DNA from: Corynebacterium sp. SCR221107
GTDB taxonomy: Bacteria; Actinomycetota; Actinomycetes; Mycobacteriales; Mycobacteriaceae
DNA: 64,000 nt
Direction of reading: 5' to 3'
Assembly (NCBI RefSeq): GCF_027886475.1
Contig: NZ_CP115670.1
Span: forward strand, 2,666,001 to 2,730,000
A model generated the notes under the pieces. It ran no database searches, was not told the DNA's origin, and saw only the letters and a program-made list of their open reading frames with translations. Below, in pieces: positions 1 to 64,000 of this stretch (the stretch's first letter is position 1; each line of letters begins with the position of its first letter). The position numbers and the translations under genes were made by a program.

Positions 1-128
1 GTTGACTCCGGATACAGAGACCATAGCGGTGGTTGCCGATGCATTCTGTGTCATAAGTCACTACCTTAGTGGTCTTGCGTCACGCTTTGCAGCGAATTGC
101 GAAGCTTGTCAAAAACGCATTTAGCTAC

Positions 129-146
129 CTATCTATTGATAGTTAT
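129..146. promoter_or_regulatory. Palindromic site similar to the one upstream of the PucR gene
   Basis: The sequence contains the dyad CTATC-tatt-GATAG. Read on the minus strand it is ATAACTATCAATAGATAG, which matches 16 of 18 positions of a site at 15371-15388 just before the PucR-family gene. The rest of 1-190 holds no gene I can support; the gene it would serve lies at or beyond the left edge. A shared operator is an inference. Confidence 0.35.
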
Positions 147-190
147 TCAATCGCCTTGTTGAACCCCTGTCAAACCTCGCTTACCGACGC

Positions 191-901
191 CTACCGCCGC
201 AGCGCCCAAACCCCCACTTCAGTTACGGTTATCCGCCATGAAGGTGATTCCCGATACAGCCCAATCCGATTCACCTTGACCACACCCCATCGGTCAAGCT
301 CCAACAAGGGCTCCTTCAGCTTGTCGACGGTTACCCCCATCACCTTGGCCAGTTGCTTGCCCGTCACCACCGCCCCATCCACGGCGCCGACCGCAACCAA
401 CGCCCCCATAATGGCGCCGTGCGCGCGCACGGCCGCCTTGTGCCGGTCACTGACCTCGGCGGGCTCGCGGGAAAGGACCTCAGCGATCCTGCGCCGGCCG
501 ATCCGAAACGATCGCTTCGGCAGCGTCCACAACAGCCACGCCAGACCTAAAGCCCACCACGTTGCCTGCGCTATAAGACCTGCATGGCCGGCAGCATCCG
601 GCAGCAGCGCCGACAAAGGGGCAGTGGCAACAGGGATAAAGGGGCCAGCGTACATGGACAGCTTCTGCGCGGGCGAGAGGTCCGTATCACGATAGTCATC
701 CCGGGTGGCCGCAACGAGCGCCGGAACCCCAGCTACCACGAAGGCAACCAGCGCCACGATCTCTATCACCAACGCCGCAGCGACCAGAGTCGGCAACGCG
801 TAGTTTGCCGCAACGCCCGCCACCGCCAGCGGTACCACGATTCCCAGGGCACGGCCCGGGGACAGTTCGTTGTGGGCACGGTAACGCTCGATCTCCGACA
901 T
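191..901 (-). CDS. Membrane protein with C-terminal winged-helix-like domain
   Basis: This 236-residue protein has about four hydrophobic segments in its first 130 residues (roughly 18-35, 38-62, 83-100 and 108-126). A basic, soluble C-terminal half follows, and its last 75 residues (GKQLAKVMGVTVDKLKEPL..., then RWGVVKVNRIG) look like a winged-helix DNA-binding fold. I do not recognise a named family. Membrane-anchored helix-turn-helix proteins are usually one-component sensors, but that role is inferred here. The ATG at 901 lies 6 nt after TAGGAT on the minus strand, so the message may be leaderless. It sits downstream of clpB on the same strand, but a strong terminator (918-964) separates the two, so it is probably its own transcription unit. 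Confidence 0.7.
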   Translation of the reverse strand: MSEIERYRAHNELSPGRALGIVVPLAVAGVAANYALPTLVAAALVIEIVALVAFVVAGVPALVAATRDDYRDTDLSPAQKLSMYAGPFIPVATAPLSALLPDAAGHAGLIAQATWWALGLAWLLWTLPKRSFRIGRRRIAEVLSREPAEVSDRHKAAVRAHGAIMGALVAVGAVDGAVVTGKQLAKVMGVTVDKLKEPLLELDRWGVVKVNRIGLYRESPSWRITVTEVGVWALRR

Positions 902-917
902 GCGCCCATCCTAGAGA

Positions 918-964
918 AACAACGCACGGGACCGTCCCCTTGTTAGGGGTGGTTCCGTGCGTTG
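918..964 (-). terminator. Rho-independent terminator of clpB
   Basis: A nearly perfect stem (AACGCACGG with CCGTGCGTT, plus an inner GGGGAC/GTCCCC-like pairing) is followed on the minus strand by TTGTTTCTCT. It lies directly after the clpB stop codon. Confidence 0.8.
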
Positions 965-973
965 CCCTAGAAG

Positions 974-3523
974 TTAGGCGCGCTCGATATCGAGGGTGCG
1001 ACCACCGTCGGCGACGTCCACGTGGACGGTATCGCCGTCGCGGATCTCACCGGCCAGCAGCTTCTTGGCAAGCTGGTCGCCGATCGCCTGCTGAATCAGG
1101 CGGCGCAGCGGGCGAGCACCATAGGCGGGCTCGTAGCCGCGCTCGGCCAGCCACAGCTTGGCTGCGTCGGAGACCTTCAGGCTCAGTCGACGCCCGGCCA
1201 GGCGCTCGGCCAGCTGGCCGATCTGGATATCGACGATGTGCGTCAGCTGCTCCTCGCTGAGCGGATCGAAGATGACGACGTCATCGAGGCGGTTAACGAA
1301 CTCCGGCTTGAAGGCGTGCTTGACGGCGTCCATCATCTGCTCGCGGGTGCCGCCGGCGCCTAAGTTAGAGGTGAGGATGAGCACCGTGTTGCGGAAGTCG
1401 ACCGTGCGGCCTTGGCCGTCGGTAAGCCTGCCCTCGTCGAGCACCTGCAGCAGGATGTCGAAGACATCCGGGTGAGCCTTTTCCACCTCGTCGAAAAGCA
1501 CGACGGTGTACGGGCGGCGGCGCACAGCCTCGGTGAGCTGACCGCCCTGGTCGTAGCCGACATATCCCGGAGGGGCACCGACCAGGCGGGCGACGGAGTG
1601 CTTCTCGCCGTACTCGGACATATCGATGCGCACCATCGCGCGCTCATCGTCGAACATGAACTCCGCCAGCGCCTTGGCCAGCTCCGTCTTGCCCACGCCC
1701 GTGGGGCCGAGGAAGAGGAAGGAACCCGTCGGACGATTCGGGTCAGCCACACCGGCGCGCGCCCGGCGCACCGCATCGGAGACGGCCTCCACCGCCTGCA
1801 TCTGGCCGACCACACGCTTGCCCAGCTCGGCCTCCATGTTCAGCAGCTTCTCGGTCTCACCCTGGAGCATCTTGCCCGCCGGGATGCCGGTCCACGCGGA
1901 GACCACCTCAGCGATGGTATCCGGGGTGACCTCCTCGGTGAGCAGGGTGCTTGCCACGCCGGAGTTCTCGGCCTCCGCCAACTCCTTCTCCAGGCCGGGG
2001 ATGATGCCGTACTGGATCTCGGAGACCCGCCCCAGGTTGCCGTCGCGCTCGGCGATCTCCGCCTCACGGCGCAGCCCCTCGATCTTCTCCTTCAGCTCGC
2101 TGACCTTGTTGATCGCGGCCTTCTCGTTGTTCCAACGGGCGGTGAGCTCGCCGAGCTTCTCGCGCTCGTCGGCAAGCTCCTGGCGCAGCTTGACCAGCCG
2201 TTCCTTCGAGGCCTCATCCGTCTCCTTGGCAAGGGCCATCTCCTCGATCTCCAGGCGGCGCACGATGCGGGTGAGCTCGTCAATCTCCTGCGGGGAGGAG
2301 TCGATCTCCATGCGCAGGCGCGATGCCGCCTCGTCAACCAAGTCGATCGCCTTGTCCGGCAGGAAGCGGGAGGTGATGTAGCGATCCGACAAGGTCGCCG
2401 CAGCCACCAGCGCGGAGTCCTGGATGCGCACGCCGTGGTGGACCTCGTAGCGCTCCTTCAAACCACGCAGGATGCCGATCGCATCCTCCACCGAGGGCTC
2501 GCCGACGAAGACCTGCTGGAAACGGCGCTCCAGAGCCGCGTCCTTTTCGATGTACTTGCGGTACTCGTCCAAGGTGGTGGCACCGACCAAACGCAGCTCG
2601 CCGCGGGCAAGCATCGGCTTGATCATGTTGCCAGCGTCCATCGCGGACTCGCCGGTGGCACCGGCGCCGACGATGGTGTGCAGCTCGTCGATGAAGGTAA
2701 TGATCTCGCCCTCGGAGGACTTGATCTCATCGAGTACCGCCTTCAGGCGCTCCTCGAACTCGCCGCGGTACTTCGCACCGGCGACCATCGAGCCCAAATC
2801 CAGGCTAATAAGGGTCTTGCCTTTCAGCGACTCCGGCACGTCACCGGCGACGATGCGGCGGGCCAAGCCCTCCACGATGGCGGTCTTACCCACGCCGGGC
2901 TCGCCGATGAGCACCGGGTTATTCTTCGTGCGGCGCGACAGCACCTGCACCACGCGGCGAATCTCCGAATCGCGGCCGATAACCGGGTCAATCTTGCCCT
3001 CACGGGCGCGGGCGGTTAAGTCAGTAGAGTACTTCTCCAGCGCCTGGAACTGGCCCTCCGGGTCCTGATTGGTGACCTTCTTATTCCCGCGCACCGACGG
3101 GAAGACGCCCTTGATCACGTCATAGCTAGCGCCGCGCTTGTTCAACAGCTCGGCAGCCTCGGTCTTGCCGCGGGCAATCGCGGCAAGCAAAACCTCGGTG
3201 GAGACATATTCATCGCCGAGCTCGCCCGCCAGCTCCTGGGCGGCAGTCAGCGCGTTGAGGGCGTCACGGTTAAAGTTTGGGTTGGCCATGCCGGCGCCCT
3301 CCGCCTTCGGCAGCTTGGCAACCAGCGCCTCTGCCTCCTTGCGGATGACCTCCGGGTCAACGCCAGTGGCACGCAGGACTGGGACGGCGATGCCGTCCTC
3401 CTGCCCCAGGATCGCGGCGAGCAGGTGCTCGGGGCGGATGTCCGGGTTGCCGTTGGCGGAGGCTTGCTGCAGCGCAACCTGCAGGGCCTCCTGGGTCTTG
3501 GTGGTTGGGTTGAAAGCGCTCAA
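974..3523 (-). CDS. clpB: ATP-dependent chaperone ClpB
   Basis: ClpB is a cytosolic Hsp100 disaggregase that works with DnaK, DnaJ and GrpE to re-solubilise aggregated proteins. The 849-residue product has the full family layout: an N-terminal Clp repeat domain (about 1-150), a first AAA+ module with Walker [10 protein letters not shown] (near 205), the coiled-coil middle domain (about 400-525, rich in Glu, Lys and Arg), a second AAA+ module with GPTGVGKTE (near 605) and a C-terminal small domain. Length is normal. The start is a TTG at 3523 with an excellent AAGGAGG five bases upstream; this reading begins [14 protein letters not shown], as in relatives. Two HAIR operators upstream (3596-3646) indicate repression by HspR, encoded at 19271-19723. 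Confidence 0.97.
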
Positions 3524-3595
3524 AGCTTCCTCCTTGTTCCTTTGTGCTCTTTATCGGGTGTTTTTTGAACTTCTATTCCCCTTAACGCACTTGAA

Positions 3596-3616
3596 GTTGA
3601 GTTTGTTCCACTCAAC
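3596..3616. promoter_or_regulatory. HAIR element 1 (HspR operator) of clpB
   Basis: GTTGAGT-N7-ACTCAAC fits the HspR-associated inverted repeat CTTGAGT-N7-ACTCAAG with one change at each outer base. It lies 73-93 bp upstream of the clpB start, with a second copy 10 bp further away. Confidence 0.85.
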
Positions 3617-3625
3617 TTCAAATTT

Positions 3626-3646
3626 CTTGAGTGCTATTGGCTCAAG
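3626..3646. promoter_or_regulatory. HAIR element 2, shared with the divergent gene
   Basis: CTTGAGT-N7-GCTCAAG matches the HAIR consensus at 13 of 14 positions. It overlaps the expected -35 region of the divergent gene at 3671, whose -10 (TACACT, 3658-3663) lies 7 nt before its GTG. HspR bound here could therefore affect both directions. Confidence 0.85.
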
Positions 3647-3670
3647 TTTGTTGACACTACACTGAAAGAC

Positions 3671-4624
3671 GTGGAACTTAGCACCCCCGAGCTGCTCGCA
3701 CGCAGGCTCATCAGCCAGGGACTCGCCCGCAGCCAGGCCCGCCCCGCATTCGACACCCCCGCCGCAGCCGCCGCCGGGCTGCTTGCCGTGCAAGGCCAAA
3801 ACTATGCCGGCGGCATCCGCGCGCTAGCGCTGCGTTCGGGGTCCAGCGACGAGGAGGTGCTCGCCGCCGTCGACCGCCTAGAGATCGTTCGTTCCTGGCC
3901 ACAGCGTGGCACGCTGCACTTTCTTGCCGCCGAAGACGCCACCTGGCTCGCGCGCCTGCTGCACCCCCGCATCATGAACGCGCAGGCCCAGCGCCAGCCC
4001 GCGCTCGGACTAAGCCCCGAGGCGGTTTCCCGCGCCCATTCTTCGCTTGCCGACGCCCTCCGGTCCGAAACCCTCACCCGCAAGCAGTGCTACCAGGTCT
4101 TTTCCGCCGCCAGGGTCGACCCCGGCGCCGGCCGCGGCCCGCATCTTTTGCGCTACCTCGGCACCTTGGGCGTTATTATCCAAGGACCCCGGAAGGGCAA
4201 GGAGGAAACGTTTATGGCGGTGGAGGCTTTAGGCGTCGGCAAGCACGAGGAAGCAACGCTGGAGGAGCTAGGAAGCCGCTACGTGCGCGGACACGGACCG
4301 GCCAGTGTTGCCGACCTCACCTGGTGGGCGGGGATCACCAAGGCGCAGGCCACCCAGGCGCTCGCGGGCCTACCCACCGCATCATGCGCGGGCGAGACCT
4401 ACTACCTTGCGGATTGGCAGGCCGACGTCACGGCAAAAGAGATCCGCGACGCCCTCGACCTACGCTTGGAGCTGCCCGCCTTCGACGAATACCTGTTGGG
4501 CTACGCCAACAAGTCCACCATCGTGCCCGACGAGCTCCGCGTCGACGTCCTCTCCAGCAACGGGCTCTCGTGGCCGTGGATCATGCAGGGCGGCGTCGGC
4601 GTGGCCAGCCTGCGCAAGAAATAG
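3671..4624 (+). CDS. Winged-helix DNA-binding domain protein (HTH_42/DUF1006 family)
   Basis: The 317-residue protein resembles the winged-helix DNA-binding domain family (HTH_42; the YcaQ-related group includes DNA glycosylases acting on crosslinks or alkylated bases). Family features are the N-terminal LSTPELLARRLISQGL segment, AAAGLLAVQGQNYAGGIRALALR, and a central RSWPQRGTLHFLAAEDATWL, which corresponds to the typical R.W..RGTLH...A.D motif. A C-terminal ELPAFDEYLLGYANKS is typical of the family's D-E-Y-L-GY region. The GTG at 3671 is probably a leaderless start (TACACT at 3658-3663). The stop codon overlaps the ribosome site of the MmcQ-like gene, so the two form an operon. A role in DNA repair or regulation is inferred. 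Confidence 0.8.
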   Translation: MELSTPELLARRLISQGLARSQARPAFDTPAAAAAGLLAVQGQNYAGGIRALALRSGSSDEEVLAAVDRLEIVRSWPQRGTLHFLAAEDATWLARLLHPRIMNAQAQRQPALGLSPEAVSRAHSSLADALRSETLTRKQCYQVFSAARVDPGAGRGPHLLRYLGTLGVIIQGPRKGKEETFMAVEALGVGKHEEATLEELGSRYVRGHGPASVADLTWWAGITKAQATQALAGLPTASCAGETYYLADWQADVTAKEIRDALDLRLELPAFDEYLLGYANKSTIVPDELRVDVLSSNGLSWPWIMQGGVGVASLRKK

Positions 4625-4632
4625 GAGCAACA

Positions 4633-5034
4633 ATGGATCTTTTCGCCATCGCCAGCGAACACGCGGCACAGCTGCCGGTGGCCACGCTCACCCACCCCTT
4701 CGGTGAGGGCTGGGACGTCTACCGCGTCAAGGACAAGGTCTTTTGCCTGCTCAGCCACCCTGAAACGAACCCGCAACGGGTACCAATGGTGATAGTCAAG
4801 GCGCTGCCCGAGGAGGGCGCGCGCCTGCGCGAGCGCTACGCGGAGATCACGCCCGGCTACCACATGAACAAGGTGCACTGGAACTCCATCGTTTCCGGAC
4901 CCAGCATCACGCCCGAGTTACTCAAGGATCTCATCACCGACTCCTACCTCGCGGTAGTCGCAGCCCTGCCCGCGCGCCTACAGCCGGTGGACCCGCAGCG
5001 CCACGGGCTGCGCCAGTTCGGCGAAGGCTTCTAG
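4633..5034 (+). CDS. MmcQ/YjbR family DNA-binding protein
   Basis: This 133-residue protein fits the MmcQ/YjbR family, a CyaY-like fold that binds DNA. Visible features are the start MDLFAIASEHAAQLPVATLTHPFG, a central VYRVKDKVFCLLS, the HMNKVHWNSI segment (the conserved M-K-HW-I motif) and ITPELLKDLITDSYLAVVA near the end. The ATG at 4633 has AGGAGC upstream, which overlaps the stop of the winged-helix gene 8 nt away, implying translational coupling. It could belong to the same HspR-influenced transcription unit as 3671-4624. Confidence 0.85.
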   Translation: MDLFAIASEHAAQLPVATLTHPFGEGWDVYRVKDKVFCLLSHPETNPQRVPMVIVKALPEEGARLRERYAEITPGYHMNKVHWNSIVSGPSITPELLKDLITDSYLAVVAALPARLQPVDPQRHGLRQFGEGF

Positions 5035-5095
5035 GCCAGCGGCAGGCGTAGGCAGGCGACGTATACTGGGGGCATCGACGACAAGGAGCCCCCCA

Positions 5096-5533
5096 GTGAG
5101 CGAGGATTCGAGCATCCGCATTGGAAACAAGGACCGCGAGCAGGCGCTAGAGATGCTCGGGCGCTATGTCTCGGGGGGACACCTAAGCATCCAGGAGTTT
5201 GACGAACGCAGCGCCCGCGCGAGCGCGGCCACCTTTCGCAGCGACTTGGACATTCTCTTCATCGATCTTCCACCGCTTCCCGATACTGCGGAACTGGCCC
5301 GACAGTCGGCGTTGATCGCCAAGGCGAAGAAGGCGCACCGGGTGGGAACGCTTGCCACGACCGTGAGCACGGTGGTGTTTGTGGTGGCGATCGTCCTCAT
5401 GGTGACCGTTAGCTATTACTTCTGGATCACCTTCGTTGTCGTTCCACCGCTGGTAGCGCTCGTGCGCAGTCGCTGTGCACTGTCCGCGAAGGAGCAGCAT
5501 GAGTATCGAAAGTTGGAGGGGCGCAAGCAGTAG
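5096..5533 (+). CDS. DUF1707 domain membrane protein
   Basis: The 145-residue product begins with a DUF1707 domain (SIRIGNKDREQALEMLGRYV...GHLSIQEFDERSARASAA), a short actinobacterial module often joined to membrane segments. A pair of hydrophobic helices follows (about residues 84-103 and 107-123), then a short basic cytosolic tail. The GTG start at 5096 has AAGGAG 8 nt upstream. No catalytic motif is visible, and the function of the family is not established. A second DUF1707 protein lies at 48593-49231. Confidence 0.75.
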   Translation: MSEDSSIRIGNKDREQALEMLGRYVSGGHLSIQEFDERSARASAATFRSDLDILFIDLPPLPDTAELARQSALIAKAKKAHRVGTLATTVSTVVFVVAIVLMVTVSYYFWITFVVVPPLVALVRSRCALSAKEQHEYRKLEGRKQ

Positions 5534-5550
5534 TGCCGGGAGAAGCCGTC

Positions 5551-5574
5551 TATACTTGACATGTCAACTATACT
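5551..5574 (+). promoter_or_regulatory. Promoter with perfect 12-bp palindrome before the LLM oxidoreductase gene
   Basis: TTGACATGTCAA (5556-5567) is a perfect palindrome flanked by two copies of TATACT (5551-5556 and 5569-5574). The second TATACT ends 7 nt before the ATG at 5582, the spacing of a leaderless promoter. The palindrome fills the space between -35 and -10, where a repressor would block polymerase. The cognate regulator is unknown. Confidence 0.5.
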
Positions 5575-5581
5575 GGTGGCT

Positions 5582-6619
5582 ATGAAATCATTTGGATTCC
5601 TTTCCTTCGGGCACCACGCCATCGGCAGCCAGCAAGGCCCCGACGCGCGCCAAACCCTCAAAGAGGCCGTGGAGATCGCCGTCGCCGCCGACGAGATCGG
5701 CGTGAACAACGCCAGCTTCCGCGTCCACCACTTCGCACCCCAGGCCTCAGCCCCCATCCCGCTGCTGGCGGCCATCGCCGCACGCACCCAGCACATTGAG
5801 GTGGGCACCGGCGTCATCGACATGCGCTACGAAAACCCGCTTTACCTCGCCGAGGAGCTTGGCGTACTCGATTTGCTTTCCGACGGCAGGCTCGCCATCG
5901 GCGTGTCCCGGGGATCCCCCGAACCAGCACTACGCGGCTGGGAGGCCTTCGGCTACACCGCGCAAGCACCCAACGGGGCCGACATGGCACGCGAGAAATT
6001 CCTGCGACTCCTAGAAGCCGTCGACGGCTACGGCGTGGCCACCGCGGCACCTGCCGAACAGCAATACCCACGCCTGTACCACCCGGGGGCAGCATTGCCG
6101 GTGTTCCCCTACTCCGAGGGGCTGCGCCAGCGCATCTGGTGGGGCTCTGGCACCAACGCCTCAGCGGTTCAGGCAGCCCAGGACGGAGTCAACCTCATGA
6201 GTTCCACGCTCGTGAGCGAAGCCGATGGGCGCAGCCTCGGCGAGCTGCAGGCCGAGCAGATCGCCGACTACCGCTCAGCCTGGACCCAAGCTGGACATGA
6301 GTGGACCCCGCGAGTGTCGGTGTCCCGTTCGATTTTCCCGATCGTCGACGACACCTCCCGACGCCTATTCGGCCTCCAAGGCGAAAGCCGCGACCAGATC
6401 GGATCCCTTGGCGAGGGCACACAGGTCACCTTCGGGCGCACGTACGCAGACGAGCCCGACAAGTTGATCGAACAACTCAAGGCCGACCCCGCAATCCAGG
6501 CGGCCGACACCTTGCTGCTTACCATCCCGAACACCGCGGGCGTGGACATCAACGTCAAGCTACTTTCGGACTTCGCACACTACGTGGCACCGGCTCTCGG
6601 GTGGGAGCCCTCCCACTAA
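5582..6619 (+). CDS. LLM class flavin-dependent oxidoreductase
   Basis: This is a luciferase-like (LLM) monooxygenase or reductase with a TIM-barrel fold that binds FMN or F420. Typical features are the start MKSFGFLSFGHH, ARTQHIEVGTGVIDMRYENPLYLAEELGVLDLLSDGRLAIGVSRGSPEPALRGWEAFGY (seen here in overlapping short motifs such as VLDLLSDGRLAIGVSRGSP), and a C-terminal half with repeated LLLTIPN-type strands. The length (345 residues) is normal. I chose the ATG at 5582 over the upstream 5561 because it fits both the -10 spacing and the family N-terminus. The substrate cannot be told from sequence. It is convergent with the HNH gene, 5 nt apart. Confidence 0.85.
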   Translation: MKSFGFLSFGHHAIGSQQGPDARQTLKEAVEIAVAADEIGVNNASFRVHHFAPQASAPIPLLAAIAARTQHIEVGTGVIDMRYENPLYLAEELGVLDLLSDGRLAIGVSRGSPEPALRGWEAFGYTAQAPNGADMAREKFLRLLEAVDGYGVATAAPAEQQYPRLYHPGAALPVFPYSEGLRQRIWWGSGTNASAVQAAQDGVNLMSSTLVSEADGRSLGELQAEQIADYRSAWTQAGHEWTPRVSVSRSIFPIVDDTSRRLFGLQGESRDQIGSLGEGTQVTFGRTYADEPDKLIEQLKADPAIQAADTLLLTIPNTAGVDINVKLLSDFAHYVAPALGWEPSH

Positions 6620-6624
6620 TTCCC

Positions 6625-7713
6625 CTAGGCAGCGTGCGGGCGGGTTTCACGATACACGCGGCGGAATCCGCCGGGAACCCTCTCGACATATCCCCATGGT
6701 TTGGGTTTTCCGAAGTCGTCATTATTCATGCGGTTGTGTGCGGCACACAGCAAGGTAAGGTTCTTGGGATCGGTCACTCCGCCGTGCTTCCAGGGATGAA
6801 TGTGGTGGACTTGACACTCCTCGGCCGGTTTATCGCAGTCACCGAATTGACATGTCGCCGATTCACCCATGAGCATGATCCGCTGTTTATGGCTAGCGAG
6901 GCGGTAACCCCTGCCCAGTTCGACGGGACCTTCGACCGGGTGAAGGAGTACGAAGCCCCACTCAGGGGAGATCTTTGATCTCATGAAATCGATGGCACTG
7001 ATCTCCACCCCGTCACTGCGCTTCAGCATGACCTCCCCATCAGGGCGCATCAACACCCGATCACTTACCTCGAGGGGGATCTGCACGATAGGGTGCACAA
7101 TGACGTCCGCCCCCACCCGGGCGATCTGCACCTCGGCGCCATCATCTTCGCCTTGTGGCGCATCCGGCGAGGTTGCGGGACTAGAGACCCCATGGTTGAC
7201 GATCTCAGCAAGTGGGTCAGGCACTTCCCTGAGCGCCTCAGCCATGGCCCTAACCAGTGCAGGCTCACCGGTCAAGGTAATGCTGGAGGGGCCGTGCGGG
7301 CGGGCGGTAACCGACAGCGGTTTCGGTGGGCGCGACGGATTCGCTTGAGCCTTGACCTCCTTGGTGCGCTTATTGAGCAGCGCCTTGAACTGTTTGATGG
7401 TGCCAAGAGGGGCTTGAAGCATGCTCAGGCGCAGCTGCCATTGATAGTCCGCCCCCTTGACCTGGCGCACCCTATCTTCCAAAAGCCGCAGATGGGACAA
7501 GCTATGCCCCTTGCGCCTTAAGGAGGTCACGGCGTTTCTTTGACGGCGGGTAAATTTCGTCTTCCCGAAATAGACTTCGGCTAGACCATGCAGCCACGTA
7601 GCCTCCGATTCCTCCATCCCCAATTCGGCAAGGGGTCTGTCCTGCTGAAAAACCTCACCCAACAACGCCACCGGTGAGGCCACAGCCGCCATGTAACTCT
7701 CAAGTAGTGTCAT
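6625..7713 (-). CDS. DUF222 / HNH endonuclease domain protein (13E12-like)
   Basis: The 362-residue protein has a helical N-terminal DUF222-like region and a C-terminal HNH nuclease motif. This consists of paired cysteines (CQFGDCDKPAEEC), then QVHHIHPWKHGGVTDPKNLT, then LLCAAHN. The zinc-binding Cys residues and the His-His, Asn and His of the nuclease core are all present. These proteins are multicopy in actinobacteria (the mycobacterial 13E12 repeat family), and their cellular role is not settled. A diverged relative is present at 42374-43396; both end in an HNH motif with the HIHPW signature. Confidence 0.85.
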   Translation of the reverse strand: MTLLESYMAAVASPVALLGEVFQQDRPLAELGMEESEATWLHGLAEVYFGKTKFTRRQRNAVTSLRRKGHSLSHLRLLEDRVRQVKGADYQWQLRLSMLQAPLGTIKQFKALLNKRTKEVKAQANPSRPPKPLSVTARPHGPSSITLTGEPALVRAMAEALREVPDPLAEIVNHGVSSPATSPDAPQGEDDGAEVQIARVGADVIVHPIVQIPLEVSDRVLMRPDGEVMLKRSDGVEISAIDFMRSKISPEWGFVLLHPVEGPVELGRGYRLASHKQRIMLMGESATCQFGDCDKPAEECQVHHIHPWKHGGVTDPKNLTLLCAAHNRMNNDDFGKPKPWGYVERVPGGFRRVYRETRPHAA

Positions 7714-7893
7714 AACTCACAAAGATACCTGGAAATGCAAAACATGTCTAGAACTATTGTGCGAATTAATTGACTATTGACACTATCGTCAATGGTGTCG
7801 TAAATTTTCTCTCGATCGTTCATTGTTTTGTTCGAATAGGCGTCGATAAGCCTGATGAGGAGGGTGCTTAGTTTCTGGGACTCGTGGGGCACA

Positions 7894-9108
7894 ATGGTGT
7901 TTGTGACTACCTCGCAGCAACGCGCGGTGGCGGACGCACTCACGCGCAACCGTGAGGAATTAGCCACTGTTGCCTTCAACGTCTTTTTTTCTGCTTCGGC
8001 TAGCGCGCGCACGCGTATCCGCGCCACCCCTGCCATCGCGGACGCGTTGAGTATGTTGGCACGCAGTTGTGACGATGAGGGAAACGTGCCTGCGGAAGTC
8101 GAAAAGCGCTTTTTGCAGCGCGCGACAACCTTGTGCGCGCATGGGCTACTGGTTGAGGATGTGGCCTCACTGTCAGAGGCCGCGCACCGAGGCATGTTGG
8201 TGGCAGCGGGCGCACAGCCGTTCGAGGCCGTCTTGCCGGTCGAGCGCGCCTTGGCGCAGTTAACGCGCACCGTAGTTTCACGGCTACAGGTTTTCCCGCC
8301 GAAGCCGGCTGCACGGGCGGAGGTAGTCCAGATCGAGCGCAGGACTCGGCGGTTGAGTGTGGTCCGACTGCAGGCCGACGGCCCGGTGGCATATGAGGCG
8401 GGCCAAGCCGTAAGTATCAGCTTGCCTATTTTGCCTGGAACCATCGAATACCACTACCCCGCGATCCCCTCGAATGAACATGGTCAGATAGAGTTTCACA
8501 TCTTCCACGATCCGTTTGCCCCCGGCGCGCAACCGGATTCCTTGGCAGCGCTGCTGGCAGCAACTGGGGTCGGCGATGTTTGGCAGGTCGGGCCTCCTCA
8601 CGGCGAGGAGGGTGGCTTCGTGCTGGATAAGAAGCGCGAGACGTTACTGATCGCCCACGGTTCGGGGCTTGCTCCCATCCGGTCGGTCTTGCTCGATCGG
8701 CTCATGAAAGGCCCACACAACCGCACGCATCTTTTTCTTTCCGCCGACTACCCCGGCGAGCTTTATGACCTTGTGGGTTTGTGGCAGATCGCGGGTTCTT
8801 CGCCGTGGCTATCGGTCTCGCCGGTCAGCCGATTCGATGAGGATGCCTGGTGGGTGAACCCCACCGAGCATGCGCAGCCACCGCGCGGGCTACACCTGCG
8901 CACAACGGGTGAGGTGGCCCAGGTCGTGGCCGGATTCGGCGCGTGGGCGGATCGGGACGTCCTCATCGCGGGGCCGCGTGCGGTGGTCAGTGCGAGTGTG
9001 GGGGCACTCCGCGATGCTGGCACGCCCCGCGGGCACATCCAAACCCGGGTCATAGAGCAGCCGGAGTTGTGGACCATGCCGGCGGAATCCCAGCATCGCG
9101 CGGGTTAG
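7894..9108 (+). CDS. Globin-like domain / FAD-NAD(P) reductase (flavohaemoglobin-related)
   Basis: The 404-residue protein is organised like a flavohaemoglobin. An all-helical N-terminal domain (about 1-140) carries a possible proximal histidine in AAHRGMLVAAGAQPFEAV. A ferredoxin-reductase-like FAD domain (about 145-245) follows, then an NAD(P) domain with LLIAHGSGLAPIRSVL. Flavohaemoglobins detoxify nitric oxide. The globin part is diverged, and the usual FAD motif R-x-Y-S is replaced around EYHYPAIPS, so electron transfer to a haem should not be assumed. ATG 7894 is preferred; GTG 7903 would give a product only three residues shorter. The stop is 7 nt from the convergent hydrolase gene. 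Confidence 0.75.
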   Translation: MVFVTTSQQRAVADALTRNREELATVAFNVFFSASASARTRIRATPAIADALSMLARSCDDEGNVPAEVEKRFLQRATTLCAHGLLVEDVASLSEAAHRGMLVAAGAQPFEAVLPVERALAQLTRTVVSRLQVFPPKPAARAEVVQIERRTRRLSVVRLQADGPVAYEAGQAVSISLPILPGTIEYHYPAIPSNEHGQIEFHIFHDPFAPGAQPDSLAALLAATGVGDVWQVGPPHGEEGGFVLDKKRETLLIAHGSGLAPIRSVLLDRLMKGPHNRTHLFLSADYPGELYDLVGLWQIAGSSPWLSVSPVSRFDEDAWWVNPTEHAQPPRGLHLRTTGEVAQVVAGFGAWADRDVLIAGPRAVVSASVGALRDAGTPRGHIQTRVIEQPELWTMPAESQHRAG

Positions 9109-9115
9109 ACACCGC

Positions 9116-9937
9116 TTAGAGATAGTTTTCCGGGTAGTCGAGCACGGGCAGGCCACGCCGCACGCTGCGCACTTGCTCCTCGATCTCCACATCCACGCAA
9201 AGCACTTGGGCCTGCCTATCGGCCTCAGCGATGACGGTTCCGTCGGGGGCGATCACCGCGGAATGCCCGATGCCACACGGCGCGCTGCCACTGCGTTCCT
9301 CTGCGGGCTGCGCCTGGTCACAGGCCACGATGATGCTGGTGGAATCCAACGCCCGCGCTCGGGTGAGCAACTGCCACTGCTCGAGCTTTCCGGGGCCGTC
9401 AGCCCAGCTCGTGGGCACCAGGATGGCCTGGGCTCCGCGTCTGGCCTGGGCGCGGAATAGCTGCGGGAATCGGATGTCGTAGCAGATGGCTAGGCCGAAG
9501 GTGATGCCGAGATAGTCGAAGGTCACCAGATCCTTGCCGGCGGCGACGGTGTCGGATTCGGCATAGCCGAAAGCATCGTAGGTGTGGATCTTGTCGTAGG
9601 TGTGGATCATGCCGCCGGGCAGGCAGGCGACGGCGGTGTTGCTCACGCGGTTGATGGTTTTGCCGTCACGGTCGATGGTGTCGGCGGGGCAAAAGATACC
9701 TGCGACGATGGCGAGGCTGTGCTCGTCGGCAAGCGTGCTCAGCGCGGCGACGAATTCGCCGGTCGGCGGTTCGGCCTGGTTGTCAAGGCGGCCCGTGCCG
9801 AAGCCTTGCATGGTGGCTTCCGGAAAGACGATGAGTTCCGCGCCTTGGCGGGAGGCATCGGCAACGGCCTCGCGAACGAGCGCCAAATTGGCCAGTTTAT
9901 CTTTTCCTGTTGAGATTTGTCCTAGAGCGATGCGCAT
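9116..9937 (-). CDS. Carbon-nitrogen hydrolase (nitrilase superfamily)
   Basis: This 273-residue amidohydrolase belongs to the nitrilase superfamily. All three catalytic residues are visible: Glu in VFPEAT, Lys in YDKIHTYD and Cys in LAICYDIRFP. Such enzymes hydrolyse small amides, for example omega-amidase or deaminated-glutathione amidase activity; the actual substrate is unknown. The ATG at 9937 lies 7 nt after a TATATT -10 box on the minus strand and begins MRIALGQIST as in relatives, so I prefer it to the upstream TTG at 9946. The promoter abuts an inverted pair of DnaA boxes (9951-9985). Confidence 0.88.
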   Translation of the reverse strand: MRIALGQISTGKDKLANLALVREAVADASRQGAELIVFPEATMQGFGTGRLDNQAEPPTGEFVAALSTLADEHSLAIVAGIFCPADTIDRDGKTINRVSNTAVACLPGGMIHTYDKIHTYDAFGYAESDTVAAGKDLVTFDYLGITFGLAICYDIRFPQLFRAQARRGAQAILVPTSWADGPGKLEQWQLLTRARALDSTSIIVACDQAQPAEERSGSAPCGIGHSAVIAPDGTVIAEADRQAQVLCVDVEIEEQVRSVRRGLPVLDYPENYL

Positions 9938-9950
9938 GCGCCCCAATATA

Positions 9951-9985
9951 TGTGGATAACTTTTTCCGCGCAGGAGTTATCCACA
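9951..9985. promoter_or_regulatory. Inverted pair of perfect DnaA boxes
   Basis: TGTGGATAA (9951-9959) and TTATCCACA (9977-9985) are two perfect copies of the DnaA-box consensus facing each other, 17 bp apart. They lie between the divergent nitrilase gene and the small helical-protein gene, next to the nitrilase -10 box. A similar pair with a 16-bp gap occurs at 42277-42310. Binding by DnaA is inferred from the motif. Confidence 0.6.
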
Positions 9986-10048
9986 GATTTCGGCCGGTTT
10001 TTGCCGCGGGGGCTTGCGCAATTGTTTATTTCGCTTTTTGCTTGGGGC

Positions 10049-10297
10049 ATGAATGTATTTTGTGATGTATCGCAGCGTATTCGCCCATGCGCGCCGCCTG
10101 TGGTTCCGCCAATTGCGCTTGCGGGTTTTTCGGCCACGGCCGTCGCTTTGCAGCGCGCGCATGAGGTGATTACGGCTGCCACCGTGGACGTTTTTTCGCT
10201 TATCGACGACCACCGCACGACGGTGCAGACCTTTATTTCCGAGCTTGCGGCCATTGACCGCTCCTTTGCACAAGCCCTAGGCGGTGAGGCCCCATGA
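10049..10297 (+). CDS. Small helical protein paired with a DUF1023 hydrolase
   Basis: The 82-residue product is mainly alpha-helical and lacks a signal peptide. It overlaps the next gene by 4 nt (ATGA), so the two are co-translated. Small helical, ESX/WXG100-like proteins commonly precede DUF1023 hydrolases in actinobacteria; here no clear W-x-G motif is seen, so membership is not claimed. The ATG at 10049 is chosen because its upstream region contains an inverted DnaA-box pair and looks non-coding; a longer reading from 9950 is possible. Confidence 0.6.
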   Translation: MNVFCDVSQRIRPCAPPVVPPIALAGFSATAVALQRAHEVITAATVDVFSLIDDHRTTVQTFISELAAIDRSFAQALGGEAP

Positions 10298-11475
10298 GCT
10301 TTTATCCCCTGTCCTCAGTCGGGCTAAGGCAGGCCGCCGACTTAGCCTTCGGTGGTTCGGGAAGCCTGTTCGACTCCCAAATCCGCGCACGCCAGCAATG
10401 GGAGGAGGACTTTTCCTCTTTTTCCTCCGTTGCCTTCGAGGCGGCCTTCGGGCGTTTCGGCAGCTATCTGGCCGGTTTGAGCCAACCCGCCAGCGCGCTG
10501 GATCGCATCGGGCAGATCCTGCAGCTTACGGCTGTCGCGCAGCAGGAGTTGGAGACGCACCTTGTGCGGGTGCAGGCGGTGGGGGCGCGGTTGTCGCCGG
10601 GACAAGAAGCAGTTGACTCCAACCCCTTTATTAACGCAATCATCGATGAGCTTCGGGTCTTGGGGCGCGCGCTCGACCGGGCTTGCGCGGAAGCCATTGA
10701 GCTCGCCATCGACGTCTGCACCCCGCAGGCCAGCTCCCGAGCCCTCTCCTTAGCGGACAACGCAGACTCCAGCGTGGAGGAGATCCACCGAGTCAACCTC
10801 GCGGTAGCCCCACCGATCGTGCGCGAGAAGCTGCGCTCCTATCCGCAGGCCACGCTCCTTGAAGTCGGGCCCGATACCGCGGTGGTTGCCTTTGGCAACG
10901 TCGATGAGGCCTCGGAGGTGATCACGATGGTCGCGGGGGTGGGGTCGAGTGCGCCCGGGTCTTTCGACGGTGAGGTCGGCAGGGCGCAGCGCCTGCATCA
11001 GCAAACCGGAGCCGCTACGGTCATGTGGTTGGGATACCGAGCACCCGCCAGCGTTCCGGTGGCGCTCGCGGCCGAGCCCGCGCGCACCGGGGGAACGGCG
11101 CTGCGGGAGTTTCAGGCAAGCCTCGCTGCCCGTAATCCTCACGCCTACCGGGTGGTGGCCGGGCATTCCTATGGCTCCACCGTGGCGGGCTATGCGGCAA
11201 GCGACCCCGGCTTGGATGCCGATGCGCTTGTATTGTTGGGCAGCCCCGGCATCCCGGGCACCCCCATTTTGAAGTCTGCGGATCCGAAATTGGTGGCTGC
11301 GCTGGGCGATAAGGATCCCATCGGGGTCGTCGGCACGAACCACTCCGCCATTCATGGCATCGACCCTGCGGCGGTGGGTTCGGGTTTCGAGCGCTGGCGG
11401 CTGGCTGGGGACCACTCGGGGTATGTGGATGATCCGGTGTTCGTCGGAAAGCTTATCGGCTTGATGGGGAAATAA
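10294..11475 (+). CDS. Alpha/beta hydrolase, DUF1023 family
   Basis: This 393-residue protein has a helical N-terminal half (about 1-190) and a C-terminal alpha/beta-hydrolase fold. The nucleophile elbow is GHSYGST (Ser in G-H-S-Y-G), followed by ALVLLGSPGIPG, which is characteristic of DUF1023. A late His in LAGDHSGYVDDP could complete the triad. The helical N-terminal part resembles ESX-associated leader regions, so the protein may act at the cell envelope, but no signal peptide is seen. It is translationally coupled to the small gene at 10049-10297, and its stop is followed by a large hairpin. Confidence 0.8.
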   Translation: MSFYPLSSVGLRQAADLAFGGSGSLFDSQIRARQQWEEDFSSFSSVAFEAAFGRFGSYLAGLSQPASALDRIGQILQLTAVAQQELETHLVRVQAVGARLSPGQEAVDSNPFINAIIDELRVLGRALDRACAEAIELAIDVCTPQASSRALSLADNADSSVEEIHRVNLAVAPPIVREKLRSYPQATLLEVGPDTAVVAFGNVDEASEVITMVAGVGSSAPGSFDGEVGRAQRLHQQTGAATVMWLGYRAPASVPVALAAEPARTGGTALREFQASLAARNPHAYRVVAGHSYGSTVAGYAASDPGLDADALVLLGSPGIPGTPILKSADPKLVAALGDKDPIGVVGTNHSAIHGIDPAAVGSGFERWRLAGDHSGYVDDPVFVGKLIGLMGK

Positions 11476-11482
11476 AAGACCC

Positions 11483-11549
11483 CACCGCAGACACCTTCGG
11501 CCTCGAAAAGGGTGAAAGGGGACCTGGCCTTAAGAAGGTGTCTACGGTG
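11483..11549. terminator. Bidirectional terminator-like inverted repeat
   Basis: CACCGCAGACACCTTC (11483-11498) pairs with GAAGGTGTCTACGGTG (11534-11549) with one mismatch. It sits between the convergent DUF1023 gene and adhA, as expected for a shared terminator, although T-tracts are short. Confidence 0.65.
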
Positions 11550-11582
11550 AGGTGGCTTTGGTTCCCGCGGGCTGCGGGAGGT

Positions 11583-12623
11583 CTAGTAGCGGATCGCCAT
11601 GCGGCCGTCGATGCGGCCGTGTTCGAGATCGTCGAACACGCTGTTGACGTCGTCAAGCTTGCATTCGTGCACCGTTGGGTGAATCTTACCGCGGGCGTAG
11701 AAGTCGAGGGCCTCCTCGAGATCCTGGCGGGTACCCACCAGCGAGCCGCGAATCGTCAGCGCCTTAAACACGATGTCGAAGATCGGCGCCGGGAAGTCCC
11801 CCGGTGGCAGGCCGTTGAAGACGATGGTGCCGCCCTTGCGCGCCATGCCGATCGCCTGGCCAAAGGCCTGCGGATGCACCGCGGTGACCAGCACACCGTG
11901 GGCGCCGCCGCCCGTGTAGGCGGTCACCGCCTCCGCAGGGTCGTTCTCGCGGGCGTTGACGGTGAATTCCGCGCCATGCTTGCGGGCAAGGGCGAGCTTG
12001 TCCTCGGCAATGTCGACGGCGATAACCCGCATGCCCATCGCGACCGCGTATTGAACCGCGATGTGGCCGAGACCGCCCACACCGGAGATGACCACGAACT
12101 GCCCCGGGCGGGTCTCGGTGACCTTCAGTCCCTTGTACACCGTCACCCCGGCGCACAGGATCGGGGCGACCTCCAGCGGATCGGAACCTTCGGGGATGCG
12201 CGCGCAGTAGCGAGTGTCTACCAGCATGTACTGCCCGAAGGAGCCGTCTACGGTGTAACCACCGTATTCCGCCTGGTTGCACAGGGTTTCCCAACCGGTG
12301 CGGCAGTGCTCACACACGCCGCAGGCTGACCATAGCCACACGTTTCCGACAAGGTCGCCGATGCCCACTTCATGCTCGCCGGGCCCTAGGGACACAACCT
12401 CGCCCACGCCTTCGTGGCCGGGAATGAACGGCGGTTCCGGCTTGACCGGCCAGTCACCCTGGGCGGCATGCAGGTCGGTGTGGCAGATGCCGGAGGCAAG
12501 GAGTTTCACCAGGGCCTGGTGAGGGCCTGGGGTGGGCAGGTCGACTTCCTTGATGGCAAGCTCTTGGCCAAATCCTTCGACGACGGCGCCGCTAAAGCGC
12601 TCCGGCAGGTCGATGGTGCTCAT
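11583..12623 (-). CDS. adhA: Zinc-dependent alcohol dehydrogenase AdhA
   Basis: This 346-residue medium-chain dehydrogenase interconverts ethanol and acetaldehyde with NAD. The catalytic zinc site is visible in GICHTDLHAAQGDWP and GHEGVGEV, the structural zinc site in CGVCEHCRTGWETLC, and the NAD fold in VISGVGGLGHIAVQYA. It fits the AdhP/AdhA class used by corynebacteria to grow on ethanol. The start has AAAGGAG upstream and lies 39 nt after the stop of ald on the same strand, so the two are likely co-transcribed and act in sequence (ethanol to acetaldehyde to acetate). In C. glutamicum adhA and ald are regulated by RamA, RamB and GlxR. Confidence 0.93.
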   Translation of the reverse strand: MSTIDLPERFSGAVVEGFGQELAIKEVDLPTPGPHQALVKLLASGICHTDLHAAQGDWPVKPEPPFIPGHEGVGEVVSLGPGEHEVGIGDLVGNVWLWSACGVCEHCRTGWETLCNQAEYGGYTVDGSFGQYMLVDTRYCARIPEGSDPLEVAPILCAGVTVYKGLKVTETRPGQFVVISGVGGLGHIAVQYAVAMGMRVIAVDIAEDKLALARKHGAEFTVNARENDPAEAVTAYTGGGAHGVLVTAVHPQAFGQAIGMARKGGTIVFNGLPPGDFPAPIFDIVFKALTIRGSLVGTRQDLEEALDFYARGKIHPTVHECKLDDVNSVFDDLEHGRIDGRMAIRY

Positions 12624-12662
12624 GGTGGTACTCCTTTTCTTCTGATATTCGGATGGGTGGGG

Positions 12663-14183
12663 TTAGAACAGGCCGGTGGCGTTCTCGTCATAGGAAACGA
12701 GCAGGTTCTTGGTCTGCTGGTAGTGATCGAGCATCATCAGATGCGTCTCACGGCCGATGCCGGACTCCTTGTAGCCACCGAAAGCCGCGTGCGCCGGGTA
12801 GTTGTGCCACTGATTGACCCACACGCGTCCGGCCTGGATGGCCCGGCCTGCGCGGTAGGCGGTGTTTTGGTGGCGGGTCCACACGCCGGCGCCGAGACCG
12901 TAGTTGGTGTCATTGGCGATGCGGATGGCCTCGTCGAAGTCCTTGAAGGTAGCGACGGAAAGGACTGGTCCGAAGATCTCCTCGCGGAAGATGCGCATGT
13001 CGTTGGTGCCGCGGAAGACGGTGGGCTCGATGAAGTAGCCGCCGTCGAGGCCCTCGATCTTGTTGACGTGGCCGCCGGTGAGCAGCTCCGCACCCTCGGC
13101 GGGGCCAATCTCCAGGTAGGAGGAGATCTTGTTCATCTGCTCCTGGGAGGCCTGCGCACCCATCTGGGTCTCGGTGTCGAGCGGGTTGCCTAGTTTGATC
13201 TTCTTGACGCGCTCCACGCCAAGGGCCAGGAACTCTTCGGCGATGGACTCGTGGACCAGCGCGCGCGAGGGGCAGGTGCAGACCTCGCCCTGGTTGAGAG
13301 CGAACATGGCCAGGCCCTCGACGCACTTGTCGCGGAAGGCGTCGTCATACTCCATGATGTCGGGGAAGAAGATGGACGGGGACTTGCCACCGAGCTCCAG
13401 GGTGACCGGGATGATCTTGTCCGCCGCCGCCTTGTTGATGATCTTGCCCACTTCGGTGGAGCCGGTGAAGGCGATCTTGCCGATGCGGTTGGAGCCGGAC
13501 AGGGCCGCGCCCGCCTCTTCTCCGAGGCCGTTGACCACGTTGAGCACGCCCGGCGGCAGGAGGTCGCCGATGATGTCGATGAGGTAGAGGATGGAGGCCG
13601 GGGTCTGCTCGGCGGGCTTGAGGACCACGCAGTTGCCTGCGGCCAGCGCAGGGGCGAGCTTCCAGGCGCTCATGAGGATCGGGAAGTTCCACGGGATGAT
13701 CTGGCCGACCACGCCAATGGGCTCGTGGAAGTGGTAGGCGACGGTGTTTTCGTCGATCTGGGAGGTGCGCGACTCCTGGGTGCGGATGGCCGACGCGAAG
13801 TAGCGGTAGTGGTCCACGGTCAGCGGGATGTCGGCGGCCAGCGTCTCGCGCACGGCCTTGCCGTTCTCCCAGGTTTCGGCGACGGCGATCTCCTCGAGGT
13901 GTTCCTCGATGCGATCGGCAATCTTGTTGAGAATGGTGGCGCGCTCGGCGGGCGACGTGCGCCCCCAGGAATCCTTGGCGGCGTGCGCGGCGTCGAGGGC
14001 GAGCTCGACATCTGCCGCGCTGGATCGTGCCACCTGGCAGAACACCTCGCCGGTGACCGGCGTGATGTTGTCCATGTACCGCCCGTCCACTGGAGGCACC
14101 CACTGGCCACCGATGAAGTTGTCATAGCGATCGCGATAGTTGACGATCGATCCTTCAGTTCCCGGATTTGCGTAAACGGTCAT
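12663..14183 (-). CDS. ald: Acetaldehyde dehydrogenase Ald
   Basis: This 506-residue NAD(P)-dependent aldehyde dehydrogenase oxidises acetaldehyde to acetate. Visible features are [19 protein letters not shown], the catalytic glutamate in [14 protein letters not shown], the catalytic cysteine near residue 302 in [11 protein letters not shown], and [13 protein letters not shown]. The Cys-Thr-Cys arrangement is typical of the ExaC/AldA group. I prefer the ATG at 14183 ([12 protein letters not shown]) with a GGGA ribosome site over an upstream extension to 14225. It is followed on the same strand by adhA. The 344-bp region upstream contains its promoter. Confidence 0.93.
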
Positions 14184-14477
14184 TTCCCTTATGCCCCTTT
14201 CAATGTGGAAAACAGTTGCGGTCACGTGCCTAGACCACTGTTGACATGGGTTTTACCCATTCTTGGCCTATTTCACGCACGGCGATACCCCGGCCCTGGT
14301 TGGCGCACGGGGCGGGTTGCCTTCAGCGTGATTGCCACTACCCTAACGTGTTTCACATCACGTTTGCTAGGGCATTGTGAAACTTGCCTTTTGAATATAA
14401 AACAAAATCCTGAAACCTATCTTCACAAGATTCACTTTTGCAGATAAAACCACCCAACCCCCTGCGAAGGGTATGGC
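14184..14477. promoter_or_regulatory. ald upstream region with an ACGTG-N8-CACGT dyad
   Basis: No gene is seen here. The dyad ACGTG-N8-CACGT (14346-14363) encloses TTTCACAT, which shares the TCACA half of the GlxR/CRP consensus; a further TTGTGAAA occurs at about 14374. A carbon-source regulator site is plausible for ald, but the match to TGTGA-N6-TCACA is incomplete. Confidence 0.35.
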
Positions 14478-14516
14478 AAAAAACAGGCGGGGCGGCCCCT
14501 GAAAGCCACCCCGCCT
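14478..14516 (-). terminator. Terminator of the TRIC-type channel gene
   Basis: AGGCGGGGCGGC (14485-14496) pairs with GCCACCCCGCCT (14505-14516). On the minus strand the stem is followed by TGTTTTTT, directly downstream of the gene stop at 14528. Confidence 0.85.
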
Positions 14517-14527
14517 AGCACCCCCGG

Positions 14528-15271
14528 TCAGTCGAATTCCCCCGACTTCACGCGCCGCGAATCCCTGCCCCGAATCCATCCCTTGTATTCCGATCGGCGC
14601 ACCAATACCCGCAACTGCCGTGCCGTCATATTCACCGGCGCCCACTCGGAGCTTCGGAACAGGACCCAGCCCCGCCAGTAACTCACGATCGCTAGGCCAG
14701 CACCCACAATCGGCGAGATAATCATGCCGGCCGCGTCAAGCCCACCGACATGGAACGCCACCATGGAGCAAGCGCTAACCAAGGCCGGGACCGCATAGAG
14801 CGGCCCGCCGCCGAAGATGCCGGGAACCTCCCCCATCACCACGTCGCGGATCATGCCGCCACCGACCGCTGTGATCACCCCCATAAACACCGCGGAGGTC
14901 AGCGGCATGTCGAAGTTCAATGCTTTGACACACCCGGTCACTGACCACACACCCAAGATGATGGAATCCCCGTGCACCTTGAAGTATTCCCACGCCTTGC
15001 CCTTCAGGTGCGTCAGCAGCGCAAAGGCGGCCCCGGCGATGGCAAGCAGGAGGTAGGTCGGATCGGCGATCGCCGCGGCGGTTCCCTTCTGCATGAGAAC
15101 GTCGCGCAGCATGCCACCACCCAAGGCGGAAAACAGCGCCAGAAAGACGAAGCCCACGAAGTCAAAGTTGCGCTGGCGGGCAATGGTGCCGCCAATTATT
15201 CCATTGAGCACCACGCCAATGAGGTCGAAGGACTTATACAAGGTCAAGATCAGGGGATCTACGTCGGACAC
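14528..15271 (-). CDS. TRIC cation channel family protein (UPF0126)
   Basis: This 247-residue integral membrane protein carries two internally related repeats of three helices plus a seventh helix. Each repeat has the family signature GGGMxRD (FSALGGGMLRDVLM and TAVGGGMIRDVVMGEVP). Bacterial TRIC proteins form homotrimeric cation channels. The soluble tail after residue 215 is basic. It is divergent from the PucR gene and carries a strong terminator downstream. Confidence 0.88.
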   Translation of the reverse strand: MSDVDPLILTLYKSFDLIGVVLNGIIGGTIARQRNFDFVGFVFLALFSALGGGMLRDVLMQKGTAAAIADPTYLLLAIAGAAFALLTHLKGKAWEYFKVHGDSIILGVWSVTGCVKALNFDMPLTSAVFMGVITAVGGGMIRDVVMGEVPGIFGGGPLYAVPALVSACSMVAFHVGGLDAAGMIISPIVGAGLAIVSYWRGWVLFRSSEWAPVNMTARQLRVLVRRSEYKGWIRGRDSRRVKSGEFD

Positions 15272-15325
15272 AGGGAGATAGCTTAATCATTTTATTCACA
15301 CACTAAAAAACCTTCAGGCCGCAGG

Positions 15326-15344
15326 CCGTAGGCGTCGGAAAGCA
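15326..15344 (-). repeat. Dispersed 19-bp repeat, exact copy
   Basis: On the minus strand this reads TGCTTTCCGACGCCTACGG. Identical copies are at 49251-49269 (-) and 57857-57875 (+), with near copies elsewhere. Here it lies between the divergent TRIC and PucR genes. Function unknown. Confidence 0.85.
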
Positions 15345-15370
15345 CAGGCAACGAGCACAGGTAGCCGAAA

Positions 15371-15388
15371 ATAACTATCGATGGATAG
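15371..15388. promoter_or_regulatory. Candidate operator upstream of the PucR gene
   Basis: ATAACTATCGATGGATAG contains the dyad CTATC-GATG-GATAG and lies 25 bp before the likely GTG start. It is 16/18 identical to the site at 129-146. GATAAT (15404-15409) downstream is a likely -10, so this dyad would lie across the -35 region. Confidence 0.45.
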
Positions 15389-15412
15389 ATAAATGTGTGG
15401 CAGGATAATGCA

Positions 15413-17125
15413 GTGACCACCTCTCAGCTTCTGCTCCGCGACATTCTAGCGCTCCCCGCGCTGGTCAGGGCACATGCCGAACTGCTCGCCGGCGCCGAGC
15501 GCCTCGACACTCCTGTGCGCTGGGTTCACGTGATGGACACGGCCCGTGCCGCCGCGCATGTCGACGGCGGCGAGCTGCTTATGACCACAGGCCGTATTTT
15601 CGGCACCGACCCCGCACAGCAACGCGCGCTTATCGACGGCCTCCATGCAGGCGGTGCCGCAGCGCTGCTCGTGGAGGTAGGCGTGCACATTGACATCCTT
15701 CCCGAGGAGGTCCTACGCCAGTGTCGCACAAAAAACCTGCCACTGATCGTGGTGTACGAGGAAGTCCGCTTCAACGCCATTACCGAAGCCGTCCACCACG
15801 CCATCATGGAGCGCCACGTCAAGCAGTTAACTTCGCTACAGAAGATCACTGAGTCCTTTTGGGGGCTAATATATAACGGCGCCCCGCCGGAACAGCTCGT
15901 GCGCCACGCCTCCCGGGAACTAGGCAAACCTGTCGTGCTCGAGGATCTCAACCACCGCGTCATACTCTACTGCAAAGGTCACGAACGCCCCTCGGAGCTA
16001 CTGCGCGACTGGGAGGCAAAATCGCGGATCTGGGCCAAGGAGGCCAAGGGCATCGGCCTTATCGCGGACCCCATCACCGTGCGCGATCCCGACGACGACA
16101 CCACCTGGATTCTCATCGACGTTCAGGCCCAAGGACACCACTGGGGCAAGCTGTGCGCGCGAAATGACAGCATCGGCAACACCGACAACACCGACAACAC
16201 CGACGCTGCCATCGACGCCACGGACAGTCACATGCTCCGACATGCGGCCATGGCGCTTGCTATCGAAAGGCTGGGCAATCCCAACCCGCATTCGTGGACG
16301 GATCTTCGCGAGCGCATCGGTCTTGAGCGCCTTCTTGACAATCGCTACATCACGGCCGAAGGCCAACGCGTGGTCCTCGAATCCAGCGGTTTTAACACCA
16401 GGGGCCGCAGCCTCGTTGCCGCCGAGCTGCGCTTTACTCACTCCAGCAGGCACCAGGAACCACCCACACCACTTCAACCAGGCACCACTTTCGAACCGGC
16501 CGCCGTGCGCGCCATCCTTGCACGCCTGTCCCCCACCCTGGAATTCATCGTTGCCCCACATCCACACCATCGCGACCGTATCCTGTGCGTGCTGTCCGAC
16601 GTTTCCACGCGGATCCAGCCACGCTTGCTCGCCCAGTCCGCATTCGATTTGCTTGCCGACGCCTGCTGTACAACGAGCAACGAAGCACACCGCGTGAATC
16701 TCGAGATGGCCGCCTCCATTGGATTAGAAGGCCCCGTGGACGCAGCCTCGGCATTGCATGTGATCGGCGAGACCCCACTGGCCGATACCAGTGGCGGGAG
16801 CGTATTGACATGGGTTGCGCGCGAACAGATCGAGCTTGTCATTGGAGGCCTTCACCACGACGTGCGCGCCCAAGCATTTGCGGAAAACATTGTCGCCCCG
16901 CTTCTGATTCACGACTCTCGACACGGCACCGACCTAGTGGGAACGGTGAAAGTCCTCCTCGACAATCCCACCTCCCGATCGGCGGCAGCAGAGCAGCTTC
17001 ACCTATCCCGCGCCGCCCTCTATTCGCGGATCGCGACGATCGAGCGACTCTGTGACACCGACCTCACAAATGGAGACCAGCTCTTTAGGCTTGCGCTGGC
17101 TCTTCGAACCTATTTCGGTACCTAA
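15413..17125 (+). CDS. PucR family transcriptional regulator
   Basis: The 570-residue protein follows the PucR layout. An N-terminal purine-catabolism-regulator-like domain (starts TTSQLLLRDILALPAL; contains GELLMTTGRIFG) is followed by a GGDEF-like middle region and a C-terminal helix-turn-helix of the HTH_30/CdaR type (TVKVLLDNPTSRSAAAEQLHLSRAALYSRI). Family members sense purine, proline or GABA-type metabolites and control the associated transport genes. The GTG at 15413 follows GATAAT (15404-15409) closely and gives the usual N-terminus; GTG 15395 is an alternative. The convergent NCS1 permease next door is a likely target. Confidence 0.85.
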   Translation: MTTSQLLLRDILALPALVRAHAELLAGAERLDTPVRWVHVMDTARAAAHVDGGELLMTTGRIFGTDPAQQRALIDGLHAGGAAALLVEVGVHIDILPEEVLRQCRTKNLPLIVVYEEVRFNAITEAVHHAIMERHVKQLTSLQKITESFWGLIYNGAPPEQLVRHASRELGKPVVLEDLNHRVILYCKGHERPSELLRDWEAKSRIWAKEAKGIGLIADPITVRDPDDDTTWILIDVQAQGHHWGKLCARNDSIGNTDNTDNTDAAIDATDSHMLRHAAMALAIERLGNPNPHSWTDLRERIGLERLLDNRYITAEGQRVVLESSGFNTRGRSLVAAELRFTHSSRHQEPPTPLQPGTTFEPAAVRAILARLSPTLEFIVAPHPHHRDRILCVLSDVSTRIQPRLLAQSAFDLLADACCTTSNEAHRVNLEMAASIGLEGPVDAASALHVIGETPLADTSGGSVLTWVAREQIELVIGGLHHDVRAQAFAENIVAPLLIHDSRHGTDLVGTVKVLLDNPTSRSAAAEQLHLSRAALYSRIATIERLCDTDLTNGDQLFRLALALRTYFGT

Positions 17126-17282
17126 AACAGCTGGTCTCTCAATTATTGCCTCCCACTAGTGGGTTCCGCTTTCCGGCTTTGAATCCGACAACGCCCCACT
17201 GCGCACATCACTTTGTGGCAATTCGGCGTGGACAAAACTGCACGGCACGTGACAAGGGCGCGGGCTATAAACTTTCGTCATC

Positions 17283-18875
17283 CTAGTTAAGGACAAGAGC
17301 CTGCTCCTTTTCCTCTTCTTCCACCTCACCCCATTCAACCGGGCTGGCCTCCGGGAACGGAACCGTCTCATAGGTGTTACGCTTGGAAATCTCAGGAATG
17401 TTCAGCAACACGTACGTGATCATTCCGATGACGAAACTTGCTAACCAGTTGTAGTCATATACCGGCTGCAATAAAGCCACGAAGCCATGCTCGGGGAACG
17501 GCCCCGTCTTTGCTCCGTCCACCACGGGCGAATACGCGCCACCCACGGCGAAAAAGGCGCCAACAGCAAAGGCTATGACCGCCTTCATGTTGAATCCCTT
17601 GCGATACCAGTACTGCGAACCCTCCTGGAAGAGCGCCGGGACGTTGATATTTGTCTTGCGCACAATCCAATAATCTGCAACCATGATGCCACCGATCGCG
17701 CCAGTGATGCCACCATAGAAACCAAGCCACACAAACACGTATGCCTCAGGACTTTCCAGCAGTCGCCACGGCAGAATACAACTGCCCAGAATCATCACGG
17801 TGATAACGCCACGACGGAAGTTAATCAGCCCCGGCACGGCGTTAGCCATATCCAACGCTGGCCCCACCATGTTGGCGGAAACGTTCGTGGAGAAGTTCGC
17901 GAGGACGATAATCAAGGAACCGATGACAACCACGATCGGATTACCAAGGGTCGCCACCAAAGCATCCGGGCTCCAGAGGCCACCCGGGGCGACGTTAAAC
18001 ACGACGGCGGCGCTGGAGGTAACGAGAACCGACAGGAATGAGAAGGCGAGCATCGAGGCCGGCAGGCCGATCGCCTGCCCCCACAACTGCGACTTTTGGT
18101 TCTTGGCAAAACGAGTAAAGTCCGGCATGTTCAGCGACAGCGCCGCCCAGAAGGCAATATTAGCCATCAGGCCGGGCGGGAACACGCCCAGCCAGAATTC
18201 CTTGCCCCAACCAACCGCGGAAGGCTCGCTCATGACCGGACCTAGATCACCGCGGGATCGAATGAGCAGGTAGGCCAGCAAAATAATAAGCGCCACGGAA
18301 ATTAAAGGCGCCGTCAGGTGCTGAAGGAACTTAATGGAGCTGAACCCACGCGCAATCACCCACACCTGGGCAACAGAGCACGCCAGGAAACACAGCCACA
18401 AGGTAATGCGCTGCTCCCCGATGAATCCCAGCGATAGCGTTGGCGCCTGGGTCCACCAGTTTCCGACCAGCGTTCCAATGGCAAGATCGAGCGCCAGTGT
18501 CGTAAACCAGGTCTGAATGCCAGCCCACCCACAGCCAACCAGCGCGCGCAGCAGCGCCGGAATATTCGAACCCCTAATGCCAAAGCTCGAACGAGTAAAC
18601 ACCGGAAATGAGATCCCGTGCTTCGCTCCAGCATGGCTGTTAAACAGCATGGGAATCAGCACCACCAGATTGCCCAGCACGATCGTCATGACAGCCTGCG
18701 CCCAGTTCATTCCCATCGACAGCATTGACGATGTAAGTGTCCACGTCGCCGCATTAATCGCGGTTCCCACCCAAAATGCCAAGTAGGTTGCCTGCCCCCA
18801 CGTGCGGGCTTTCACAGGAATCGGCCGCAGGTCTGGGCTGATAAGCCCGGGCGTAATCTTCAGATTCGCAGTCAT
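17283..18875 (-). CDS. NCS1 family nucleobase:cation symporter
   Basis: This 530-residue carrier has about 12 membrane helices and NCS1 features: the N-terminal ARTWGQATYLAFWVGTAIN motif, GAKHGISFPVFTRSSFGIRG, ALVGCGWAGIQTWF and SLNMPDFTRFAKNQ. NCS1 carriers import cytosine, uracil, allantoin or hydantoins with H+ or Na+. The WGWAGIQ-like motif and the neighbouring PucR regulator suggest uracil, allantoin or hydantoin uptake. The C-terminal tail is highly acidic (EWGEVEEEEKEQ). No catabolic enzymes are adjacent, so the substrate remains open. Confidence 0.9.
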   Translation of the reverse strand: MTANLKITPGLISPDLRPIPVKARTWGQATYLAFWVGTAINAATWTLTSSMLSMGMNWAQAVMTIVLGNLVVLIPMLFNSHAGAKHGISFPVFTRSSFGIRGSNIPALLRALVGCGWAGIQTWFTTLALDLAIGTLVGNWWTQAPTLSLGFIGEQRITLWLCFLACSVAQVWVIARGFSSIKFLQHLTAPLISVALIILLAYLLIRSRGDLGPVMSEPSAVGWGKEFWLGVFPPGLMANIAFWAALSLNMPDFTRFAKNQKSQLWGQAIGLPASMLAFSFLSVLVTSSAAVVFNVAPGGLWSPDALVATLGNPIVVVIGSLIIVLANFSTNVSANMVGPALDMANAVPGLINFRRGVITVMILGSCILPWRLLESPEAYVFVWLGFYGGITGAIGGIMVADYWIVRKTNINVPALFQEGSQYWYRKGFNMKAVIAFAVGAFFAVGGAYSPVVDGAKTGPFPEHGFVALLQPVYDYNWLASFVIGMITYVLLNIPEISKRNTYETVPFPEASPVEWGEVEEEEKEQALVLN

Positions 18876-19205
18876 CTCACACTCCTCACAGTATGACCGG
18901 CCGTTGCATTACCGGAAGATGGAATTGCATCGATTTGTTTCTTTCTGCCGCAAGCTGTTTCAGTGTCGTGCCACATCTACAACTGCTTAGCTAGGCCTTT
19001 TGGTCGACCTATAGGTAAAAGAAAACCAGTCACTATCTGGTTCAACAAGCCTTATATTGTCTTGAATGCTCGCGAAAATCCGACAGATTGTCTTCGTCGC
19101 TATACTTCACTGTCTGCAACAGTGTTTCTTATATAGCAACATCCAACCCATTCATTGCATGATGCAATCGGTGCGTGCCACGTCGCCAATTAGCCCGGGA
19201 AAAAC
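18876..19205. promoter_or_regulatory. NCS1 permease upstream region with two dyads
   Basis: There is no gene between the permease start and hspR. Two clear dyads are present: the perfect palindrome ACCTATAGGT (19007-19016) and AACCAG-N7-CTGGTT (19024-19042). Either could be an operator for the permease promoter; neither matches the dyad upstream of the PucR gene. Confidence 0.4.
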
Positions 19206-19250
19206 AAAAACCGAGGCAGAAGCTATAACACTTCCGTCTCGGTTTTCTTC
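19206..19250 (-). terminator. Terminator of hspR
   Basis: AAAACCGAGACGGAAG pairs with CTTCTGCCTCGGTTTTT on the minus strand, with an 8-nt loop and a T-rich tail, 20 nt after the hspR stop. Confidence 0.88.
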
Positions 19251-19270
19251 TCGCCTGAGGCCTTAGTTGC

Positions 19271-19723
19271 TTATCGACGCCGCCCGCGCCGTGGTTCCCA
19301 CATCACCACTGCCGTTGAGCGTGGCACGTGGACGATCTCCCCACGGGGGCGCGAGCTCTGATTTCGCAGTTGCTCGTTGTCGGCGTGGGCCTGCTCGAGC
19401 TTTTTTCGAAGGCGTGCGTTTTCCTTCTTCAGCTCGATGATGGCCTTGATCCCAGCCAAGTTGACGCCGTCTTCTTGGCTGAGGCGCTGCACCGTGCGCA
19501 GCAGTTCGACGTCGTGAAGCGAATAGCGGCGCCCACCGCCGGATGTGCGCATGGGTGTGACCAACCCAAGGCGATCGTATTGGCGAAGCGTTTGGGCGTG
19601 CATGCCTGCGAGTTCGGCGGCCACCGAAATCACAAAGACCTCACCGAGTGCTTGCTCAGTGGCGTCTTCAACGGCAGAGGCGTTGTCTTTGCTGGCCTTC
19701 GAGCGGTTGTGTCGCTGAGCCAT
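19271..19723 (-). CDS. hspR: Heat-shock repressor HspR (MerR type)
   Basis: HspR is the MerR-family repressor of the dnaK and clpB heat-shock genes; in actinobacteria it binds HAIR operators, assisted by DnaK. The 150-residue protein has the N-terminal HTH (VISVAAELAGMHAQTLRQYD, then RLGLVTPMRTSGGGRRYS) and a coiled coil (ELKKENARLRKKLEQAHADN). A basic end (RRGRRR) follows. The ATG at 19723 is preceded by GGAGGTGA with good spacing and is preferred to a TTG 24 nt upstream. It follows dnaJ by 38 nt on the same strand, so co-transcription is likely. Four HAIR elements were found in this window, at clpB and dnaK. Confidence 0.95.
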   Translation of the reverse strand: MAQRHNRSKASKDNASAVEDATEQALGEVFVISVAAELAGMHAQTLRQYDRLGLVTPMRTSGGGRRYSLHDVELLRTVQRLSQEDGVNLAGIKAIIELKKENARLRKKLEQAHADNEQLRNQSSRPRGEIVHVPRSTAVVMWEPRRGRRR

Positions 19724-19761
19724 GGGGTTGTCACCTCCAATCGTCAATTCGTGGTTGCGCT

Positions 19762-20970
19762 CTAGTTAGTGTTTCCCGCCCAGGATGCGCGGGGGTTAAA
19801 GCCGGCATCCTTTTCAGCCTGCGCATAGGTGCGCAGCGCCGTTGTGGCGGCCGCATCAAGGTTTTTCGGCACCTCAACCGAGACCTTGACGAGGAGATCA
19901 CCAGCGCTGCCACCACGCTTGGGCACGCCACGCCCGCGTACGCGAAGCACGCGGCCGTTCGGGGTGCCGGCCGGAATCTTCAACCGCACCGGGCCATCAA
20001 GGGTAGGCACGGAGATCGTGTCGCCCAAGGCCGCCTCCGCGAAGGAGACGGGGACGGTAACTTCCAAGTCATCGCCGTTGCGGGTGAAGACGGGGTCCGG
20101 GTTGACGTGGACGTTGACGAACAAGTCGCCAGCCGGGGCACCATTGGGCCCAGCCTCGCCTTGGCCGGCGAGACGCACCTTTTGCCCGTCGATCACGCCA
20201 ACGGGGATACGCACGGTGATCGACCGCGAACGGCGCACGGTGCCGGTGCCACGACAATCATCGCAAGGATCAGTGATCAGTTTGCCGGTTCCGCCGCAGT
20301 GCGTGCACGGTGCGGAAAAGGCGAAGGCGCCGCGGTTTTCGGAGGTAAATCCGGTTCCCTTGCAGTAGCTACACTGGCTCGACTTGCCGGATTTCGAGCC
20401 CGATCCGTGGCAGGTGGTACATGGCGCATCACCAGTTAATTGGATCGGGATCGTCGTCCCTTTGGCCGCTTCCCGGAATTCAAGGGTGATGTCCGTTTCG
20501 ACGTCTGCCCCGCGTTGCGGCCGACTTGGGCCGCGATTATTGCCGCCGCGGTTGAAAATGCCACCGAAGATATCCCCAAAACCACCTTCTTGAGCGTGGC
20601 CTCCACCTGATCCAGATCGATTCCCGAAAAGGTCTCCGAGGTCGAACTCGAAGCTTTCGCCGCCCGACGTACGAAACCCGCCCGGAAAGCCGGAACCTCC
20701 ATTCTGTCCAAACCCGCGGAAACCACCGGAGGCGATCATGGACCGGAACTCGTCATACTCCTTGCGCTTGGCCTCATCGCCGACCACGTCGTAGGCCTCG
20801 GCGATCTTCTTAAAACGCTCCTCAGCGGCCTTGTCGCCTGGGTGGGAATCGGGGTGATTTTCGCGCGCTAACTTGCGATAGGCCTTCTTAATTTCCGCTT
20901 CCGTGGCTGTCTTCGAAACGCCAAGGTCAGCGTAGTAGTCTTTGTCGGCCCATTCGTTTTTCGGTGCCAT
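19762..20970 (-). CDS. dnaJ: Chaperone DnaJ
   Basis: This Hsp40 co-chaperone stimulates DnaK ATPase activity and delivers substrates. The 402-residue protein has the J domain with His-Pro-Asp at 39-41, a long Gly/Phe-rich linker (about 75-145), a zinc-binding region with four C-x-x-C-x-G-x-G type repeats ([32 protein letters not shown]) and the C-terminal peptide-binding domains. It is therefore a class I DnaJ. The ATG at 20970 has AAAGGAGG upstream. Unlike the tight dnaK-grpE pair, it is separated from grpE by a 374-bp gap with a hairpin, so it probably has its own promoter as well. Confidence 0.96.
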
Positions 20971-21228
20971 TATCGGGTGCCTCCTTTCTGGGTCGGGCAA
21001 CTAAATATGCACTGGCTTGTGCGATGGATGGTCATGTATGAGATTCCTTGGGTTTTACTGTCGGTTGGATATTGGGTTATTTTGTTTCCTCCGCTTACTA
21101 CAACGTGGTTCACGTACGAAGGGTTGTTCTATTCGGCTAAACGCCCACAACGTGGAGGTATTCCCACTTTTTCAGGTTAAGTTGAGTCTATCAGGCTAAT
21201 GTTTTCTCGAAGGGCGACGCCGATAGCA
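20971..21228. other. AT-richer intergenic region between grpE and dnaJ
   Basis: No convincing gene is present. The base composition is clearly more AT-rich than the neighbours. I see no full HAIR element; GTTGAGT at about 21180 is only a half-site. A dnaJ promoter probably lies here. Confidence 0.4.
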
Positions 21229-21232
21229 AAGA

Positions 21233-21298
21233 CCCGCCAACCAGCCGCTTGCTTGGTAATCAAGCGCCCAGCAAGGTTGGCGGGCCTATTGTTTTTTT
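21233..21298 (+). terminator. Strong hairpin with T-tract on the plus strand
   Basis: CCCGCCAACC (21233-21242) pairs perfectly with GGTTGGCGGG (21275-21284), and an inner stem GCTTG/CAAGC strengthens it. The T-run (21292-21298) is on the plus strand, although the flanking genes are on the minus strand. It could act on grpE read-through only as a weak reverse terminator. A copy of the dispersed repeat begins at its last T. Confidence 0.6.
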
Positions 21299-21316
21299 GC
21301 TTTCCGACGCCCACCT
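21298..21316 (+). repeat. Dispersed repeat, partial copy
   Basis: The 14-base core TGCTTTCCGACGCC is exact; the last five bases (CACCT) differ from the TACGG of the full 19-mer. It directly follows the T-tract of the hairpin. Confidence 0.75.
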
Positions 21317-21344
21317 GCCGCAGGCAGGTAAGACCTCGGACTGC

Positions 21345-21950
21345 TTAGTTTTCTTCCTGTGTAGGATCGGCGATGATCACCATCGCGGTTCGCAGCAGGC
21401 GGTCGTCGAGCTGGTAGCCCTTGCGCAAGACCGTCCCGATGACCTTCTCGTCACCGCTGGACAGATCCTGCACCGCCTCGTGGCGCTCCGGGTCAAACGC
21501 ATCGCCTTCGGCGCCGAAGGGGGTGACCTTCAGCCCGTCGAGGATGCCCACAAACTTATCGCGGAACACCTTCAGCGGACCTTCGCTCAGGTCGCCGTGC
21601 TTGTCGGCGAGATCAAGATCGTCAAGGACAGGCAGCAACTGGGTCAATACCTGCGCCTTGGCGTTATCGATGCTGACCTTGCGCTCACGGTCGGTGCGGC
21701 GGCGGTAGTTCGCGTACTCTGCGGACAATCGCTGCAGATCTTCCGTGCGCTCGGCAAGCTGATCTTCGAGGGAGACCCCGGCCTCGGCGTCGGCCTCAAC
21801 TTCGGCCAACGCCTCGGCGAGTTCGGCTTCCAGCGAAGGATCGAGGTCAGCTTCGGATGCGTGAGCGGCAGCCTGGGCGTCCTCGTTACCTGCGGATCCC
21901 TGCTCGGGCTTCGTGTAGTCCTGCTCGCCCGGGTTGTCGTTTACGCTCAC
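21345..21950 (-). CDS. grpE: Nucleotide exchange factor GrpE
   Basis: GrpE releases ADP from DnaK. The 201-residue protein has an acidic, disordered N-terminus, a long coiled-coil helix (about 65-110, [20 protein letters not shown]) and a beta domain ending with [19 protein letters not shown], the standard GrpE signature. The GTG start overlaps the dnaK stop (GTGA), so the pair is translationally coupled and shares the dnaK promoter and HAIR control. Confidence 0.96.
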
Positions 21951-23782
21951 TTCTTGTCTTCTTCCTCATCCACGACCTCGGCGTCAACGACGTCGGAGTC
22001 AGCATTTGCGGAACCAGCGTTGGCGGCACCTGCCTCGGCAGCCTGTGCCTCGTAGATGGCCTTGCCCATCTCCTGGCTCTCGGTGGACAGCTTCTCAACA
22101 GCAGCCTTGATGGCCTCGATGTCGGTGCCCTTCAGGGCCTCATCAACGGCGTCGGCAGCCTCGGTGACCTTGGTCTTGATCTCCTCGGACACCTTGTCGG
22201 AGTTCTCCTCCAGGAACTTGCGGGTCTGGTAGGCCATAGACTCGGCGGAGTTGCGGGTCTCCTGCTCCTCGCGGCGCTTCTTGTCCTCCTCAGCGTGCGC
22301 CTCGGCGTCTTTGACCATGCGGTCGATCTCTTCCTGGGACAGGCCAGAGCCGTCCTGGATCTTGATGGTGTTCTCCTTGCCGGTGCCCTTGTCCTTAGCG
22401 GTGACGTGGACAATACCGTTGGCGTCGATGTCGAAGGTGACCTCGATCTGCGGGACACCACGCGGGGCCGGTGCGATGCCGCCAAGCTCGAAGGAGCCGA
22501 GCAGCTTGTTGGCTGCAGCCATCTCACGCTCGCCCTGGTAGACCTGAATCTGAACGGAAGGCTGGTTGTCTTCCGCGGTGGTGAAGGTCTCGGAACGCTT
22601 GGTTGGGATGGTGGTGTTGCGCTCGATGAGCTTGGTCATCACGCCACCCTTGGTCTCAATACCCAGCGACAGCGGGGTGACGTCGAGAAGCAGCACGTCC
22701 TTGACCTCACCGCGCAAAACGCCGGCCTGCAAAGCTGCACCAACTGCGACGACCTCGTCCGGGTTCACACCCTTGTTCGGCTCGCGGCCGCCGGTCAGCT
22801 CCTTGACCAACTCGGATACGGCAGGCATACGGGTAGAGCCACCAACCAAAACCACGTGGTCGATTTCAGCGACGGAGATGCCGGCATCCTTGATGACCTG
22901 GTTGAACGGAGTCTTGGTGCGGTCGAGCAGGTCCTGGGTGATCTTCTGGAACTCGGTGCGAGACAGGGTCTCGTCGAGGAACAGCGGGTTCTTGTCGGCG
23001 TCAACGGTGATGTAAGGAAGGTTGACGGTAGCCGACTGCGAGGCAGACAGCTCGATCTTTGCCTTCTCTGCAGCCTCACGCAGACGCTGCATAGCCATCT
23101 TGTCCTTGGAAAGGTCGACGCCGTTGGAGGCCTTGAACTTGTCGATCAGCCATTCCACGATGCGGTTGTCCCAGTCATCGCCACCGAGCTGGTTGTCACC
23201 AGCGGTTGCGCGAACCTCAACCACGCCGTCGCCGATCTCCAGCAGGGAGACGTCGAAGGTACCGCCACCGAGGTCGAAGACCAAGATGGTCTGCTCCTTC
23301 TCGCCCTTTTCGAGGCCGTAGGCCAAAGCAGCTGCGGTCGGCTCGTTGACGATGCGCAAAACGTTAAGGCCTGCGATCTGGCCAGCTTCCTTGGTGGCCT
23401 GACGCTGAGCGTCGGAGAAGTAAGCAGGGACGGTGATGACTGCGTCGGTGACATCCTCACCCAGGTAAGCCTCCGCGTCGCGCTTGAGCTTCATCAGCGT
23501 GCGGGCGGAGATTTCCTGCGGGGTGTACTTCTTGCCATCGATGCTAACGGTCCAGTCAGTGCCGATGTGACGCTTGACGGAGCGGATGGTGCGGTCAACG
23601 TTGGTGACTGCCTGGTTCTTTGCGGACTGGCCAACGAGCACCTCACCATTCTTGGCGAATGCGACCACCGACGGGGTGGTGCGCGAGCCCTCGGCGTTGG
23701 CGATGACTACCGGCTCGCCGCCCTCGAGAACAGAAACGCAAGAGTTAGTGGTACCAAGGTCAATTCCTACTGCGCGACCCAT
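21947..23782 (-). CDS. dnaK: Chaperone DnaK (Hsp70)
   Basis: This 611-residue Hsp70 binds exposed hydrophobic segments of proteins in an ATP-driven cycle. Family signatures include [32 protein letters not shown] sequence (here [17 protein letters not shown]) and [14 protein letters not shown]-terminal lid ends in an acidic EEEDKK stretch. The ATG at 23782 has GGAGGG upstream and gives the family start [13 protein letters not shown]; a longer reading from 23797 is unlikely. Two HAIR elements lie 51-126 bp upstream, so HspR repression is expected. grpE overlaps its stop. Confidence 0.97.
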
Positions 23783-23832
23783 AATGATTCCCTCCAAAGG
23801 TAAATGATGATTGTTGATGTTGTTCTCTTGAT

Positions 23833-23853
23833 GTTGAATCCCCCAGACTCAAC
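23833..23853. promoter_or_regulatory. HAIR-like element, proximal, of dnaK
   Basis: GTTGAAT-N7-ACTCAAC matches the HAIR consensus with a few substitutions. It lies 51 bp from the dnaK start and 34 bp from the better copy. Confidence 0.7.
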
Positions 23854-23887
23854 GTGATCCCAGTGCGTTACCTACACTTGGAACCTC

Positions 23888-23908
23888 CTTGAGTCCGTCT
23901 CACTCAAC
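23888..23908. promoter_or_regulatory. HAIR element, distal, of dnaK
   Basis: CTTGAGT-N7-ACTCAAC matches the HspR operator at 13 of 14 defined positions. Confidence 0.88.
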
Positions 23909-24588
23909 CTGACACTTAGAGTAACTCATTTTGGACCCAACTTGTTCCCTCACTCCCCCATTTTTTCTTCGCAGTTTTCATTTCGGCAGGTAAAAGCCCA
24001 TAAACTTTTTTCACAAAGTTGAGCGTCCACGTATCAACTTTGCCCCATCGCGGCTTCTTACACTTCCTTACACCTCTTTTCGTGCGGCAATCCACGTGCA
24101 TCGCTGGGGCGGGCCATTGTCCACCCCCGCATGTTGAACAACTATGCCTGAGCTGTAGGTTTCCAAGCATTTTCCCATAGTGGCGAAAATCTTGATCGCG
24201 AAACCTAGCCGGAGGTTTCCGCATACTCATATACTTTCGCCAAACCATCCGATCTCCTGGAAAGGCAAGGGCAATGCACCTCGACCGCTCCAGCAGCCGG
24301 CACGTTTCCGATCGTCCACCGGTGCTGTAAATCACGCTGCGTTCAACCCCTCATACGCAACGGATTCGTTCGTGGGTTGACCTGTGTGTAGGTGGCTTGC
24401 CTATCCAGGCTTGCCTTCATCTGTCCCCGGTTGTACGTTCGCCGCATTTTCCTCACGCAGGAGCAGCGAAAAATCTCCCTTTTTCATCCACCCTTTTTCC
24501 CGACCCGGAAAAGGGGAATCCAGCTCATCCTGAAACAGCTTCCCTTCTCACAGTGGAACCTGCTCAGGGGCACAAGAGGAGTTTTTCC
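23909..24588. promoter_or_regulatory. Long dnaK-putA divergent intergenic region
   Basis: About 680 bp lie between the dnaK operators and the putA start. I see no convincing gene: a 139-codon open frame on the minus strand (23916-24335) has no recognisable domain and is rich in rare residues. GGTTGACC at about 24374 could be a -35 for putA, but no strong -10 is evident. The long leader suggests regulated putA expression. Confidence 0.4.
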
Positions 24589-27500
24589 ATGAATGCTCAC
24601 ACCCCACTTTCCAACAGCACTGACCTCGAAGACGTCTTGGCCGCTGCCATCAACCGCGCGCACTCCTGGCTCGCCGAAACCAACAACGCCGCCTCCAAGA
24701 AGGAGGCAAAGTCCACCGAACAGCTTGCCGCGCTCGTGCGCGACAAGGACGGCATCGCTTTTACCATGGGCTTCGTCGACCGCGTCGCACGCCCCGAGGA
24801 CAATAACGTCGCGGCCAAGGAGCTGGCGAACCTGGCCTCCCCGTGGTCGAAGAACTCGCTCCTCCCGGACTTCATTGGGCTGGTCGACAAAGGTCTGGTC
24901 ACCGCAGGCTCGCTTGCCGCATCCATCCTGCCAGGCGTGGTCATGCCGCTGGCACGCAAGCGCCTGCGACAGATGGTTGGCCATCTGGTCCTCGACGCCG
25001 AGGGCAAGGCTCTCAACGCCAAGCTCGCCGAGGCCAAGCGCGACGGCTTCCAGCTCAACCTCAACCTCCTCGGCGAGGCGGTGCTCGGCGAGGATGAGGC
25101 GATCTCCCGCCTGGAGCGCACCCGCCAATTACTCCGCAACCCCAACGTCACCTACGTCTCCATCAAGGCCTCCTCGGTCTGCGCCCAGCTCAACCCCTGG
25201 GACATCGAAGGCAACCTCACCCGCCTGAAGGATCGCTTGCGCCCGCTGTACCGCGAGGCCAAAAACCGCAGCCCATATGCCTTCATCAACATGGACATGG
25301 AGGAGTACAAGGACTTGAGCCTGACCATCCGCCTGTTCACCGAGCTCATGAGCGAGGCCGAGTTCATGGATCTACAGGCCGGGATCGTGCTGCAGGCATA
25401 TTTGCCGGACACGTTCGACGCACTGGTGGAGCTGGCCGAGTTCGCCAGGAAGCGTCGTGAGGCAGGCGGCGCCCCCATTAAGATCCGCCTGGTCAAGGGC
25501 GCCAACCTCTCGATGGAGAAGGTCGATGCGGAGATGCACGACTGGCAGCTGGCCACCTACTCGGACAAGTTTTTCGTCGACGCCAACTACTACCGTCTCA
25601 TGGACTACATCCTCCAGCCGGAGCACGCGGATAACGTCCGCATCGGCGTGGCCTCCCACAACCTGTTCACCGTCGCCTTGGCCCACGAGCTGTCCACTCG
25701 GCGCGGGGTGCAGCGCCAGCTCGACATCGAGATGCTCCAGGGTATGGCACCGGCGCAGTCCCGCGCGGTCAAGAAGGTCGCAGGCGGGCTCATCCTCTAC
25801 ACCCCGGTCGTCCACTCCGAGGACTTCGACGTCGCCGTCTCCTACCTGGTGCGCCGCCTGGAGGAAAACGGCGAGAAACAGAACTTCCTCCACGCCCTGT
25901 TCGCACCCGAGGTAGAAGGCCCTGATCACCTCACCCCGCTGGCAGCGCAGGAGGAGGCCTTCAAGAAGGCGGTGGCCAGCCGCTGGACCAATCCGGCCGG
26001 GCCAAACCGCACGCAGGACCGCACCCAGGAGGCGGCCGCCAAGGCGGGAGCCTTGTCCCACACCACCCCGGAGCACTTCAGCGGCGAGCCGGACACCGAT
26101 CCCTCCCTGCCCGCCAACCGCGCGTGGGCGCTGGAGGTTCTCGCCCGCGACCCCGGCGCGCGCACCAGCCCGCTTGTCACCGACCCGGCCGACATTGACG
26201 CCTTCGTCGCAAAGGCGGGCAAGCTCGGCGCACAGTGGGGTACTACCACTGGTGCTACCCGTGCTGAGGCGCTCGCGGTGATCGCCGACAAGCTGGCCGA
26301 CGCCCGCGGCGAGCTCATCAGCGCCATGGTCCATGAGGCAGGCAAGACGGTGGCCGAGTCCGACCCGGAGGTCTCCGAGGGCATCGACTTCGCCCAGTAC
26401 TACGCGCACAGCGCGCGCGAGCTCGACCGCGCCCGCTCGACGTTTACGCCCTTCAAGGTCGTCCTGGTCACCCCGCCGTGGAACTTCCCCTTTGCCATCC
26501 CGGTCGGCGGCGTGTTTGCCGCCCTGGCCGCGGGTGCTGCGGTGATCATCAAGCCCGCCCCGCAGGTCGTGCGCGTGGCCGAGGTCGCCGTCGCGCTCAT
26601 CCGCGAGGGGCTTGCCGACGCAGGCCACGACCCGGATCTCGTGCAGCTGGTCAACGCCGACGAGGCAGCAGCCGGCAAGCGCCTGGTCTCCCACGAGGAC
26701 ATCGACTCCGTCATCTTGACCGGCGCCTCGGACACCGCGCGGCTGTTCCGCTCGTGGAAGCCGGAGATGGTCATCAACGCCGAGACCTCCGGCAAGAACG
26801 CCATCATCGTCACCCCGGCCGCCGACCCCGACCTGGCGGTGGCCGACGTCTACCGCTCCGCCTTCGGGCACGCGGGACAAAAGTGCTCGGCCGCCTCCCT
26901 GGTCATCCTGGTCGGCTCGGTGGGTGCCTCGCAGCGCTTCATGAGCCAGCTGCTGGATGCGGTCAAGACCCTCAAGGTCGGCCCGGGCACGGACATCTCC
27001 ACCACGATGAACGGCATCATCGAGGCCCCTTCCGAGAAGCTGCTGCGCGGTCTGACCCAGCTGGATGCGGGTGAGAAGTGGCTGCTCAAGCCGGAGAAGC
27101 TCAACGAAGAGGGCACGTTGTGGTCGCCGGGCGTGCGCGACGGCGTGCGGCCGGGTTCGTGGTACCACACCCATGAGTGCTTCGGCCCGGTGCTGGGCAT
27201 CATGCGCGCCGATACCTTGGATGAGGCCGTGGCCTGGCAAAACTCCACCGGCTTCGGGCTCACCGGCGGCATCCACTCCCTCGATCCGGAGGAGATCGCC
27301 TACTGGCGCGAGCACGTGGAGGTGGGCAACGCCTATATCAACCGCGGCATCACCGGCGCGATCGTCGAGCGCCAGTCCTTCGGCGGCTGGAAGGACTCCG
27401 CCATCGGCTCCGGCGCGAAGGCTGGCGGCCCCAACTATGTGACCCAGCAGGGCCGCTGGGCGGACGGCGATCTTTCGGATGTGCCGGTCTCCTCCCTGCG

Positions 27501-28080
27501 CCCGGACATCAACCGCGCCCTGCGCGGTGCCATCGAGAAGCTGGGGCTGGATGCCGCAGACGCCGCCTGGCTGCGCGCCGCCGCCTACCTGGATGCGGCC
27601 GCCTGGCACGAGGAGTTCGGCATCGAGCACGACCGTACAGGGCTTATCTCCGAGTCGAACGTGTTCCGCTACCGTCGCCTCCTACGCCCGCTGGAGGTTC
27701 GCATCGGCGAGGGTTATGCGCTGCGCGAGGTGCTGCGCCTGCAGCTCGCGGCGTTGATTACCGGGTCTCCGGTCCGTTTCAGCGCGGCACCGAAGGTCGC
27801 CTGCGCCCTCGCGTCCGCCGGCATCGTGGTCGAGTCGATCGATGACGCCGCCTTTGCTGTGTTCGTCGGAAAGCAAAGCTCAACACGGGTGCGCGCCATC
27901 GGTGCGGTCGACACAGCGCTGTATGCGGCCGCTGCCACGTCCGGGTCGGTCGTCTTTGACCAGCCGGTGCTTGCCGACGGGCGCCGCGAGCTGCTGCCGT
28001 TCCTGCTTGAGCAGACCGTGACGGCAACCCGCCACCGCTTCGGCGTGATCGCCCCGGAGCTGGCGCCGGACAACGTCTAG
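24589..28080 (+). CDS. putA: Bifunctional proline dehydrogenase / glutamate semialdehyde dehydrogenase PutA
   Basis: PutA converts proline to glutamate in two steps. The 1163-residue protein has an N-terminal arch, an FAD-dependent proline dehydrogenase barrel (about 130-480, with IRLVKGANLSMEKV and NLFTVALAHELS) and an NAD-dependent aldehyde dehydrogenase (about 530-1000, with TPPWNFPFAIPVGGVFAALA, a Glu in MVINAETSGKNAIIV and the catalytic Cys at residue 766 in HAGQKCSAAS). A C-terminal extension follows. It lacks an N-terminal DNA-binding ribbon-helix-helix, so it is not self-regulating like the E. coli protein. The ATG at 24589 has AAGAGGA upstream; a 64-codon upstream extension is in frame but does not look coding. 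Confidence 0.95.
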   Translation: MNAHTPLSNSTDLEDVLAAAINRAHSWLAETNNAASKKEAKSTEQLAALVRDKDGIAFTMGFVDRVARPEDNNVAAKELANLASPWSKNSLLPDFIGLVDKGLVTAGSLAASILPGVVMPLARKRLRQMVGHLVLDAEGKALNAKLAEAKRDGFQLNLNLLGEAVLGEDEAISRLERTRQLLRNPNVTYVSIKASSVCAQLNPWDIEGNLTRLKDRLRPLYREAKNRSPYAFINMDMEEYKDLSLTIRLFTELMSEAEFMDLQAGIVLQAYLPDTFDALVELAEFARKRREAGGAPIKIRLVKGANLSMEKVDAEMHDWQLATYSDKFFVDANYYRLMDYILQPEHADNVRIGVASHNLFTVALAHELSTRRGVQRQLDIEMLQGMAPAQSRAVKKVAGGLILYTPVVHSEDFDVAVSYLVRRLEENGEKQNFLHALFAPEVEGPDHLTPLAAQEEAFKKAVASRWTNPAGPNRTQDRTQEAAAKAGALSHTTPEHFSGEPDTDPSLPANRAWALEVLARDPGARTSPLVTDPADIDAFVAKAGKLGAQWGTTTGATRAEALAVIADKLADARGELISAMVHEAGKTVAESDPEVSEGIDFAQYYAHSARELDRARSTFTPFKVVLVTPPWNFPFAIPVGGVFAALAAGAAVIIKPAPQVVRVAEVAVALIREGLADAGHDPDLVQLVNADEAAAGKRLVSHEDIDSVILTGASDTARLFRSWKPEMVINAETSGKNAIIVTPAADPDLAVADVYRSAFGHAGQKCSAASLVILVGSVGASQRFMSQLLDAVKTLKVGPGTDISTTMNGIIEAPSEKLLRGLTQLDAGEKWLLKPEKLNEEGTLWSPGVRDGVRPGSWYHTHECFGPVLGIMRADTLDEAVAWQNSTGFGLTGGIHSLDPEEIAYWREHVEVGNAYINRGITGAIVERQSFGGWKDSAIGSGAKAGGPNYVTQQGRWADGDLSDVPVSSLRPDINRALRGAIEKLGLDAADAAWLRAAAYLDAAAWHEEFGIEHDRTGLISESNVFRYRRLLRPLEVRIGEGYALREVLRLQLAALITGSPVRFSAAPKVACALASAGIVVESIDDAAFAVFVGKQSSTRVRAIGAVDTALYAAAATSGSVVFDQPVLADGRRELLPFLLEQTVTATRHRFGVIAPELAPDNV

Positions 28081-28097
28081 GGGCATTCCCCAGCCAG

Positions 28098-28136
28098 GGC
28101 GCTGAGGTTGCTGTTCACAGCAGCGATCTCAGCGCC
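28098..28136 (+). terminator. Hairpin downstream of putA
   Basis: GGCGCTGAG (28098-28106) pairs with CTCAGCGCC (28128-28136), with a further TGCTG/CAGCA inner stem. It lacks a T-tract, so it may be an mRNA-stabilising or Rho-assisted end. Confidence 0.6.
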
Positions 28137-28142
28137 TCGGCA

Positions 28143-28161
28143 TGCTTGCCGACGCCTACGG
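28143..28161 (+). repeat. Dispersed 19-bp repeat, one mismatch
   Basis: TGCTTGCCGACGCCTACGG differs from the consensus at one base (G for T at position 6). It lies 6 bp after the putA hairpin and before the ATPase gene. Confidence 0.8.
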
Positions 28162-28234
28162 TCGCCTACCTTATTACATGGAGATTCCCCTGTTTCCGGC
28201 CTTAAAGAAACCGACATCCCATACGCTGTTACCC

Positions 28235-28981
28235 ATGTTCGTGCGCAGAATTCGCTTCGATGACACCCCCAGGCCCCAACGCGACGCCGATAACTACGTC
28301 TGGCACCTGCCGGTAGTCGCGGCACTGCGGAGGCAGCAGGTGCTGGAGGTGCGCTCCCCGATCACGGTGGTGTCCGGGGACAACGGCTCGGGCAAGTCCA
28401 CGCTGCTGGAGGCCATCGCGCTGCGCCTCGGTTTTCCTGGCCAAGGCGGGGCCATCGGGGACAGTCATTTTCTGCGCGCTTGGCACGGTGACGAGTCCCC
28501 GCTTGCCGACAGGCTTATCGTGAAGACGGCCGCTCCCCTTCTCTCCGGCTGGTACTACCGCGCCGATCTCCACGACTTTGCGATTGCCACCATGAATTCG
28601 CCGCTGGCGCGTGGCAACCGCAACGTGTTGTCCGACGCCGCGGACCTACGAGCCCGCTCACACGGACAGTCACTCATCGACCTATTCCGGGAGCATGTAG
28701 GCCGCGATGGAGTCTACGTGCTCGACGAGCCAGAGGCCGGGCTGTCGGTATCTGGGCAGCTGGCGGCCAGCGCCATGATCGCGCGTGCTGCCTCCTTAGG
28801 CAGCCAGTTCTTCATCGCCACTCATTCACCGATCTTTCTTGGGATCACCGGGGCACGGATCCTCGAGCTGGGCGAGGAAGGTATGCGCGAGGTGGCGTTT
28901 GAGGAAAGTGAGCCCGTGCAAGCGATGCGGGAATTCCTGGCCGATCCGAAGGAGTGCTTCCGCTTCATACTCGAGGATTAG
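28235..28981 (+). CDS. AAA family (ABC-type) ATPase
   Basis: The 248-residue protein is a compact ABC/SMC-like ATPase. It has Walker A GDNGSGKST at 48-56, a signature-like segment SHGQSLIDLF, Walker B YVLDEPEAGLS with its D-loop, and the switch histidine in FFIATHSPIFLG. No membrane partner lies next to it. Related stand-alone proteins are annotated only as AAA family ATPases (YhaN/RecF-like), some in phage-defence or toxin systems, so a DNA- or RNA-linked role is possible but not shown. I chose the ATG at 28235 (MFVRRIRFDD); it may be leaderless, as a -10-like TACGCT precedes it. Upstream in-frame codons extend into the dispersed repeat. Confidence 0.78.
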   Translation: MFVRRIRFDDTPRPQRDADNYVWHLPVVAALRRQQVLEVRSPITVVSGDNGSGKSTLLEAIALRLGFPGQGGAIGDSHFLRAWHGDESPLADRLIVKTAAPLLSGWYYRADLHDFAIATMNSPLARGNRNVLSDAADLRARSHGQSLIDLFREHVGRDGVYVLDEPEAGLSVSGQLAASAMIARAASLGSQFFIATHSPIFLGITGARILELGEEGMREVAFEESEPVQAMREFLADPKECFRFILED

Positions 28982-29057
28982 CCGGGGTATCGGCTCCTGG
29001 TGTTGGATTTGTGCATACCTGCGCATGTCGCGGGCTTATGGCAAAGTGGTAGACATT

Positions 29058-30491
29058 ATGAACACTGAGAATCGACCCCCCTTTCCCCCTGAGGATGCGG
29101 GTGCCACGAAGGCGGAGGCCGGAGGCGTCGGCAAGCAATCCCCTGTGGATTCGCGGCTGGACGACATACTCGATGCCGCGGTAGAAAAAGACGAGCTCCC
29201 CTTCGAGGAAACGACATCCCTGCCGGAAAAGGAGACCGCGGACCGCGCGGTGATCTTGGGCCAGGACGGGCGCTGGATCGCTGGCTGGGCGCTGCGCTTT
29301 ATCATCATGGCCGCAGCACTGGTCATTTTGTGGAAGGCGCTCGGCACCGTCTGGTCTGGGCTTTTGCCAGTGGTGCTCGCACTGATCGTGTCGACCGTAC
29401 TGTGGCCGCCGGTGCGCTGGCTGCGTCAGCGCAAGGTGCCGCCAGCGCTGGCGGTGGTCATCACCATCGTCGGCGCGATCGCCGTCATCGGCGGCATCTT
29501 TGCCTCCATCGCGCCGTCTATTGCCAACCAATCCAAAGACCTGGTGGACAAGGCCTCCCAGGGCATCGGGCAGCTGCGCAACTGGGCGGAGACCGGCCCG
29601 CTCAACCTCGACCTGAGCAAGTACGATGACCTCATCCAAAAGGGCATCAACTTCCTCCAGGACCAAATGAGCAACATCGCCTCCGGCGTGGTCGGCGGCG
29701 TGACCGCGGCCAGTGAGGTCCTGGTCACCGTGGTCCTCATGCTCATCTTGTCCTTCTTCTTCCTCAAGGACGGCGACCGCTTCCTGCCCTTGGTGCGCAC
29801 CACCACCGGCCCCAACGTCGGCTGGCACCTCACCGAGGTGCTCACCCGCATGTGGAACACCTTGAGCGGCTACGTCCGCGCGCAGGCAACCGTATCCCTG
29901 GTGGATGCCGTGCTCATCGGCCTGGGCCTAATCATCTTGAAGGTGCCGCTGGCGCTCGCGCTCGGCGTGATCACCTTCTTCGCCGGCTTCATCCCAATCG
30001 TCGGTGCGTTTTCCGCCGGTGCCCTGGCGGTGATCATCGCGCTGGTCTCCAACGGTATCCAATCCGCGCTGTTCGTGCTCATCCTGATCGTCGCCGTGCA
30101 GCAGATCGAGGGCCACGTCTTGCAGCCGGTGCTGCAGTCGAAGGCCATGAACCTGCACGCGGCGATCGTGTTGTTGTCGGTGACCTTAGGCTCCACGCTC
30201 TTCGGCGTGATCGGCGCCTTCTTGGCCGTGCCGGTCGCAGCCACGCTCGCGGTGCTGGTGCGTTACCACGCCGAGCTGGTCGCCCTGCGCGCGGGCGAGA
30301 TCACGATCGACGATATCGAGATGGCCACCACCGCCGAGGCCCAGCCCTCGGTGACCACCCAGGAGGCATGGACCCGCTTCCGCGAATCGCTGAGCGTGCT
30401 CGGGAATAAGAAGTCCGCCGAGGGAGATTCCGACGAGGCTTCGACGCCGTCCGTCAAGATCGTCGCCGAGGAAGAACCCAAGCAGTATTAG
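29058..30491 (+). CDS. AI-2E family transporter (PerM/YdiK-like)
   Basis: This 477-residue membrane protein belongs to the AI-2E/UPF0118 family of putative exporters. After a hydrophilic N-terminus (about 1-75) there are about eight helices, with family features in SFFFLKDGDRFLPL and QQIEGHVLQPVLQSKAMNLHA. Members have been linked to autoinducer-2 export or Na+/H+ exchange; the substrate here is unknown. The acidic C-terminal tail is cytosolic. The ATG at 29058 is preferred. The disordered N-terminus (codons 21-27) encodes a copy of the dispersed repeat on the opposite strand. Confidence 0.85.
   Translation: MNTENRPPFPPEDAGATKAEAGGVGKQSPVDSRLDDILDAAVEKDELPFEETTSLPEKETADRAVILGQDGRWIAGWALRFIIMAAALVILWKALGTVWSGLLPVVLALIVSTVLWPPVRWLRQRKVPPALAVVITIVGAIAVIGGIFASIAPSIANQSKDLVDKASQGIGQLRNWAETGPLNLDLSKYDDLIQKGINFLQDQMSNIASGVVGGVTAASEVLVTVVLMLILSFFFLKDGDRFLPLVRTTTGPNVGWHLTEVLTRMWNTLSGYVRAQATVSLVDAVLIGLGLIILKVPLALALGVITFFAGFIPIVGAFSAGALAVIIALVSNGIQSALFVLILIVAVQQIEGHVLQPVLQSKAMNLHAAIVLLSVTLGSTLFGVIGAFLAVPVAATLAVLVRYHAELVALRAGEITIDDIEMATTAEAQPSVTTQEAWTRFRESLSVLGNKKSAEGDSDEASTPSVKIVAEEEPKQY
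29119..29137 (-). repeat. Dispersed repeat copy inside a coding region
   Basis: On the minus strand TGCTTGCCGACGCCTCCGG matches 17 of 19 consensus bases. It lies in the disordered N-terminal part of the AI-2E transporter gene, where extra sequence would be tolerated. Confidence 0.6.
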
Positions 30492-30510
30492 AATCGGAAC
30501 CCGCTTGCAG

Positions 30511-30549
30511 CGCGCCATCTCCCGCACGTAGTACGAGGTGGCGCGTTTT
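30511..30549 (+). terminator. Terminator of the AI-2E transporter gene
   Basis: CGCGCCATCTC pairs with GAGGTGGCGCG and is followed by TTTTC, just downstream of the stop codon. Confidence 0.85.
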
Positions 30550-30626
30550 CGCGTAGCGGTAGCGTGCCCGCTCGACGTGCTGGCTGTCTACAAAAGACCG
30601 TTGCTTCATCAGCCTCGGGCGCCTAG

Positions 30627-31577
30627 CTAGGCGACAGTGGTAATAGCTGGGCTTTCCTCAAAATCCTCGCTGCGGGAGGTGACGACCTGCTCCTGCTCCT
30701 TGGCCGCGGCGCGAGCCCGGCGCACACCCAGGAGGGTAAAGCCCGCACCGAAAGCGAAGACCACGGCCTGCAGCACCCACTGGGTAGGGGTCTTGGCAAT
30801 ATCCCCCAGCCCCACCAGCGGCAGCAGGTTGGGGAAGTTGAGAATCACAATCAGCGAGCCGACCAAGCCGCCGAGGGCAACGGGGTTAATGCGCGAGATG
30901 AGGAACGCGGCGATCGGGGTGGTGATCATACCGCCGATGAGCAAGGCGACGACAGCCGCCGCGTTGGCGGTCAGTTCCTCCCACAGTCCGAAGACGAAGC
31001 CCAAGGTCGCGGCCACGGAGACCAAGAACTCCGCGGTGTTGACCGTGCCGACGATCCGGCGCGGCTCCTGGCGCCCCAACCCTAGCAGGGTCGAGGTGGT
31101 CACCGGCCCCCAGCCGCCGCCACCGGAGGCGTCGACGAAGCCACCGACGGAGCCGAGCAGCACGAGAAACGGCGTGGAGTAGGTGCGCTCCTTGATCTGG
31201 CGGACCACCCGCCCCTTGGAGAAGCGCCAGATCAGGTTAATGCCGATGGCGACAAGGATCGCGGAGGTCACCGGCTTCGCGGCCGCGGTGGACAGGTTCG
31301 CCAGCAGGGTCGAGCCGATGAAGGCGAAGATCGCGCCGGGCACGCCGAGTCTGAGCACGACCTTCCAATCGACGTTGCCGAAGCGCCAGTGGGCCACACC
31401 GGACATGAAGGTGGTGCCCACCTCGGCGGCGTGGACCACGGCCGAGGCCTGGGCGGGGCCGAGGCCTGCCAGCAGGATGAGGATCGTGGTGGAGGTGACG
31501 CCGAAGCCCATGCCCAGCCCGCCGTCAACAAGCTGCGCTGCGGCACCAGCAATGGCAATAAAGATAAGAGTGCGCAT
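30627..31577 (-). CDS. cysZ: CysZ-type sulfate permease (TauE/SafE family)
   Basis: This 316-residue integral membrane protein of the TauE/SafE family has about eight helices. Family features are AQLVDGGLGMGFGVTSTT at the N-terminus and VGGFVDASGGGGWGPVTTS at the centre. In C. glutamicum the equivalent last gene of the cys cluster is called cysZ and is considered a sulfate importer; it is unrelated to E. coli CysZ. The acidic C-terminus is cytosolic. It follows cysY by 33 nt on the same strand. Confidence 0.85.
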   Translation of the reverse strand: MRTLIFIAIAGAAAQLVDGGLGMGFGVTSTTILILLAGLGPAQASAVVHAAEVGTTFMSGVAHWRFGNVDWKVVLRLGVPGAIFAFIGSTLLANLSTAAAKPVTSAILVAIGINLIWRFSKGRVVRQIKERTYSTPFLVLLGSVGGFVDASGGGGWGPVTTSTLLGLGRQEPRRIVGTVNTAEFLVSVAATLGFVFGLWEELTANAAAVVALLIGGMITTPIAAFLISRINPVALGGLVGSLIVILNFPNLLPLVGLGDIAKTPTQWVLQAVVFAFGAGFTLLGVRRARAAAKEQEQVVTSRSEDFEESPAITTVA

Positions 31578-31610
31578 TGGGGAGTCCTTAAGAAGTGTCG
31601 GGGTTGGGTG

Positions 31611-32318
31611 TTAGCAGCTCAAGCACAGGCGGGCGCTTGCGCGTTGACAGACGATGGGTGCCAGCTGCGCGCCCAGGGGCGCGGAGTGGGTGATGACGGC
31701 GCCGGTGGCGTCTTGGATCTTCGATATGGCGTCAACGGCCATATCCAGCAACAGGCCGTGGGTGACAAACAGAGGCAGAACATGCACCCGAGGATGGGCA
31801 TAGGCCACCGCGGTCAACGAGGACTTGTGTGCGCCGGTGGCCTGCACGCTGCTTACCCCCCGGCCGGTCATCGCGGCCAGCTGCTGCGCTAGGGCGATGA
31901 CCTGCTCGTTCGCCTTCTCGTCGGAGGAACCCACAGAGTACAAGGCGATGTGCGCATCCGCCGGAGCCTGCTGTGCTACGCGCGCAGCCAACACGGCGGC
32001 GACGGACGCGTCGGTCCCGAGGGCGTCGGCAAGCTCCAGCCTTAACCCACTGGCGTGTTGGGCAGCTTCGACCTCCCGGGGCACGTCGACCTTGTGGTGA
32101 TAGGCGGAGGAGAACAGCAGCGGCACCACGATGGCCTCGGTCTCCCCTTGCGCCTTCAGCCTGCGCGCGAGGGTTTCTAGGTCCGGGTCGATGAAATCCA
32201 GATGCGCCTCGTAACAGGGAATGCACATTCGCGCCTCGACGGCCGAGACGAGCTCGGCCACGGTGGCCTGCGCCTTGCGGTGGCGGGAGCCGTGCGAGAG
32301 AACAATGAGTGCAGTCAT
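31611..32318 (-). CDS. cysY: Sirohydrochlorin ferrochelatase-like protein CysY
   Basis: This 235-residue CbiX/SirB-type chelatase inserts iron into sirohydrochlorin to make siroheme, the cofactor of sulfite reductase (CysI). It starts MTALIVLSHGSRHRKAQ, with the metal-binding His in the SHGSR motif, and has a second conserved His in VVPLLFSSAYHHKVDVP. A related His motif in the second half (LPLFVTHGLLLDM) reflects an internal duplication. It lies between cysN and cysZ, as in C. glutamicum, so it is expected to supply siroheme within the sulfate reduction operon. Confidence 0.88.
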   Translation of the reverse strand: MTALIVLSHGSRHRKAQATVAELVSAVEARMCIPCYEAHLDFIDPDLETLARRLKAQGETEAIVVPLLFSSAYHHKVDVPREVEAAQHASGLRLELADALGTDASVAAVLAARVAQQAPADAHIALYSVGSSDEKANEQVIALAQQLAAMTGRGVSSVQATGAHKSSLTAVAYAHPRVHVLPLFVTHGLLLDMAVDAISKIQDATGAVITHSAPLGAQLAPIVCQRASARLCLSC

Positions 32319-32344
32319 GGTACGAGGCTTTCTGGTTTGAGGTT

Positions 32345-33649
32345 TTAGCGCAGGCGCTTGCCGACGAGCCCCGCCGCCAGCGTGTTGCCGGAGGCGTTGT
32401 CGATCAGCAGGAAGGAGCCGACGGCGCCGCGGGCCGCGTAGGCGTCGATGGGCAACGGGTTTTGGGTCTCCACCACCACGTGGGCGATGTCGTTGAGCCC
32501 GACCTGCTCCGGGGCCTCCACGTCGCTGATGCCGTCGATGTCCAGCACGCGCTGGATCTCCGCGATGCGGCCGCGCACCAGCGTGGTGCCGTAGCGAACT
32601 TTAAGCATCTGGCCTGCGCGCAGCTGTTTATCGGTCAGCCCCACGATGGTGGCCTCGAAGCTGCGGGTATCCTCCGGGCGGTTGGTGGAAGAGACGAGAT
32701 CCCCGCGCACGAGGTCGATCTCATCGGCCAGGCGCAGGACGACGGAGTCGCGCGCGGTGGCCTGCTCGACCTCGCCGTCGGAGGTGTCGATTCCCACGAC
32801 GGTGGAGGTCCGCCCCTCCGGCAGGGCCACGGTATCGCCCACGCGCACGCTGCCTGCGGTGACCTGGCCCGCGTAGCCGCGGTAGTCGGTGGCGTGCTCG
32901 CGGATGACGTACTGGATCGGGAAGCGGAAGTCGAGCTCACCTGCGCGGCCCGCGGACACCGGGATGGTCTCCAGCAGCTCCAGCACCGTGGGGCCTTGGT
33001 ACCACGGCATGTTCTCGCTGGCCTCGACGACGTTGTCGCCCTTGAGCGCGGAGATCGGCACGACGTGCGGGTCGGCGATGCCCAGCTGGTCTGCCAGCTG
33101 CTCGAAGTCGGAGCGGATGGCGTTGAAGGTGTCCTCGGAGTAGTCGACCAGGTCGATCTTGTTCACGGCGAGGACGACGGTGCGCACGCCCAAAAGCGCT
33201 GCCACCGACAGGTGGCGGCGGGTCTGCTCCACCACGCCGTGGCGGGCGTCGACCAGCAGCACGACCACCTGGGAGGTAGACACGCCGGTCACCGTGTTGC
33301 GGGTGTACTGGACGTGACCTGGGGTGTCGGCCAGGATGAAGGTGCGGCGGTCGGTGGCGAAGTAGCGGTAGGCCACGTCGATCGTGATGCCCTGCTCGCG
33401 CTCGGCGCGCAGGCCGTCGACAAGCAGGGAAAGGTCAAGCCCCTCGAAGCCGCGATCGGCGCTGGTGCGCTTGACGGACTCGAGCTGGTCGGACAGGACC
33501 GACTTGGTGTCGTGCAGGAGGCGGCCGACGAAGGTGGACTTGCCGTCGTCGACGGAGCCCGCCGTGCACAGGCGCAGGGTCTCGCGGCTACCGATGATCT
33601 CGGTCGCGGATGCCTTCTGCCCGGCAGAATTCTCGATTGCGGTGGTCAT
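32345..33649 (-). CDS. cysN: Sulfate adenylyltransferase, large GTPase subunit CysN
   Basis: CysN is the GTPase subunit of ATP sulfurylase, coupling GTP hydrolysis to formation of adenosine phosphosulfate with CysD. The 434-residue protein has an EF-Tu-like GTPase domain with TAGSVDDGKSTFVGRLLHD (G1), DTPGHVQYTRN (G3) and NKIDLVDY (G4), followed by two beta-barrel domains. It lacks a fused CysC kinase domain, which fits the APS-reducing pathway. Its ATG overlaps the cysD stop by one base (TGATG). Confidence 0.95.
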   Translation of the reverse strand: MTTAIENSAGQKASATEIIGSRETLRLCTAGSVDDGKSTFVGRLLHDTKSVLSDQLESVKRTSADRGFEGLDLSLLVDGLRAEREQGITIDVAYRYFATDRRTFILADTPGHVQYTRNTVTGVSTSQVVVLLVDARHGVVEQTRRHLSVAALLGVRTVVLAVNKIDLVDYSEDTFNAIRSDFEQLADQLGIADPHVVPISALKGDNVVEASENMPWYQGPTVLELLETIPVSAGRAGELDFRFPIQYVIREHATDYRGYAGQVTAGSVRVGDTVALPEGRTSTVVGIDTSDGEVEQATARDSVVLRLADEIDLVRGDLVSSTNRPEDTRSFEATIVGLTDKQLRAGQMLKVRYGTTLVRGRIAEIQRVLDIDGISDVEAPEQVGLNDIAHVVVETQNPLPIDAYAARGAVGSFLLIDNASGNTLAAGLVGKRLR

Positions 33650-34569
33650 CAGAAGTAGCCTTCCTTCTTGCGGTCTTCCATGGCGGATTCGCTGAGTCGG
33701 TCGTCAGCTCGGGTGGCGCCGCGCTCGGTGAGGCGGCTGGTGGAGATCTCGGCGATCACTTCGTCGATGGAGGCGGCATCCGACTCGACGGCGCCGGTGC
33801 ACGACATGTCGCCGACAGTGCGGTAGCGCACGCGCTTGGTGACCAGCTCCTCCTTGTCGGTGGGCCCGCCCCACTCTCCGGCGGTCAGCCACATGCCGCC
33901 GCGGTTGAAGACCTCACGGTCGTGGGCGAAGTAGATCTCCGGTAGCTTGATGCCGCGGGCGCCGATGTACTCCCACACGTCCGTCTCGGTCCAGTTGGAG
34001 ATCGGGAACACGCGGATGTTCTCGCCCGGCAGCTTGCCGCCGTTGTAGAGCGTCCACAGCTCGGGGCGCTGGCGGCGCGGGTCCCAGCCGCCGAAGGAGT
34101 CACGCACGGAGAAGACGCGCTCCTTGGCGCGCGCACGCTCCTCGTCGCGGCGGGCACCGCCCAGGACTGCGTCGTAGCCCTGCTCGGCGATGGTCTCCAC
34201 CAACGGCACGGTCTGCAGCGGGTTGCGGGTGCCGTCGGGGCGCTCCTGCAGGTCGCCGCGGTCGATCCAGTCCTGGACCTTGGCTACGCGCAGGCGCGCG
34301 CCGGTCTCTTCGACCAGGCGGTCGCGGAACTCGATGACCTCGGGGAAATTGTGGCCGGTGTCCACGTGCAGCAGCTCGAAGGGAACGGCGGCCGGCGCGA
34401 AGGCGCGGCGGGCGAGCTCGAAGACGACGACGGAGTCCTTGCCGCCGGAAAACAGCAGGCCCACCTTGTCGAACTGTCCTGCAACCTCGCGCAGGATGTG
34501 AATGGACTCGTTCTCGAGGTCTTTGAGGTGTGGGGACAGTGCAGTCTGGGTGGTAATAGTGGAGGTCAT
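33649..34569 (-). CDS. cysD: Sulfate adenylyltransferase, small subunit CysD
   Basis: CysD is the catalytic adenylyltransferase subunit that forms APS from ATP and sulfate. The 306-residue PP-loop protein shows GLLFSGGKDSVVVFELA (the SGGKDS ATP-binding motif) and FPISNWTETDVWEYI. The ATG at 34569 overlaps the stop of cysH (ATGA) and starts MTSTITTQTALS; an upstream in-frame extension is unlikely. Translational coupling with cysH and cysN shows a tight operon. Confidence 0.95.
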   Translation of the reverse strand: MTSTITTQTALSPHLKDLENESIHILREVAGQFDKVGLLFSGGKDSVVVFELARRAFAPAAVPFELLHVDTGHNFPEVIEFRDRLVEETGARLRVAKVQDWIDRGDLQERPDGTRNPLQTVPLVETIAEQGYDAVLGGARRDEERARAKERVFSVRDSFGGWDPRRQRPELWTLYNGGKLPGENIRVFPISNWTETDVWEYIGARGIKLPEIYFAHDREVFNRGGMWLTAGEWGGPTDKEELVTKRVRYRTVGDMSCTGAVESDAASIDEVIAEISTSRLTERGATRADDRLSESAMEDRKKEGYF

Positions 34570-35363
34570 GTGTGCAATCCGCATTCAGTCTTGGCGTTTC
34601 CGGCCCAACGGCCGGATCGGGGGTCTTGTCCGGGCAGCACCGGCATGGTGCAGGTGGCACAGCCGATGGAGGGATAGTTCTGCTTGGTCAACGGGTGGAT
34701 GATGAGGTCTTTTTCTTCGATATAGGCCTCGGTGTCCTCAAGCGACCAGGTGATGATCGGCGAGATCTTCAGCCGGCCGGTCTTATCCAGCGACAGCGCA
34801 GGTGCGGTGGCCCTGGTGGGTCCGTCGGCACGCCGCAGGCCGGTGATCCAGCCCTGGTAGTCACTCAGGGCCACCGCCAGCGGCTCGACCTTGCGCATCC
34901 GGCAGCAGGCAGTGGGGTTGTTCCGGTAAAGGTTGACCCCGTACACCTTGTCCTGCTCCGCGCGAGAAAGCAGTGCCGTTGCGCGCACCAGTGTGTTATT
35001 TGCGTAACGACGTTCCACCTGGTCGGCGACCTCGAGGGTTTCCGGGAAGTGGTACCCGGTGTCGAGGAAGAGGAAGTCCGCACCGGGCAGGTGATCCTTG
35101 GCCAGCTCCGCGAGCACCGTGTTCTCCATGGACAAGGTGACAACCAGCTTGCCAGCCACATGGGTGTGTGCCCAGTCGAGGATGTCTTTGGCCGTGGCGT
35201 CGTAGAGCTTGTCGGCCCAGTCGGCCACGAGCTTTTCGTTTTCGGCCACGACCTCGGGCGCAAGTGGTGTGGTCTCCTTCGGCCCTTCGGGCGAAATCTC
35301 CGGGTCGCGCGGGTTGGTGGCCTGCCCGCCCAGGATCGGGCTGTTATTGAGTGAGAAAGTCAT
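34566..35363 (-). CDS. cysH: Adenylylsulfate (APS) reductase CysH
   Basis: CysH reduces APS to sulfite using thioredoxin. The 265-residue protein has the PAPS/APS reductase fold, including VVTLSMENTVLAELA and FLDTGYHFPETLEV. The paired cysteines TACCRMRKVEPL and GCATCTMP, which bind a [4Fe-4S] cluster, mark the APS-specific type. The catalytic cysteine is in the C-terminal KTECGLH motif. This agrees with the lack of a CysC domain in CysN. It lies between cysX and cysD. Confidence 0.94.
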   Translation of the reverse strand: MTFSLNNSPILGGQATNPRDPEISPEGPKETTPLAPEVVAENEKLVADWADKLYDATAKDILDWAHTHVAGKLVVTLSMENTVLAELAKDHLPGADFLFLDTGYHFPETLEVADQVERRYANNTLVRATALLSRAEQDKVYGVNLYRNNPTACCRMRKVEPLAVALSDYQGWITGLRRADGPTRATAPALSLDKTGRLKISPIITWSLEDTEAYIEEKDLIIHPLTKQNYPSIGCATCTMPVLPGQDPRSGRWAGNAKTECGLHT

Positions 35364-35371
35364 GTCTTCTT

Positions 35372-35626
35372 CTAGGTCCTAGCGTTTGCCGTGGCCAACG
35401 CGTGGCGGTTGAGCGACGCTTCCAGCGCTTGGTGGGTTGACAGCGACTTGTTCGGGCGGTGAGTGGCGTCGTCTTGTCCGTGGAACATCACCGAGAAGAC
35501 TCGGTGACAGTCCGCGCAGCTCCAGGCGAAGTCGGTCTCGACGTCCGGGAACAACGAGGTTCCAGCGCAGTAGGGGCAGTACTCGGGGTGGTTGCGGTTC
35601 GGGTTCGGCTTGCGACGAAAACTCAT
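35372..35626 (-). CDS. cysX: Small zinc-ribbon/redoxin-like protein CysX
   Basis: This 84-residue protein is encoded between cysI and cysH; its ATG overlaps the cysI stop (ATGA). It has two cysteine pairs, CPYC and CADC, about 20 residues apart, as in rubredoxin or zinc ribbons, plus histidines. The equivalent gene in C. glutamicum is called cysX and is described as ferredoxin-like, possibly passing electrons to CysI. The two Cys-x-x-Cys knuckles would fit one mononuclear metal (Fe or Zn) better than an Fe-S cluster. The ATG at 35626 is preferred to an extension to 35659. Confidence 0.85.
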   Translation of the reverse strand: MSFRRKPNPNRNHPEYCPYCAGTSLFPDVETDFAWSCADCHRVFSVMFHGQDDATHRPNKSLSTHQALEASLNRHALATANART

Positions 35627-37293
35627 TGCAGATCCTCCTCGGCGGCGCGCAGCACCCACTCGCGGAATTGCTCGCCCTCGGTGCGCTGCTCCTTGTACTT
35701 GGTGACCAGGCGCACCACGTAGTCGCCCACCTCGGTGGAGGTCACCTTGTGCCCGCGCAGCTTGCGCCCGAAGTCCGGGTGCAGGCCCAGCGAGCCGCCC
35801 AGGTGGACCTGGAAGCCCTCGACGCGGTTGCCCTCGGCGTCGGTGACGGTCTGTCCCTTGAAGCCGATGTCGGCGACCTGCGTGCGGGCGCAGGAGTTGG
35901 GGCAGCCGTTGAGCGAGATGCGGATCGGCACGTCCAGGTCGCCGACGCGCTCCTCGAGGTCGTCTACCAGCTCGATGGCGCGGGCCTTGGTGGTCACGTG
36001 CGCCAGCTTGCAGAACTCCAGGCCGGTGCAGGAGACGATGCCGCGGCGGAACTCGCTCGGCTTGGAGTACAAGCCAGTCTCATCCAGGGCCGCCGACAGG
36101 GCCTCGACGTCGCTTTCCTCGATGTCGAGGAAGAGCAGCTCCTTGTCTGGGGTGGTGCGCAGGCGGGTGATGCCGAACTTCTCTGCAACGTCGGCGATCG
36201 CGATGAGCTGCTCGCCGGTGGCGTGTCCCACGGTCGGCTTGACGCCGAGGTAGAACTTGCCGTCCTTCTGCTTGTGCAGGCCGAGGTGATCGCGCGAGCC
36301 TGGGTTCTCCGGCACGTGGGGGCCGTCGATGAGCGGGGTGTCCAGGTACTCGGTCTCGAGCACCTCGCGGAACTTCTCGATGCCCCACTGCGCAACGAGG
36401 AACTTCAGGCGCGCGCGGTTGCGCAGGCGGCGGAAGCCGTAGTCGCGGAAGACGCGGGCTACCGCGGCCCACACCTCGGGCACCCGTTCGAGCGGGATCC
36501 ACGCGCCCAGCGACTGGGCCAGCATCGGGTTGGTGGACAGGCCGCCGCCGACATAGCACTCGAAGCCCGGCCCGAACTCCGGGTGCACGGAGGCGATAAA
36601 GGAGATGTCCTGGATCTCGTGGGTCACGTCCTGGCGGGCGTTGCCGGTGATCGCGGTCTTGAACTTGCGCGGCAGGTTGTGGAACTCTTCGCGCGGGAGG
36701 TAATTGTTGACGATCTCGTCGATGGCCGGGGTGCCGTCGATGATCTCGTCGGCGGCAACGCCTGCGACTGGGGAGCCCAGCACCACGCGCGGGACGTCGC
36801 CGCACCCTAACAGGGTGGACAGGCCGTTGGCCTCGAGCTTGTCCCAGATGGCCGGGACATCCTCGATGCGCACCCAGTGCAGCTGGATGTTCTGGCGGTC
36901 GGTGAAGTCCGCGGTCGAGCGGGCGTAGTCGCGGGAAATCTCGCCCACGGTGCGCAGCTGCTGCGGGGTGACCCGGCCGCCGTCGAAGCGCACGCGCAGC
37001 ATGAAGAACTCGTCCTGCAGCTCGGAGTTCTCCAGCTGGCCGGTGTACTCGCCGCCTAAGTCCTGACGACGCTGGGTGTACAGGCCCAGCCACTTAAAGC
37101 GCGGCGCCAGGTCCTCCGCCGGGATGGAGCTAAAGCCCTGCTTGGAGTAGATATCAATGACACGCTGGCGCGCGGACAGGCCGCCGTCTTCCTGCTTGAT
37201 GCGTTCGTCGGCGTTCAACGGCTTTTGTCCGTCGATCTTCCACTGTCCTTCAGACTTCTGTGGACGACGACTCGTCTTCGTTGGGGTGGTCAT
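35623..37293 (-). CDS. cysI: Ferredoxin-dependent sulfite reductase CysI
   Basis: CysI reduces sulfite to sulfide with six electrons. The 556-residue protein has the sulfite/nitrite reductase repeat structure and the siroheme-[4Fe-4S] ligand motifs CTGLEFC (C-x5-C) and GCPNSCAR (C-x3-C). It lacks a flavoprotein partner; electrons probably come from ferredoxin reduced by Fpr2, which is encoded divergently. It heads the operon cysI-X-H-D-N-Y-Z. The 401-bp divergent region carries McbR-type sites. Confidence 0.94.
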   Translation of the reverse strand: MTTPTKTSRRPQKSEGQWKIDGQKPLNADERIKQEDGGLSARQRVIDIYSKQGFSSIPAEDLAPRFKWLGLYTQRRQDLGGEYTGQLENSELQDEFFMLRVRFDGGRVTPQQLRTVGEISRDYARSTADFTDRQNIQLHWVRIEDVPAIWDKLEANGLSTLLGCGDVPRVVLGSPVAGVAADEIIDGTPAIDEIVNNYLPREEFHNLPRKFKTAITGNARQDVTHEIQDISFIASVHPEFGPGFECYVGGGLSTNPMLAQSLGAWIPLERVPEVWAAVARVFRDYGFRRLRNRARLKFLVAQWGIEKFREVLETEYLDTPLIDGPHVPENPGSRDHLGLHKQKDGKFYLGVKPTVGHATGEQLIAIADVAEKFGITRLRTTPDKELLFLDIEESDVEALSAALDETGLYSKPSEFRRGIVSCTGLEFCKLAHVTTKARAIELVDDLEERVGDLDVPIRISLNGCPNSCARTQVADIGFKGQTVTDAEGNRVEGFQVHLGGSLGLHPDFGRKLRGHKVTSTEVGDYVVRLVTKYKEQRTEGEQFREWVLRAAEEDLQ

Positions 37294-37374
37294 ATGTGGG
37301 CTTATATCTTTCTATTCGCTCGTTGCTGTAGAAAACAATCTAGGCATACCAACCTGTCTAAGCAAGGGTCTAAA

Positions 37375-37390
37375 TAGACCAAGCGGTATG
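37375..37390. promoter_or_regulatory. McbR/CysR-type site 1 (cysI side)
   Basis: TAGAC-CAAGCG-GTATG keeps one perfect half of the McbR operator TAGAC-N6-GTCTA. It also forms the perfect dyad GGTCTA-AA-TAGACC with the bases just before it (37368-37381). It lies about 80 bp from the cysI start. Confidence 0.55.
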
Positions 37391-37452
37391 CTCAAACCCC
37401 TACGACCATCGCTTACCTGCTTTTTTAAAAATACAACAGGGTGAATATAATG

Positions 37453-37468
37453 TAGACCGCTTTGTCTT
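37453..37468. promoter_or_regulatory. McbR-type site 2, central
   Basis: TAGAC-CGCTTT-GTCTT matches the published McbR consensus TAGAC-N6-GTCTA at 9 of 10 positions. McbR represses sulfur genes in C. glutamicum. Confidence 0.7.
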
Positions 37469-37535
37469 AAAGGGGTGTTTTCTGAATTTAATCTCCCCTC
37501 GTCTTGCAAATCGACGCCTCAACACGTTACCTTTA

Positions 37536-37551
37536 CGTACCACTTGGTCTA
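37536..37551. promoter_or_regulatory. McbR/CysR-type half-site (fpr2 side)
   Basis: CGTAC-CACTTG-GTCTA has a perfect right half and shares the central CTTG with the other sulfur-gene sites. It lies about 144 bp upstream of fpr2. Confidence 0.4.
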
Positions 37552-37603
37552 TTTTGCGGTTCAAACGTGAATCCGCCCGCATCCCGCGACCAAGACAAGC
37601 TTT

Positions 37604-37641
37604 GCTTTCCGACGTTCACCGTGCCCCGCGCGTCGGCAAGC
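37604..37641. repeat. Inverted pair of the dispersed-repeat core in the fpr2 leader
   Basis: GCTTTCCGACG (37604-37614) faces CGTCGGCAAGC (37631-37641) with 16 nt between, giving an 11-bp stem with one mismatch. It lies 54 bp upstream of the fpr2 start, within the likely transcribed leader, where it could fold. Confidence 0.65.
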
Positions 37642-37694
37642 ACAAACCGCAATATACGAAAACCCCACAAAGAAAGGCCACAAGGCTTCCCATC

Positions 37695-39053
37695 ATGAGC
37701 ACCTCCTCCCCGCTTCGCGTCGCCGTCATCGGCGCAGGCCCAGCCGGTATCTACGCTTCCGACATCCTGGTGAAAAACACCGACGGCAACGTGGCCATCG
37801 ACCTCATCGAGCAGATGCCCGCGCCTTTCGGCCTCATCCGCTACGGCGTGGCCCCCGACCACCCGCGCATCAAGGGCATTATCACCTCCCTGCACCGCGT
37901 GCTGGACACCCCGCAGATCCGCCTGCTGGGCAACATCCACGTCGGGCGCGACGTCACCGTTGAGGACCTCCAAAGCCACTACGACGCCGTCATCTTCGCC
38001 ACCGGCGCCGTCGGCGACCGTCGCATCGGCATCCCGGGCGAGGACCTCGAGGGCGTGCACGGCGCCGGCGAGTTCGTCGGCTTCTACGACGGCAACCCCC
38101 GCTTCGAGCGCGACTGGGACCTGTCTGCAAAGGAAGTAGCCGTGATCGGCGTGGGCAACGTCGGCCTGGACGTCGCCCGCATCCTGGCCAAGACCGGCGA
38201 CGAGCTACTGGTCACCGAGATCCCAGACAACGTCTACGCCTGCCTGAAGGAAAACAAGGCCGAGACCGTGCGCGTATTCGGCCGCCGCGGCCCGGCCCAG
38301 GTCAAATTCTCCCCGCAGGAGCTCAAGGAGCTCGACCACTCCCCGACCATCAACGTGGTCGTCGACCCTGAGGACATCGACTACGACGCCGCCTCCGAAC
38401 AGGCCCGCCGCGATTCGAAGTCCCAGGACCTGGTCTGCCAGATCATCGAAAACTACGCCATCCGCGAGCCGAAGCAGGCCCCGCACACCCTCCAGATCCA
38501 CCTATTCGAAAACCCGGTGGAGATCCTGGGCGAGGACGGCAAGGTGGTTGGCCTGCGCACCGAGCGCACCGAGCTGACCGGCGACGGCCAGGTCCGCGGC
38601 ACCGGCAAGTTCACCGACTGGCCAGTCCAGGCGGTCTACGCCGCGGTGGGCTACCGCTCCGACGCCATCGACGGTGTGCCCTTCAATGAGGTCAAAAACG
38701 TCATCTCCAACGACGGCGGCCACGTCATCGACGAAGACGGCGAGATCCTGCCCGGCCTGTACACCACCGGCTGGATCAAGCGCGGCCCGGTGGGGCTGAT
38801 CGGCAACACCAAGTCCGACGCCAAGGAAACCATCGATATGCTGCTTTCCGACGCCGCAGCCGGCAAGCTTCGCACCGACTTCGACGGCGACTTCGCCGAC
38901 TTCCTCGCCGAGCGCGGCATCGACTACACCACCTGGGAGGGTTGGCACGCCCTCGACGCCGCCGAGCGCGCCCTCGGCGAGGCCGAGGATCGCGAGCGCA
39001 AGAAGATCGTCGAGTGGGCCGACATGGTCGAGGCCTCCAAGGCCCGCGTCTAA
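37695..39053 (+). CDS. fpr2: Ferredoxin-NADP+ reductase (FprA type)
   Basis: This 452-residue FprA-type flavoprotein moves electrons between NADPH and ferredoxin. The FAD motif VAVIGAGPAGIYASDIL is at the N-terminus, followed by QMPAPFGLIRYGVAPDHP and the NADP-binding region VAVIGVGNVGLDVARIL. The C-terminal GLYTTGWIKRGPVGLIGNTKSDA is the family signature. It is divergent from cysI and, as in C. glutamicum, forms part of the sulfur-assimilation cluster, supplying electrons to sulfite reductase. The ATG at 37695 is chosen; an earlier in-frame extension runs through the leader repeat pair. A terminator follows. Confidence 0.93.
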   Translation: MSTSSPLRVAVIGAGPAGIYASDILVKNTDGNVAIDLIEQMPAPFGLIRYGVAPDHPRIKGIITSLHRVLDTPQIRLLGNIHVGRDVTVEDLQSHYDAVIFATGAVGDRRIGIPGEDLEGVHGAGEFVGFYDGNPRFERDWDLSAKEVAVIGVGNVGLDVARILAKTGDELLVTEIPDNVYACLKENKAETVRVFGRRGPAQVKFSPQELKELDHSPTINVVVDPEDIDYDAASEQARRDSKSQDLVCQIIENYAIREPKQAPHTLQIHLFENPVEILGEDGKVVGLRTERTELTGDGQVRGTGKFTDWPVQAVYAAVGYRSDAIDGVPFNEVKNVISNDGGHVIDEDGEILPGLYTTGWIKRGPVGLIGNTKSDAKETIDMLLSDAAAGKLRTDFDGDFADFLAERGIDYTTWEGWHALDAAERALGEAEDRERKKIVEWADMVEASKARV

Positions 39054-39067
39054 ACGCGACCATGACT

Positions 39068-39105
39068 AAGAGCCGGAGAGCCCGCGGGGCTTTTCGGCTC
39101 TTTAA
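39068..39105 (+). terminator. Terminator of fpr2
   Basis: AAGAGCCG pairs with CGGCTCTT, with an inner AGCCCGCGGGGCT-like stem, followed by TAAGTTT. It may also serve the convergent gene at 39118. Confidence 0.75.
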
Positions 39106-39117
39106 GTTTCGGCGGTC

Positions 39118-40608
39118 TCAGGACCTTTCAGCGCGCACCAAGCGGTAGCGCTGCTTAGGACTCCTATTCGGCTCAGTTCTTTCGACTATTCCTTCATCTA
39201 TGAGGATATTCACCGTTCGACGCACCGTGGCCAGGACTACACCAGCAGCGGCGGCCAAGTCTCTAGACGATGCGGAGCTGTGCTGTGCGAGATAGTCGAG
39301 AACGACCTTGCGGGTTGAGCCCCACTCTCTCGATGCCTGTTCAGCAGGAGTGGGCTTGCGTTTGAAAAATTCGAGCCGGAATCCATTGAGATTGCTGTGC
39401 GGCGCAGGCGGAGGCAGCAACTCCTGCTGAAGCTTATCCAGAATTTCCTGATAGCCCGACCCCCGGTTCTCGGCGACGAATCCTCCTTCCTCATACGGAG
39501 TCGACTCAAGTAAACGAGCCAACACCTCGTTCCTCGAGCTACTTTGGCCATCCTGCCCGAGAGATTCCACCGTCACCGGCCCATAGAGCCCGCCTGGGTT
39601 AAGCACCTCCAATCGATCTAGATACAAGTTGACCTGTACTTGTGTTCCTCTTGCACCTGGGGAGTAATCGCGGTGTAAAAGCGCATTCGTCACCGCTTCA
39701 CGAACTGCTGCAGGAGGAAAATCAAACAGATCGTGGCGAAGCGAATCCTTGATAATTGCTCCCCGAGGCGATGACTTCTTTACTGTCTCTACGACATCAA
39801 ATACCATCGCAGGAATTGGCCCTTCGAGAACAAGCGAATTTAAGTAGCGGACACCAGACTCATCGCTTGCCTTGGTTACTCCCTTGTAATGGGTAAATAC
39901 AACCGACAATTGAGGGAAAAACTGCTGGGGATACTCTCCAAGAGCAAGCAGCGCAGCCAAGGTTGGACGTAGCCGTTGCGACTCATCCGCGTGCGCAATG
40001 TTGAGACGCTGTAACAGCTTTTCTTTGGGTGTTTTCCCCAATAGCCTCGGACGAGCCTCGCGTTCCCGCGCAATCAAGGACTCCAACAACTTCGCGTCAA
40101 GGTCATCAAGAGTGGCTTCAGAAACAAGTTCGCGGTCCCACCTTGGCTGATGAACCTGTTCCAACATCCGATCTATCTCATAGTTAGAGAGCCGATGATC
40201 TCCATCATTTGTACGGATGAACGAACCTTGGTAACGCCCCTTCGTCGTGACAAAAACCGGCTTTTCGTGCGGTTCTGCGGGCAACACTTCAGCGACTACC
40301 ACCCAACCATCCTCAAAAGGAAGTGTTTCCAATGTTGCAGGTCGCACGGGCGGTGTGAGCTTGTTACTGAGCACCTCTGCGAGCGCATCACTAATCTTTG
40401 CGTGGCGGAATTGATCTGAAGTGATAAAGCCTGCATTCTCATCAAGCCCCAGAATGATGGTGCCGCCAGAACCATTGGCGAATGCCGAAACCGACTCGAC
40501 GATCCCCTTCGGTAGACCACTAAAAGCAGCTTTGACCTCTACCTGCTGATTATCCGTTCCACGTTTGCGCAGTTGCTCAACCAGTTCCTGAAGCTCATCA
40601 GAACGCAT
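39118..40608 (-). CDS. Schlafen/AlbA_2 ATP-binding regulator with C-terminal helix-turn-helix
   Basis: The 496-residue protein has an N-terminal AlbA_2 (Schlafen-like) domain (about 1-130). It includes ESVSAFANGSGGTIILGLDEN, the usual motif for this DNA- or nucleotide-binding domain. An ATPase-like C-terminal region follows (DFPPAAVREAVTNALLHRDY with RGSGYQEIL, reminiscent of GHKL folds), and the last 75 residues form a winged HTH (SSRDLAAAAGVVLATVRRTVNILIDEG). Such proteins are usually annotated as putative transcriptional regulators, and some belong to defence islands. Codons here are less GC-rich than in neighbours, which suggests transfer. Its start is 33 bp from a dense array of 12-bp repeats that overlaps its promoter, so it is likely self-regulated. 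Confidence 0.85.
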   Translation of the reverse strand: MRSDELQELVEQLRKRGTDNQQVEVKAAFSGLPKGIVESVSAFANGSGGTIILGLDENAGFITSDQFRHAKISDALAEVLSNKLTPPVRPATLETLPFEDGWVVVAEVLPAEPHEKPVFVTTKGRYQGSFIRTNDGDHRLSNYEIDRMLEQVHQPRWDRELVSEATLDDLDAKLLESLIAREREARPRLLGKTPKEKLLQRLNIAHADESQRLRPTLAALLALGEYPQQFFPQLSVVFTHYKGVTKASDESGVRYLNSLVLEGPIPAMVFDVVETVKKSSPRGAIIKDSLRHDLFDFPPAAVREAVTNALLHRDYSPGARGTQVQVNLYLDRLEVLNPGGLYGPVTVESLGQDGQSSSRNEVLARLLESTPYEEGGFVAENRGSGYQEILDKLQQELLPPPAPHSNLNGFRLEFFKRKPTPAEQASREWGSTRKVVLDYLAQHSSASSRDLAAAAGVVLATVRRTVNILIDEGIVERTEPNRSPKQRYRLVRAERS

Positions 40609-40640
40609 GAGGAGGCCACCTTAACCTTTATTTGACATGC

Positions 40641-40714
40641 AACACTGCATATAACACTACACATAACACTACACATTGAATTGCTAAGTGTATACAGTGT
40701 TCCGCACTATACAC
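40641..40714. repeat. Operator-like repeat cluster A
   Basis: Three contiguous 12-mers, AACACTGCATAT and twice AACACTACACAT (40641-40676), are followed by an inverted unit AACACTGTATAC (40690-40701, minus) and a weaker direct unit (40703-40714). The cluster sits 33 bp upstream of the AlbA_2 gene and includes its probable promoter. Confidence 0.85.
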
Positions 40715-40797
40715 ACCAGGAAACGGCAGCCTAAAATTACCCTAAGCTGGTTTTTTCCGTTCTTTATTGCACAATTACCGTAGGCAAAATATCGCAC
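40715..40797. other. AT-rich spacer between the repeat clusters
   Basis: About 80 bp without repeat units, AT-rich, with no gene or clear promoter elements. Confidence 0.4.
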
Positions 40798-40867
40798 AAC
40801 ACTACACATAACACTGCACATCGCGGTGTGTAGTGTGTACAGTGTTATGTGTAGTGTGTGCAGTGTT
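40798..40867. repeat. Operator-like repeat cluster B
   Basis: Two direct 12-mers (AACACTACACAT at 40798-40809, AACACTGCACAT at 40810-40821) are followed by two tandem 21-bp units in opposite orientation (40826-40846 and 40847-40867), which differ at only 2 of 21 bases. Each 21-mer combines a full and a shortened copy of the same motif. The cluster is about 190 bp upstream of the malic enzyme gene. Confidence 0.85.
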
Positions 40868-40897
40868 CAGCCTCCGTCAACGTCCGGGCGCGCGGCG

Positions 40898-40910
40898 GGC
40901 GTCGGCAAGC
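40898..40910 (-). repeat. Dispersed-repeat core in the malE leader
   Basis: GGCGTCGGCAAGC is the reverse of GCTTGCCGACGCC, the G variant of the repeat core. It is intergenic, between repeat cluster B and malE. Confidence 0.5.
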
Positions 40911-41057
40911 GCAAGATCCCACATGGCGGGACAAAATACCCCTATTTTCACAGGGATTGGTCACAAAAGTTCACGCAATGAAATAGATAACCGTAGTATC
41001 ACGGGTTTAGAACTGCCCCCTTTTTCACTTGATAATCAGGCAACGGAGTCTTTTGCC

Positions 41058-42233
41058 ATGACGTATTTCGATCTCCCCTTCCAGCCGGACGAACTGACCG
41101 ATGAGGCCATCTTTGCCGCTCACGAAGGCGGAAAGCTGGCGGTCGCCTCGGCGCGCCCGCTGCGCTCACGCCATGACCTTTCGCTGGCCTACACCCCCGG
41201 CGTTGCGCGCGTATGCAAGGCCATCGAGGCCGACGAGTCGCTCTACCCGCGCTACACCGGCACCGGCCGCACCGTCGCCGTGATCTCCGACGGCACCGCC
41301 GTGCTCGGCCTAGGCAACATCGGCCCCAAGGGCGCCATGCCGGTCATGGAGGGCAAGTGCCAGCTGTTTTCCTCCTTCGTCGACCTCAACGCCATCCCGA
41401 TCGTCATCGATGAGACCGACACCGACAAGCTCATCGCTGCCATCGCGGCGATCGCCCCTTCCTTCGGCGCGATCAACCTGGAGGACATCTCCGCGCCGCG
41501 CTGCTTCGAGATCGAGCGCCGTCTCGACGAGATGCTAGACATCCCCGTCTTCCACGACGACCAGCACGGCACCGCCATCGTGCTCACCGCAGGCATCCGC
41601 AACGCCTGCGCGCTCACCGGCCGCAGGCTCGAGGACCTTCGGGTGGTCATCTCCGGCGCGGGCGCTGCCGGTATCGCTTGTTGCAAAATGCTTCTGGGCG
41701 CTGGCGTCACGGACATCATCCTGCTCGACTCCAAGGGGGTTATCCACCCCGACCGCGAAGGCGGCCTGCACCCGGTCAAGCAGGAGATTGCCGAGATCAC
41801 CAACCCGCGCCGGATCACCGACCGCGAGCAGGCCTTCGAGGGTGCCAGCGTGTTTATCGGCCTGTCCCGCGGCAAGGTCGGCGAGGACCTGCTGGTGCGC
41901 ATGGCGGACAAGCCCTTCCTGTTCTCCCTGGCCAACCCGGACCCGGAGATCTTGCCGGAGCTGGCCGCCAAGTACGCCTCCGTGGTCGCCACCGGGCGTT
42001 CCGACCTGCCGAATCAGATCAACAACGTCTTGGCCTTCCCCGGCATCTTCGAGGGCGCGCTCAAGGCCCAGGCCACCGCGATCACCCCTGCCATGAAGCT
42101 GGCCGCCTCCGAGGCCATCGCCTCGATCGTGGGCGAGGACCTGGCCACGGACTACATCATCCCTTCCGCCTTGGATACCCGGGTCGCGCCGGCGGTCGCG
42201 GCCGCTGTGGAGCGCGCAGCGGCCGCGCAATAA
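41058..42233 (+). CDS. malE: Malic enzyme (NAD(P)-dependent)
   Basis: Malic enzyme decarboxylates malate to pyruvate, making NAD(P)H and linking the citric acid cycle to gluconeogenesis or NADPH supply. The 391-residue protein has the bacterial short form with LAYTPGVARVCKAI (substrate tyrosine region), SDGTAVLGLGNIGPKGAMPV, FHDDQHGTAIV and the dinucleotide fold VVISGAGAAGIACCKMLL. The length agrees with the C. glutamicum enzyme, where the gene is malE. The ATG at 41058 has CGGAG upstream; a longer reading passes through repeat cluster B and is rejected. The 449-bp upstream region also serves the divergent AlbA_2 gene. Confidence 0.92.
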   Translation: MTYFDLPFQPDELTDEAIFAAHEGGKLAVASARPLRSRHDLSLAYTPGVARVCKAIEADESLYPRYTGTGRTVAVISDGTAVLGLGNIGPKGAMPVMEGKCQLFSSFVDLNAIPIVIDETDTDKLIAAIAAIAPSFGAINLEDISAPRCFEIERRLDEMLDIPVFHDDQHGTAIVLTAGIRNACALTGRRLEDLRVVISGAGAAGIACCKMLLGAGVTDIILLDSKGVIHPDREGGLHPVKQEIAEITNPRRITDREQAFEGASVFIGLSRGKVGEDLLVRMADKPFLFSLANPDPEILPELAAKYASVVATGRSDLPNQINNVLAFPGIFEGALKAQATAITPAMKLAASEAIASIVGEDLATDYIIPSALDTRVAPAVAAAVERAAAAQ

Positions 42234-42274
42234 TAGTCGTTGTCGGCTGCGGCTGCAGCGCCGCCTGCAGGAAG

Positions 42275-42317
42275 TCTGTGGATAACACATACCGGCGGTA
42301 GTTATCCACAGATTTTT
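42275..42317 (+). terminator. Terminator of malE built from two DnaA boxes
   Basis: TCTGTGGATAAC (42275-42286) pairs with GTTATCCACAGA (42301-42312) and is followed by TTTTT. It includes TGTGGATAA (42277-42285) and TTATCCACA (42302-42310), an inverted pair of perfect DnaA boxes 16 bp apart, as at 9951-9985. It has the form of a terminator, but the sequence choice is notable. Confidence 0.75.
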
Positions 42318-42335
42318 GCTTTCCGACGCCCATAG
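42317..42335 (+). repeat. Dispersed repeat, partial copy
   Basis: The TGCTTTCCGACGCC core is exact; the last five bases are CATAG. It starts on the last T of the malE terminator. The preceding ACAGATTTT is shared with the copy at 49251-49269. Confidence 0.75.
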
Positions 42336-42373
42336 GCTTGCGCGCTTTTCGGCCACCTTTTACCTTCGGCCCT

Positions 42374-43396
42374 ATGAACCCGATCGACCAGCTCACCCAG
42401 CTGTTCAACCAGCCGCTTGTGCTGCTTGAAGCAACCGCCGCCCTCGGCGGTACTAGGCAGCTGAAGGCGCACGGCATGGTCGCCTTTCTTGCCACCACAC
42501 TCGGCTCCTACGCCAAGACCTACTTTGGCGCCACCTCCTGCTCGCGCCTCCAGGCCGACACCCTTGCCGCCATCGAGGGCCACGGCCTCGACTTCGACTA
42601 TCTCCACGAGATAGAGAAGCAGGCGGCCCGCATCAAGGACGAACGCGCCAAATGGCGCCTGCGCCACCACCTGGCCACCGAACTCGCGCCCGGCGTACCG
42701 CTGCGCGAGTTCGCCCGTCAGGCCCGCGAGCACACAACGGCGCTCCTGCCGACGCGGCCCAAGCTGAAGAAGACGTACCAGGTTCAACGCAACGCCAACG
42801 ACCTATGGAAGATCACCATCATCGGCGAGCCCGAGGACATCGACCGCATCGAACACCTCATCAAAAACGCCGACGACCCCGCCCGAGAGCTGCTTGACGA
42901 AGACAAGGCAACCGTCGTCAAGGTGCTGCGCCCCGTGGTCACCATCCCCCTCGACGCCCTCGACACCCTCATCGACGGCACCGGCGACGAGGCCGTCTTT
43001 GCCTGCTCCGACGGGATAAGAAGAACCAGCACCCAGCTGGCCCGCTCCAAGCTCGAACCCCACTTCTATGTCGGGCTGATCCACCCCGTCGAAGGCCCTG
43101 TCGACCTGGTGCGCACGAGCCGATTCCCCAACGAGAAGCAACGCATCCTCGCCAAAGTGGAATCCCCCGCCTGCGTACACCCCACCTGCAACAAGCCCGC
43201 CGACTACTGCCAGATCCACCACATCCACCCCTGGAACCAAGGAGGAACCACCACCAGCTCCAACCTCACCGTCTTGTGCCCCTTCCACAACGGAAGAAAC
43301 GACGACGACCCCACCGCCCCGAAGCACGGCCGCGTCGAACGCATAGACGGCGCCCCGGTCTGGGTCTACCCGCCCTGGCACCACAAGGCGCTCTAA
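42374..43396 (+). CDS. DUF222 / HNH endonuclease domain protein
   Basis: The 340-residue protein has a helical N-terminal DUF222-like region and a C-terminal HNH motif: CVHPTCNKPADYC, then QIHHIHPWNQGGTTTSSNL and LCPFHNGRNDDD. It is a diverged paralogue of the protein at 6625-7713. The ATG at 42374 lies 7 nt after TACCTT, so it may be leaderless. Its stop codon overlaps by 3 nt the stop of the convergent nucleosidase gene. Function unknown; the family is multicopy in actinobacteria. Confidence 0.85.
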   Translation: MNPIDQLTQLFNQPLVLLEATAALGGTRQLKAHGMVAFLATTLGSYAKTYFGATSCSRLQADTLAAIEGHGLDFDYLHEIEKQAARIKDERAKWRLRHHLATELAPGVPLREFARQAREHTTALLPTRPKLKKTYQVQRNANDLWKITIIGEPEDIDRIEHLIKNADDPARELLDEDKATVVKVLRPVVTIPLDALDTLIDGTGDEAVFACSDGIRRTSTQLARSKLEPHFYVGLIHPVEGPVDLVRTSRFPNEKQRILAKVESPACVHPTCNKPADYCQIHHIHPWNQGGTTTSSNLTVLCPFHNGRNDDDPTAPKHGRVERIDGAPVWVYPPWHHKAL

Positions 43397-43959
43397 GAAA
43401 AGCCGAGTGCCCGCACCGCCTCGGCTAGCTCGCGCGCGCCCTGGTCCACCGCGTCCGCCCAGGTGGCGGTGGAGGACTCGTCGGCGTTGTCGCTGACCTG
43501 CTTGAGCAGCGTCACCGGCACGCCGAAGTGCTGGCATACCTTCGCAATGGCGTAGCCTTCCATGTCCACCAGATCGGCGCGACGCGCCAGCTGTGCCCGG
43601 CGCGCGGAGTCGTTGATGAAGGAGTCCCCGGTGGCCAGCCGCGCGGTCGGCAGCATCCCGCTTGGCGTGCCCAGCGCCAGGGTGTTGGGGAACTCCCGGC
43701 CCGTGATCTGCTCGATGGCAGAGGTCTCAAAGTCGTGTTTGAGTACTTCTCGGATTTCGAAGACGCCACCGTGGCCGTCGATAAGCGAGCCAGCGGTACC
43801 GATGTTGACCACGCGGGCAGGAAGCGGCCCGCGGGTAAGCGCCTCCGTCAACGCCATGGTGGCATTGAGGGTACCGATGCCCGTGATCAGCACGTCCGCC
43901 CCCTCGGGCAGGTGCGCGGCCTCGCCGGCAACAGCGGCGACAAAAAGTGGTCCAGTCAT
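43393..43959 (-). CDS. Nucleosidase (MTA/SAH or futalosine nucleosidase-like)
   Basis: This 188-residue purine-nucleoside phosphorylase-fold enzyme probably hydrolyses the N-glycosidic bond of a 5'-modified nucleoside such as methylthioadenosine, S-adenosylhomocysteine or futalosine. The motifs are LITGIGTLNATMALTEAL (the G-I-G-x-x-N segment), VVNIGTAGSL and VDMEGYAIAKVCQHFGVP, with the substrate-binding Met-Glu. A catalytic Asp is expected in VSDNADES. It is short compared with about 230 residues in MtnN, mainly at the N-terminus. Its ATG overlaps the stop of the YwiC-like gene (ATGA), so the two are coupled. Confidence 0.82.
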   Translation of the reverse strand: MTGPLFVAAVAGEAAHLPEGADVLITGIGTLNATMALTEALTRGPLPARVVNIGTAGSLIDGHGGVFEIREVLKHDFETSAIEQITGREFPNTLALGTPSGMLPTARLATGDSFINDSARRAQLARRADLVDMEGYAIAKVCQHFGVPVTLLKQVSDNADESSTATWADAVDQGARELAEAVRALGFS

Positions 43960-44786
43960 GCCCCCAAGCCTAGCCCCACTAGCACCACGGCCAGCCCCGC
44001 GAGCACGCACAAAGGAACCTCCGCCATGCCGATGGCCTTCGGGCTCCACGCCCGCCCGCGGCGCATCGACAGCGGAAACGCGACCGCGCGCACCAGCGCC
44101 CACACCGCCACCACCAGCATCAAGCTAGCCGCCACCACCGGCAGGCGACCCCACGCCAGCGCCACGCACGCCGCCATGAGCCCGTGATAGGCAATCGAAG
44201 CGAAAAGGTATCCGTTACTGCGGCGCTCGCGGATCATGGTCTTGACAAAGGGGATCGTGCCGGTGAAATACGCCGCCAGGAAGCCGGTGGCCAACCACAG
44301 CTCGCCCGGCAACTCCAGCCCCGGCGACACCGCCGCGACCAGCGCGGGAAACACTAACGCGGAGGCGATCGTGGTGGCCACCCCCGAGGCCAGCGAGCGC
44401 GGTCGATGTCGCAGCGTCTCCCACACGGCGATCGCCACGAGCGGGGCAAACAGCGGCGCGAACCACACAAGCCCAGGCCGGGCCGCCACGACGGCGGCTA
44501 CGCAGGCCAGGCTGATCGCTCCCGGGATGAGCATCGGGGCGCGGTAGGGTGCCTTGCGGGCGGGCGTTCGGGCGCGCGCCCACTGCCCGAAGGCGAAGAA
44601 GGCGAAGTATCCCGCGAACCACGCGCCGAAGATAAGTACCACCACGCCCGCGCCCCGTCCGCCGCTGAGCCCTAGGCCGGTGATCGCCCCGGCGACGGCC
44701 GGGGTGACCAGCATCGCCCAGGCGCCGTGTTGGTTGGGTATCCAGTGCGCCTTGCGCTTGCTTGTTGGTTGCGACACGCATCCCAT
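43956..44786 (-). CDS. YwiC-like family membrane protein
   Basis: This 276-residue polytopic protein has about eight to nine helices and starts with the YwiC-like signature WIPNQHGAWAMLVTPAVAG. A second family motif is YFTGTIPFVKTMIRERRSN. The function is not known; the N-QHGAW motif and polytopic layout recall UbiA-type prenyltransferases only loosely. The nucleosidase gene overlaps its stop codon, so both are in one operon. If the nucleosidase is a futalosine or menaquinone-related enzyme, a quinone link would fit, but that is speculative. Confidence 0.82.
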   Translation of the reverse strand: MGCVSQPTSKRKAHWIPNQHGAWAMLVTPAVAGAITGLGLSGGRGAGVVVLIFGAWFAGYFAFFAFGQWARARTPARKAPYRAPMLIPGAISLACVAAVVAARPGLVWFAPLFAPLVAIAVWETLRHRPRSLASGVATTIASALVFPALVAAVSPGLELPGELWLATGFLAAYFTGTIPFVKTMIRERRSNGYLFASIAYHGLMAACVALAWGRLPVVAASLMLVVAVWALVRAVAFPLSMRRGRAWSPKAIGMAEVPLCVLAGLAVVLVGLGLGA

Positions 44787-44852
44787 CCTAAACCACGTCT
44801 AGACAGACCGTTTCAGTCTTGCCTGCCCACCAGCGGCCATTCTGACCCGATT

Positions 44853-44868
44853 AAGACCGCTTGGTCTA
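44853..44868. promoter_or_regulatory. McbR-type operator, distal, of the mini-FprA gene
   Basis: AAGAC-CGCTTG-GTCTA matches TAGAC-N6-GTCTA at 9 of 10 positions. It is followed by an AT-rich TATATTTATATTC segment that could hold a promoter. Confidence 0.7.
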
Positions 44869-44963
44869 TATTTATATTCACGTAGCGCACTCTCCCTACC
44901 TGCCGCAACAGTAAGTGAGCACCCTCAACCTACCGCCATTACGGCGAGTGTGCTTTACTTTAT

Positions 44964-44979
44964 TAGACCAATCAGTCTA
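44964..44979. promoter_or_regulatory. McbR operator, proximal, of the mini-FprA gene
   Basis: TAGAC-CAATCA-GTCTA is an exact match to the McbR consensus TAGAC-N6-GTCTA. It lies 43-58 bp before the start codon, next to a possible TACTTT -10, and so is well placed to repress. Confidence 0.82.
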
Positions 44980-45021
44980 GCAAAGGCGGACTGAGCAAAC
45001 TTGAGAGCTGAAAGGGAAACG

Positions 45022-45531
45022 ATGAGCCGCTCACTCAACATCGCAATCATCGGCGCCGGCGCAGCCGGCCTCTACACCGCCAGCCAGCTCATGTGCTCCC
45101 CCGCACCGGGCGGGCTGCGCCTCCACCTCCTCGACCAGCAACCCGCGCCCCTGGGCCTGCTCGCCGCCCGCGGCACCGGCGCCCCCGTCATTGCCACCCC
45201 GGGCAAGGTCACCTTCTTCGGCAACATCACCGTGGGCACCGACGTCACGCTTGGTGAGCTGGAGTCCATCTACGACGCGGTCATCGACACCACCTCGCTC
45301 AGCGAGCCGGTCACCGAGTTCACCCTCCGCGCCCTCATCGACATCGCCCGCGCCCAGCAGTGGAACGCCCGCGAAACCAAGCGCGCGCGGGTCACCCTGA
45401 AGGACCTCATCAACACCCGCGCCCTGCCCGCGACCGCGTGGAAGAACCCCCTGCATCTGCCCGGCTCCCGTAGCCTCGCGCAGTGGCAGCGCCTGCTCGA
45501 GACCGCCCACGGCGTCCCGGTCTGCTTCTAG
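45022..45531 (+). CDS. Miniature FprA-like FAD/NAD(P)-binding protein
   Basis: The 169-residue protein has the N-terminal dinucleotide-binding motif IAIIGAGAAGLYTASQL. Segments parallel to FprA follow: QQPAPLGLLA (QMPAPFGLIR in Fpr2), FFGNITVGTDVTLGELESIYDAVIDTT (LLGNIHVGRDVTVEDLQSHYDAVIFAT, in short matching blocks) and a C-terminal part recalling the FprA end. The NADP domain and the catalytic centre are missing. It is not simply eroded: it has a good ribosome site (AAAGGGAA), an intact frame, its own terminator and two McbR-type operators. It could be a regulator or scaffold, or a small FAD-binding protein for sulfur metabolism; this is inference. Confidence 0.75.
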   Translation: MSRSLNIAIIGAGAAGLYTASQLMCSPAPGGLRLHLLDQQPAPLGLLAARGTGAPVIATPGKVTFFGNITVGTDVTLGELESIYDAVIDTTSLSEPVTEFTLRALIDIARAQQWNARETKRARVTLKDLINTRALPATAWKNPLHLPGSRSLAQWQRLLETAHGVPVCF

Positions 45532-45550
45532 GAATTCCGCTACGTCTTAA

Positions 45551-45573
45551 GGCCCGCCCGCACCCGGCGGGCC
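45551..45573 (+). terminator. Terminator of the mini-FprA gene
   Basis: GGCCCGCC pairs with GGCGGGCC across a 7-nt loop, followed by TTCGC. The T-tract is short. Confidence 0.7.
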
Positions 45574-45707
45574 TTCGCGCTGCATTGGGGCTATCGAAAC
45601 TAACAACCGCGTTGCCCCACCCTTTAGAGTAAAGGGAAGAAATGCTCGGCCGACCGCTTGCCGACAGCCCCGAAAGACCCAGATAGACACCCAGATAGAC
45701 AAGGAAT

Positions 45708-48452
45708 GTGATCACCACCGTGTCTTCCATCGCGCTCGCTGCGGCGCCTGCAACCACCCAGGCCTCCCTTATCCTGGGCATCGTCGGCATCGTTTTGTCC
45801 TTGCCCGCCTGGTTCTACTTCATCCGCGCCGCGACCCGCCTGTTCCGCTTCGTTGCCGCCGGTACGCCCAGTTACCAGCGCACCAACCGGCCGTGGCGTC
45901 GATTAGCAACGATGCTCAAGGAGGTCTTCTTCCACACGGAGCTGGTGCGCAAGCCTGCGGTGGCGGTGGCGCACTGGTTTGTGATGCTGGGCTTTTTGGT
46001 CGGCGCGCTGGTGTGGTTCGAGGCCTACATCCAGACCTTCGCCCCGGATTCGGGCTGGCCGCTGCTAAAGGACTGGTCTGTCTACCACCTGGTGGAGGAG
46101 GTGCTTGCGCTGGGGACGGTGCTCGGCATCGCCTTCCTTGTCGCGGTACGCGTCAACAAGGGCACCCGGGAGCGCCTGTCGCGCTTCTACGGCTCGAATG
46201 CCACCGCGGCGTACTTCGTCGAGGCCGTGGTGTTCATCGAGGGCCTGGGCATGCTGCTGGTCAAGGCCGCGAAGATCGCTACCTACGGGCACGCCTCCTG
46301 GACGGACTTCGTCACCCGGTATATCGCGCTGCTGCTGCCGGCCTCCCCCACCTTGGTCTCGGTCTTCGCGCTGATCAAGCTGCTGTCGGGTATGGTGTGG
46401 CTGATCGTCGTCGCCCATAACCTCAACTGGGGTGTCGCCTGGCACCGCTTCCTTGCCTTCTTTAACATCTTTTTCCGCCGCGACCCCGCAGGTGGCAAGG
46501 CCTTAGGCGCTGCTGCCCCCATGCTTTCCGACGGCCAACCACTGACCCTCGCAGCCCTCGAAGAGGCCGAGGACGAACCCACCTTGGGCGTCGGCACGCT
46601 TGGCACCGCGCCGTGGAAGATGCTGCTGGACGTGTCCACCTGTACCGAATGCGGCCGCTGTCAGGAGCAGTGCCCGGCGTGGAACACCGGCAAGCCGCTG
46701 AGCCCGAAGAAGCTGGTCACCGACGTCCGCGACGCTGCCATCGACTGGTTCGACGACTCCCACGAGGGTGTGGACGTGCTCAAGCTGGTCGGCGAATCCA
46801 ACGTCATCGAGCCGGACGTGCTGTGGTCCTGCACCAACTGCGGTGCCTGCGTGGAGCAGTGCCCGGTCGACATCGAGCACATCGACCACGTGCTGGGCAT
46901 GCGCCGCTTCCAGGTGCTCGCCGAGTCCGAGTTCCCCTCCGAACTGACCGGCCTGTTCAAGAACTTGGAGACCAAGGGCAACCCGTGGGGTCGCAATCGC
47001 TCGGAGCGCGCCTCCTGGGTGGAGGAAGCCCGCCGCGACGGCCTGGAGGTCCCCATCTTCGGCGAGGACGTCACCTCCTTCGACGACACCGAGTACCTGT
47101 TCTGGGTCGGCTGCGCCGGCGCCTTCGACGACGAGGGCAAGAAGACCACCCGCGCCGTGGTGGAGCTCCTCCACACCGCGGGCGTGAAATTCGCCGTGCT
47201 ATCCAAGGGCGAGACCTGCACCGGCGACCCTGCCCGCCGCGCCGGCAACGAGTTCTTATTCCAGCAACTCGCGCTAGAAAACGTTGAGACCCTCAACGGC
47301 GTGTTCGACGGCGTGCCGCAGGGCCAGCGCAAAATCATCACCACCTGCGCGCACTGCTTCAACACCATCCGCAACGAGTACCCCGACTTCGACGGCCACT
47401 TCGACGTCTTCCACCACACCCAGCTGCTCAACCGCCTCGTGCGCGACGGCCTGCTCACACCGGTTCCCCGCACCGCCGACAACCGCCAACCGATCACCTA
47501 CCACGACCCCTGCTTCCTCGGCCGACACAACAAGGTCTTCGACCCTCCGCGTGAGCTGCTCGGCGTCACCGGCGGCACCTTAGTGGAGATGGATCGCAAC
47601 CGCAACGAGGGATTTTGCTGCGGCGCAGGCGGCGCCCGGATGTTCATGGAGGAAAAGATCGGCACCCGCATCAACGAAAACCGCGCCGCCGAGGCCGTGG
47701 CCACCGGCGCGGGCGTTATCGCCGTGGGCTGCCCGTTCTGTAATTCCATGCTGTCGACCGGTGTGAAGGCCGTCGCCGAAAAGGACGCCCAACCCGCCGT
47801 CATGGACGTCGCGCGCCTGCTGCGCGATAGCGTGCTTTCCGACGGCCACCTGCCCGAACCCCGCCCCAAGCAGTTCCTCGAGGCGCCGCAGCGTGCCCCG
47901 AAGGCGAAGCCCGAACCACAGGACAAGCCGCAGTCCGAGGCCGCACCGCACACCCCACCGGCACCCACCGTGCCGACCCCGGGCGCGCCGGTTGCAGCAA
48001 CAAACGCCGGGGTTCCGGCCCCCGGTGCCGCCGTACCTGCACCGGGGCTAGCCACGCCCGCACCCACCGTGCCCACAGCGACTCCGGCAGTGCCAGCCCC
48101 GGGCGCAGCGGTTCCAGCACCGGGCGCCGCCACACCAACCCCGGCAGTCCCGGCACCAGGTGCGTCCGCACCAACGCCTAACGTCCCAGCTCCGGGCGCA
48201 GCCGTACCTGCACCGGGATCGGTTGTTCCAGCACCGGGGCTAGCTACACCCGCGCTCAGCGTGCCCGCTCCAGGCACAGCAGTCCCGGCACCAGGTGCGT
48301 CCGCACCAACGCCCAACGTCCCAGGTCCAGGCGCGGTCATTCCGGCACCGGGTACGTCCGTACCAACCCCTAGCGTCCCCTCCCCGGGCACAGCAGTTCC
48401 AGCACCAGGGTCAGCGATTCCCGCACCACCGGCGTCAGACGGGGACAAGTAA
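45708..48452 (+). CDS. Fe-S oxidoreductase with membrane domain (heterodisulfide reductase-like)
   Basis: This 914-residue protein resembles the essential mycobacterial iron-sulfur reductase Rv0338c. It has an N-terminal membrane part with about five helices (about 10-230, like a nitrate-reductase gamma or b-haem subunit), two [4Fe-4S] clusters (cysteines 312, 315, 318, 322 and 375, 378, 381, 385) and two CCG domains (HCFNTIRNEYPDF; GFCCGAGGARMFMEEKIGTR). An extended Pro-Ala-Gly tail of about 165 residues then follows. It probably passes electrons between a membrane quinone pool and an unknown acceptor. The GTG at 45708 has AAGGA upstream. It is close to alaT, as in Mycobacterium. Confidence 0.88.
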   Translation: MITTVSSIALAAAPATTQASLILGIVGIVLSLPAWFYFIRAATRLFRFVAAGTPSYQRTNRPWRRLATMLKEVFFHTELVRKPAVAVAHWFVMLGFLVGALVWFEAYIQTFAPDSGWPLLKDWSVYHLVEEVLALGTVLGIAFLVAVRVNKGTRERLSRFYGSNATAAYFVEAVVFIEGLGMLLVKAAKIATYGHASWTDFVTRYIALLLPASPTLVSVFALIKLLSGMVWLIVVAHNLNWGVAWHRFLAFFNIFFRRDPAGGKALGAAAPMLSDGQPLTLAALEEAEDEPTLGVGTLGTAPWKMLLDVSTCTECGRCQEQCPAWNTGKPLSPKKLVTDVRDAAIDWFDDSHEGVDVLKLVGESNVIEPDVLWSCTNCGACVEQCPVDIEHIDHVLGMRRFQVLAESEFPSELTGLFKNLETKGNPWGRNRSERASWVEEARRDGLEVPIFGEDVTSFDDTEYLFWVGCAGAFDDEGKKTTRAVVELLHTAGVKFAVLSKGETCTGDPARRAGNEFLFQQLALENVETLNGVFDGVPQGQRKIITTCAHCFNTIRNEYPDFDGHFDVFHHTQLLNRLVRDGLLTPVPRTADNRQPITYHDPCFLGRHNKVFDPPRELLGVTGGTLVEMDRNRNEGFCCGAGGARMFMEEKIGTRINENRAAEAVATGAGVIAVGCPFCNSMLSTGVKAVAEKDAQPAVMDVARLLRDSVLSDGHLPEPRPKQFLEAPQRAPKAKPEPQDKPQSEAAPHTPPAPTVPTPGAPVAATNAGVPAPGAAVPAPGLATPAPTVPTATPAVPAPGAAVPAPGAATPTPAVPAPGASAPTPNVPAPGAAVPAPGSVVPAPGLATPALSVPAPGTAVPAPGASAPTPNVPGPGAVIPAPGTSVPTPSVPSPGTAVPAPGSAIPAPPASDGDK
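47949..48440 (+). repeat. Coding repeats for a Pro-Ala-Gly tail
   Basis: The C-terminus of the Fe-S oxidoreductase is a low-complexity run of VPAPG-type pentamers with SAPTPNVP spacers. DNA repeats are evident: for example, the block starting at about 48157 recurs at about 48289 with few changes, so the tail has grown by duplication. Such tails are usually disordered. Confidence 0.8.
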
Positions 48453-48592
48453 GGAGCCAATTTGGTAGGTACCCATCAGCGCAGTGCTGGTGGGCACTCA
48501 CTTTTTCGCGCTTGGATCCCGTTTGTACGCCACAAGCGAAATGGGTGATTACCCTGATGCTTTTGTCGTTGCCTGTCGGTATGGTGGGTGGC

Positions 48593-49231
48593 ATGAGCAA
48601 CCCTTTTCAGCCTGATTATCGCATCGGCGATGAAGAGCGTCGCCAGGCGATCGAGGACCTAGGCGCGCACTTTGCGGCCGGGCGCCTGGATATTGCTTCG
48701 TATGAGCAGCGCGTCGATCAAGTCACCGCGGCTACCATGCGTTCAGAGCTGTCCGAGCTTTTCGACGATCTCCCGCGGGTCGCACAGCCCGCCATGCCGA
48801 TGAGCGTGGCGTCCCCGACAGAGCCCGTGTTCACCGCCTCTCAGATCGCCCAATCGCGCCGAGAAGGCCAGCGCACCCGGGCGGGAATCCTCGGGTTGGT
48901 GACCGTCAGCGCGTTTTTAAGTACCGCGATCTTGGGCGAGATCGGCGCGATTGCGCTTTTTCTCGTCCCTACGGTGTGGCTGCTTCTCTATGTGATGAAG
49001 GTTGGCCCGGATTCCTGGTACACGCCCAGTGTTGCCAAACTGCAGCGTGATCAGTTGCGGCAGGCGAGGATGCTCGAGGCCCAGCAGACCCAGGCGGCCC
49101 GCCTTGCCCATGCAGCCCAGGTAGAGCAGCAGAAGGCGCTGCGCAAGCAGAAGCAGGAGGAGCTGGCGTCCACCGCCATGGAGTTCGCCGACGAGACCTT
49201 GAAGCGCTTCCGCGGCCGCCACACCCGCTAG
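48593..49231 (+). CDS. DUF1707 domain protein with coiled-coil tail
   Basis: The 212-residue protein has a DUF1707 domain (YRIGDEERRQAIEDLGAHFAAGRLDIASYEQRV in short blocks), a linker, two membrane helices (about 110-147) and a C-terminal coiled coil rich in Gln, Ala and Lys (QQTQAARLAHAAQVEQQKAL). The ATG at 48593 follows TATGGT by 7 nt and is probably leaderless. It is the second DUF1707 protein of this window (5096-5533). Function unknown. Confidence 0.75.
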   Translation: MSNPFQPDYRIGDEERRQAIEDLGAHFAAGRLDIASYEQRVDQVTAATMRSELSELFDDLPRVAQPAMPMSVASPTEPVFTASQIAQSRREGQRTRAGILGLVTVSAFLSTAILGEIGAIALFLVPTVWLLLYVMKVGPDSWYTPSVAKLQRDQLRQARMLEAQQTQAARLAHAAQVEQQKALRKQKQEELASTAMEFADETLKRFRGRHTR

Positions 49232-49250
49232 TGTCCTCGCGGGTGGGAAA

Positions 49251-49269
49251 CCGTAGGCGTCGGAAAGCA
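49251..49269 (-). repeat. Dispersed 19-bp repeat, exact copy
   Basis: TGCTTTCCGACGCCTACGG on the minus strand, between the DUF1707 gene and alaT. The T-rich flank ACAGATTTT precedes it, as at 42317. Confidence 0.85.
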
Positions 49270-49310
49270 AAATCTGTTGTTTGAGTGAGAAAAGTGGCAA
49301 CATAGAGCGG

Positions 49311-50579
49311 GTGAGTAAGAAAGAATCCACCCCCACCCAGACCGCGCCGAAGCGTCGGCAGCGCCGCATCTTCGATCAGTCGGAGAAAATGAAGGACGTC
49401 CTGTACGAAATTCGTGGGCCGGTGGCGGCGGAGGCGGAGCGCCTGGAGCTCGACGGCCACCGCATTCTCAAGCTCAACACCGGCAACCCGGCTATCTTCG
49501 GTTTCGAGGCACCCGATGTGATCATGCGCGACATGATCGCCGCCCTGCCCTATTCCCAGGGTTACTCCACCTCGAAAGGCATCATTCCGGCGCGCCGCGC
49601 CATCGTGACCCGCTACGAGGTCATCCCCGGCTTCCCGCAGTTCGACGTCGATGACGTCTACATCGGCAACGGCGTGTCCGAGCTGATCACCATGACCATG
49701 CAGGCCCTGCTCAACGACGGCGACGAGGTGCTCATCCCCGCCCCCGACTACCCACTGTGGACGGCCGCCACCTCGCTGGCCGGCGGCAAGCCGGTGCACT
49801 ACCTGTGCGACGAGGACAACCAGTGGTTCCCGGACATCGAGGACATCAAGTCCAAGGTCACGCCCAAGACCAAAGCGATTGTGGTCATCAACCCGAACAA
49901 CCCCACCGGCGCGGTCTATTCCAAGGAGATCCTCCAGCAGATCGTCGACATCGCCCGCGAGAATGACTTGCTCATCCTCGCCGACGAGATCTACGACCGC
50001 ATCCTCTACGACGGAGCGGTCCACACCTCGATCGCCACCCTGGCCCCGGATCTTTTGTGCATCACCTACAACGGCCTGTCCAAGGCCTACCGCGTGTGCG
50101 GCTACCGCGCCGGCTGGATGGTGCTCACCGGCCCGAAGCAGTACGCGAAGGGCTTCATCGAGGGCCTGGATCTGCTCTCCGGCACCCGCCTGTGCCCGAA
50201 CGTGCCGGGCCAGCACGCCATCCAGGTGGCCCTGGGTGGTCGGCAGTCCATCTACGACCTCACCGCGGAGTCCGGCCGCCTGCACAAGCAGCGCGATGCC
50301 GCATGGGAGGGCCTCAACGCCATCCCCGGTGTCAGCTGCGTGAAACCGATGGGTGCGCTGTACGCCTTCCCGAAGCTGGATCTGAACTACTACGACATCC
50401 ACGACGACACCCAGCTCATGCTGGACCTGCTGCGCAGTGAGAAGATCCTGCTGGTTCAGGGTACCGGCTTCAATTGGCCAAAGCCCGACCACTTCCGGGT
50501 GGTGTTCCTGCCCTATGCCTCGGAGCTGAAGGAAGCCATCGAGCGCATGGGTAACTTCCTAGCCAGCTACAAGCAATAG
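49311..50579 (+). CDS. alaT: Alanine aminotransferase AlaT (class I)
   Basis: AlaT is a pyridoxal-phosphate enzyme exchanging amino groups between alanine, pyruvate and glutamate. The 422-residue class I aminotransferase has KLNTGNPAIFGFEAP, VINPNNPTGAVYSKE, LADEIYDRILYDG and the PLP-binding lysine in TYNGLSKAYRVCGYRAGW. The length agrees with C. glutamicum AlaT and mycobacterial AspC/AlaT (Rv0337c). The GTG at 49311 is chosen (VSKKESTPTQTAPKRRQRR); an in-frame start at 49281 is possible. In Mycobacterium it is also adjacent to the Fe-S oxidoreductase gene. Confidence 0.93.
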   Translation: MSKKESTPTQTAPKRRQRRIFDQSEKMKDVLYEIRGPVAAEAERLELDGHRILKLNTGNPAIFGFEAPDVIMRDMIAALPYSQGYSTSKGIIPARRAIVTRYEVIPGFPQFDVDDVYIGNGVSELITMTMQALLNDGDEVLIPAPDYPLWTAATSLAGGKPVHYLCDEDNQWFPDIEDIKSKVTPKTKAIVVINPNNPTGAVYSKEILQQIVDIARENDLLILADEIYDRILYDGAVHTSIATLAPDLLCITYNGLSKAYRVCGYRAGWMVLTGPKQYAKGFIEGLDLLSGTRLCPNVPGQHAIQVALGGRQSIYDLTAESGRLHKQRDAAWEGLNAIPGVSCVKPMGALYAFPKLDLNYYDIHDDTQLMLDLLRSEKILLVQGTGFNWPKPDHFRVVFLPYASELKEAIERMGNFLASYKQ

Positions 50580-50588
50580 GCTTTCGCC

Positions 50589-50616
50589 GCCCGCAACCAT
50601 ACGCGTGGTTGCGGGC
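50589..50616. terminator. Shared terminator of alaT and ugd
   Basis: GCCCGCAACCA pairs perfectly with TGGTTGCGGGC, between the convergent alaT and ugd genes. T-tracts are weak on both sides. Confidence 0.75.
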
Positions 50617-50628
50617 CTTGTGCTTTCC

Positions 50629-51951
50629 TTAGAAGTTGCGGCCCAGTGCCTTGTACGTCCATCCCGCGTCAATCCAGGCGCTGGCGTCGAGGACGTTGCG
50701 GCCGTCGATTATCACCGGGGTGCGCACCAGCTGCTTGGTCGCTACGGGATCGAGCTCGACGAACTCGCGCCACTCGGTGGCCAACACCACGAGGTCCGCG
50801 CCCTGTAGTGCCTCGGCTGCGGAATCGGCGTAGTGCAGCGTCGGGAAGATGGCGCGGGCATTGGACATCGCCTGCGGATCGTAGACGGTAGTCTGGGCGC
50901 CCTGCAGCGAGAGCTGGCCTGCGACGTTAAGTGCCGGGGAATCGCGCACGTCGTCCGAGTTCGGCTTGAACGCGCAGCCAAGTACGGTGACCGACGTGCC
51001 GATGAGCGAGCCACCGCAGGCCTTCTTGGCCAACTGCACCATGTGCTCGCGGCGGCGCATGTTGATCGCGTCCACCTCCCGCAGGAAGGTCAACGCCTCG
51101 TTGGCGCCGAGCTCGCCGGCCCGGGCCATGAAGGCGCGGATGTCCTTCGGCAGGCAGCCGCCGCCAAAACCCAAGCCAGCCCCGAGGAACTTCCGTCCGA
51201 TGCGGTCATCGTAGCCGATGGCGTCGGCAAGCACGGTAACGTCTGCGCCGGCGGCCTCGCAGACTTCGGAGACGGCATTGATGAAGGAAATCTTGGTAGC
51301 CAAAAACGCGTTCGCGGACACCTTGACCAGCTCGGCGGTGGCCAGGTTGGACACGATAAACGGAGTGCCCTGCGCAAGCGGGGTGGCATAGACCTCGCGG
51401 GCGATGGCCTCCGCGCGCGAGTCCCCGGCGCGCACGCCCACGACGATGCGGTCCGGGGTGATGGTATCGCGCACGGCATAGCCCTCGCGGAGGAACTCCG
51501 GGTTCCAAGCGATCTCCACGCTAGCGCCGGGGCGGGCCAGGGAATCGGCAAGTTCCTGTAATTCGGCGGCGGTGCCCACCGGAACTGTGGACTTGCCGAA
51601 GATGACGTGCTCGCCCTCCAAAAGCGGCACGAGCGACTCGATCGCGGAGCGCACGAAGCGCAGTTCGGCGGCGTAGGAGCCCTTCTGCTGCGGGGTGCCC
51701 ACGCCGAGGAAGTGCACGCTGGCAAACGCCGCTGCCTGCTCGAAAGAGGTGCTAAACCCCAGCCGCCCAGCCTCAGCACCGCGGGCGAGAACCTCGGGCA
51801 GGCCCGGCTCGTAGAAGGGAACCTTCCCCTCAGACAGGCTGGCGATCTTTGCTTCATCCACATCCACGCCCAGTACCTCATGGCCGAGCTCGGCCATGCA
51901 GGCGGCGTGGGTTGCACCGAGGTAGCCGGTGCCGATCACGGTCATTCGCAT
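50629..51951 (-). CDS. ugd: UDP-glucose 6-dehydrogenase
   Basis: This enzyme oxidises UDP-glucose to UDP-glucuronate with NAD, for cell-envelope polysaccharides or glycolipids. The 440-residue protein has the NAD motif VIGTGYLGATHAACMAELG, IFGKSTVPVGTA and the catalytic cysteine near residue 266 in GFGGGCLPKDIRAF. A second half-site VTVLGCAFKPNSDDVRDSPA ends the helical linker. The equivalents udgA and dcd are adjacent also in mycobacteria. A hairpin (51965-51994) separates it from dcd. Confidence 0.94.
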   Translation of the reverse strand: MRMTVIGTGYLGATHAACMAELGHEVLGVDVDEAKIASLSEGKVPFYEPGLPEVLARGAEAGRLGFSTSFEQAAAFASVHFLGVGTPQQKGSYAAELRFVRSAIESLVPLLEGEHVIFGKSTVPVGTAAELQELADSLARPGASVEIAWNPEFLREGYAVRDTITPDRIVVGVRAGDSRAEAIAREVYATPLAQGTPFIVSNLATAELVKVSANAFLATKISFINAVSEVCEAAGADVTVLADAIGYDDRIGRKFLGAGLGFGGGCLPKDIRAFMARAGELGANEALTFLREVDAINMRRREHMVQLAKKACGGSLIGTSVTVLGCAFKPNSDDVRDSPALNVAGQLSLQGAQTTVYDPQAMSNARAIFPTLHYADSAAEALQGADLVVLATEWREFVELDPVATKQLVRTPVIIDGRNVLDASAWIDAGWTYKALGRNF

Positions 51952-51964
51952 GAACTTAAGGTCT

Positions 51965-51994
51965 ACGTTCCCAACGTAAACACCCGGGGAACGT
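51965..51994. other. Hairpin between dcd and ugd
   Basis: ACGTTCCC (51965-51972) pairs with GGGAACGT (51987-51994), 14 bp before the ugd start. Without a T-tract it is more likely an operator or a leader structure of ugd than a terminator. Confidence 0.5.
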
Positions 51995-52005
51995 GGACTG
52001 AAATG

Positions 52006-52569
52006 CTAGCGGAAGTTCAGGTACGCCTTCGACGGAGTGGGGCCGCGTTGCCCCTGATACTTCGAACCCAGCGCGCCGGAGCCATACGGGGTCTCAGCAG
52101 GCGAGGACAGCTTAAACAGCGCGAGCTGGCCCACCTTCATCCCCGGCCACAGCGTGATCGGCAGGTTCGCGACGTTGGAAAGCTCCAAGGTGATGTAGCC
52201 GGAGAACCCCGGGTCGATAAATCCTGCGGTGGAGTGGGTCAGCAACCCCAAACGCCCCAGGGAGGACTTGCCTTCTAGGCGCCCGGCGAGGTGGTCAGGC
52301 AGGGTGAACTTCTCCAGCGTGGAACCGAGCACAAACTCGCCGGGGTGCAAGACGAAGGGCTCGTCCTCCGCGACCTCCACGAGGCTGGTCAGCTCGTCTT
52401 GCTGCAGCTTCGGGTCGATGTGAGTGTATTTGGAGTTATTGAAGACGCGAAAGAAGCGGTCCATACGCACGTCGACGCTGGACGGCTGGATCAGCCGGGC
52501 ATCGAAAGGCTCGATGACGAGGTCGCCGGATGAGATGTTGGCGCGGATATCGCGATCAGATAGAAGCAC
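52006..52569 (-). CDS. dcd: dCTP deaminase (probably bifunctional dCTP deaminase/dUTPase)
   Basis: Dcd makes dUTP or dUMP for thymidylate synthesis. The 187-residue protein starts [23 protein letters not shown] and has [42 protein letters not shown] (in parts) with the catalytic Glu in [12 protein letters not shown]. The C-terminal [19 protein letters not shown] closes over the nucleotide. The mycobacterial enzyme (Rv0321) both deaminates dCTP and cleaves dUTP, so this one probably does too. The start is GTG at 52569. Confidence 0.95.
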
Positions 52570-52699
52570 GGTTTATTAGTTTAGTAGCCCGCGCGGGTTT
52601 GACCGGCGATAAGCAGGAAAACAACCCTTTTTCTCTTCCGCGTGGCCGCGGTGCTATCATGGTCACAGCTTGTTCAAGCTCAGCTATTTAGCAAGCACT

Positions 52700-52773
52700 G
52701 CCGATGTAGTTCAATGGTAGAACTCCTGCTTCCCAAGCAGGCAGCGCGGGTTCGATTCCCGTCATCGGCTCCA
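52700..52773 (+). tRNA. tRNA-Gly (anticodon CCC)
   Basis: The cloverleaf is complete: acceptor GCCGATG pairs with CATCGGC (discriminator T, encoded CCA at 52771-52773). The D arm is GTTCAATGGTAGAAC, the anticodon stem CCTGC/GCAGG encloses TTCCCAA, and the T arm is GCGGGTTCGATTCCCGT. The anticodon CCC is at 52732-52734 and reads GGG. A -10-like TATCAT lies at 52655-52660. tRNA 3' ends are common integration sites, and the sequence downstream looks like an eroded insertion. Confidence 0.97.
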
Positions 52774-53086
52774 CAACCCACAAATCCCCTCTGAACAGGC
52801 ATTATCTGCCTTGTTGGAGGTGATTTTCATATTCCGTGACCTGCGGAAACGTGGGGCAAAATGACAGAATGTGGGCACAGATGTGGGCACATAACTCCAC
52901 ATTTTAGGTTGTTATAAGGTACCCCTGGTGAATCCCCGCATGGAACCCCACACCACCCACCCCTTCAAGAAACCGCTCCCCAAAGGCTTCAGGTCTGCTC
53001 ATTGCACAAGCCACGGACGCGTCCATGGGGCACGAACCCCGGCTAGTCACGCCCATGGCGAGTACCGAGAGATTAGGGAGATCCAC
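52774..53086. other. Non-coding flank of tRNA-Gly, possibly a relic of an integrated element
   Basis: About 313 bp with no convincing gene. The tandem TGTGGGCACAGATGTGGGCA (52870-52889) is a direct 9-bp repeat (TGTGGGCAC). The composition is less GC-rich than the core genes. No second copy of the tRNA 3' end was seen in the window. Confidence 0.4.
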
Positions 53087-53242
53087 ATGGATAAGCCCCG
53101 TTTTTTCGCAACGGTCGAAAACGTCCACCACGGCATATACCGGGTGGACGTTTTCAAGGGTCAAGTACTTAAAGGCAGTCAGTTCTATGCCCATGAGCAC
53201 CTAGCACGCCGTTTCGCCAGCACCGTCAATAAACGGCGCTAG
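53087..53242 (+). CDS. Small basic orphan protein with a hairpin in its gene
   Basis: This 51-residue product (starts MDKPRFFATVENVHHG, ends STVNKRR) has AGGGAG upstream of its ATG with good spacing. No family is recognised. The coding sequence contains a long inverted repeat (53117-53155), unusual for an ordinary gene. Small basic proteins next to a tRNA often remain from integrated phages or plasmids. It could be the only intact gene of such an element. Confidence 0.5.
   Translation: MDKPRFFATVENVHHGIYRVDVFKGQVLKGSQFYAHEHLARRFASTVNKRR
53117..53155. repeat. Long inverted repeat (13-bp perfect stem)
   Basis: GAAAACGTCCACC (53117-53129) and GGTGGACGTTTTC (53143-53155) pair perfectly, and an inner CGG/CCG extends the stem around a CATATA loop. 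It lies inside the small coding region at 53087-53242. Such structures occur at origins or packaging signals of single-stranded DNA elements, but also as protein-binding sites. Confidence 0.85.
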
Positions 53243-53255
53243 GTAACTAACGGGC

Positions 53256-53284
53256 GGGGGACAAAGTACGACGTTTTGTCCCCC
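53256..53284. terminator. Hairpin after the small orphan gene
   Basis: GGGGGACAAA (53256-53265) pairs perfectly with TTTGTCCCCC (53275-53284), 14 bp after the stop codon. It lacks a T-tract on either side. Confidence 0.65.
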
Positions 53285-53367
53285 AACCTCCCCTAATCCT
53301 ACATGCCCCCGCTTTAGACGCCCACCCCGCGCCGTGAACCCGGCGCACTACCCTAAGGAGTTTCACA

Positions 53368-53472
53368 ATGTACGAACTTATCCGCTTCACCCATGATGGC
53401 TTTGACACAGCCTCGGTCTCACAAGACTGCCCCGCTGCGGGCGCACCCTCGATGCGTGATGACCAGCGCTGA
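53368..53472 (+). CDS. Very small open frame, likely truncated
   Basis: A 34-codon frame (MYELIRFTHDGFDTASVSQD...) has a strong TAAGGAG 7 nt before its ATG, so translation is likely. The abrupt end and the lack of downstream matches suggest a truncated gene of the same tRNA-linked element. No family is recognised. Confidence 0.4.
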   Translation: MYELIRFTHDGFDTASVSQDCPAAGAPSMRDDQR

Positions 53473-54085
53473 CCGCACTTGAGGTGATGTCGAGCCGGTA
53501 CTGGTGACGGACAGTCGGACAAGAATTGCCACTCATCGCTGTGCCCAACACCCAACGTTGTTCAACCTCAAGTCCCGTAGCTTTCCTCAATTCCTATCCA
53601 AGACGCCACCCTTATTGAGCCACAACCTCGCATTCCTGCCAACCAATCATCATGATGTGAAGCATGTGAACGAATGCCCTGGTTTCACATTCTTTCGGCC
53701 ATTTCTCCAGTTACGCCCATCCACCGCCAGCCGACCTTCTTTCCCACAGACGGTGCTCTCCGGTGCACAAGAATGCTTCGACCCGCGCCGGCTGCTGGCT
53801 GCATTCGATCCACTCCGACCCCGGAAATGACAACCTCGATAGACCGTGCCAAATGTCAATTCTTTTGCCGCGATTTCTTATAGTTTCTGCGACACGCCTG
53901 CCCGAAAAGCAACTGCCACGAGGTATTTTTATTCATTCAGTTTTGCCAGCCCCGATCGTCGCGCAGCGGTGTGGTGAAACCACTGGTCAATTCGGAATTC
54001 ATTGCAGGCAATAAGATCCGCAAAAGGTCAAAGAATCCTGGCTACGCGGTGGCAGTTTGATTCATTTTTCCCGCAAGATGGAATA
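53473..54085. promoter_or_regulatory. Intergenic region before the BCCT carrier gene
   Basis: About 610 bp with no supported gene; open frames here have no domains. The region is AT-richer than the flanking genes. It should hold the promoter of the carrier gene, but I cannot point to a clear -10/-35 pair. Confidence 0.4.
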
Positions 54086-55879
54086 ATGAGTCAAAACGAA
54101 AACGGCGCCCCAGCGCCGGCAGAAAATGAGACTGAACAAACAACGGCCACGTCGGAGCTCGCGGCGATCCTTGAGCATGAGTCGAAGCTCAGCGCGGCGG
54201 ATCTAGCCGAGGACCCCATCGTTCTCGCCGCCGAGGACGAGAAGGCAACCACCTCGTGGGCCACGATCATTCCTGCGCTCGTGATCATCGGCGCGGTGTT
54301 GATCTTCGGCCTCGTGGCACCCGATCGCTTCGCCGATACGGCAAGCGCCACCTTCACCTGGGTGATCGATAACCTGGGCTGGGCCTTCGTGCTCTTTTCC
54401 ACGGCGTTCGTCATCTTCGTCATTTGCATCGCCGCCTCGCGCTTTGGGTCGATTAGGCTCGGCGCACAGGATGAGCAGCCGGAGTTTTCCACCGCCTCGT
54501 GGATTTCGATGATGTTTGCCGCCGGCATGGGCATCGGCTTGATGTTCTATGGAGCCTCCGAGCCGCTGAGCCACTATCTCAACGGGGTGCCCAACCACCA
54601 AAGCCGCGAGGTGGGCACGGCGATGGCCACGGCCATGTACCACTGGACGCTGCACCCGTGGGCGATGTATGCGATCGTGGGCCTGGCCATCGGCTATTCC
54701 ACCTATAGGCTTGGGCGAAAGCAGCTTATTTCCTCCGCCTTTGTTCCGCTGATCGGGCAAAAGGGCGCCGATGGGTGGCCCGGCAAGGCCATCGACGCGC
54801 TGTCGATCGTGGCCACCGTATTCGGAACGGCCTGTTCGCTGGGTCTTGGCGCGCTCCAGATCCGCGCCGGCCTGCAAGCGGCGGGCCTTGTCGAGGATCC
54901 TGGCACGGGCCTGGTCATCACCATCGTCTTGGTGCTCACCCTGGCCTTCCTGATCTCCGCGATGTCGGGTGTCGGCCGCGGCATTCGCATCATCTCCAAC
55001 GGCAACATGATCCTCGCCGCCGTGTTGGCGATCTTCGTGTTCATCATGGGTCCCACCGTCACCCAGCTGAACTTCCTGCCCACCTCGCTGGGCACCTACT
55101 TCTCTGATTTCTTCGAGATGAGCGGGCGAACCGCCTCCTCCGCGGACGGCACCGCGGGTTCCTGGCTGTCGGGGTGGACGATCTTCTACTGGGCGTGGTG
55201 GATCTCTTGGTCGCCGTTCGTGGGCATGTTCATCGCCCGCATCTCCCGCGGCCGCACGGTCCGCGAGTTTATTCTCGGCGTCATCTTCATCCCCTCTGCC
55301 CTGTCGACCGTCTGGTTTGCCATCTTCGGCGGTTCCGCGATCTCACTGGAGCAAAGCGGCCACACGATCAGCGCCGACAACGCCGAGGAGCAGCTGTTTA
55401 ACCTCCTGCACGCCTTCCCCGGCGGCTGGTTCTTCGGCGTCGTCGCCGTCATCTTGCTCGCGACCTTCTTCATCACCTCGGCGGACTCCGCCTCCACCGT
55501 GATGGGGTCGATCTCTCAGGACGGCCGCGCCAACGCCACCCCGTGGATGTCTGCGATCTGGGGTGCGGCCACCGCCGCCATCGGGTTGCTCATCCTTGTC
55601 ACCGGCGGCAACGAGGCGCTGACCAACCTCCAAAACGTCACCATCGTGGCGGCGACGCCGTTCCTGTTCGTCGTCATCGCGCTCATGGTCGCCGTGGTGC
55701 GGGACCTGCAAAACGATCAGATCTATCGCGACATCCACGAGCAGGAGGAATTCGCCCGCAAGCTGGCCGTCGAACGCCGGCTGGTCCGCGAGCACGCTGA
55801 GGTGGAGCGGGTCAAGGCCGCCCGCAGGAAGCTCATGCGCGGCGCGCGCCTGCCCCACCACGAAGGCCACCAGCGATAA
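54086..55879 (+). CDS. BCCT family osmolyte carrier (BetP-like)
   Basis: This 597-residue Na+-coupled carrier belongs to the betaine/choline/carnitine family. It has 12 helices and the substrate-binding tryptophan motif [20 protein letters not shown], and it also has [20 protein letters not shown]. The N-terminus is strongly acidic and the C-terminus basic with many Arg ([19 protein letters not shown]). This matches C. glutamicum BetP (595 residues), where the basic tail senses osmotic stress. BetP, EctP and LcoP cannot be told apart from sequence alone. The ATG at 54086 is chosen. Confidence 0.9.
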
Positions 55880-55893
55880 GGAGCGCCACCCGG

Positions 55894-57837
55894 CTAGTCC
55901 CGCTGCACCGTCGCCGGCCACCAAAAGCGCTCGCCGAGCAGCTGGACCACCGCGGGGATGAGCAGCGTGCGCACCACCAGGGTGTCGAGTAGCACGCCGA
56001 TGAAGATGACGATGCCGATCTGCGCGAGAACCACCAGCGGCAGCACGCCCAAGGCCGCGAACACCGCGGCCAAAAGGATGCCCGCGGAGGTGATCACCCC
56101 GCCGGTGGCGCTCAGCGAACGCAGCACGCCTTCCTTCGTGCCGTGCTTGGCCGCCTCCTCGCGCGCCCGGGTAATGAGGAAGATCGTGTAGTCGATGCCC
56201 AGCGCCACCAGGAACACGAAGGCATACAGCGGCGTGGTGTCGGCGAAGGCCTCGAAGCCGAAGACGTAGGTGGAGATCCACCACCCCAGCCCGAGTGCTG
56301 CAACGTTGGTCAAAAACACCGAGGCCACCATGATTAGCGGCGCCAGCAGGCTGCGCAGGACCACCACCAGCGCCAGGAAGACCAGCGCGAGCACCAGCGG
56401 GAAGATGAGGGCGCGATCCTTAGCGGCGTTGGCGGCCTGGTCATAAAGCTGGGCGTCCTGGCCGCCCACCTTGGCGTCGTTAAGCGAGGAATCGGCGATG
56501 AGCGAGCGAAGCTCGCCCGTATCGGGCCCGGAGACGTTGAGCACCTGCCACGACCCGGCCGGCTCAGCCTGCGTGACCACCGCGCCACGCTCGGTGAGGT
56601 AGCTCGATAGCTCTTGGGCGTCCGTGGTGATCACCACCGCCGGGGTGGCGTCCTGGCCGGGGAACTTCTCCTCCAACACGCTCGCCGCCGCGATCGATTC
56701 CGGGGTGTCGATGAACTGTTGCTCCTGGGTCAGCCCCGTGCGAATGCCCAGCGCCCCGGCGCTCGCGGCACCGATGAGCAGCAGGGAGACCGCCACCACG
56801 TGGCCCGGGCGCGCGCGAACCATCCCGCCCACACGGTCCCAGAACGCGTGCTCCGGCTCAGCGCCCAGCTGCGGCCGGCGCGGCCAGAAGATCCACCGGC
56901 CAAACAGCACGAGGATTCCCGGCAGCACGAACACGCCGAAGGCCAGCGCGATGAGAATGCCCACCATCGAGCCCACGCCCAGGCCTCGGGTGTTCGGTAC
57001 GGCGGACAGCAGCAGGCAGGCCACGCCGAGCACCACGGTCATCGCGGACATCGAGACGGTCTTGGCGGTAGGACCCCAGGCCGCGGCCATGGCGTCGAAG
57101 CGCGAGTCGTGGCGCTGCAGCTCGTCGCGGTAGCGGGAGATCAACAGCAACGCGTAATTCGTTCCCGCGCCGAAGACCAGCACGGACAAGATGCCGGAGA
57201 CGGACTCGTCCCAGCTTTGCCCGAGCGCGCCGAGTACCCAGGTAAACGCGATCTGCGCGAAGCGGTCGGCCACAGCAATGACCAGCAGCGGGATTACCCA
57301 CAGGATCGGCGAGCGGTAGGTGACGATGAGCAGGATCGCCACGATCACCGCCGTTATGGCCAGCAGCATGAAGTTCGCACCGCTGAACACGGCCGAGAGG
57401 TCGGCGGTCACGGCGGCGGGGCCAGTGATCGCGGACTCCACCCCGGTTGGCACCTGCGTGGCGATGTCTTCGCGCAGGTCAAGCACGCGCTGCGAGGATT
57501 CGCTGAGCCCCTCGTTGGGGATGTTGATCGGGATGATGGCGGCGGTGCCGTCGGCGTTGGGCACCAAGGGCCCGCCTGCCTGCTCGGCGATGGGCGCGAG
57601 CTCGCCCAGCGGCAGCGTCTGCCCGTCGGTTGAGGTCAGCAGGATAATGGCGGCTTGGGTGTCCTCGCCGGGCCGCTGCGCCAGCGCCTCGGCAACCAGC
57701 GTGGAGTCGGCCCCGTCAGGCAGGTTGCCGGTGGTGTCGCCGGGTTTGTCGGTGGCGCCGAGGCCCATGAGGCCTCCGGTGATGAGGATGAGGACTATGG
57801 CGACCCTGCGCATCGCCTTCATGGTGGTACCGGTCAC
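55894..57837 (-). CDS. MMPL family RND transporter
   Basis: This 647-residue transporter of the MMPL/RND superfamily has the typical pattern of one helix, a periplasmic loop, a five- to six-helix bundle and a repeat of this unit. Features are FGAGTNYALLLISRYRDEL (the central Asp/Tyr region of helix 4) and its second-half counterpart VALGIDYTIFLITRAREE. Members export lipids or drugs; in corynebacteria several export trehalose mycolate. This shorter form, without a C-terminal cytosolic domain, is more like YdfJ-type putative drug exporters. The GTG at 57837 with AAAGGGG upstream is preferred to a much longer frame. A dispersed 19-bp repeat begins 20 bp upstream. Confidence 0.88.
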   Translation of the reverse strand: MTGTTMKAMRRVAIVLILITGGLMGLGATDKPGDTTGNLPDGADSTLVAEALAQRPGEDTQAAIILLTSTDGQTLPLGELAPIAEQAGGPLVPNADGTAAIIPINIPNEGLSESSQRVLDLREDIATQVPTGVESAITGPAAVTADLSAVFSGANFMLLAITAVIVAILLIVTYRSPILWVIPLLVIAVADRFAQIAFTWVLGALGQSWDESVSGILSVLVFGAGTNYALLLISRYRDELQRHDSRFDAMAAAWGPTAKTVSMSAMTVVLGVACLLLSAVPNTRGLGVGSMVGILIALAFGVFVLPGILVLFGRWIFWPRRPQLGAEPEHAFWDRVGGMVRARPGHVVAVSLLLIGAASAGALGIRTGLTQEQQFIDTPESIAAASVLEEKFPGQDATPAVVITTDAQELSSYLTERGAVVTQAEPAGSWQVLNVSGPDTGELRSLIADSSLNDAKVGGQDAQLYDQAANAAKDRALIFPLVLALVFLALVVVLRSLLAPLIMVASVFLTNVAALGLGWWISTYVFGFEAFADTTPLYAFVFLVALGIDYTIFLITRAREEAAKHGTKEGVLRSLSATGGVITSAGILLAAVFAALGVLPLVVLAQIGIVIFIGVLLDTLVVRTLLIPAVVQLLGERFWWPATVQRD

Positions 57838-57856
57838 GGTGGCCCCTTTTCTTTTG

Positions 57857-57875
57857 TGCTTTCCGACGCCTACGG
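57857..57875 (+). repeat. Dispersed 19-bp repeat, exact copy
   Basis: TGCTTTCCGACGCCTACGG on the plus strand, 20 bp upstream of the MMPL gene (which is on the minus strand). A T-rich flank (CTTTTCTTTTG) precedes it. Confidence 0.85.
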
Positions 57876-58023
57876 TACAGCAGCCGCTGCGCCGCGCCGT
57901 ACCCGCGGTCCCCGGTTGTGTTGTAGCCCGCATCCGTTTGCCCGGGAGCGACTCCCGAGAAGCACAATGGGCCTCGTTAGCATCTCGACATGCATACCCC
58001 TCACACTCATTGAATGAGGAACA

Positions 58024-58215
58024 GTGTCCACCACTGCCAACACCACCGTCGGCTTCGGCGTCTACCAGATCCCACCAGAGCAGGCCGCGCAGGCGTGGGA
58101 TTACGCCGCTGGCCAAAGGCGTGCACGCCGAGCGGATGTCGCGCATCGCCACCCTCGACACCGGCCTCAGCCAGTTCCTCGATCATTCCACGCTGGAGAA
58201 GGTCGACTTCCCCTG
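58024..58215 (+). pseudogene. Aldo/keto reductase remnant
   Basis: The first 26 codons (GTG 58024; TVGFGVYQIPPEQAAQ) match the N-terminus of an aldo/keto reductase. The C-terminal end of the same family (PLAKGVHAERMSRIATLDTG, then SQFLDHSTLEKV) follows in another frame after about 15 bases. The central 200 or so residues are deleted. The start still has AGGAACA upstream. It is one of several broken redox genes in this region. Confidence 0.75.
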
Positions 58216-58262
58216 CTCACCGGGCCAGAAGTACAGCGCGCAGCGCGGCACGCTTCCTGCCT

Positions 58263-58281
58263 TGCGTGCCGACGCCTACGG
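58263..58281 (+). repeat. Dispersed repeat copy at a remnant junction
   Basis: TGCGTGCCGACGCCTACGG matches 17 of 19 consensus bases. It lies exactly between the aldo/keto reductase remnant and the start of recognisable NAD(P)-binding protein sequence. Confidence 0.65.
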
Positions 58282-58730
58282 TGCGTACTGTCAGAATCCG
58301 TGCCCACCAGTTACTCGACGCGACCGTGAGCAATCCGGACGCGGTTTTCGTGGCGCTATCGGGCGATATTCCGATCATGGCGCGTGCCATCGTAGAATCG
58401 ATACAGCGGGTGAGCACCGGACGGATCAACCTTGCTTTCTCCATCGGGATCTACGGCGAGGTCGTAGGCGAGCCCCGGGGCGTGGTCCCTGCGATCTTGA
58501 AGCCCTATCGTGAAGCCGCCGACATCGTGGAGGCCTCCGGGCTGGACTTTACGATCCTGCGTCCAGGCTGGTTCGATGATGGACAAGACACCACCTGCCA
58601 GGTCACCACGAAAGCCGAACCCTTTGCCGGCCACGATGTCTCCCGCGCCGCGATCATCGCCGTGGTTAAGGACATGATCGTCACCGATGGCCTCTATGTC
58701 GGCGAAAGCGTGGGGCTTTATCGATAACTC
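58280..58730 (+). pseudogene. NAD(P)H-binding (NmrA/atypical SDR) protein, N-terminus lost
   Basis: The frame from about 58280 to the stop near 58727 encodes the C-terminal two thirds of an atypical short-chain dehydrogenase: DAVFVALSGDIPIMARAIVE, SIGIYGEVVGEP, ASGLDFTILRPGWFDD and AEPFAGHDVSRAAIIAVV. The N-terminal Rossmann motif G-x-x-G-x-x-G is absent because the sequence changes at the dispersed repeat. No separate start is evident, so it is probably not functional. Confidence 0.75.
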
Positions 58731-58751
58731 AAAGCCAGAGCCATACATATC

Positions 58752-58780
58752 CCCGCCCCTCACTCACTCGTGGGGGCGGG
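58752..58780. terminator. Hairpin between convergent remnants
   Basis: CCCGCCCC (58752-58759) pairs with GGGGCGGG (58773-58780) between the NAD(P)-binding remnant and the quinone reductase pseudogene. T-tracts are weak. Confidence 0.6.
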
Positions 58781-58786
58781 TTGGTA

Positions 58787-59300
58787 TCAGCGTGCGAGGA
58801 ATGCTCGATAGGCATCCGTGCGGGCTGCTAGCTCGTGCGCGTCGATGCCGGTGGCGCCGAAGGTGATGAAGGGCTCGCCCCAGGTGGTGCCGATCAGGTT
58901 GGAGGTGGCGTGCAGCGGTGCGAGCAGTGCTTCAGCAGTGTAGCCGAAGCGCTTCGGACCATAGCTGTCCCGCGAGGCGCCGAAGCTGGGGGGCAACCAC
59001 GAGCTGCTTGCCATGCAAGGCGGTGTCGGTAGAACCATAGGCCTAGCCGTACTCGAGGACCTGATCGAGCCAGGTCTTCAGAAACGGCGGGAAGGTGTAC
59101 CAGTAGACGAGGTATTGCACCACGATGCGTTCGGCCTTCTAAAGAGCCTGCTCGGCGGCGACGTCGATGCGGCCCTCTGGGTAAAGGGCATACAGGTCGC
59201 GGACCTGCGTGCCTGCGACGGTGCGGGCCGCGTCGGCAAGCGCCTCATCGACGGTGGACTGGGCAAGGTTGGGGTGAAAAACCTCAACAACTGTGGACAT
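58787..59300 (-). pseudogene. Flavodoxin-like NAD(P)H oxidoreductase (MdaB/KefF type), broken
   Basis: Reading from ATG 59300, the protein starts MSTVVEVFHPNLAQSTVDEA and shows VVQYLVYWYTFPPFLKTWLD, a family signature. Stop codons interrupt it at 59139-59141 and 59043-59045, and the frame shifts at about 58994. The end (SFGASRDSYGPKRFGYTAEA, then GATGIDA) continues in another frame to 58787. With three lesions it is a true pseudogene. It follows the MerR gene by 17 nt on the same strand. Confidence 0.85.
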
Positions 59301-59317
59301 GATCAATCCTAAGAAAA

Positions 59318-59776
59318 CTAGCGGATGGTGCGGGCAACCGCGAGCGACTGGGCGGCAAGGTCGTCGGCAAGCGCCTCATCGCCTGCTTCGACGGCCTGCC
59401 AGTAGCGCATCTTGAGCGCTAGGTACTTGCGGCGCTGGCGCAACAGGCGCTGCTGCTGCTTGAGCACCTCATCATGGGCGCGCAGCAGCTCCACCTGCTG
59501 GGCGGCGTTGCGCACCGCGGAGGCTCCGTTGGCGACGTACTCGCGCATCTCGGCGATGCCCATGCCGGTCGCAGCCAGGCAGGCGATCCAGCCGAGCTGC
59601 TCCACATCCTCCTCGGAGTAGACGCGGTGCCCGCTCGACTCGTCGCGCTCGATGACCGGCCCCACGCCCACCTGCTCGTAATAGCGCAAGGTGGAAGAGG
59701 CCAGCCCAGTGATCTCCGAGGCCCCCTTGATGGAGTAGGTGCGCTGCGGGGTCTGGGTTGTCGCGGTGGAAGGCAT
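59318..59776 (-). CDS. MerR family transcriptional regulator
   Basis: This 152-residue regulator has the MerR N-terminal HTH (YSIKGASEITGLASSTLRYY, then EQVGVGPV... and GHRVYSEEDVEQLGWI), a coiled coil (VELLRAHDEVLKQQQRLLRQ) and no conserved C-terminal metal-binding cysteines. It fits the NmlR/aldehyde- or quinone-responsive branch. It lies between a broken zinc alcohol dehydrogenase and a broken quinone reductase, in one operon. The likely promoter upstream of the dehydrogenase (60850-60880) has a perfect MerR-type architecture. The regulator itself is intact. Confidence 0.9.
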   Translation of the reverse strand: MPSTATTQTPQRTYSIKGASEITGLASSTLRYYEQVGVGPVIERDESSGHRVYSEEDVEQLGWIACLAATGMGIAEMREYVANGASAVRNAAQQVELLRAHDEVLKQQQRLLRQRRKYLALKMRYWQAVEAGDEALADDLAAQSLAVARTIR

Positions 59777-59786
59777 GGAGAAAACT

Positions 59787-60811
59787 TTACAGCTTCACGA
59801 AGGCCTTGATCGCCTCGCGCTCATCCATCGCACGATATCCCTCGGCGATATTATCCAAGGTCACGGTCTTGGTGAAGACCTTGCCCGGGGCGATCTCGCC
59901 GCGGAAGATAAGGTCGATGAAGTGCTCCAAGTACTTGCGCATCGGGGCCGGGCCGCCCATGAGGTGAACCTCGGAGAAGAACAGCCCGATGCCGTCTAAG
60001 GTGACATCATGGGAGACGCCGACGTAGCCGATGTGGCCGATGTGGCCGCCCGGGCGGCAGATCGCGATCGCGGTCTCCATGGACTGCTGGGTGCCCACCG
60101 CCTCGATGACACTGTGCGCGCCCAGGCCGCCGGTGAGCTCGCGGACCTTGGCAATACCCTCCTCGCCGCGCTCGGCGACGATGTCGGTGACGCCGAACTC
60201 GCGGGCAAGGGCCTGACGGTCGGCGTGCCTGCTCATGGCGATGATGCGCTTCGCACCCATCTGCTTGGCGGCCAGCACGGCCAACAGTCCCACCGCGCCG
60301 TCGCCAACCACCACGGCCGTCTTGCCGGGTCCACCTGGGCCTCGTCGGCGGCGAACCAGCCGGTGCCCAGCACGTCGGAGGCGGCCATGAGATGCTTGAG
60401 TTGCTCCTCGTTCGGCACGGCCGGGGTCTTCACCAAGGTGCCGTCGGCCTGCGGGACGCGCAGGTACTCGGCTTGGGCGCCGGACATGAAACCGCCGTGC
60501 TCGCAGCGCGAGGGGTATCCGTCGGTGCAGATCTCGCAGGTGTTGTCGGAGATGCAGAAGGAGCCGACGACGAAGTCGCCCACCTTGATGTCGTGGACGT
60601 CCGCGCCGACCTGCTCGACCACGCCGACGTACTCGTGGCCCATGGCCATGGGCTCGGAAATCGGGTCCTCGCCGCGGTAGGGCCAGAGATCGGAACCACA
60701 CACGCAGGTGGCAGCCATCTTGATGATGGCGTCGGTGGGCTCAATCAGCTACGGGGCGGGGCGCTCTTCCACGCGCACGTCGCGGGGGCCGTAAATATAG
60801 GTTGCCTTCAT
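59787..60811 (-). pseudogene. Zinc-dependent alcohol dehydrogenase, broken
   Basis: From ATG 60811 (MKATYIYGPRDVRVEERPAP) a TAG stop occurs at 60749-60751. The frame then continues with zinc-binding TCVCGSDLWPYRG and GHEYVGVVEQVG, the structural-zinc cysteine segment and LGTGWFAADEAQV. A single-base change of frame at about 60335 precedes GPGKTAVVVGDGAVGLLAV. The remainder is intact to the stop at 59787. It is the family of zinc-dependent dehydrogenases linked to MerR regulators. Two lesions make a sequencing error unlikely. Confidence 0.85.
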
Positions 60812-60849
60812 GGCTTGTCCTTCTTCCTTGTGGGAAACGATTAAACCAA

Positions 60850-60880
60850 GGGTAGAAAACTTCAAGCGCTTGAAGTCAAG
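60850..60880 (-). promoter_or_regulatory. MerR-type promoter with perfect 18-bp palindrome
   Basis: On the minus strand TTGACT (60875-60880) and TACCCT (60850-60855) are 19 bp apart, the over-long spacing typical of MerR-activated promoters. The spacer carries the perfect palindrome ACTTCAAGCGCTTGAAGT (60860-60877). It is 39 bp upstream of the broken alcohol dehydrogenase and is probably the site of the MerR regulator at 59318-59776. Confidence 0.85.
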
Positions 60881-60898
60881 CATGTGTCCTAACAGGCA

Positions 60899-60935
60899 GA
60901 AAAGGCACAACCATTGAAGGTTGCGCCCTTTTTGA
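60899..60935 (-). terminator. Terminator of the VanW gene
   Basis: AAAAGGCACAACC pairs with GGTTGCGCCCTTTT (one bulge). On the minus strand it ends in TTTTCTGCCTGTT, 22 nt after the stop of the VanW gene. Confidence 0.8.
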
Positions 60936-60956
60936 AGTGCCCTTTTAAGCGACCGC

Positions 60957-62675
60957 CTAGCTACACGTCACAATGGGAGAGGGATCGTAGACCGTGGTGG
61001 TGGTTTCGCGGGAGAGCTCGGTACCGGACAGGTCGCGGATCACGCGGGTATCGGAGGTGGTAAAGCCCTGCGCGCCGGTAGAAGGCGAGCAGTCAGCGCC
61101 GCTTAAGGTGATCGAGTTCGGGGCGGTGTAGTTCCAGCGCCCGCCGTTGATCGACTCAACCTCCACGGTCTTGACGCCCATGAGGGACACGGTGATGCTC
61201 GCGCCGTCGAAAGCGGTGTCGATGCGCACCGGGTACTGCGAGGTGTTCTTGAACTGCAGATCGATTGCGCCCTCGTAGACCGTTGCCTCACGGCCGGCCG
61301 GGTAGCGGGAGATGTAGTAGGAGTGGGCGGTGTGCGCCACGTCCTCCATGCCCGCGAAGTAGGCGGCGTTGTACAAGGTGGTAGCGAACTGGGAGATGCC
61401 GCCGCCGACGGCGGTGTCGGCGTGTCCGTTGAGGATGATGCCGGACTCCACGAACCCTTGGGCCGTACCGCGCGGGCCGGTGTAGCCGTTGAGCGAGAAG
61501 GTGTCGCCGGGGGCGACGATCGCGCCGTTGACCATCTGCGCCACGCGCTGGATGTTCGTCCCGGAAGGGCCGGAGAATCCGCTGGTGCTGAAGGTGCCCA
61601 CGGTCTGATCGAAGGTGGCCGCGTTGGCCTGCTCGGTGGTGAAGGTGGCCGGTTCGTCGATGTAGACCGCGTCGAAGGTGCGCGCGGCGGCGTCGCCGAG
61701 CACGCGGTCGGCGAAGCCATCCATGGTCGGCGCCCAGTCCACGTGGACGCCGTCTTGGCTCGGGGTCACCGACTTCGAACCGCCGCTAAAGGAGATCGCG
61801 GCGTTGCGGCGCTCCTTCTCCGTCTGGCCCAGCCCCTCGCCCAGGATGGCCTGGGCCGCCTCAACGTTGATGTCGGTGCGCAGGTTCTTGCCGTCAGGGA
61901 CGAAGGTGACCACCTCGGCCAGGCGCTCGACGGGGATCGCCCCGTCGATGCCCTCGCGGCCACGGGCGGTGATAGCGCCCCCGGCCACGGCCTTGGCCGC
62001 GTCGCCTTCTTGGACGGCCTTGATCGCGTCCGGGCCTAACACCGGGTGGGTGGTGGTGGCGTCGACCTGCACACCTTCCGGCTTGAGCCAGTCATTGGTC
62101 ACCGCGGTCTTGAGTTCCTCCACATCGACCTCCTGGCCGTCGGCGGGGACTGGTTCGACATTGACGGTGCCACCGTTGATATTAAGCCCACCCTCGACCG
62201 CTGCGGGCGCGACCGCGGCGTGGATCTGCTCGAGCGCGGGAGTAAACACCGCCTCGTCGACCTTGGTGGCCGGATCGATCTCGTGGGTGCTAAAGAAACT
62301 GCTGATCCGCGTGATCGGGTTCATGGACTGACGTCCCGCGCTGAGCACGGTGGCCCGCCAGTCGATGCTCATGCCAGCCTGTTCGGGCACGAAGGTGGTA
62401 CTCAGGTTGCCAGCGCTCACGGTGACGCTCTTCGACGTCGCCGACTCCAGCTCGTTTTCCAGCTTTGCGACGGCGGCCGCCTCATCAAGGCCACCGATTT
62501 CCACCCCGCCCACGGTCACACCGCGCGGCACCGCGTCTTTAGACAGAAAGACGTCGGCGCCGTAGGCGACACCGCCGATAACAATGAGGCCTGCGGCTAC
62601 GCCGCCGATGTATGTGGCAGCGCGGGATCCCCGCTTGGGGGTTTGCTGATTTGAACCTGAGGCATGCACTCCCAC
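60957..62675 (-). CDS. VanW family protein (cell-wall associated)
   Basis: This 572-residue protein has an N-terminal membrane anchor (about residues 22-43), two peptidoglycan-binding-like repeats (about 60-330) and a C-terminal VanW domain (about 370-500). The VanW part shows TFSLNGYTGPRGTAQGF, GGGISQFATTLYNAAYFAG and HTAHSYYISRYPAGREAT. VanW/YoaR proteins lie at the cell envelope and probably bind peptidoglycan; their enzymatic role is not established. The GTG at 62675 appears leaderless (TACTAA upstream). A lipoprotein hydrolase gene precedes it on the same strand. Confidence 0.88.
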   Translation of the reverse strand: MGVHASGSNQQTPKRGSRAATYIGGVAAGLIVIGGVAYGADVFLSKDAVPRGVTVGGVEIGGLDEAAAVAKLENELESATSKSVTVSAGNLSTTFVPEQAGMSIDWRATVLSAGRQSMNPITRISSFFSTHEIDPATKVDEAVFTPALEQIHAAVAPAAVEGGLNINGGTVNVEPVPADGQEVDVEELKTAVTNDWLKPEGVQVDATTTHPVLGPDAIKAVQEGDAAKAVAGGAITARGREGIDGAIPVERLAEVVTFVPDGKNLRTDINVEAAQAILGEGLGQTEKERRNAAISFSGGSKSVTPSQDGVHVDWAPTMDGFADRVLGDAAARTFDAVYIDEPATFTTEQANAATFDQTVGTFSTSGFSGPSGTNIQRVAQMVNGAIVAPGDTFSLNGYTGPRGTAQGFVESGIILNGHADTAVGGGISQFATTLYNAAYFAGMEDVAHTAHSYYISRYPAGREATVYEGAIDLQFKNTSQYPVRIDTAFDGASITVSLMGVKTVEVESINGGRWNYTAPNSITLSGADCSPSTGAQGFTTSDTRVIRDLSGTELSRETTTTVYDPSPIVTCS

Positions 62676-62779
62676 TAATTTAGTAGCAGTTGGCCCTCAA
62701 TCAGCAATAACAGCGTAAACCCCCAGCCCACACGCCCCCATTTTTGTGTACGCGGCAACCTGTGGCGTCGTTAAGCTTC

Positions 62780-63994
62780 TTAGGAAGCGGCAACACGCGC
62801 AACGGAGGCGTCGAACTGCGCGCGCGGGTAGCTGCCGGACTGGACGGCGGCCACCACCGCGTCGACGGCCTCGACAAGCCCGGCGGTGGAAATCCACAGG
62901 GCCTGGTCCGCACCGGCTGACAAGGATGCGACCGCAGCCTGCGCGGGTGTATAGGAATCGCTGATCGCGCGCATTCCCGACAAATCATCGGTGTAGATAA
63001 GTCCCCCAAAGTTAAAGGAACGCAGCAAGTCGTAGGCGGCCGGATTGAGGCTGGACGCGGTGGCCTCGCCCAGCCCCGGCACGCTCATGTGCCCGACCAT
63101 GACCCCAGCCCCCTGCGGGCCGGTGGGACCGAGCAGGCTGTGATAGGGAACCAGGTCGTAGGTCTGTAGGTCCGCCAGCGGCGGGGTGAGCACCTGCCCG
63201 GTGTGGCTGTCGCCGCTGGCGCGCCCGTGGCCGGGGAAATGCTTATACACCGGCCGCACGCCGGCATCCAGCATGCCCTGGGAAAAGGCTGCGGCATAGG
63301 TGGCAACCACCGCGGGGTCATCGGAAAAGCTGCGGTCGCCGACCACGTCGAGCCCCGCACCATCGACGTCGACGACCGGGGCGAAGTTCACGGTAATGCC
63401 GTGACCAGCAAGCGTTGTGCCCAGATCGAAGGCCAGCCCGCGCACCTGCTCGGGGCTCATCGTCGCGGCCATTTGCTGTGGGGAGGGATAGTTGCCTAGA
63501 AGCTCGGCAAAGCGCTGCACGCGGCCGCCCTCGAAGTCGATGCTGACGTCAAAATCGCGTCCTACCTGCGTGCGCAGCGCGGCGATGTCGCGCCCCGGGG
63601 TGGAAAGCAGCTCCGGGTTGGTGGTCGAGCTGAGGAAGATTCCCCCTGCCCCCTGACGCAGTGCCCACAGCGCATCATCAAAGTCGGCCACGCCCACCAT
63701 GATGAGGCTGGCAGCCTGCGCACGCAGGTCAGCGGGGATGGCAACCGGGGCAGCGGCGGTTGCACTTCCCGTTACGGTTGCTTGGCTGCTTGCGGTCGCG
63801 CTTTCCGACGCCTGGGGCTCGGCCGGTGCAGGTGAGAATGATTGCGCGGTTTCTACGATCCCAGTGCTGGAGTCCTTCTGCCCCGGGGCGCTGCAGGCAC
63901 TCAGCGCCCAGGTGCCGCTCAAAAGGGCGAGAGCGCCCACGAGGGCTACAGCGGACGACCGACGGTGGCGGGCAGGGCGGGCGAAGAATTTCAT
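62780..63994 (-). CDS. Lipoprotein glycoside hydrolase family 3 (beta-N-acetylhexosaminidase, LpqI/NagZ-like)
   Basis: This 404-residue secreted lipoprotein has a signal peptide with lipobox LSAC (Cys near residue 34) and a Ser/Thr/Ala-rich linker. A GH3 catalytic domain follows, with SIDFEGGRVQRF (nucleophile-region Asp), and the KHFPGHGRASGDSHTG motif that holds the NagZ catalytic His-Asp pair. It resembles mycobacterial LpqI, which cleaves muropeptide N-acetylglucosamine during cell-wall recycling. The linker contains a copy of the dispersed-repeat core (63800-63812). The start is at the window edge, so the promoter is not visible. Confidence 0.9.
   Translation of the reverse strand: MKFFARPARHRRSSAVALVGALALLSGTWALSACSAPGQKDSSTGIVETAQSFSPAPAEPQASESATASSQATVTGSATAAAPVAIPADLRAQAASLIMVGVADFDDALWALRQGAGGIFLSSTTNPELLSTPGRDIAALRTQVGRDFDVSIDFEGGRVQRFAELLGNYPSPQQMAATMSPEQVRGLAFDLGTTLAGHGITVNFAPVVDVDGAGLDVVGDRSFSDDPAVVATYAAAFSQGMLDAGVRPVYKHFPGHGRASGDSHTGQVLTPPLADLQTYDLVPYHSLLGPTGPQGAGVMVGHMSVPGLGEATASSLNPAAYDLLRSFNFGGLIYTDDLSGMRAISDSYTPAQAAVASLSAGADQALWISTAGLVEAVDAVVAAVQSGSYPRAQFDASVARVAAS
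63800..63812 (+). repeat. Dispersed-repeat core inside the LpqI-like linker
   Basis: GCTTTCCGACGCC is exact and lies in the disordered linker (ASESATASS) of the lipoprotein, on the strand opposite to the gene. The flank TGGGG differs from TACGG. Confidence 0.6.
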
Positions 63995-64000
63995 AGTCTC

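What the first reader, a model, noticed from the sequence alone, without database searches (positions are those of the whole stretch)
15326..57875. A 19-bp dispersed repeat, TGCTTTCCGACGCCTACGG, scattered between genes
Seen directly: three identical 19-mers (15326-15344 minus, 49251-49269 minus, 57857-57875 plus), one with a single mismatch (28143-28161), and 16-17/19 matches at 21298, 29119, 42317, 58263. The 13-base core GCTTTCCGACGCC is exact seven times, also in two coding regions (38843, 63800). Far fewer than one copy per 64 kb is expected by chance even at high GC. Most full copies are intergenic, several have a T-rich 5' flank, and two (42317, 49251) share the longer ACAGATTTTGCTTTCCGACGCC context in part. 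Inference: this could be a DNA uptake-type sequence, an architectural protein site, a small transposable relic or a transcript-end element. I know of no such element described for Corynebacterium.
Basis: partly seen in the sequence, partly recalled or inferred. Interest (0 to 1): 0.82.

Follow-up and report, generated by a model that had tools for sequence, protein, structure and literature searches.

The report
Genus-wide self-DNA tag in Corynebacterium
The repeat is a visible piece of a short DNA word scattered at hundreds to nearly two thousand places through the chromosomes of most Corynebacterium species, missing from others and nearly missing from the prophages examined, and it looks like a self-recognition tag for taking up DNA, something established so far in two Gram-negative families.

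Summary
The 19-mer is one form of a two-part word, GCTT-NN-CGACG. The window's genome has 1,432 copies (726/706 by strand; reversed-pattern control 82). Of 242 Corynebacterium genomes, 171 have 195-1,964 copies and 71 have 8-134. In 120 other genomes of the order counts stay near control. The preferred centre differs between species. In sampled stretches, coding copies exceed synonymous-codon shuffles (137 vs 14) and intergenic copies a Markov model (127 vs 1). There is no bias by chromosome half or neighbouring-gene direction. Five prophage regions are nearly free of it. Copies are conserved at synonymous positions between copy-rich relatives, but 0 of 30 survive in the nearest copy-poor ones.

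Best explanation (0.52): a DNA-uptake-sequence-like self tag, read by an unidentified surface factor feeding the Tad pilus-ComEA-ComEC route. Against: those genes persist in most copy-poor genomes examined, no receptor was found, inverted pairs are not enriched, and uptake was not testable. Rivals: site of an unknown chromosome-organising protein; HIP1-like word. RecBCD-Chi, KOPS, transposon relic, terminator and codon bias are disfavoured. No description was found in the held literature.

The parts
179..189 (+). copy GCTTACCGACG, intergenic
319..329 (+). copy GCTTGTCGACG, coding
1417..1427 (-). copy GCTTACCGACG, coding
1489..1499 (-). copy GCTTTTCGACG, coding
2167..2177 (-). copy GCTTGCCGACG, coding
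4045..4055 (+). copy GCTTGCCGACG, coding
4234..4244 (-). copy GCTTGCCGACG, coding
5875..5885 (+). copy GCTTTCCGACG, coding
7841..7851 (-). copy GCTTATCGACG, intergenic
9724..9734 (-). copy GCTTGCCGACG, coding
10198..10208 (+). copy GCTTATCGACG, intergenic
11442..11452 (-). copy GCTTTCCGACG, coding
11648..11658 (-). copy GCTTGACGACG, coding
15326..15344 (-). exact 19-mer, core 15333-15343, intergenic
15628..15638 (+). copy GCTTATCGACG, coding
16651..16661 (+). copy GCTTGCCGACG, coding
19269..19279 (+). copy GCTTATCGACG, at the edge of a called gene
19510..19520 (-). copy GCTTCACGACG, coding
21298..21316 (+). 19-mer with 3 mismatches, core 21299-21309, T-tract 5', intergenic
22681..22691 (-). 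copy GCTTCTCGACG, coding
26610..26620 (+). copy GCTTGCCGACG, coding
27864..27874 (-). copy GCTTTCCGACG, coding
27969..27979 (+). copy GCTTGCCGACG, coding
28143..28161 (+). 19-mer with 1 mismatch, overlaps the start of a called ORF
29119..29137 (-). 19-mer with 2 mismatches, in a called coding region
32024..32034 (-). copy GCTTGCCGACG, coding
32356..32366 (+). copy GCTTGCCGACG, coding
33415..33425 (-). copy GCTTGTCGACG, coding
34823..34833 (-). variant GCGTGCCGACG, coding
35002..35012 (+). variant GCGTAACGACG, coding
37604..37614 (+). copy GCTTTCCGACG, intergenic; left arm of a convergent pair
37631..37641 (-). copy GCTTGCCGACG, intergenic; right arm of that pair
38843..38853 (+). copy GCTTTCCGACG, coding
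40900..40910 (-). copy GCTTGCCGACG, intergenic by my caller (a neighbouring gene was probably missed)
42317..42335 (+). 19-mer with 3 mismatches, core 42318-42328, T-tract 5', intergenic
43776..43786 (-). copy GCTTATCGACG, coding
46523..46533 (+). copy GCTTTCCGACG, coding
46589..46599 (-). variant GCGTGCCGACG, coding
47834..47844 (+). copy GCTTTCCGACG, coding
48757..48767 (+). copy GCTTTTCGACG, coding
49251..49269 (-). exact 19-mer, core 49258-49268, T-tract 5', intergenic
51222..51232 (-). copy GCTTGCCGACG, coding
56475..56485 (-). copy GCTTAACGACG, coding
57857..57875 (+). exact 19-mer, core 57858-57868, intergenic
58263..58281 (+). 19-mer with 2 mismatches (GCGT form), core 58264-58274, intergenic
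59231..59241 (-). copy GCTTGCCGACG, coding
59362..59372 (-). copy GCTTGCCGACG, coding
62462..62472 (+). copy GCTTTGCGACG, coding
62766..62776 (-). copy GCTTAACGACG, intergenic
63800..63810 (+). copy GCTTTCCGACG, coding

Best explanation
GCTT-NN-CGACG (here, between genes, mostly T-tract-GCTTKCCGACG-CCYACNGG) is a self-DNA tag that works like the DNA uptake sequences of Neisseriaceae and Pasteurellaceae. Proposed mechanism: a surface DNA-binding factor, not identified, prefers double-stranded DNA carrying the word; the Tad/Flp pilus and ComEA draw the DNA in, ComEC passes one strand into the cell, and homologous recombination installs it. Because tagged DNA enters preferentially, tags accumulate wherever protein sequence allows, on both strands, while lineages that lose the preference let the tags decay. 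Shown here: abundance, core, species-dependent centres, genus limit, repeated loss or gain, near-absence from five prophage regions, lack of polarity, synonymous-site conservation, and presence of comEA, comEC, dprA, a prepilin peptidase and a tad locus in the window's genome. Inferred: uptake, the receptor, and that Corynebacterium is transformable at all.
For: Density: one copy per 2.1 kb in the window's genome; median 1,090 copies in the 171 copy-rich genomes. Coding copies 137 vs mean 14.4 (max 24) in 100 synonymous-codon shuffles; intergenic 127 vs mean 1.0 (max 5). Strict core, free centre whose common letters differ by species: GC/TC in G000; GA, AT, GT in G060; TA in 6 of 11 intergenic copies of G044 (small samples, partly shaped by codons). 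No polarity by chromosome half (80/75 and 82/76) or by neighbouring-gene direction (96 intergenic copies). Prophages: 5 copies in 120 kb around five portal-gene matches where genome rates predict about 67. Between copy-rich relatives the CTT third base is kept in 43 of 66 copies vs 164 of 447 outside, and 36 of 74 copies are intact; between copy-rich genomes and nearest copy-poor relatives 0 of 30. Ten parsimony changes on a 62-genome tree, shuffled minimum 15. Machinery: ComEC in 241 of 242, DprA 71 of 71, prepilin peptidase 71 of 71, 69 over cut-off, TadB/C family 69 of 71, 66 over cut-off. Micrococcus luteus, an actinobacterium, needs tad genes and ComEC for transformation (PMC4322843, passages). 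In Neisseriaceae, atypical DUS distribution marks mobile elements (PMC7371117, abstract).
Against: The machinery genes are also present in most copy-poor genomes examined: comEA and comEC were both found in 33 of 33 copy-poor loci, with one comEC broken (G153); dprA and prepilin peptidase are in all 35 copy-poor genomes tested. Conversely, in copy-rich G060 comEA was not found within 6.6 kb of comEC (not sought elsewhere), and three copy-rich genomes (G001, G053, G246) have comEC matches in two pieces. By a simple motif, Flp was found in 11 of 13 copy-poor and 11 of 16 copy-rich tad loci, so it does not track the word. No residue of ComEA or ComEC separates the groups better than in control genes. 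No receptor was found. Close pairs are not enriched (39 vs 40 expected), unlike the inverted DUS pairs described for Neisseria (PMC3630211 passage). Intergenic enrichment was seen only in the window's genome. In the copy-rich/copy-poor comparison two of four synonymous positions were at background and one below it. The two groups overlap in ratio to control (copy-poor up to 4.3, copy-rich down to 3.2). Prophage depletion fits any slowly accumulating chromosomal word.
Confidence: 0.52

Rival explanations
1. The word is the binding site of an unidentified cytoplasmic chromosome-organising or repair protein that some Corynebacterium lineages lost or gained.
For: Near-uniform spread over the sampled chromosome, no gene-direction bias, two-part core with a free 2-bp centre, near-absence from prophages, repeated loss or gain, and competence genes that do not track the word.
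Against: Up to 1,964 sites in some species while others of the genus live without it; no enrichment by chromosome half in the sample; species-preferred centres are more typical of uptake sequences than of organiser sites (recalled).
Confidence: 0.22
2. A highly iterated word like cyanobacterial HIP1, kept up by biased mutation or repair, perhaps tied to a methyltransferase.
For: Hundreds to thousands of copies, nearly all-or-none by lineage, many copies in coding sequence.
Against: The word is not palindromic and has a 2-bp gap, unlike HIP1 or usual methylation sites (recalled); prophage regions of similar G+C in the same genomes nearly lack it, which a simple mutation bias would not give unless all are recent arrivals. 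Methyltransferases were not searched.
Confidence: 0.13
3. A Chi-like recombination hot-spot or KOPS-like polarity word.
For: Short, frequent, chromosomal, rare in prophages.
Against: No orientation bias between chromosome halves (80/75 and 82/76); RecC family PF04257 in 0 of 71 genomes, with E. coli positive among the controls. AdnAB/AddAB-type enzymes were not tested.
Confidence: 0.05
4. Remnant of a small mobile element, or a transcription terminator part.
For: Intergenic T-tract and 3' extension in the window's genome; some convergent pairs could form hairpins, e.g. 37604-37641.
Against: Conservation ends about 24 bp around the core, copies are not clustered, orientation is balanced relative to genes, and synonymous positions are conserved inside coding copies.
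Confidence: 0.02
5. Codon or composition bias, with no element at all.
For: Coding copies lie mostly in one frame, Leu-X-Asp (131 of 177).
Against: Nine-fold over synonymous-codon shuffles, over 100-fold over an intergenic Markov model; five copy-poor relatives show 0-2 copies in 80 kb each.
Confidence: 0.01

Closest known systems
DNA uptake sequence (DUS) of Neisseriaceae
   Same: Short non-palindromic word, thousands of copies, coding and intergenic, related species with dialects (PMC3630211 abstract and passages), atypical distribution in mobile elements (PMC7371117 abstract).
   Different: Unrelated sequence and phylum; no ComP-type receptor known here; inverted pairs not enriched; uptake effect unproven; core has an unspecified 2-bp centre.
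Uptake signal sequence (USS) of Pasteurellaceae
   Same: Many copies of a short word that lets cells tell self from foreign DNA (PMC7811141 passages); A/T-rich flank (recalled).
   Different: Different sequence; here the T-tract is 5' of the core and seen between genes in the window's genome; no uptake data.
Flp/Tad-pilus transformation of Micrococcus luteus
   Same: An actinobacterium that transforms with tad genes and ComEC and has comEA and dprA orthologs (PMC4322843 passages); the same gene kinds are in the window's genome.
   Different: The terms 'uptake sequence' and 'sequence-specific' do not occur in that paper's main text; transformation of Corynebacterium is not shown.
HIP1 of cyanobacteria
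   Same: Thousand-copy word present in some lineages only (recalled).
   Different: HIP1 is a palindrome (recalled); this word is not.
Chi and KOPS
   Same: Short frequent chromosomal words (recalled).
   Different: Polarity absent in the sample; RecC absent.

Membership tests
DUS/USS-type uptake sequence | Hundreds to thousands of copies far above background | tested here: met
   1,432 copies, reversed control 82; codon and Markov controls
DUS/USS-type uptake sequence | Both orientations, no replication polarity | tested here: met
   726/706 genome-wide; 80/75 and 82/76 by chromosome half in a 464-kb sample, origin assumed near position 1
DUS/USS-type uptake sequence | Species-specific dialects of a shared core | tested here: met
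   common centres differ among six sampled copy-rich genomes; samples small outside the window's genome
DUS/USS-type uptake sequence | Depleted in recently acquired mobile DNA | tested here: met
   5 copies in 120 kb around five portal matches (two under the curated cut-off) vs about 67 expected from genome rates
DUS/USS-type uptake sequence | Inverted pairs enriched, often at terminators | tested here: not met
   pairs within 200 bp 39 vs 40 expected; 15 convergent, 8 divergent, 16 tandem
DUS/USS-type uptake sequence | Competence machinery present and tracking the word | tested here: inconclusive
   present in copy-rich genomes but also in most copy-poor ones; comEA not found beside comEC in copy-rich G060
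DUS/USS-type uptake sequence | Sequence-specific surface receptor | tested here: inconclusive
   no discriminating feature found in ComEA, ComEC or tad small genes
DUS/USS-type uptake sequence | Word increases DNA uptake or transformation | not testable with these tools
   needs an uptake assay
Chi (RecBCD) | RecBCD present | tested here: not met
   RecC family PF04257 in 0 of 71 genomes
Chi / KOPS | Orientation bias with replication | tested here: not met
HIP1 | Palindromic word | tested here: not met
   GCTTNNCGACG is not self-complementary (sequence)
REP/MITE relic | Longer conserved unit or terminal inverted repeats | tested here: not met
   information falls to background beyond about -6 and +18 of the core in 99 intergenic copies

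The most novel reading that the evidence does not exclude
Corynebacterium, a Gram-positive genus with an outer mycolate membrane, has independently evolved sequence-specific uptake of self DNA, a third lineage to do so, with a bipartite tag, species dialects and repeated losses, acting through a Tad pilus rather than a type IVa pilus.
Probability: 0.48. Interest if true: 0.95.

Novelty: new variant of a known kind. Interest (0 to 1): 0.86.

Why it matters
A passage read in PMC7811141 names two families, both Gram-negative, as the ones with strong uptake preferences. A third, unrelated case would show that self tags evolve repeatedly, perhaps wherever DNA must cross an outer membrane. It would imply that many Corynebacterium species are naturally transformable, help explain which of them exchange genes, and give a ready marker for foreign DNA in their genomes. 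Even if the tag serves another system, a genus-limited word with hundreds to nearly two thousand copies, conserved at synonymous sites, that comes and goes between related lineages is unexplained biology that simple binding and uptake assays can settle.

Tried and rejected
Literature: six searches on uptake sequences, competence, repeats and iterated words with Corynebacterium or Actinobacteria (two searches listed 15 of 35 and 15 of 38 papers) and one for the literal 11-mers (28 papers, 20 listed, none with Corynebacterium in the title) gave no description of the word. A motif-discovery paper that covers three Corynebacterium species reports only CRISPR-related pairs for them in the passages I saw (PMC5217627). 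The library holds open-licence PMC papers only.

Presence or absence of comEC, TadB/C, dprA and prepilin peptidase does not separate copy-rich from copy-poor genomes. TadB/C: 34 of 36 copy-rich genomes have at least two matches, against 22 of 35 copy-poor (11 have one, 2 none); suggestive but confounded with phylogeny and divergence. Column-by-column comparison of ComEA and ComEC was no better than control genes. Small tad genes are recognisable in copy-poor species; the Flp motif missed 7 of 29 loci, 5 of them copy-rich, which I take for misses of the motif.

Word search in five copy-poor genomes found no replacement word of similar density (80 kb each). A plasmid search with the TadA protein gave nothing useful. 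A phage search matched 21 Corynebacterium records but listed only the three phages of C. glutamicum/B. flavum hosts; I did not count the word in phage records.

Limits: the 20 stretches of the window's genome were chosen partly near known copies, so densities from the sample exceed the genome-wide rate (0.63 vs 0.47 per kb). Gene boundaries come from my own simple caller (coding fraction 78%, probably too low), so intergenic shares are upper estimates. In one search several genome pairs are used in both directions, so its counts are not independent. Some of the 71 copy-poor genomes are still enriched over control (G192 4.3, G199 3.6, G247 2.8 times) and the lowest copy-rich one is at 3.2. Two of the five portal matches (G019, G106) are under the curated cut-off, and prophage borders were not determined.

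Full report
What is there. The reported 19-mers are exactly where stated. Thirteen matches at up to three mismatches, against none in 100 dinucleotide shuffles, made chance untenable. Word statistics on 464 kb of the same genome (20 stretches of 20 kb plus the window) showed that the unit is the 11-mer GCTTKCCGACG rather than the 19-mer. Genome-wide counts are 877 (control 15) for that form and 1,432 (control 82) for GCTTNNCGACG. Letting each core position vary in turn shows the nine outer bases to be strict and the two central bases free.

More than chance and more than codon usage. In called genes of the sample there are 137 copies against a mean of 14.4 (maximum 24) in 100 shuffles that move synonymous codons within each gene; between genes there are 127 against a mean of 1.0 (maximum 5) in an order-2 Markov model. 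Five copy-poor relatives have 0-2 copies in 80 kb each, five copy-rich ones 33-56.

Distribution in the genus. Of 242 Corynebacterium genomes, 171 have 195 to 1,964 copies (median 1,090; 98 have at least 1,000) and 71 have 8 to 134. Relative to the reversed control the groups touch: the most enriched of the 71 is at 4.3 times control, the least enriched of the 171 at 3.2. Eleven genomes reached through named Corynebacterium loci have between 384 and 1,901 copies, among them C. xerosis 1,901, C. halotolerans 1,893, C. stercoris 1,558, C. lipophiloflavum 1,277, C. bouchesdurhonense 1,235, C. silvaticum 1,122, C. kefirresidentii 821 and C. yonathiae 781; three other actinobacterial genomes reached the same way are at control level. 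Those eleven were found because they carry a form of the word, so they are not a random sample. Several have exactly the counts of 'same genus' handles (for example C. xerosis and G253), which supports the genus assignment. In 120 further genomes of the order, from 49 other genera, counts are near or below the reversed control, at most about 1.6 times it by my reading, against 17 times in the window's genome. On a tree of 62 of the 66 genomes with marker loci, copy-rich and copy-poor states need 10 changes by parsimony (200 shuffles of labels: mean 21, minimum 15). Copy-poor species sit beside copy-rich ones (G248 beside G256; G006, G132, G170 and G196 beside G004 and G073), so the word has been lost or gained repeatedly. 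Support on some deep branches of that tree is low.

Dialects. The common centre differs: GC/TC in the window's genome, G123 and G004; GA, AT and GT in G060; GC, AT, GA, GT and TT in G074, which also uses GCGT at the start; TA in 6 of 11 intergenic copies of G044. In the window's genome the centre is narrow between genes (GC 58 and TC 46 of 134) and wider in genes, as expected if proteins constrain it. Outside the window's genome the samples are small and mostly coding, so codon use contributes to these differences.

Orientation and spacing. Copies are balanced by strand, by chromosome half (80/75 and 82/76, 313 copies, taking the contig start as near the origin, which the GC skew of the stretches roughly supports) and by the direction of neighbouring genes (opposite to both 35, same as both 28, mixed 19 and 14). 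Spacing is close to random (mean 1,357 bp, coefficient of variation 0.90), and close pairs are not enriched (39 against 40 expected). This argues against a terminator, promoter, KOPS or Chi role. The RecC family is absent from all 71 genomes tested.

Selection. In ten genes of the comEC neighbourhood compared between copy-rich relatives, the third base of the CTT codon inside copies is kept in 43 of 66 cases against 164 of 447 outside (Fisher p = 2e-5, not corrected for pairs used twice), and the other three synonymous positions differ in the same direction (p 0.01-0.05). 36 of 74 aligned copies are intact. Between copy-rich genomes and their nearest copy-poor relatives 0 of 30 are intact; there only the CTT position remains above background, two positions are at background, and the GAC position is below it (3 of 18 against 263 of 585). 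An alignment of one locus shows copies replaced by near-matches in copy-poor sisters, for example ending in GATG instead of GACG.

Foreign DNA. A portal-gene search in 36 copy-rich genomes found five matches, three over the curated cut-off. In the 24 kb around each of the five there are 0, 1, 1, 2 and 1 copies, 5 in all, where genome-wide rates predict about 67; in the full 60-kb regions, flanks included, there are 50 against about 167. In one genome (G250) the whole 60 kb has none, while 20 kb elsewhere in it has 8. In the window's genome density also falls in low-G+C stretches (0.38 per kb under 55% G+C, four windows only, against 0.69-0.87 above 61%).

Mechanism. Such a pattern, a host-wide, orientation-free, dialect-bearing word avoided by prophages and missing from whole lineages, is what DNA uptake sequences look like. 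The gene set for uptake is in the window's genome: a ComEC match with a comEA-like gene beside it, a tad locus with two TadB/C matches and neighbours that I name tadZ, tadA, flp, tadE and tadF by resemblance and from memory, two DprA-family genes and a prepilin peptidase. Micrococcus luteus shows that tad genes and ComEC can serve transformation in this phylum (PMC4322843, passages read). Corynebacterium has an outer mycolate membrane (recalled), so, like the Gram-negative families with known uptake sequences, it must carry DNA across an outer layer.

What speaks against it. The same genes are present in most copy-poor genomes examined: ComEC in 241 of 242 genomes, the one without being copy-poor (G205); comEA and comEC both found in all 33 copy-poor loci read, with one comEC broken; dprA and prepilin peptidase in 71 of 71. 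In copy-rich G060 comEA was not found within 6.6 kb of comEC; I did not look elsewhere in that genome. TadB/C matches are fewer in copy-poor genomes (22 of 35 have two, against 34 of 36 with at least two), but this follows phylogeny too. Three copy-rich genomes have comEC matches in two pieces. I found no protein feature that tracks the word. So the specificity factor is unknown, and the word could serve another protein. Intergenic enrichment (2.7-fold per base here) is not seen in five other species (0.56-1.17-fold, 80 kb each). Inverted pairs, described for DUS (PMC3630211 passage), are not enriched.

Verdict. The element is real, spread through most of the genus and, as far as the held library shows, not described. 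It works most likely like a DNA uptake sequence (0.52). I do not file it as a member of the DUS or USS families: the sequence is unrelated, one habit was tested and not met, and the defining effect on uptake could not be tested.

Noticed in passing
L302-L304 (G250:C1:713001-773000): A stretch of at least 60 kb with a strong phage portal match and not one copy of the word, in a genome with 1,454; probably a large foreign island or prophage plus neighbours.
   Followed up: partly
G103:C1:515910-516859: An extra pilus-type gene pair: the best T2SSF match of the 71 genomes next to a second prepilin peptidase match, apart from the usual tad locus.
   Followed up: no
G000:C1:2607524-2608126: A second DprA-family gene (298-aa frame) in the window's genome besides the one at 1944615; G052 and G063 also have two matches.
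   Followed up: no
G046, G075, G231, G257, G010, G015, G085, G114: In these copy-poor genomes both TadB/C-type matches are reported in frames of the same length (353-383 aa), as if tadB and tadC were fused; most copy-rich genomes have two frames of different length.
   Followed up: partly
G001, G053, G246 and G153: comEC matches come in two pieces in the first three (copy-rich) and with an internal stop in G153 (copy-poor); assembly error or recent decay was not resolved.
   Followed up: no
L222 (G060:C1:1710001-1730000): In this copy-rich genome comEC lacks the usual comEA, degV and nadD neighbours within 6.6 kb.
   Followed up: partly
L058:12000-20000 (G000:C1:2862001-2870000): Low-G+C stretch (0.52-0.54) with few genes called by the genome's own codon model; likely an acquired island, yet with three copies of the word.
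   Followed up: no
37604-37641: Two copies facing each other 27 bp apart between genes, able to form a hairpin.
   Followed up: partly
28142-28161: A called ORF begins with the word itself (ATGCTTGCCGACGCCTACGG), so its start may be misplaced or the tag sits at a protein's N-terminus.
   Followed up: no
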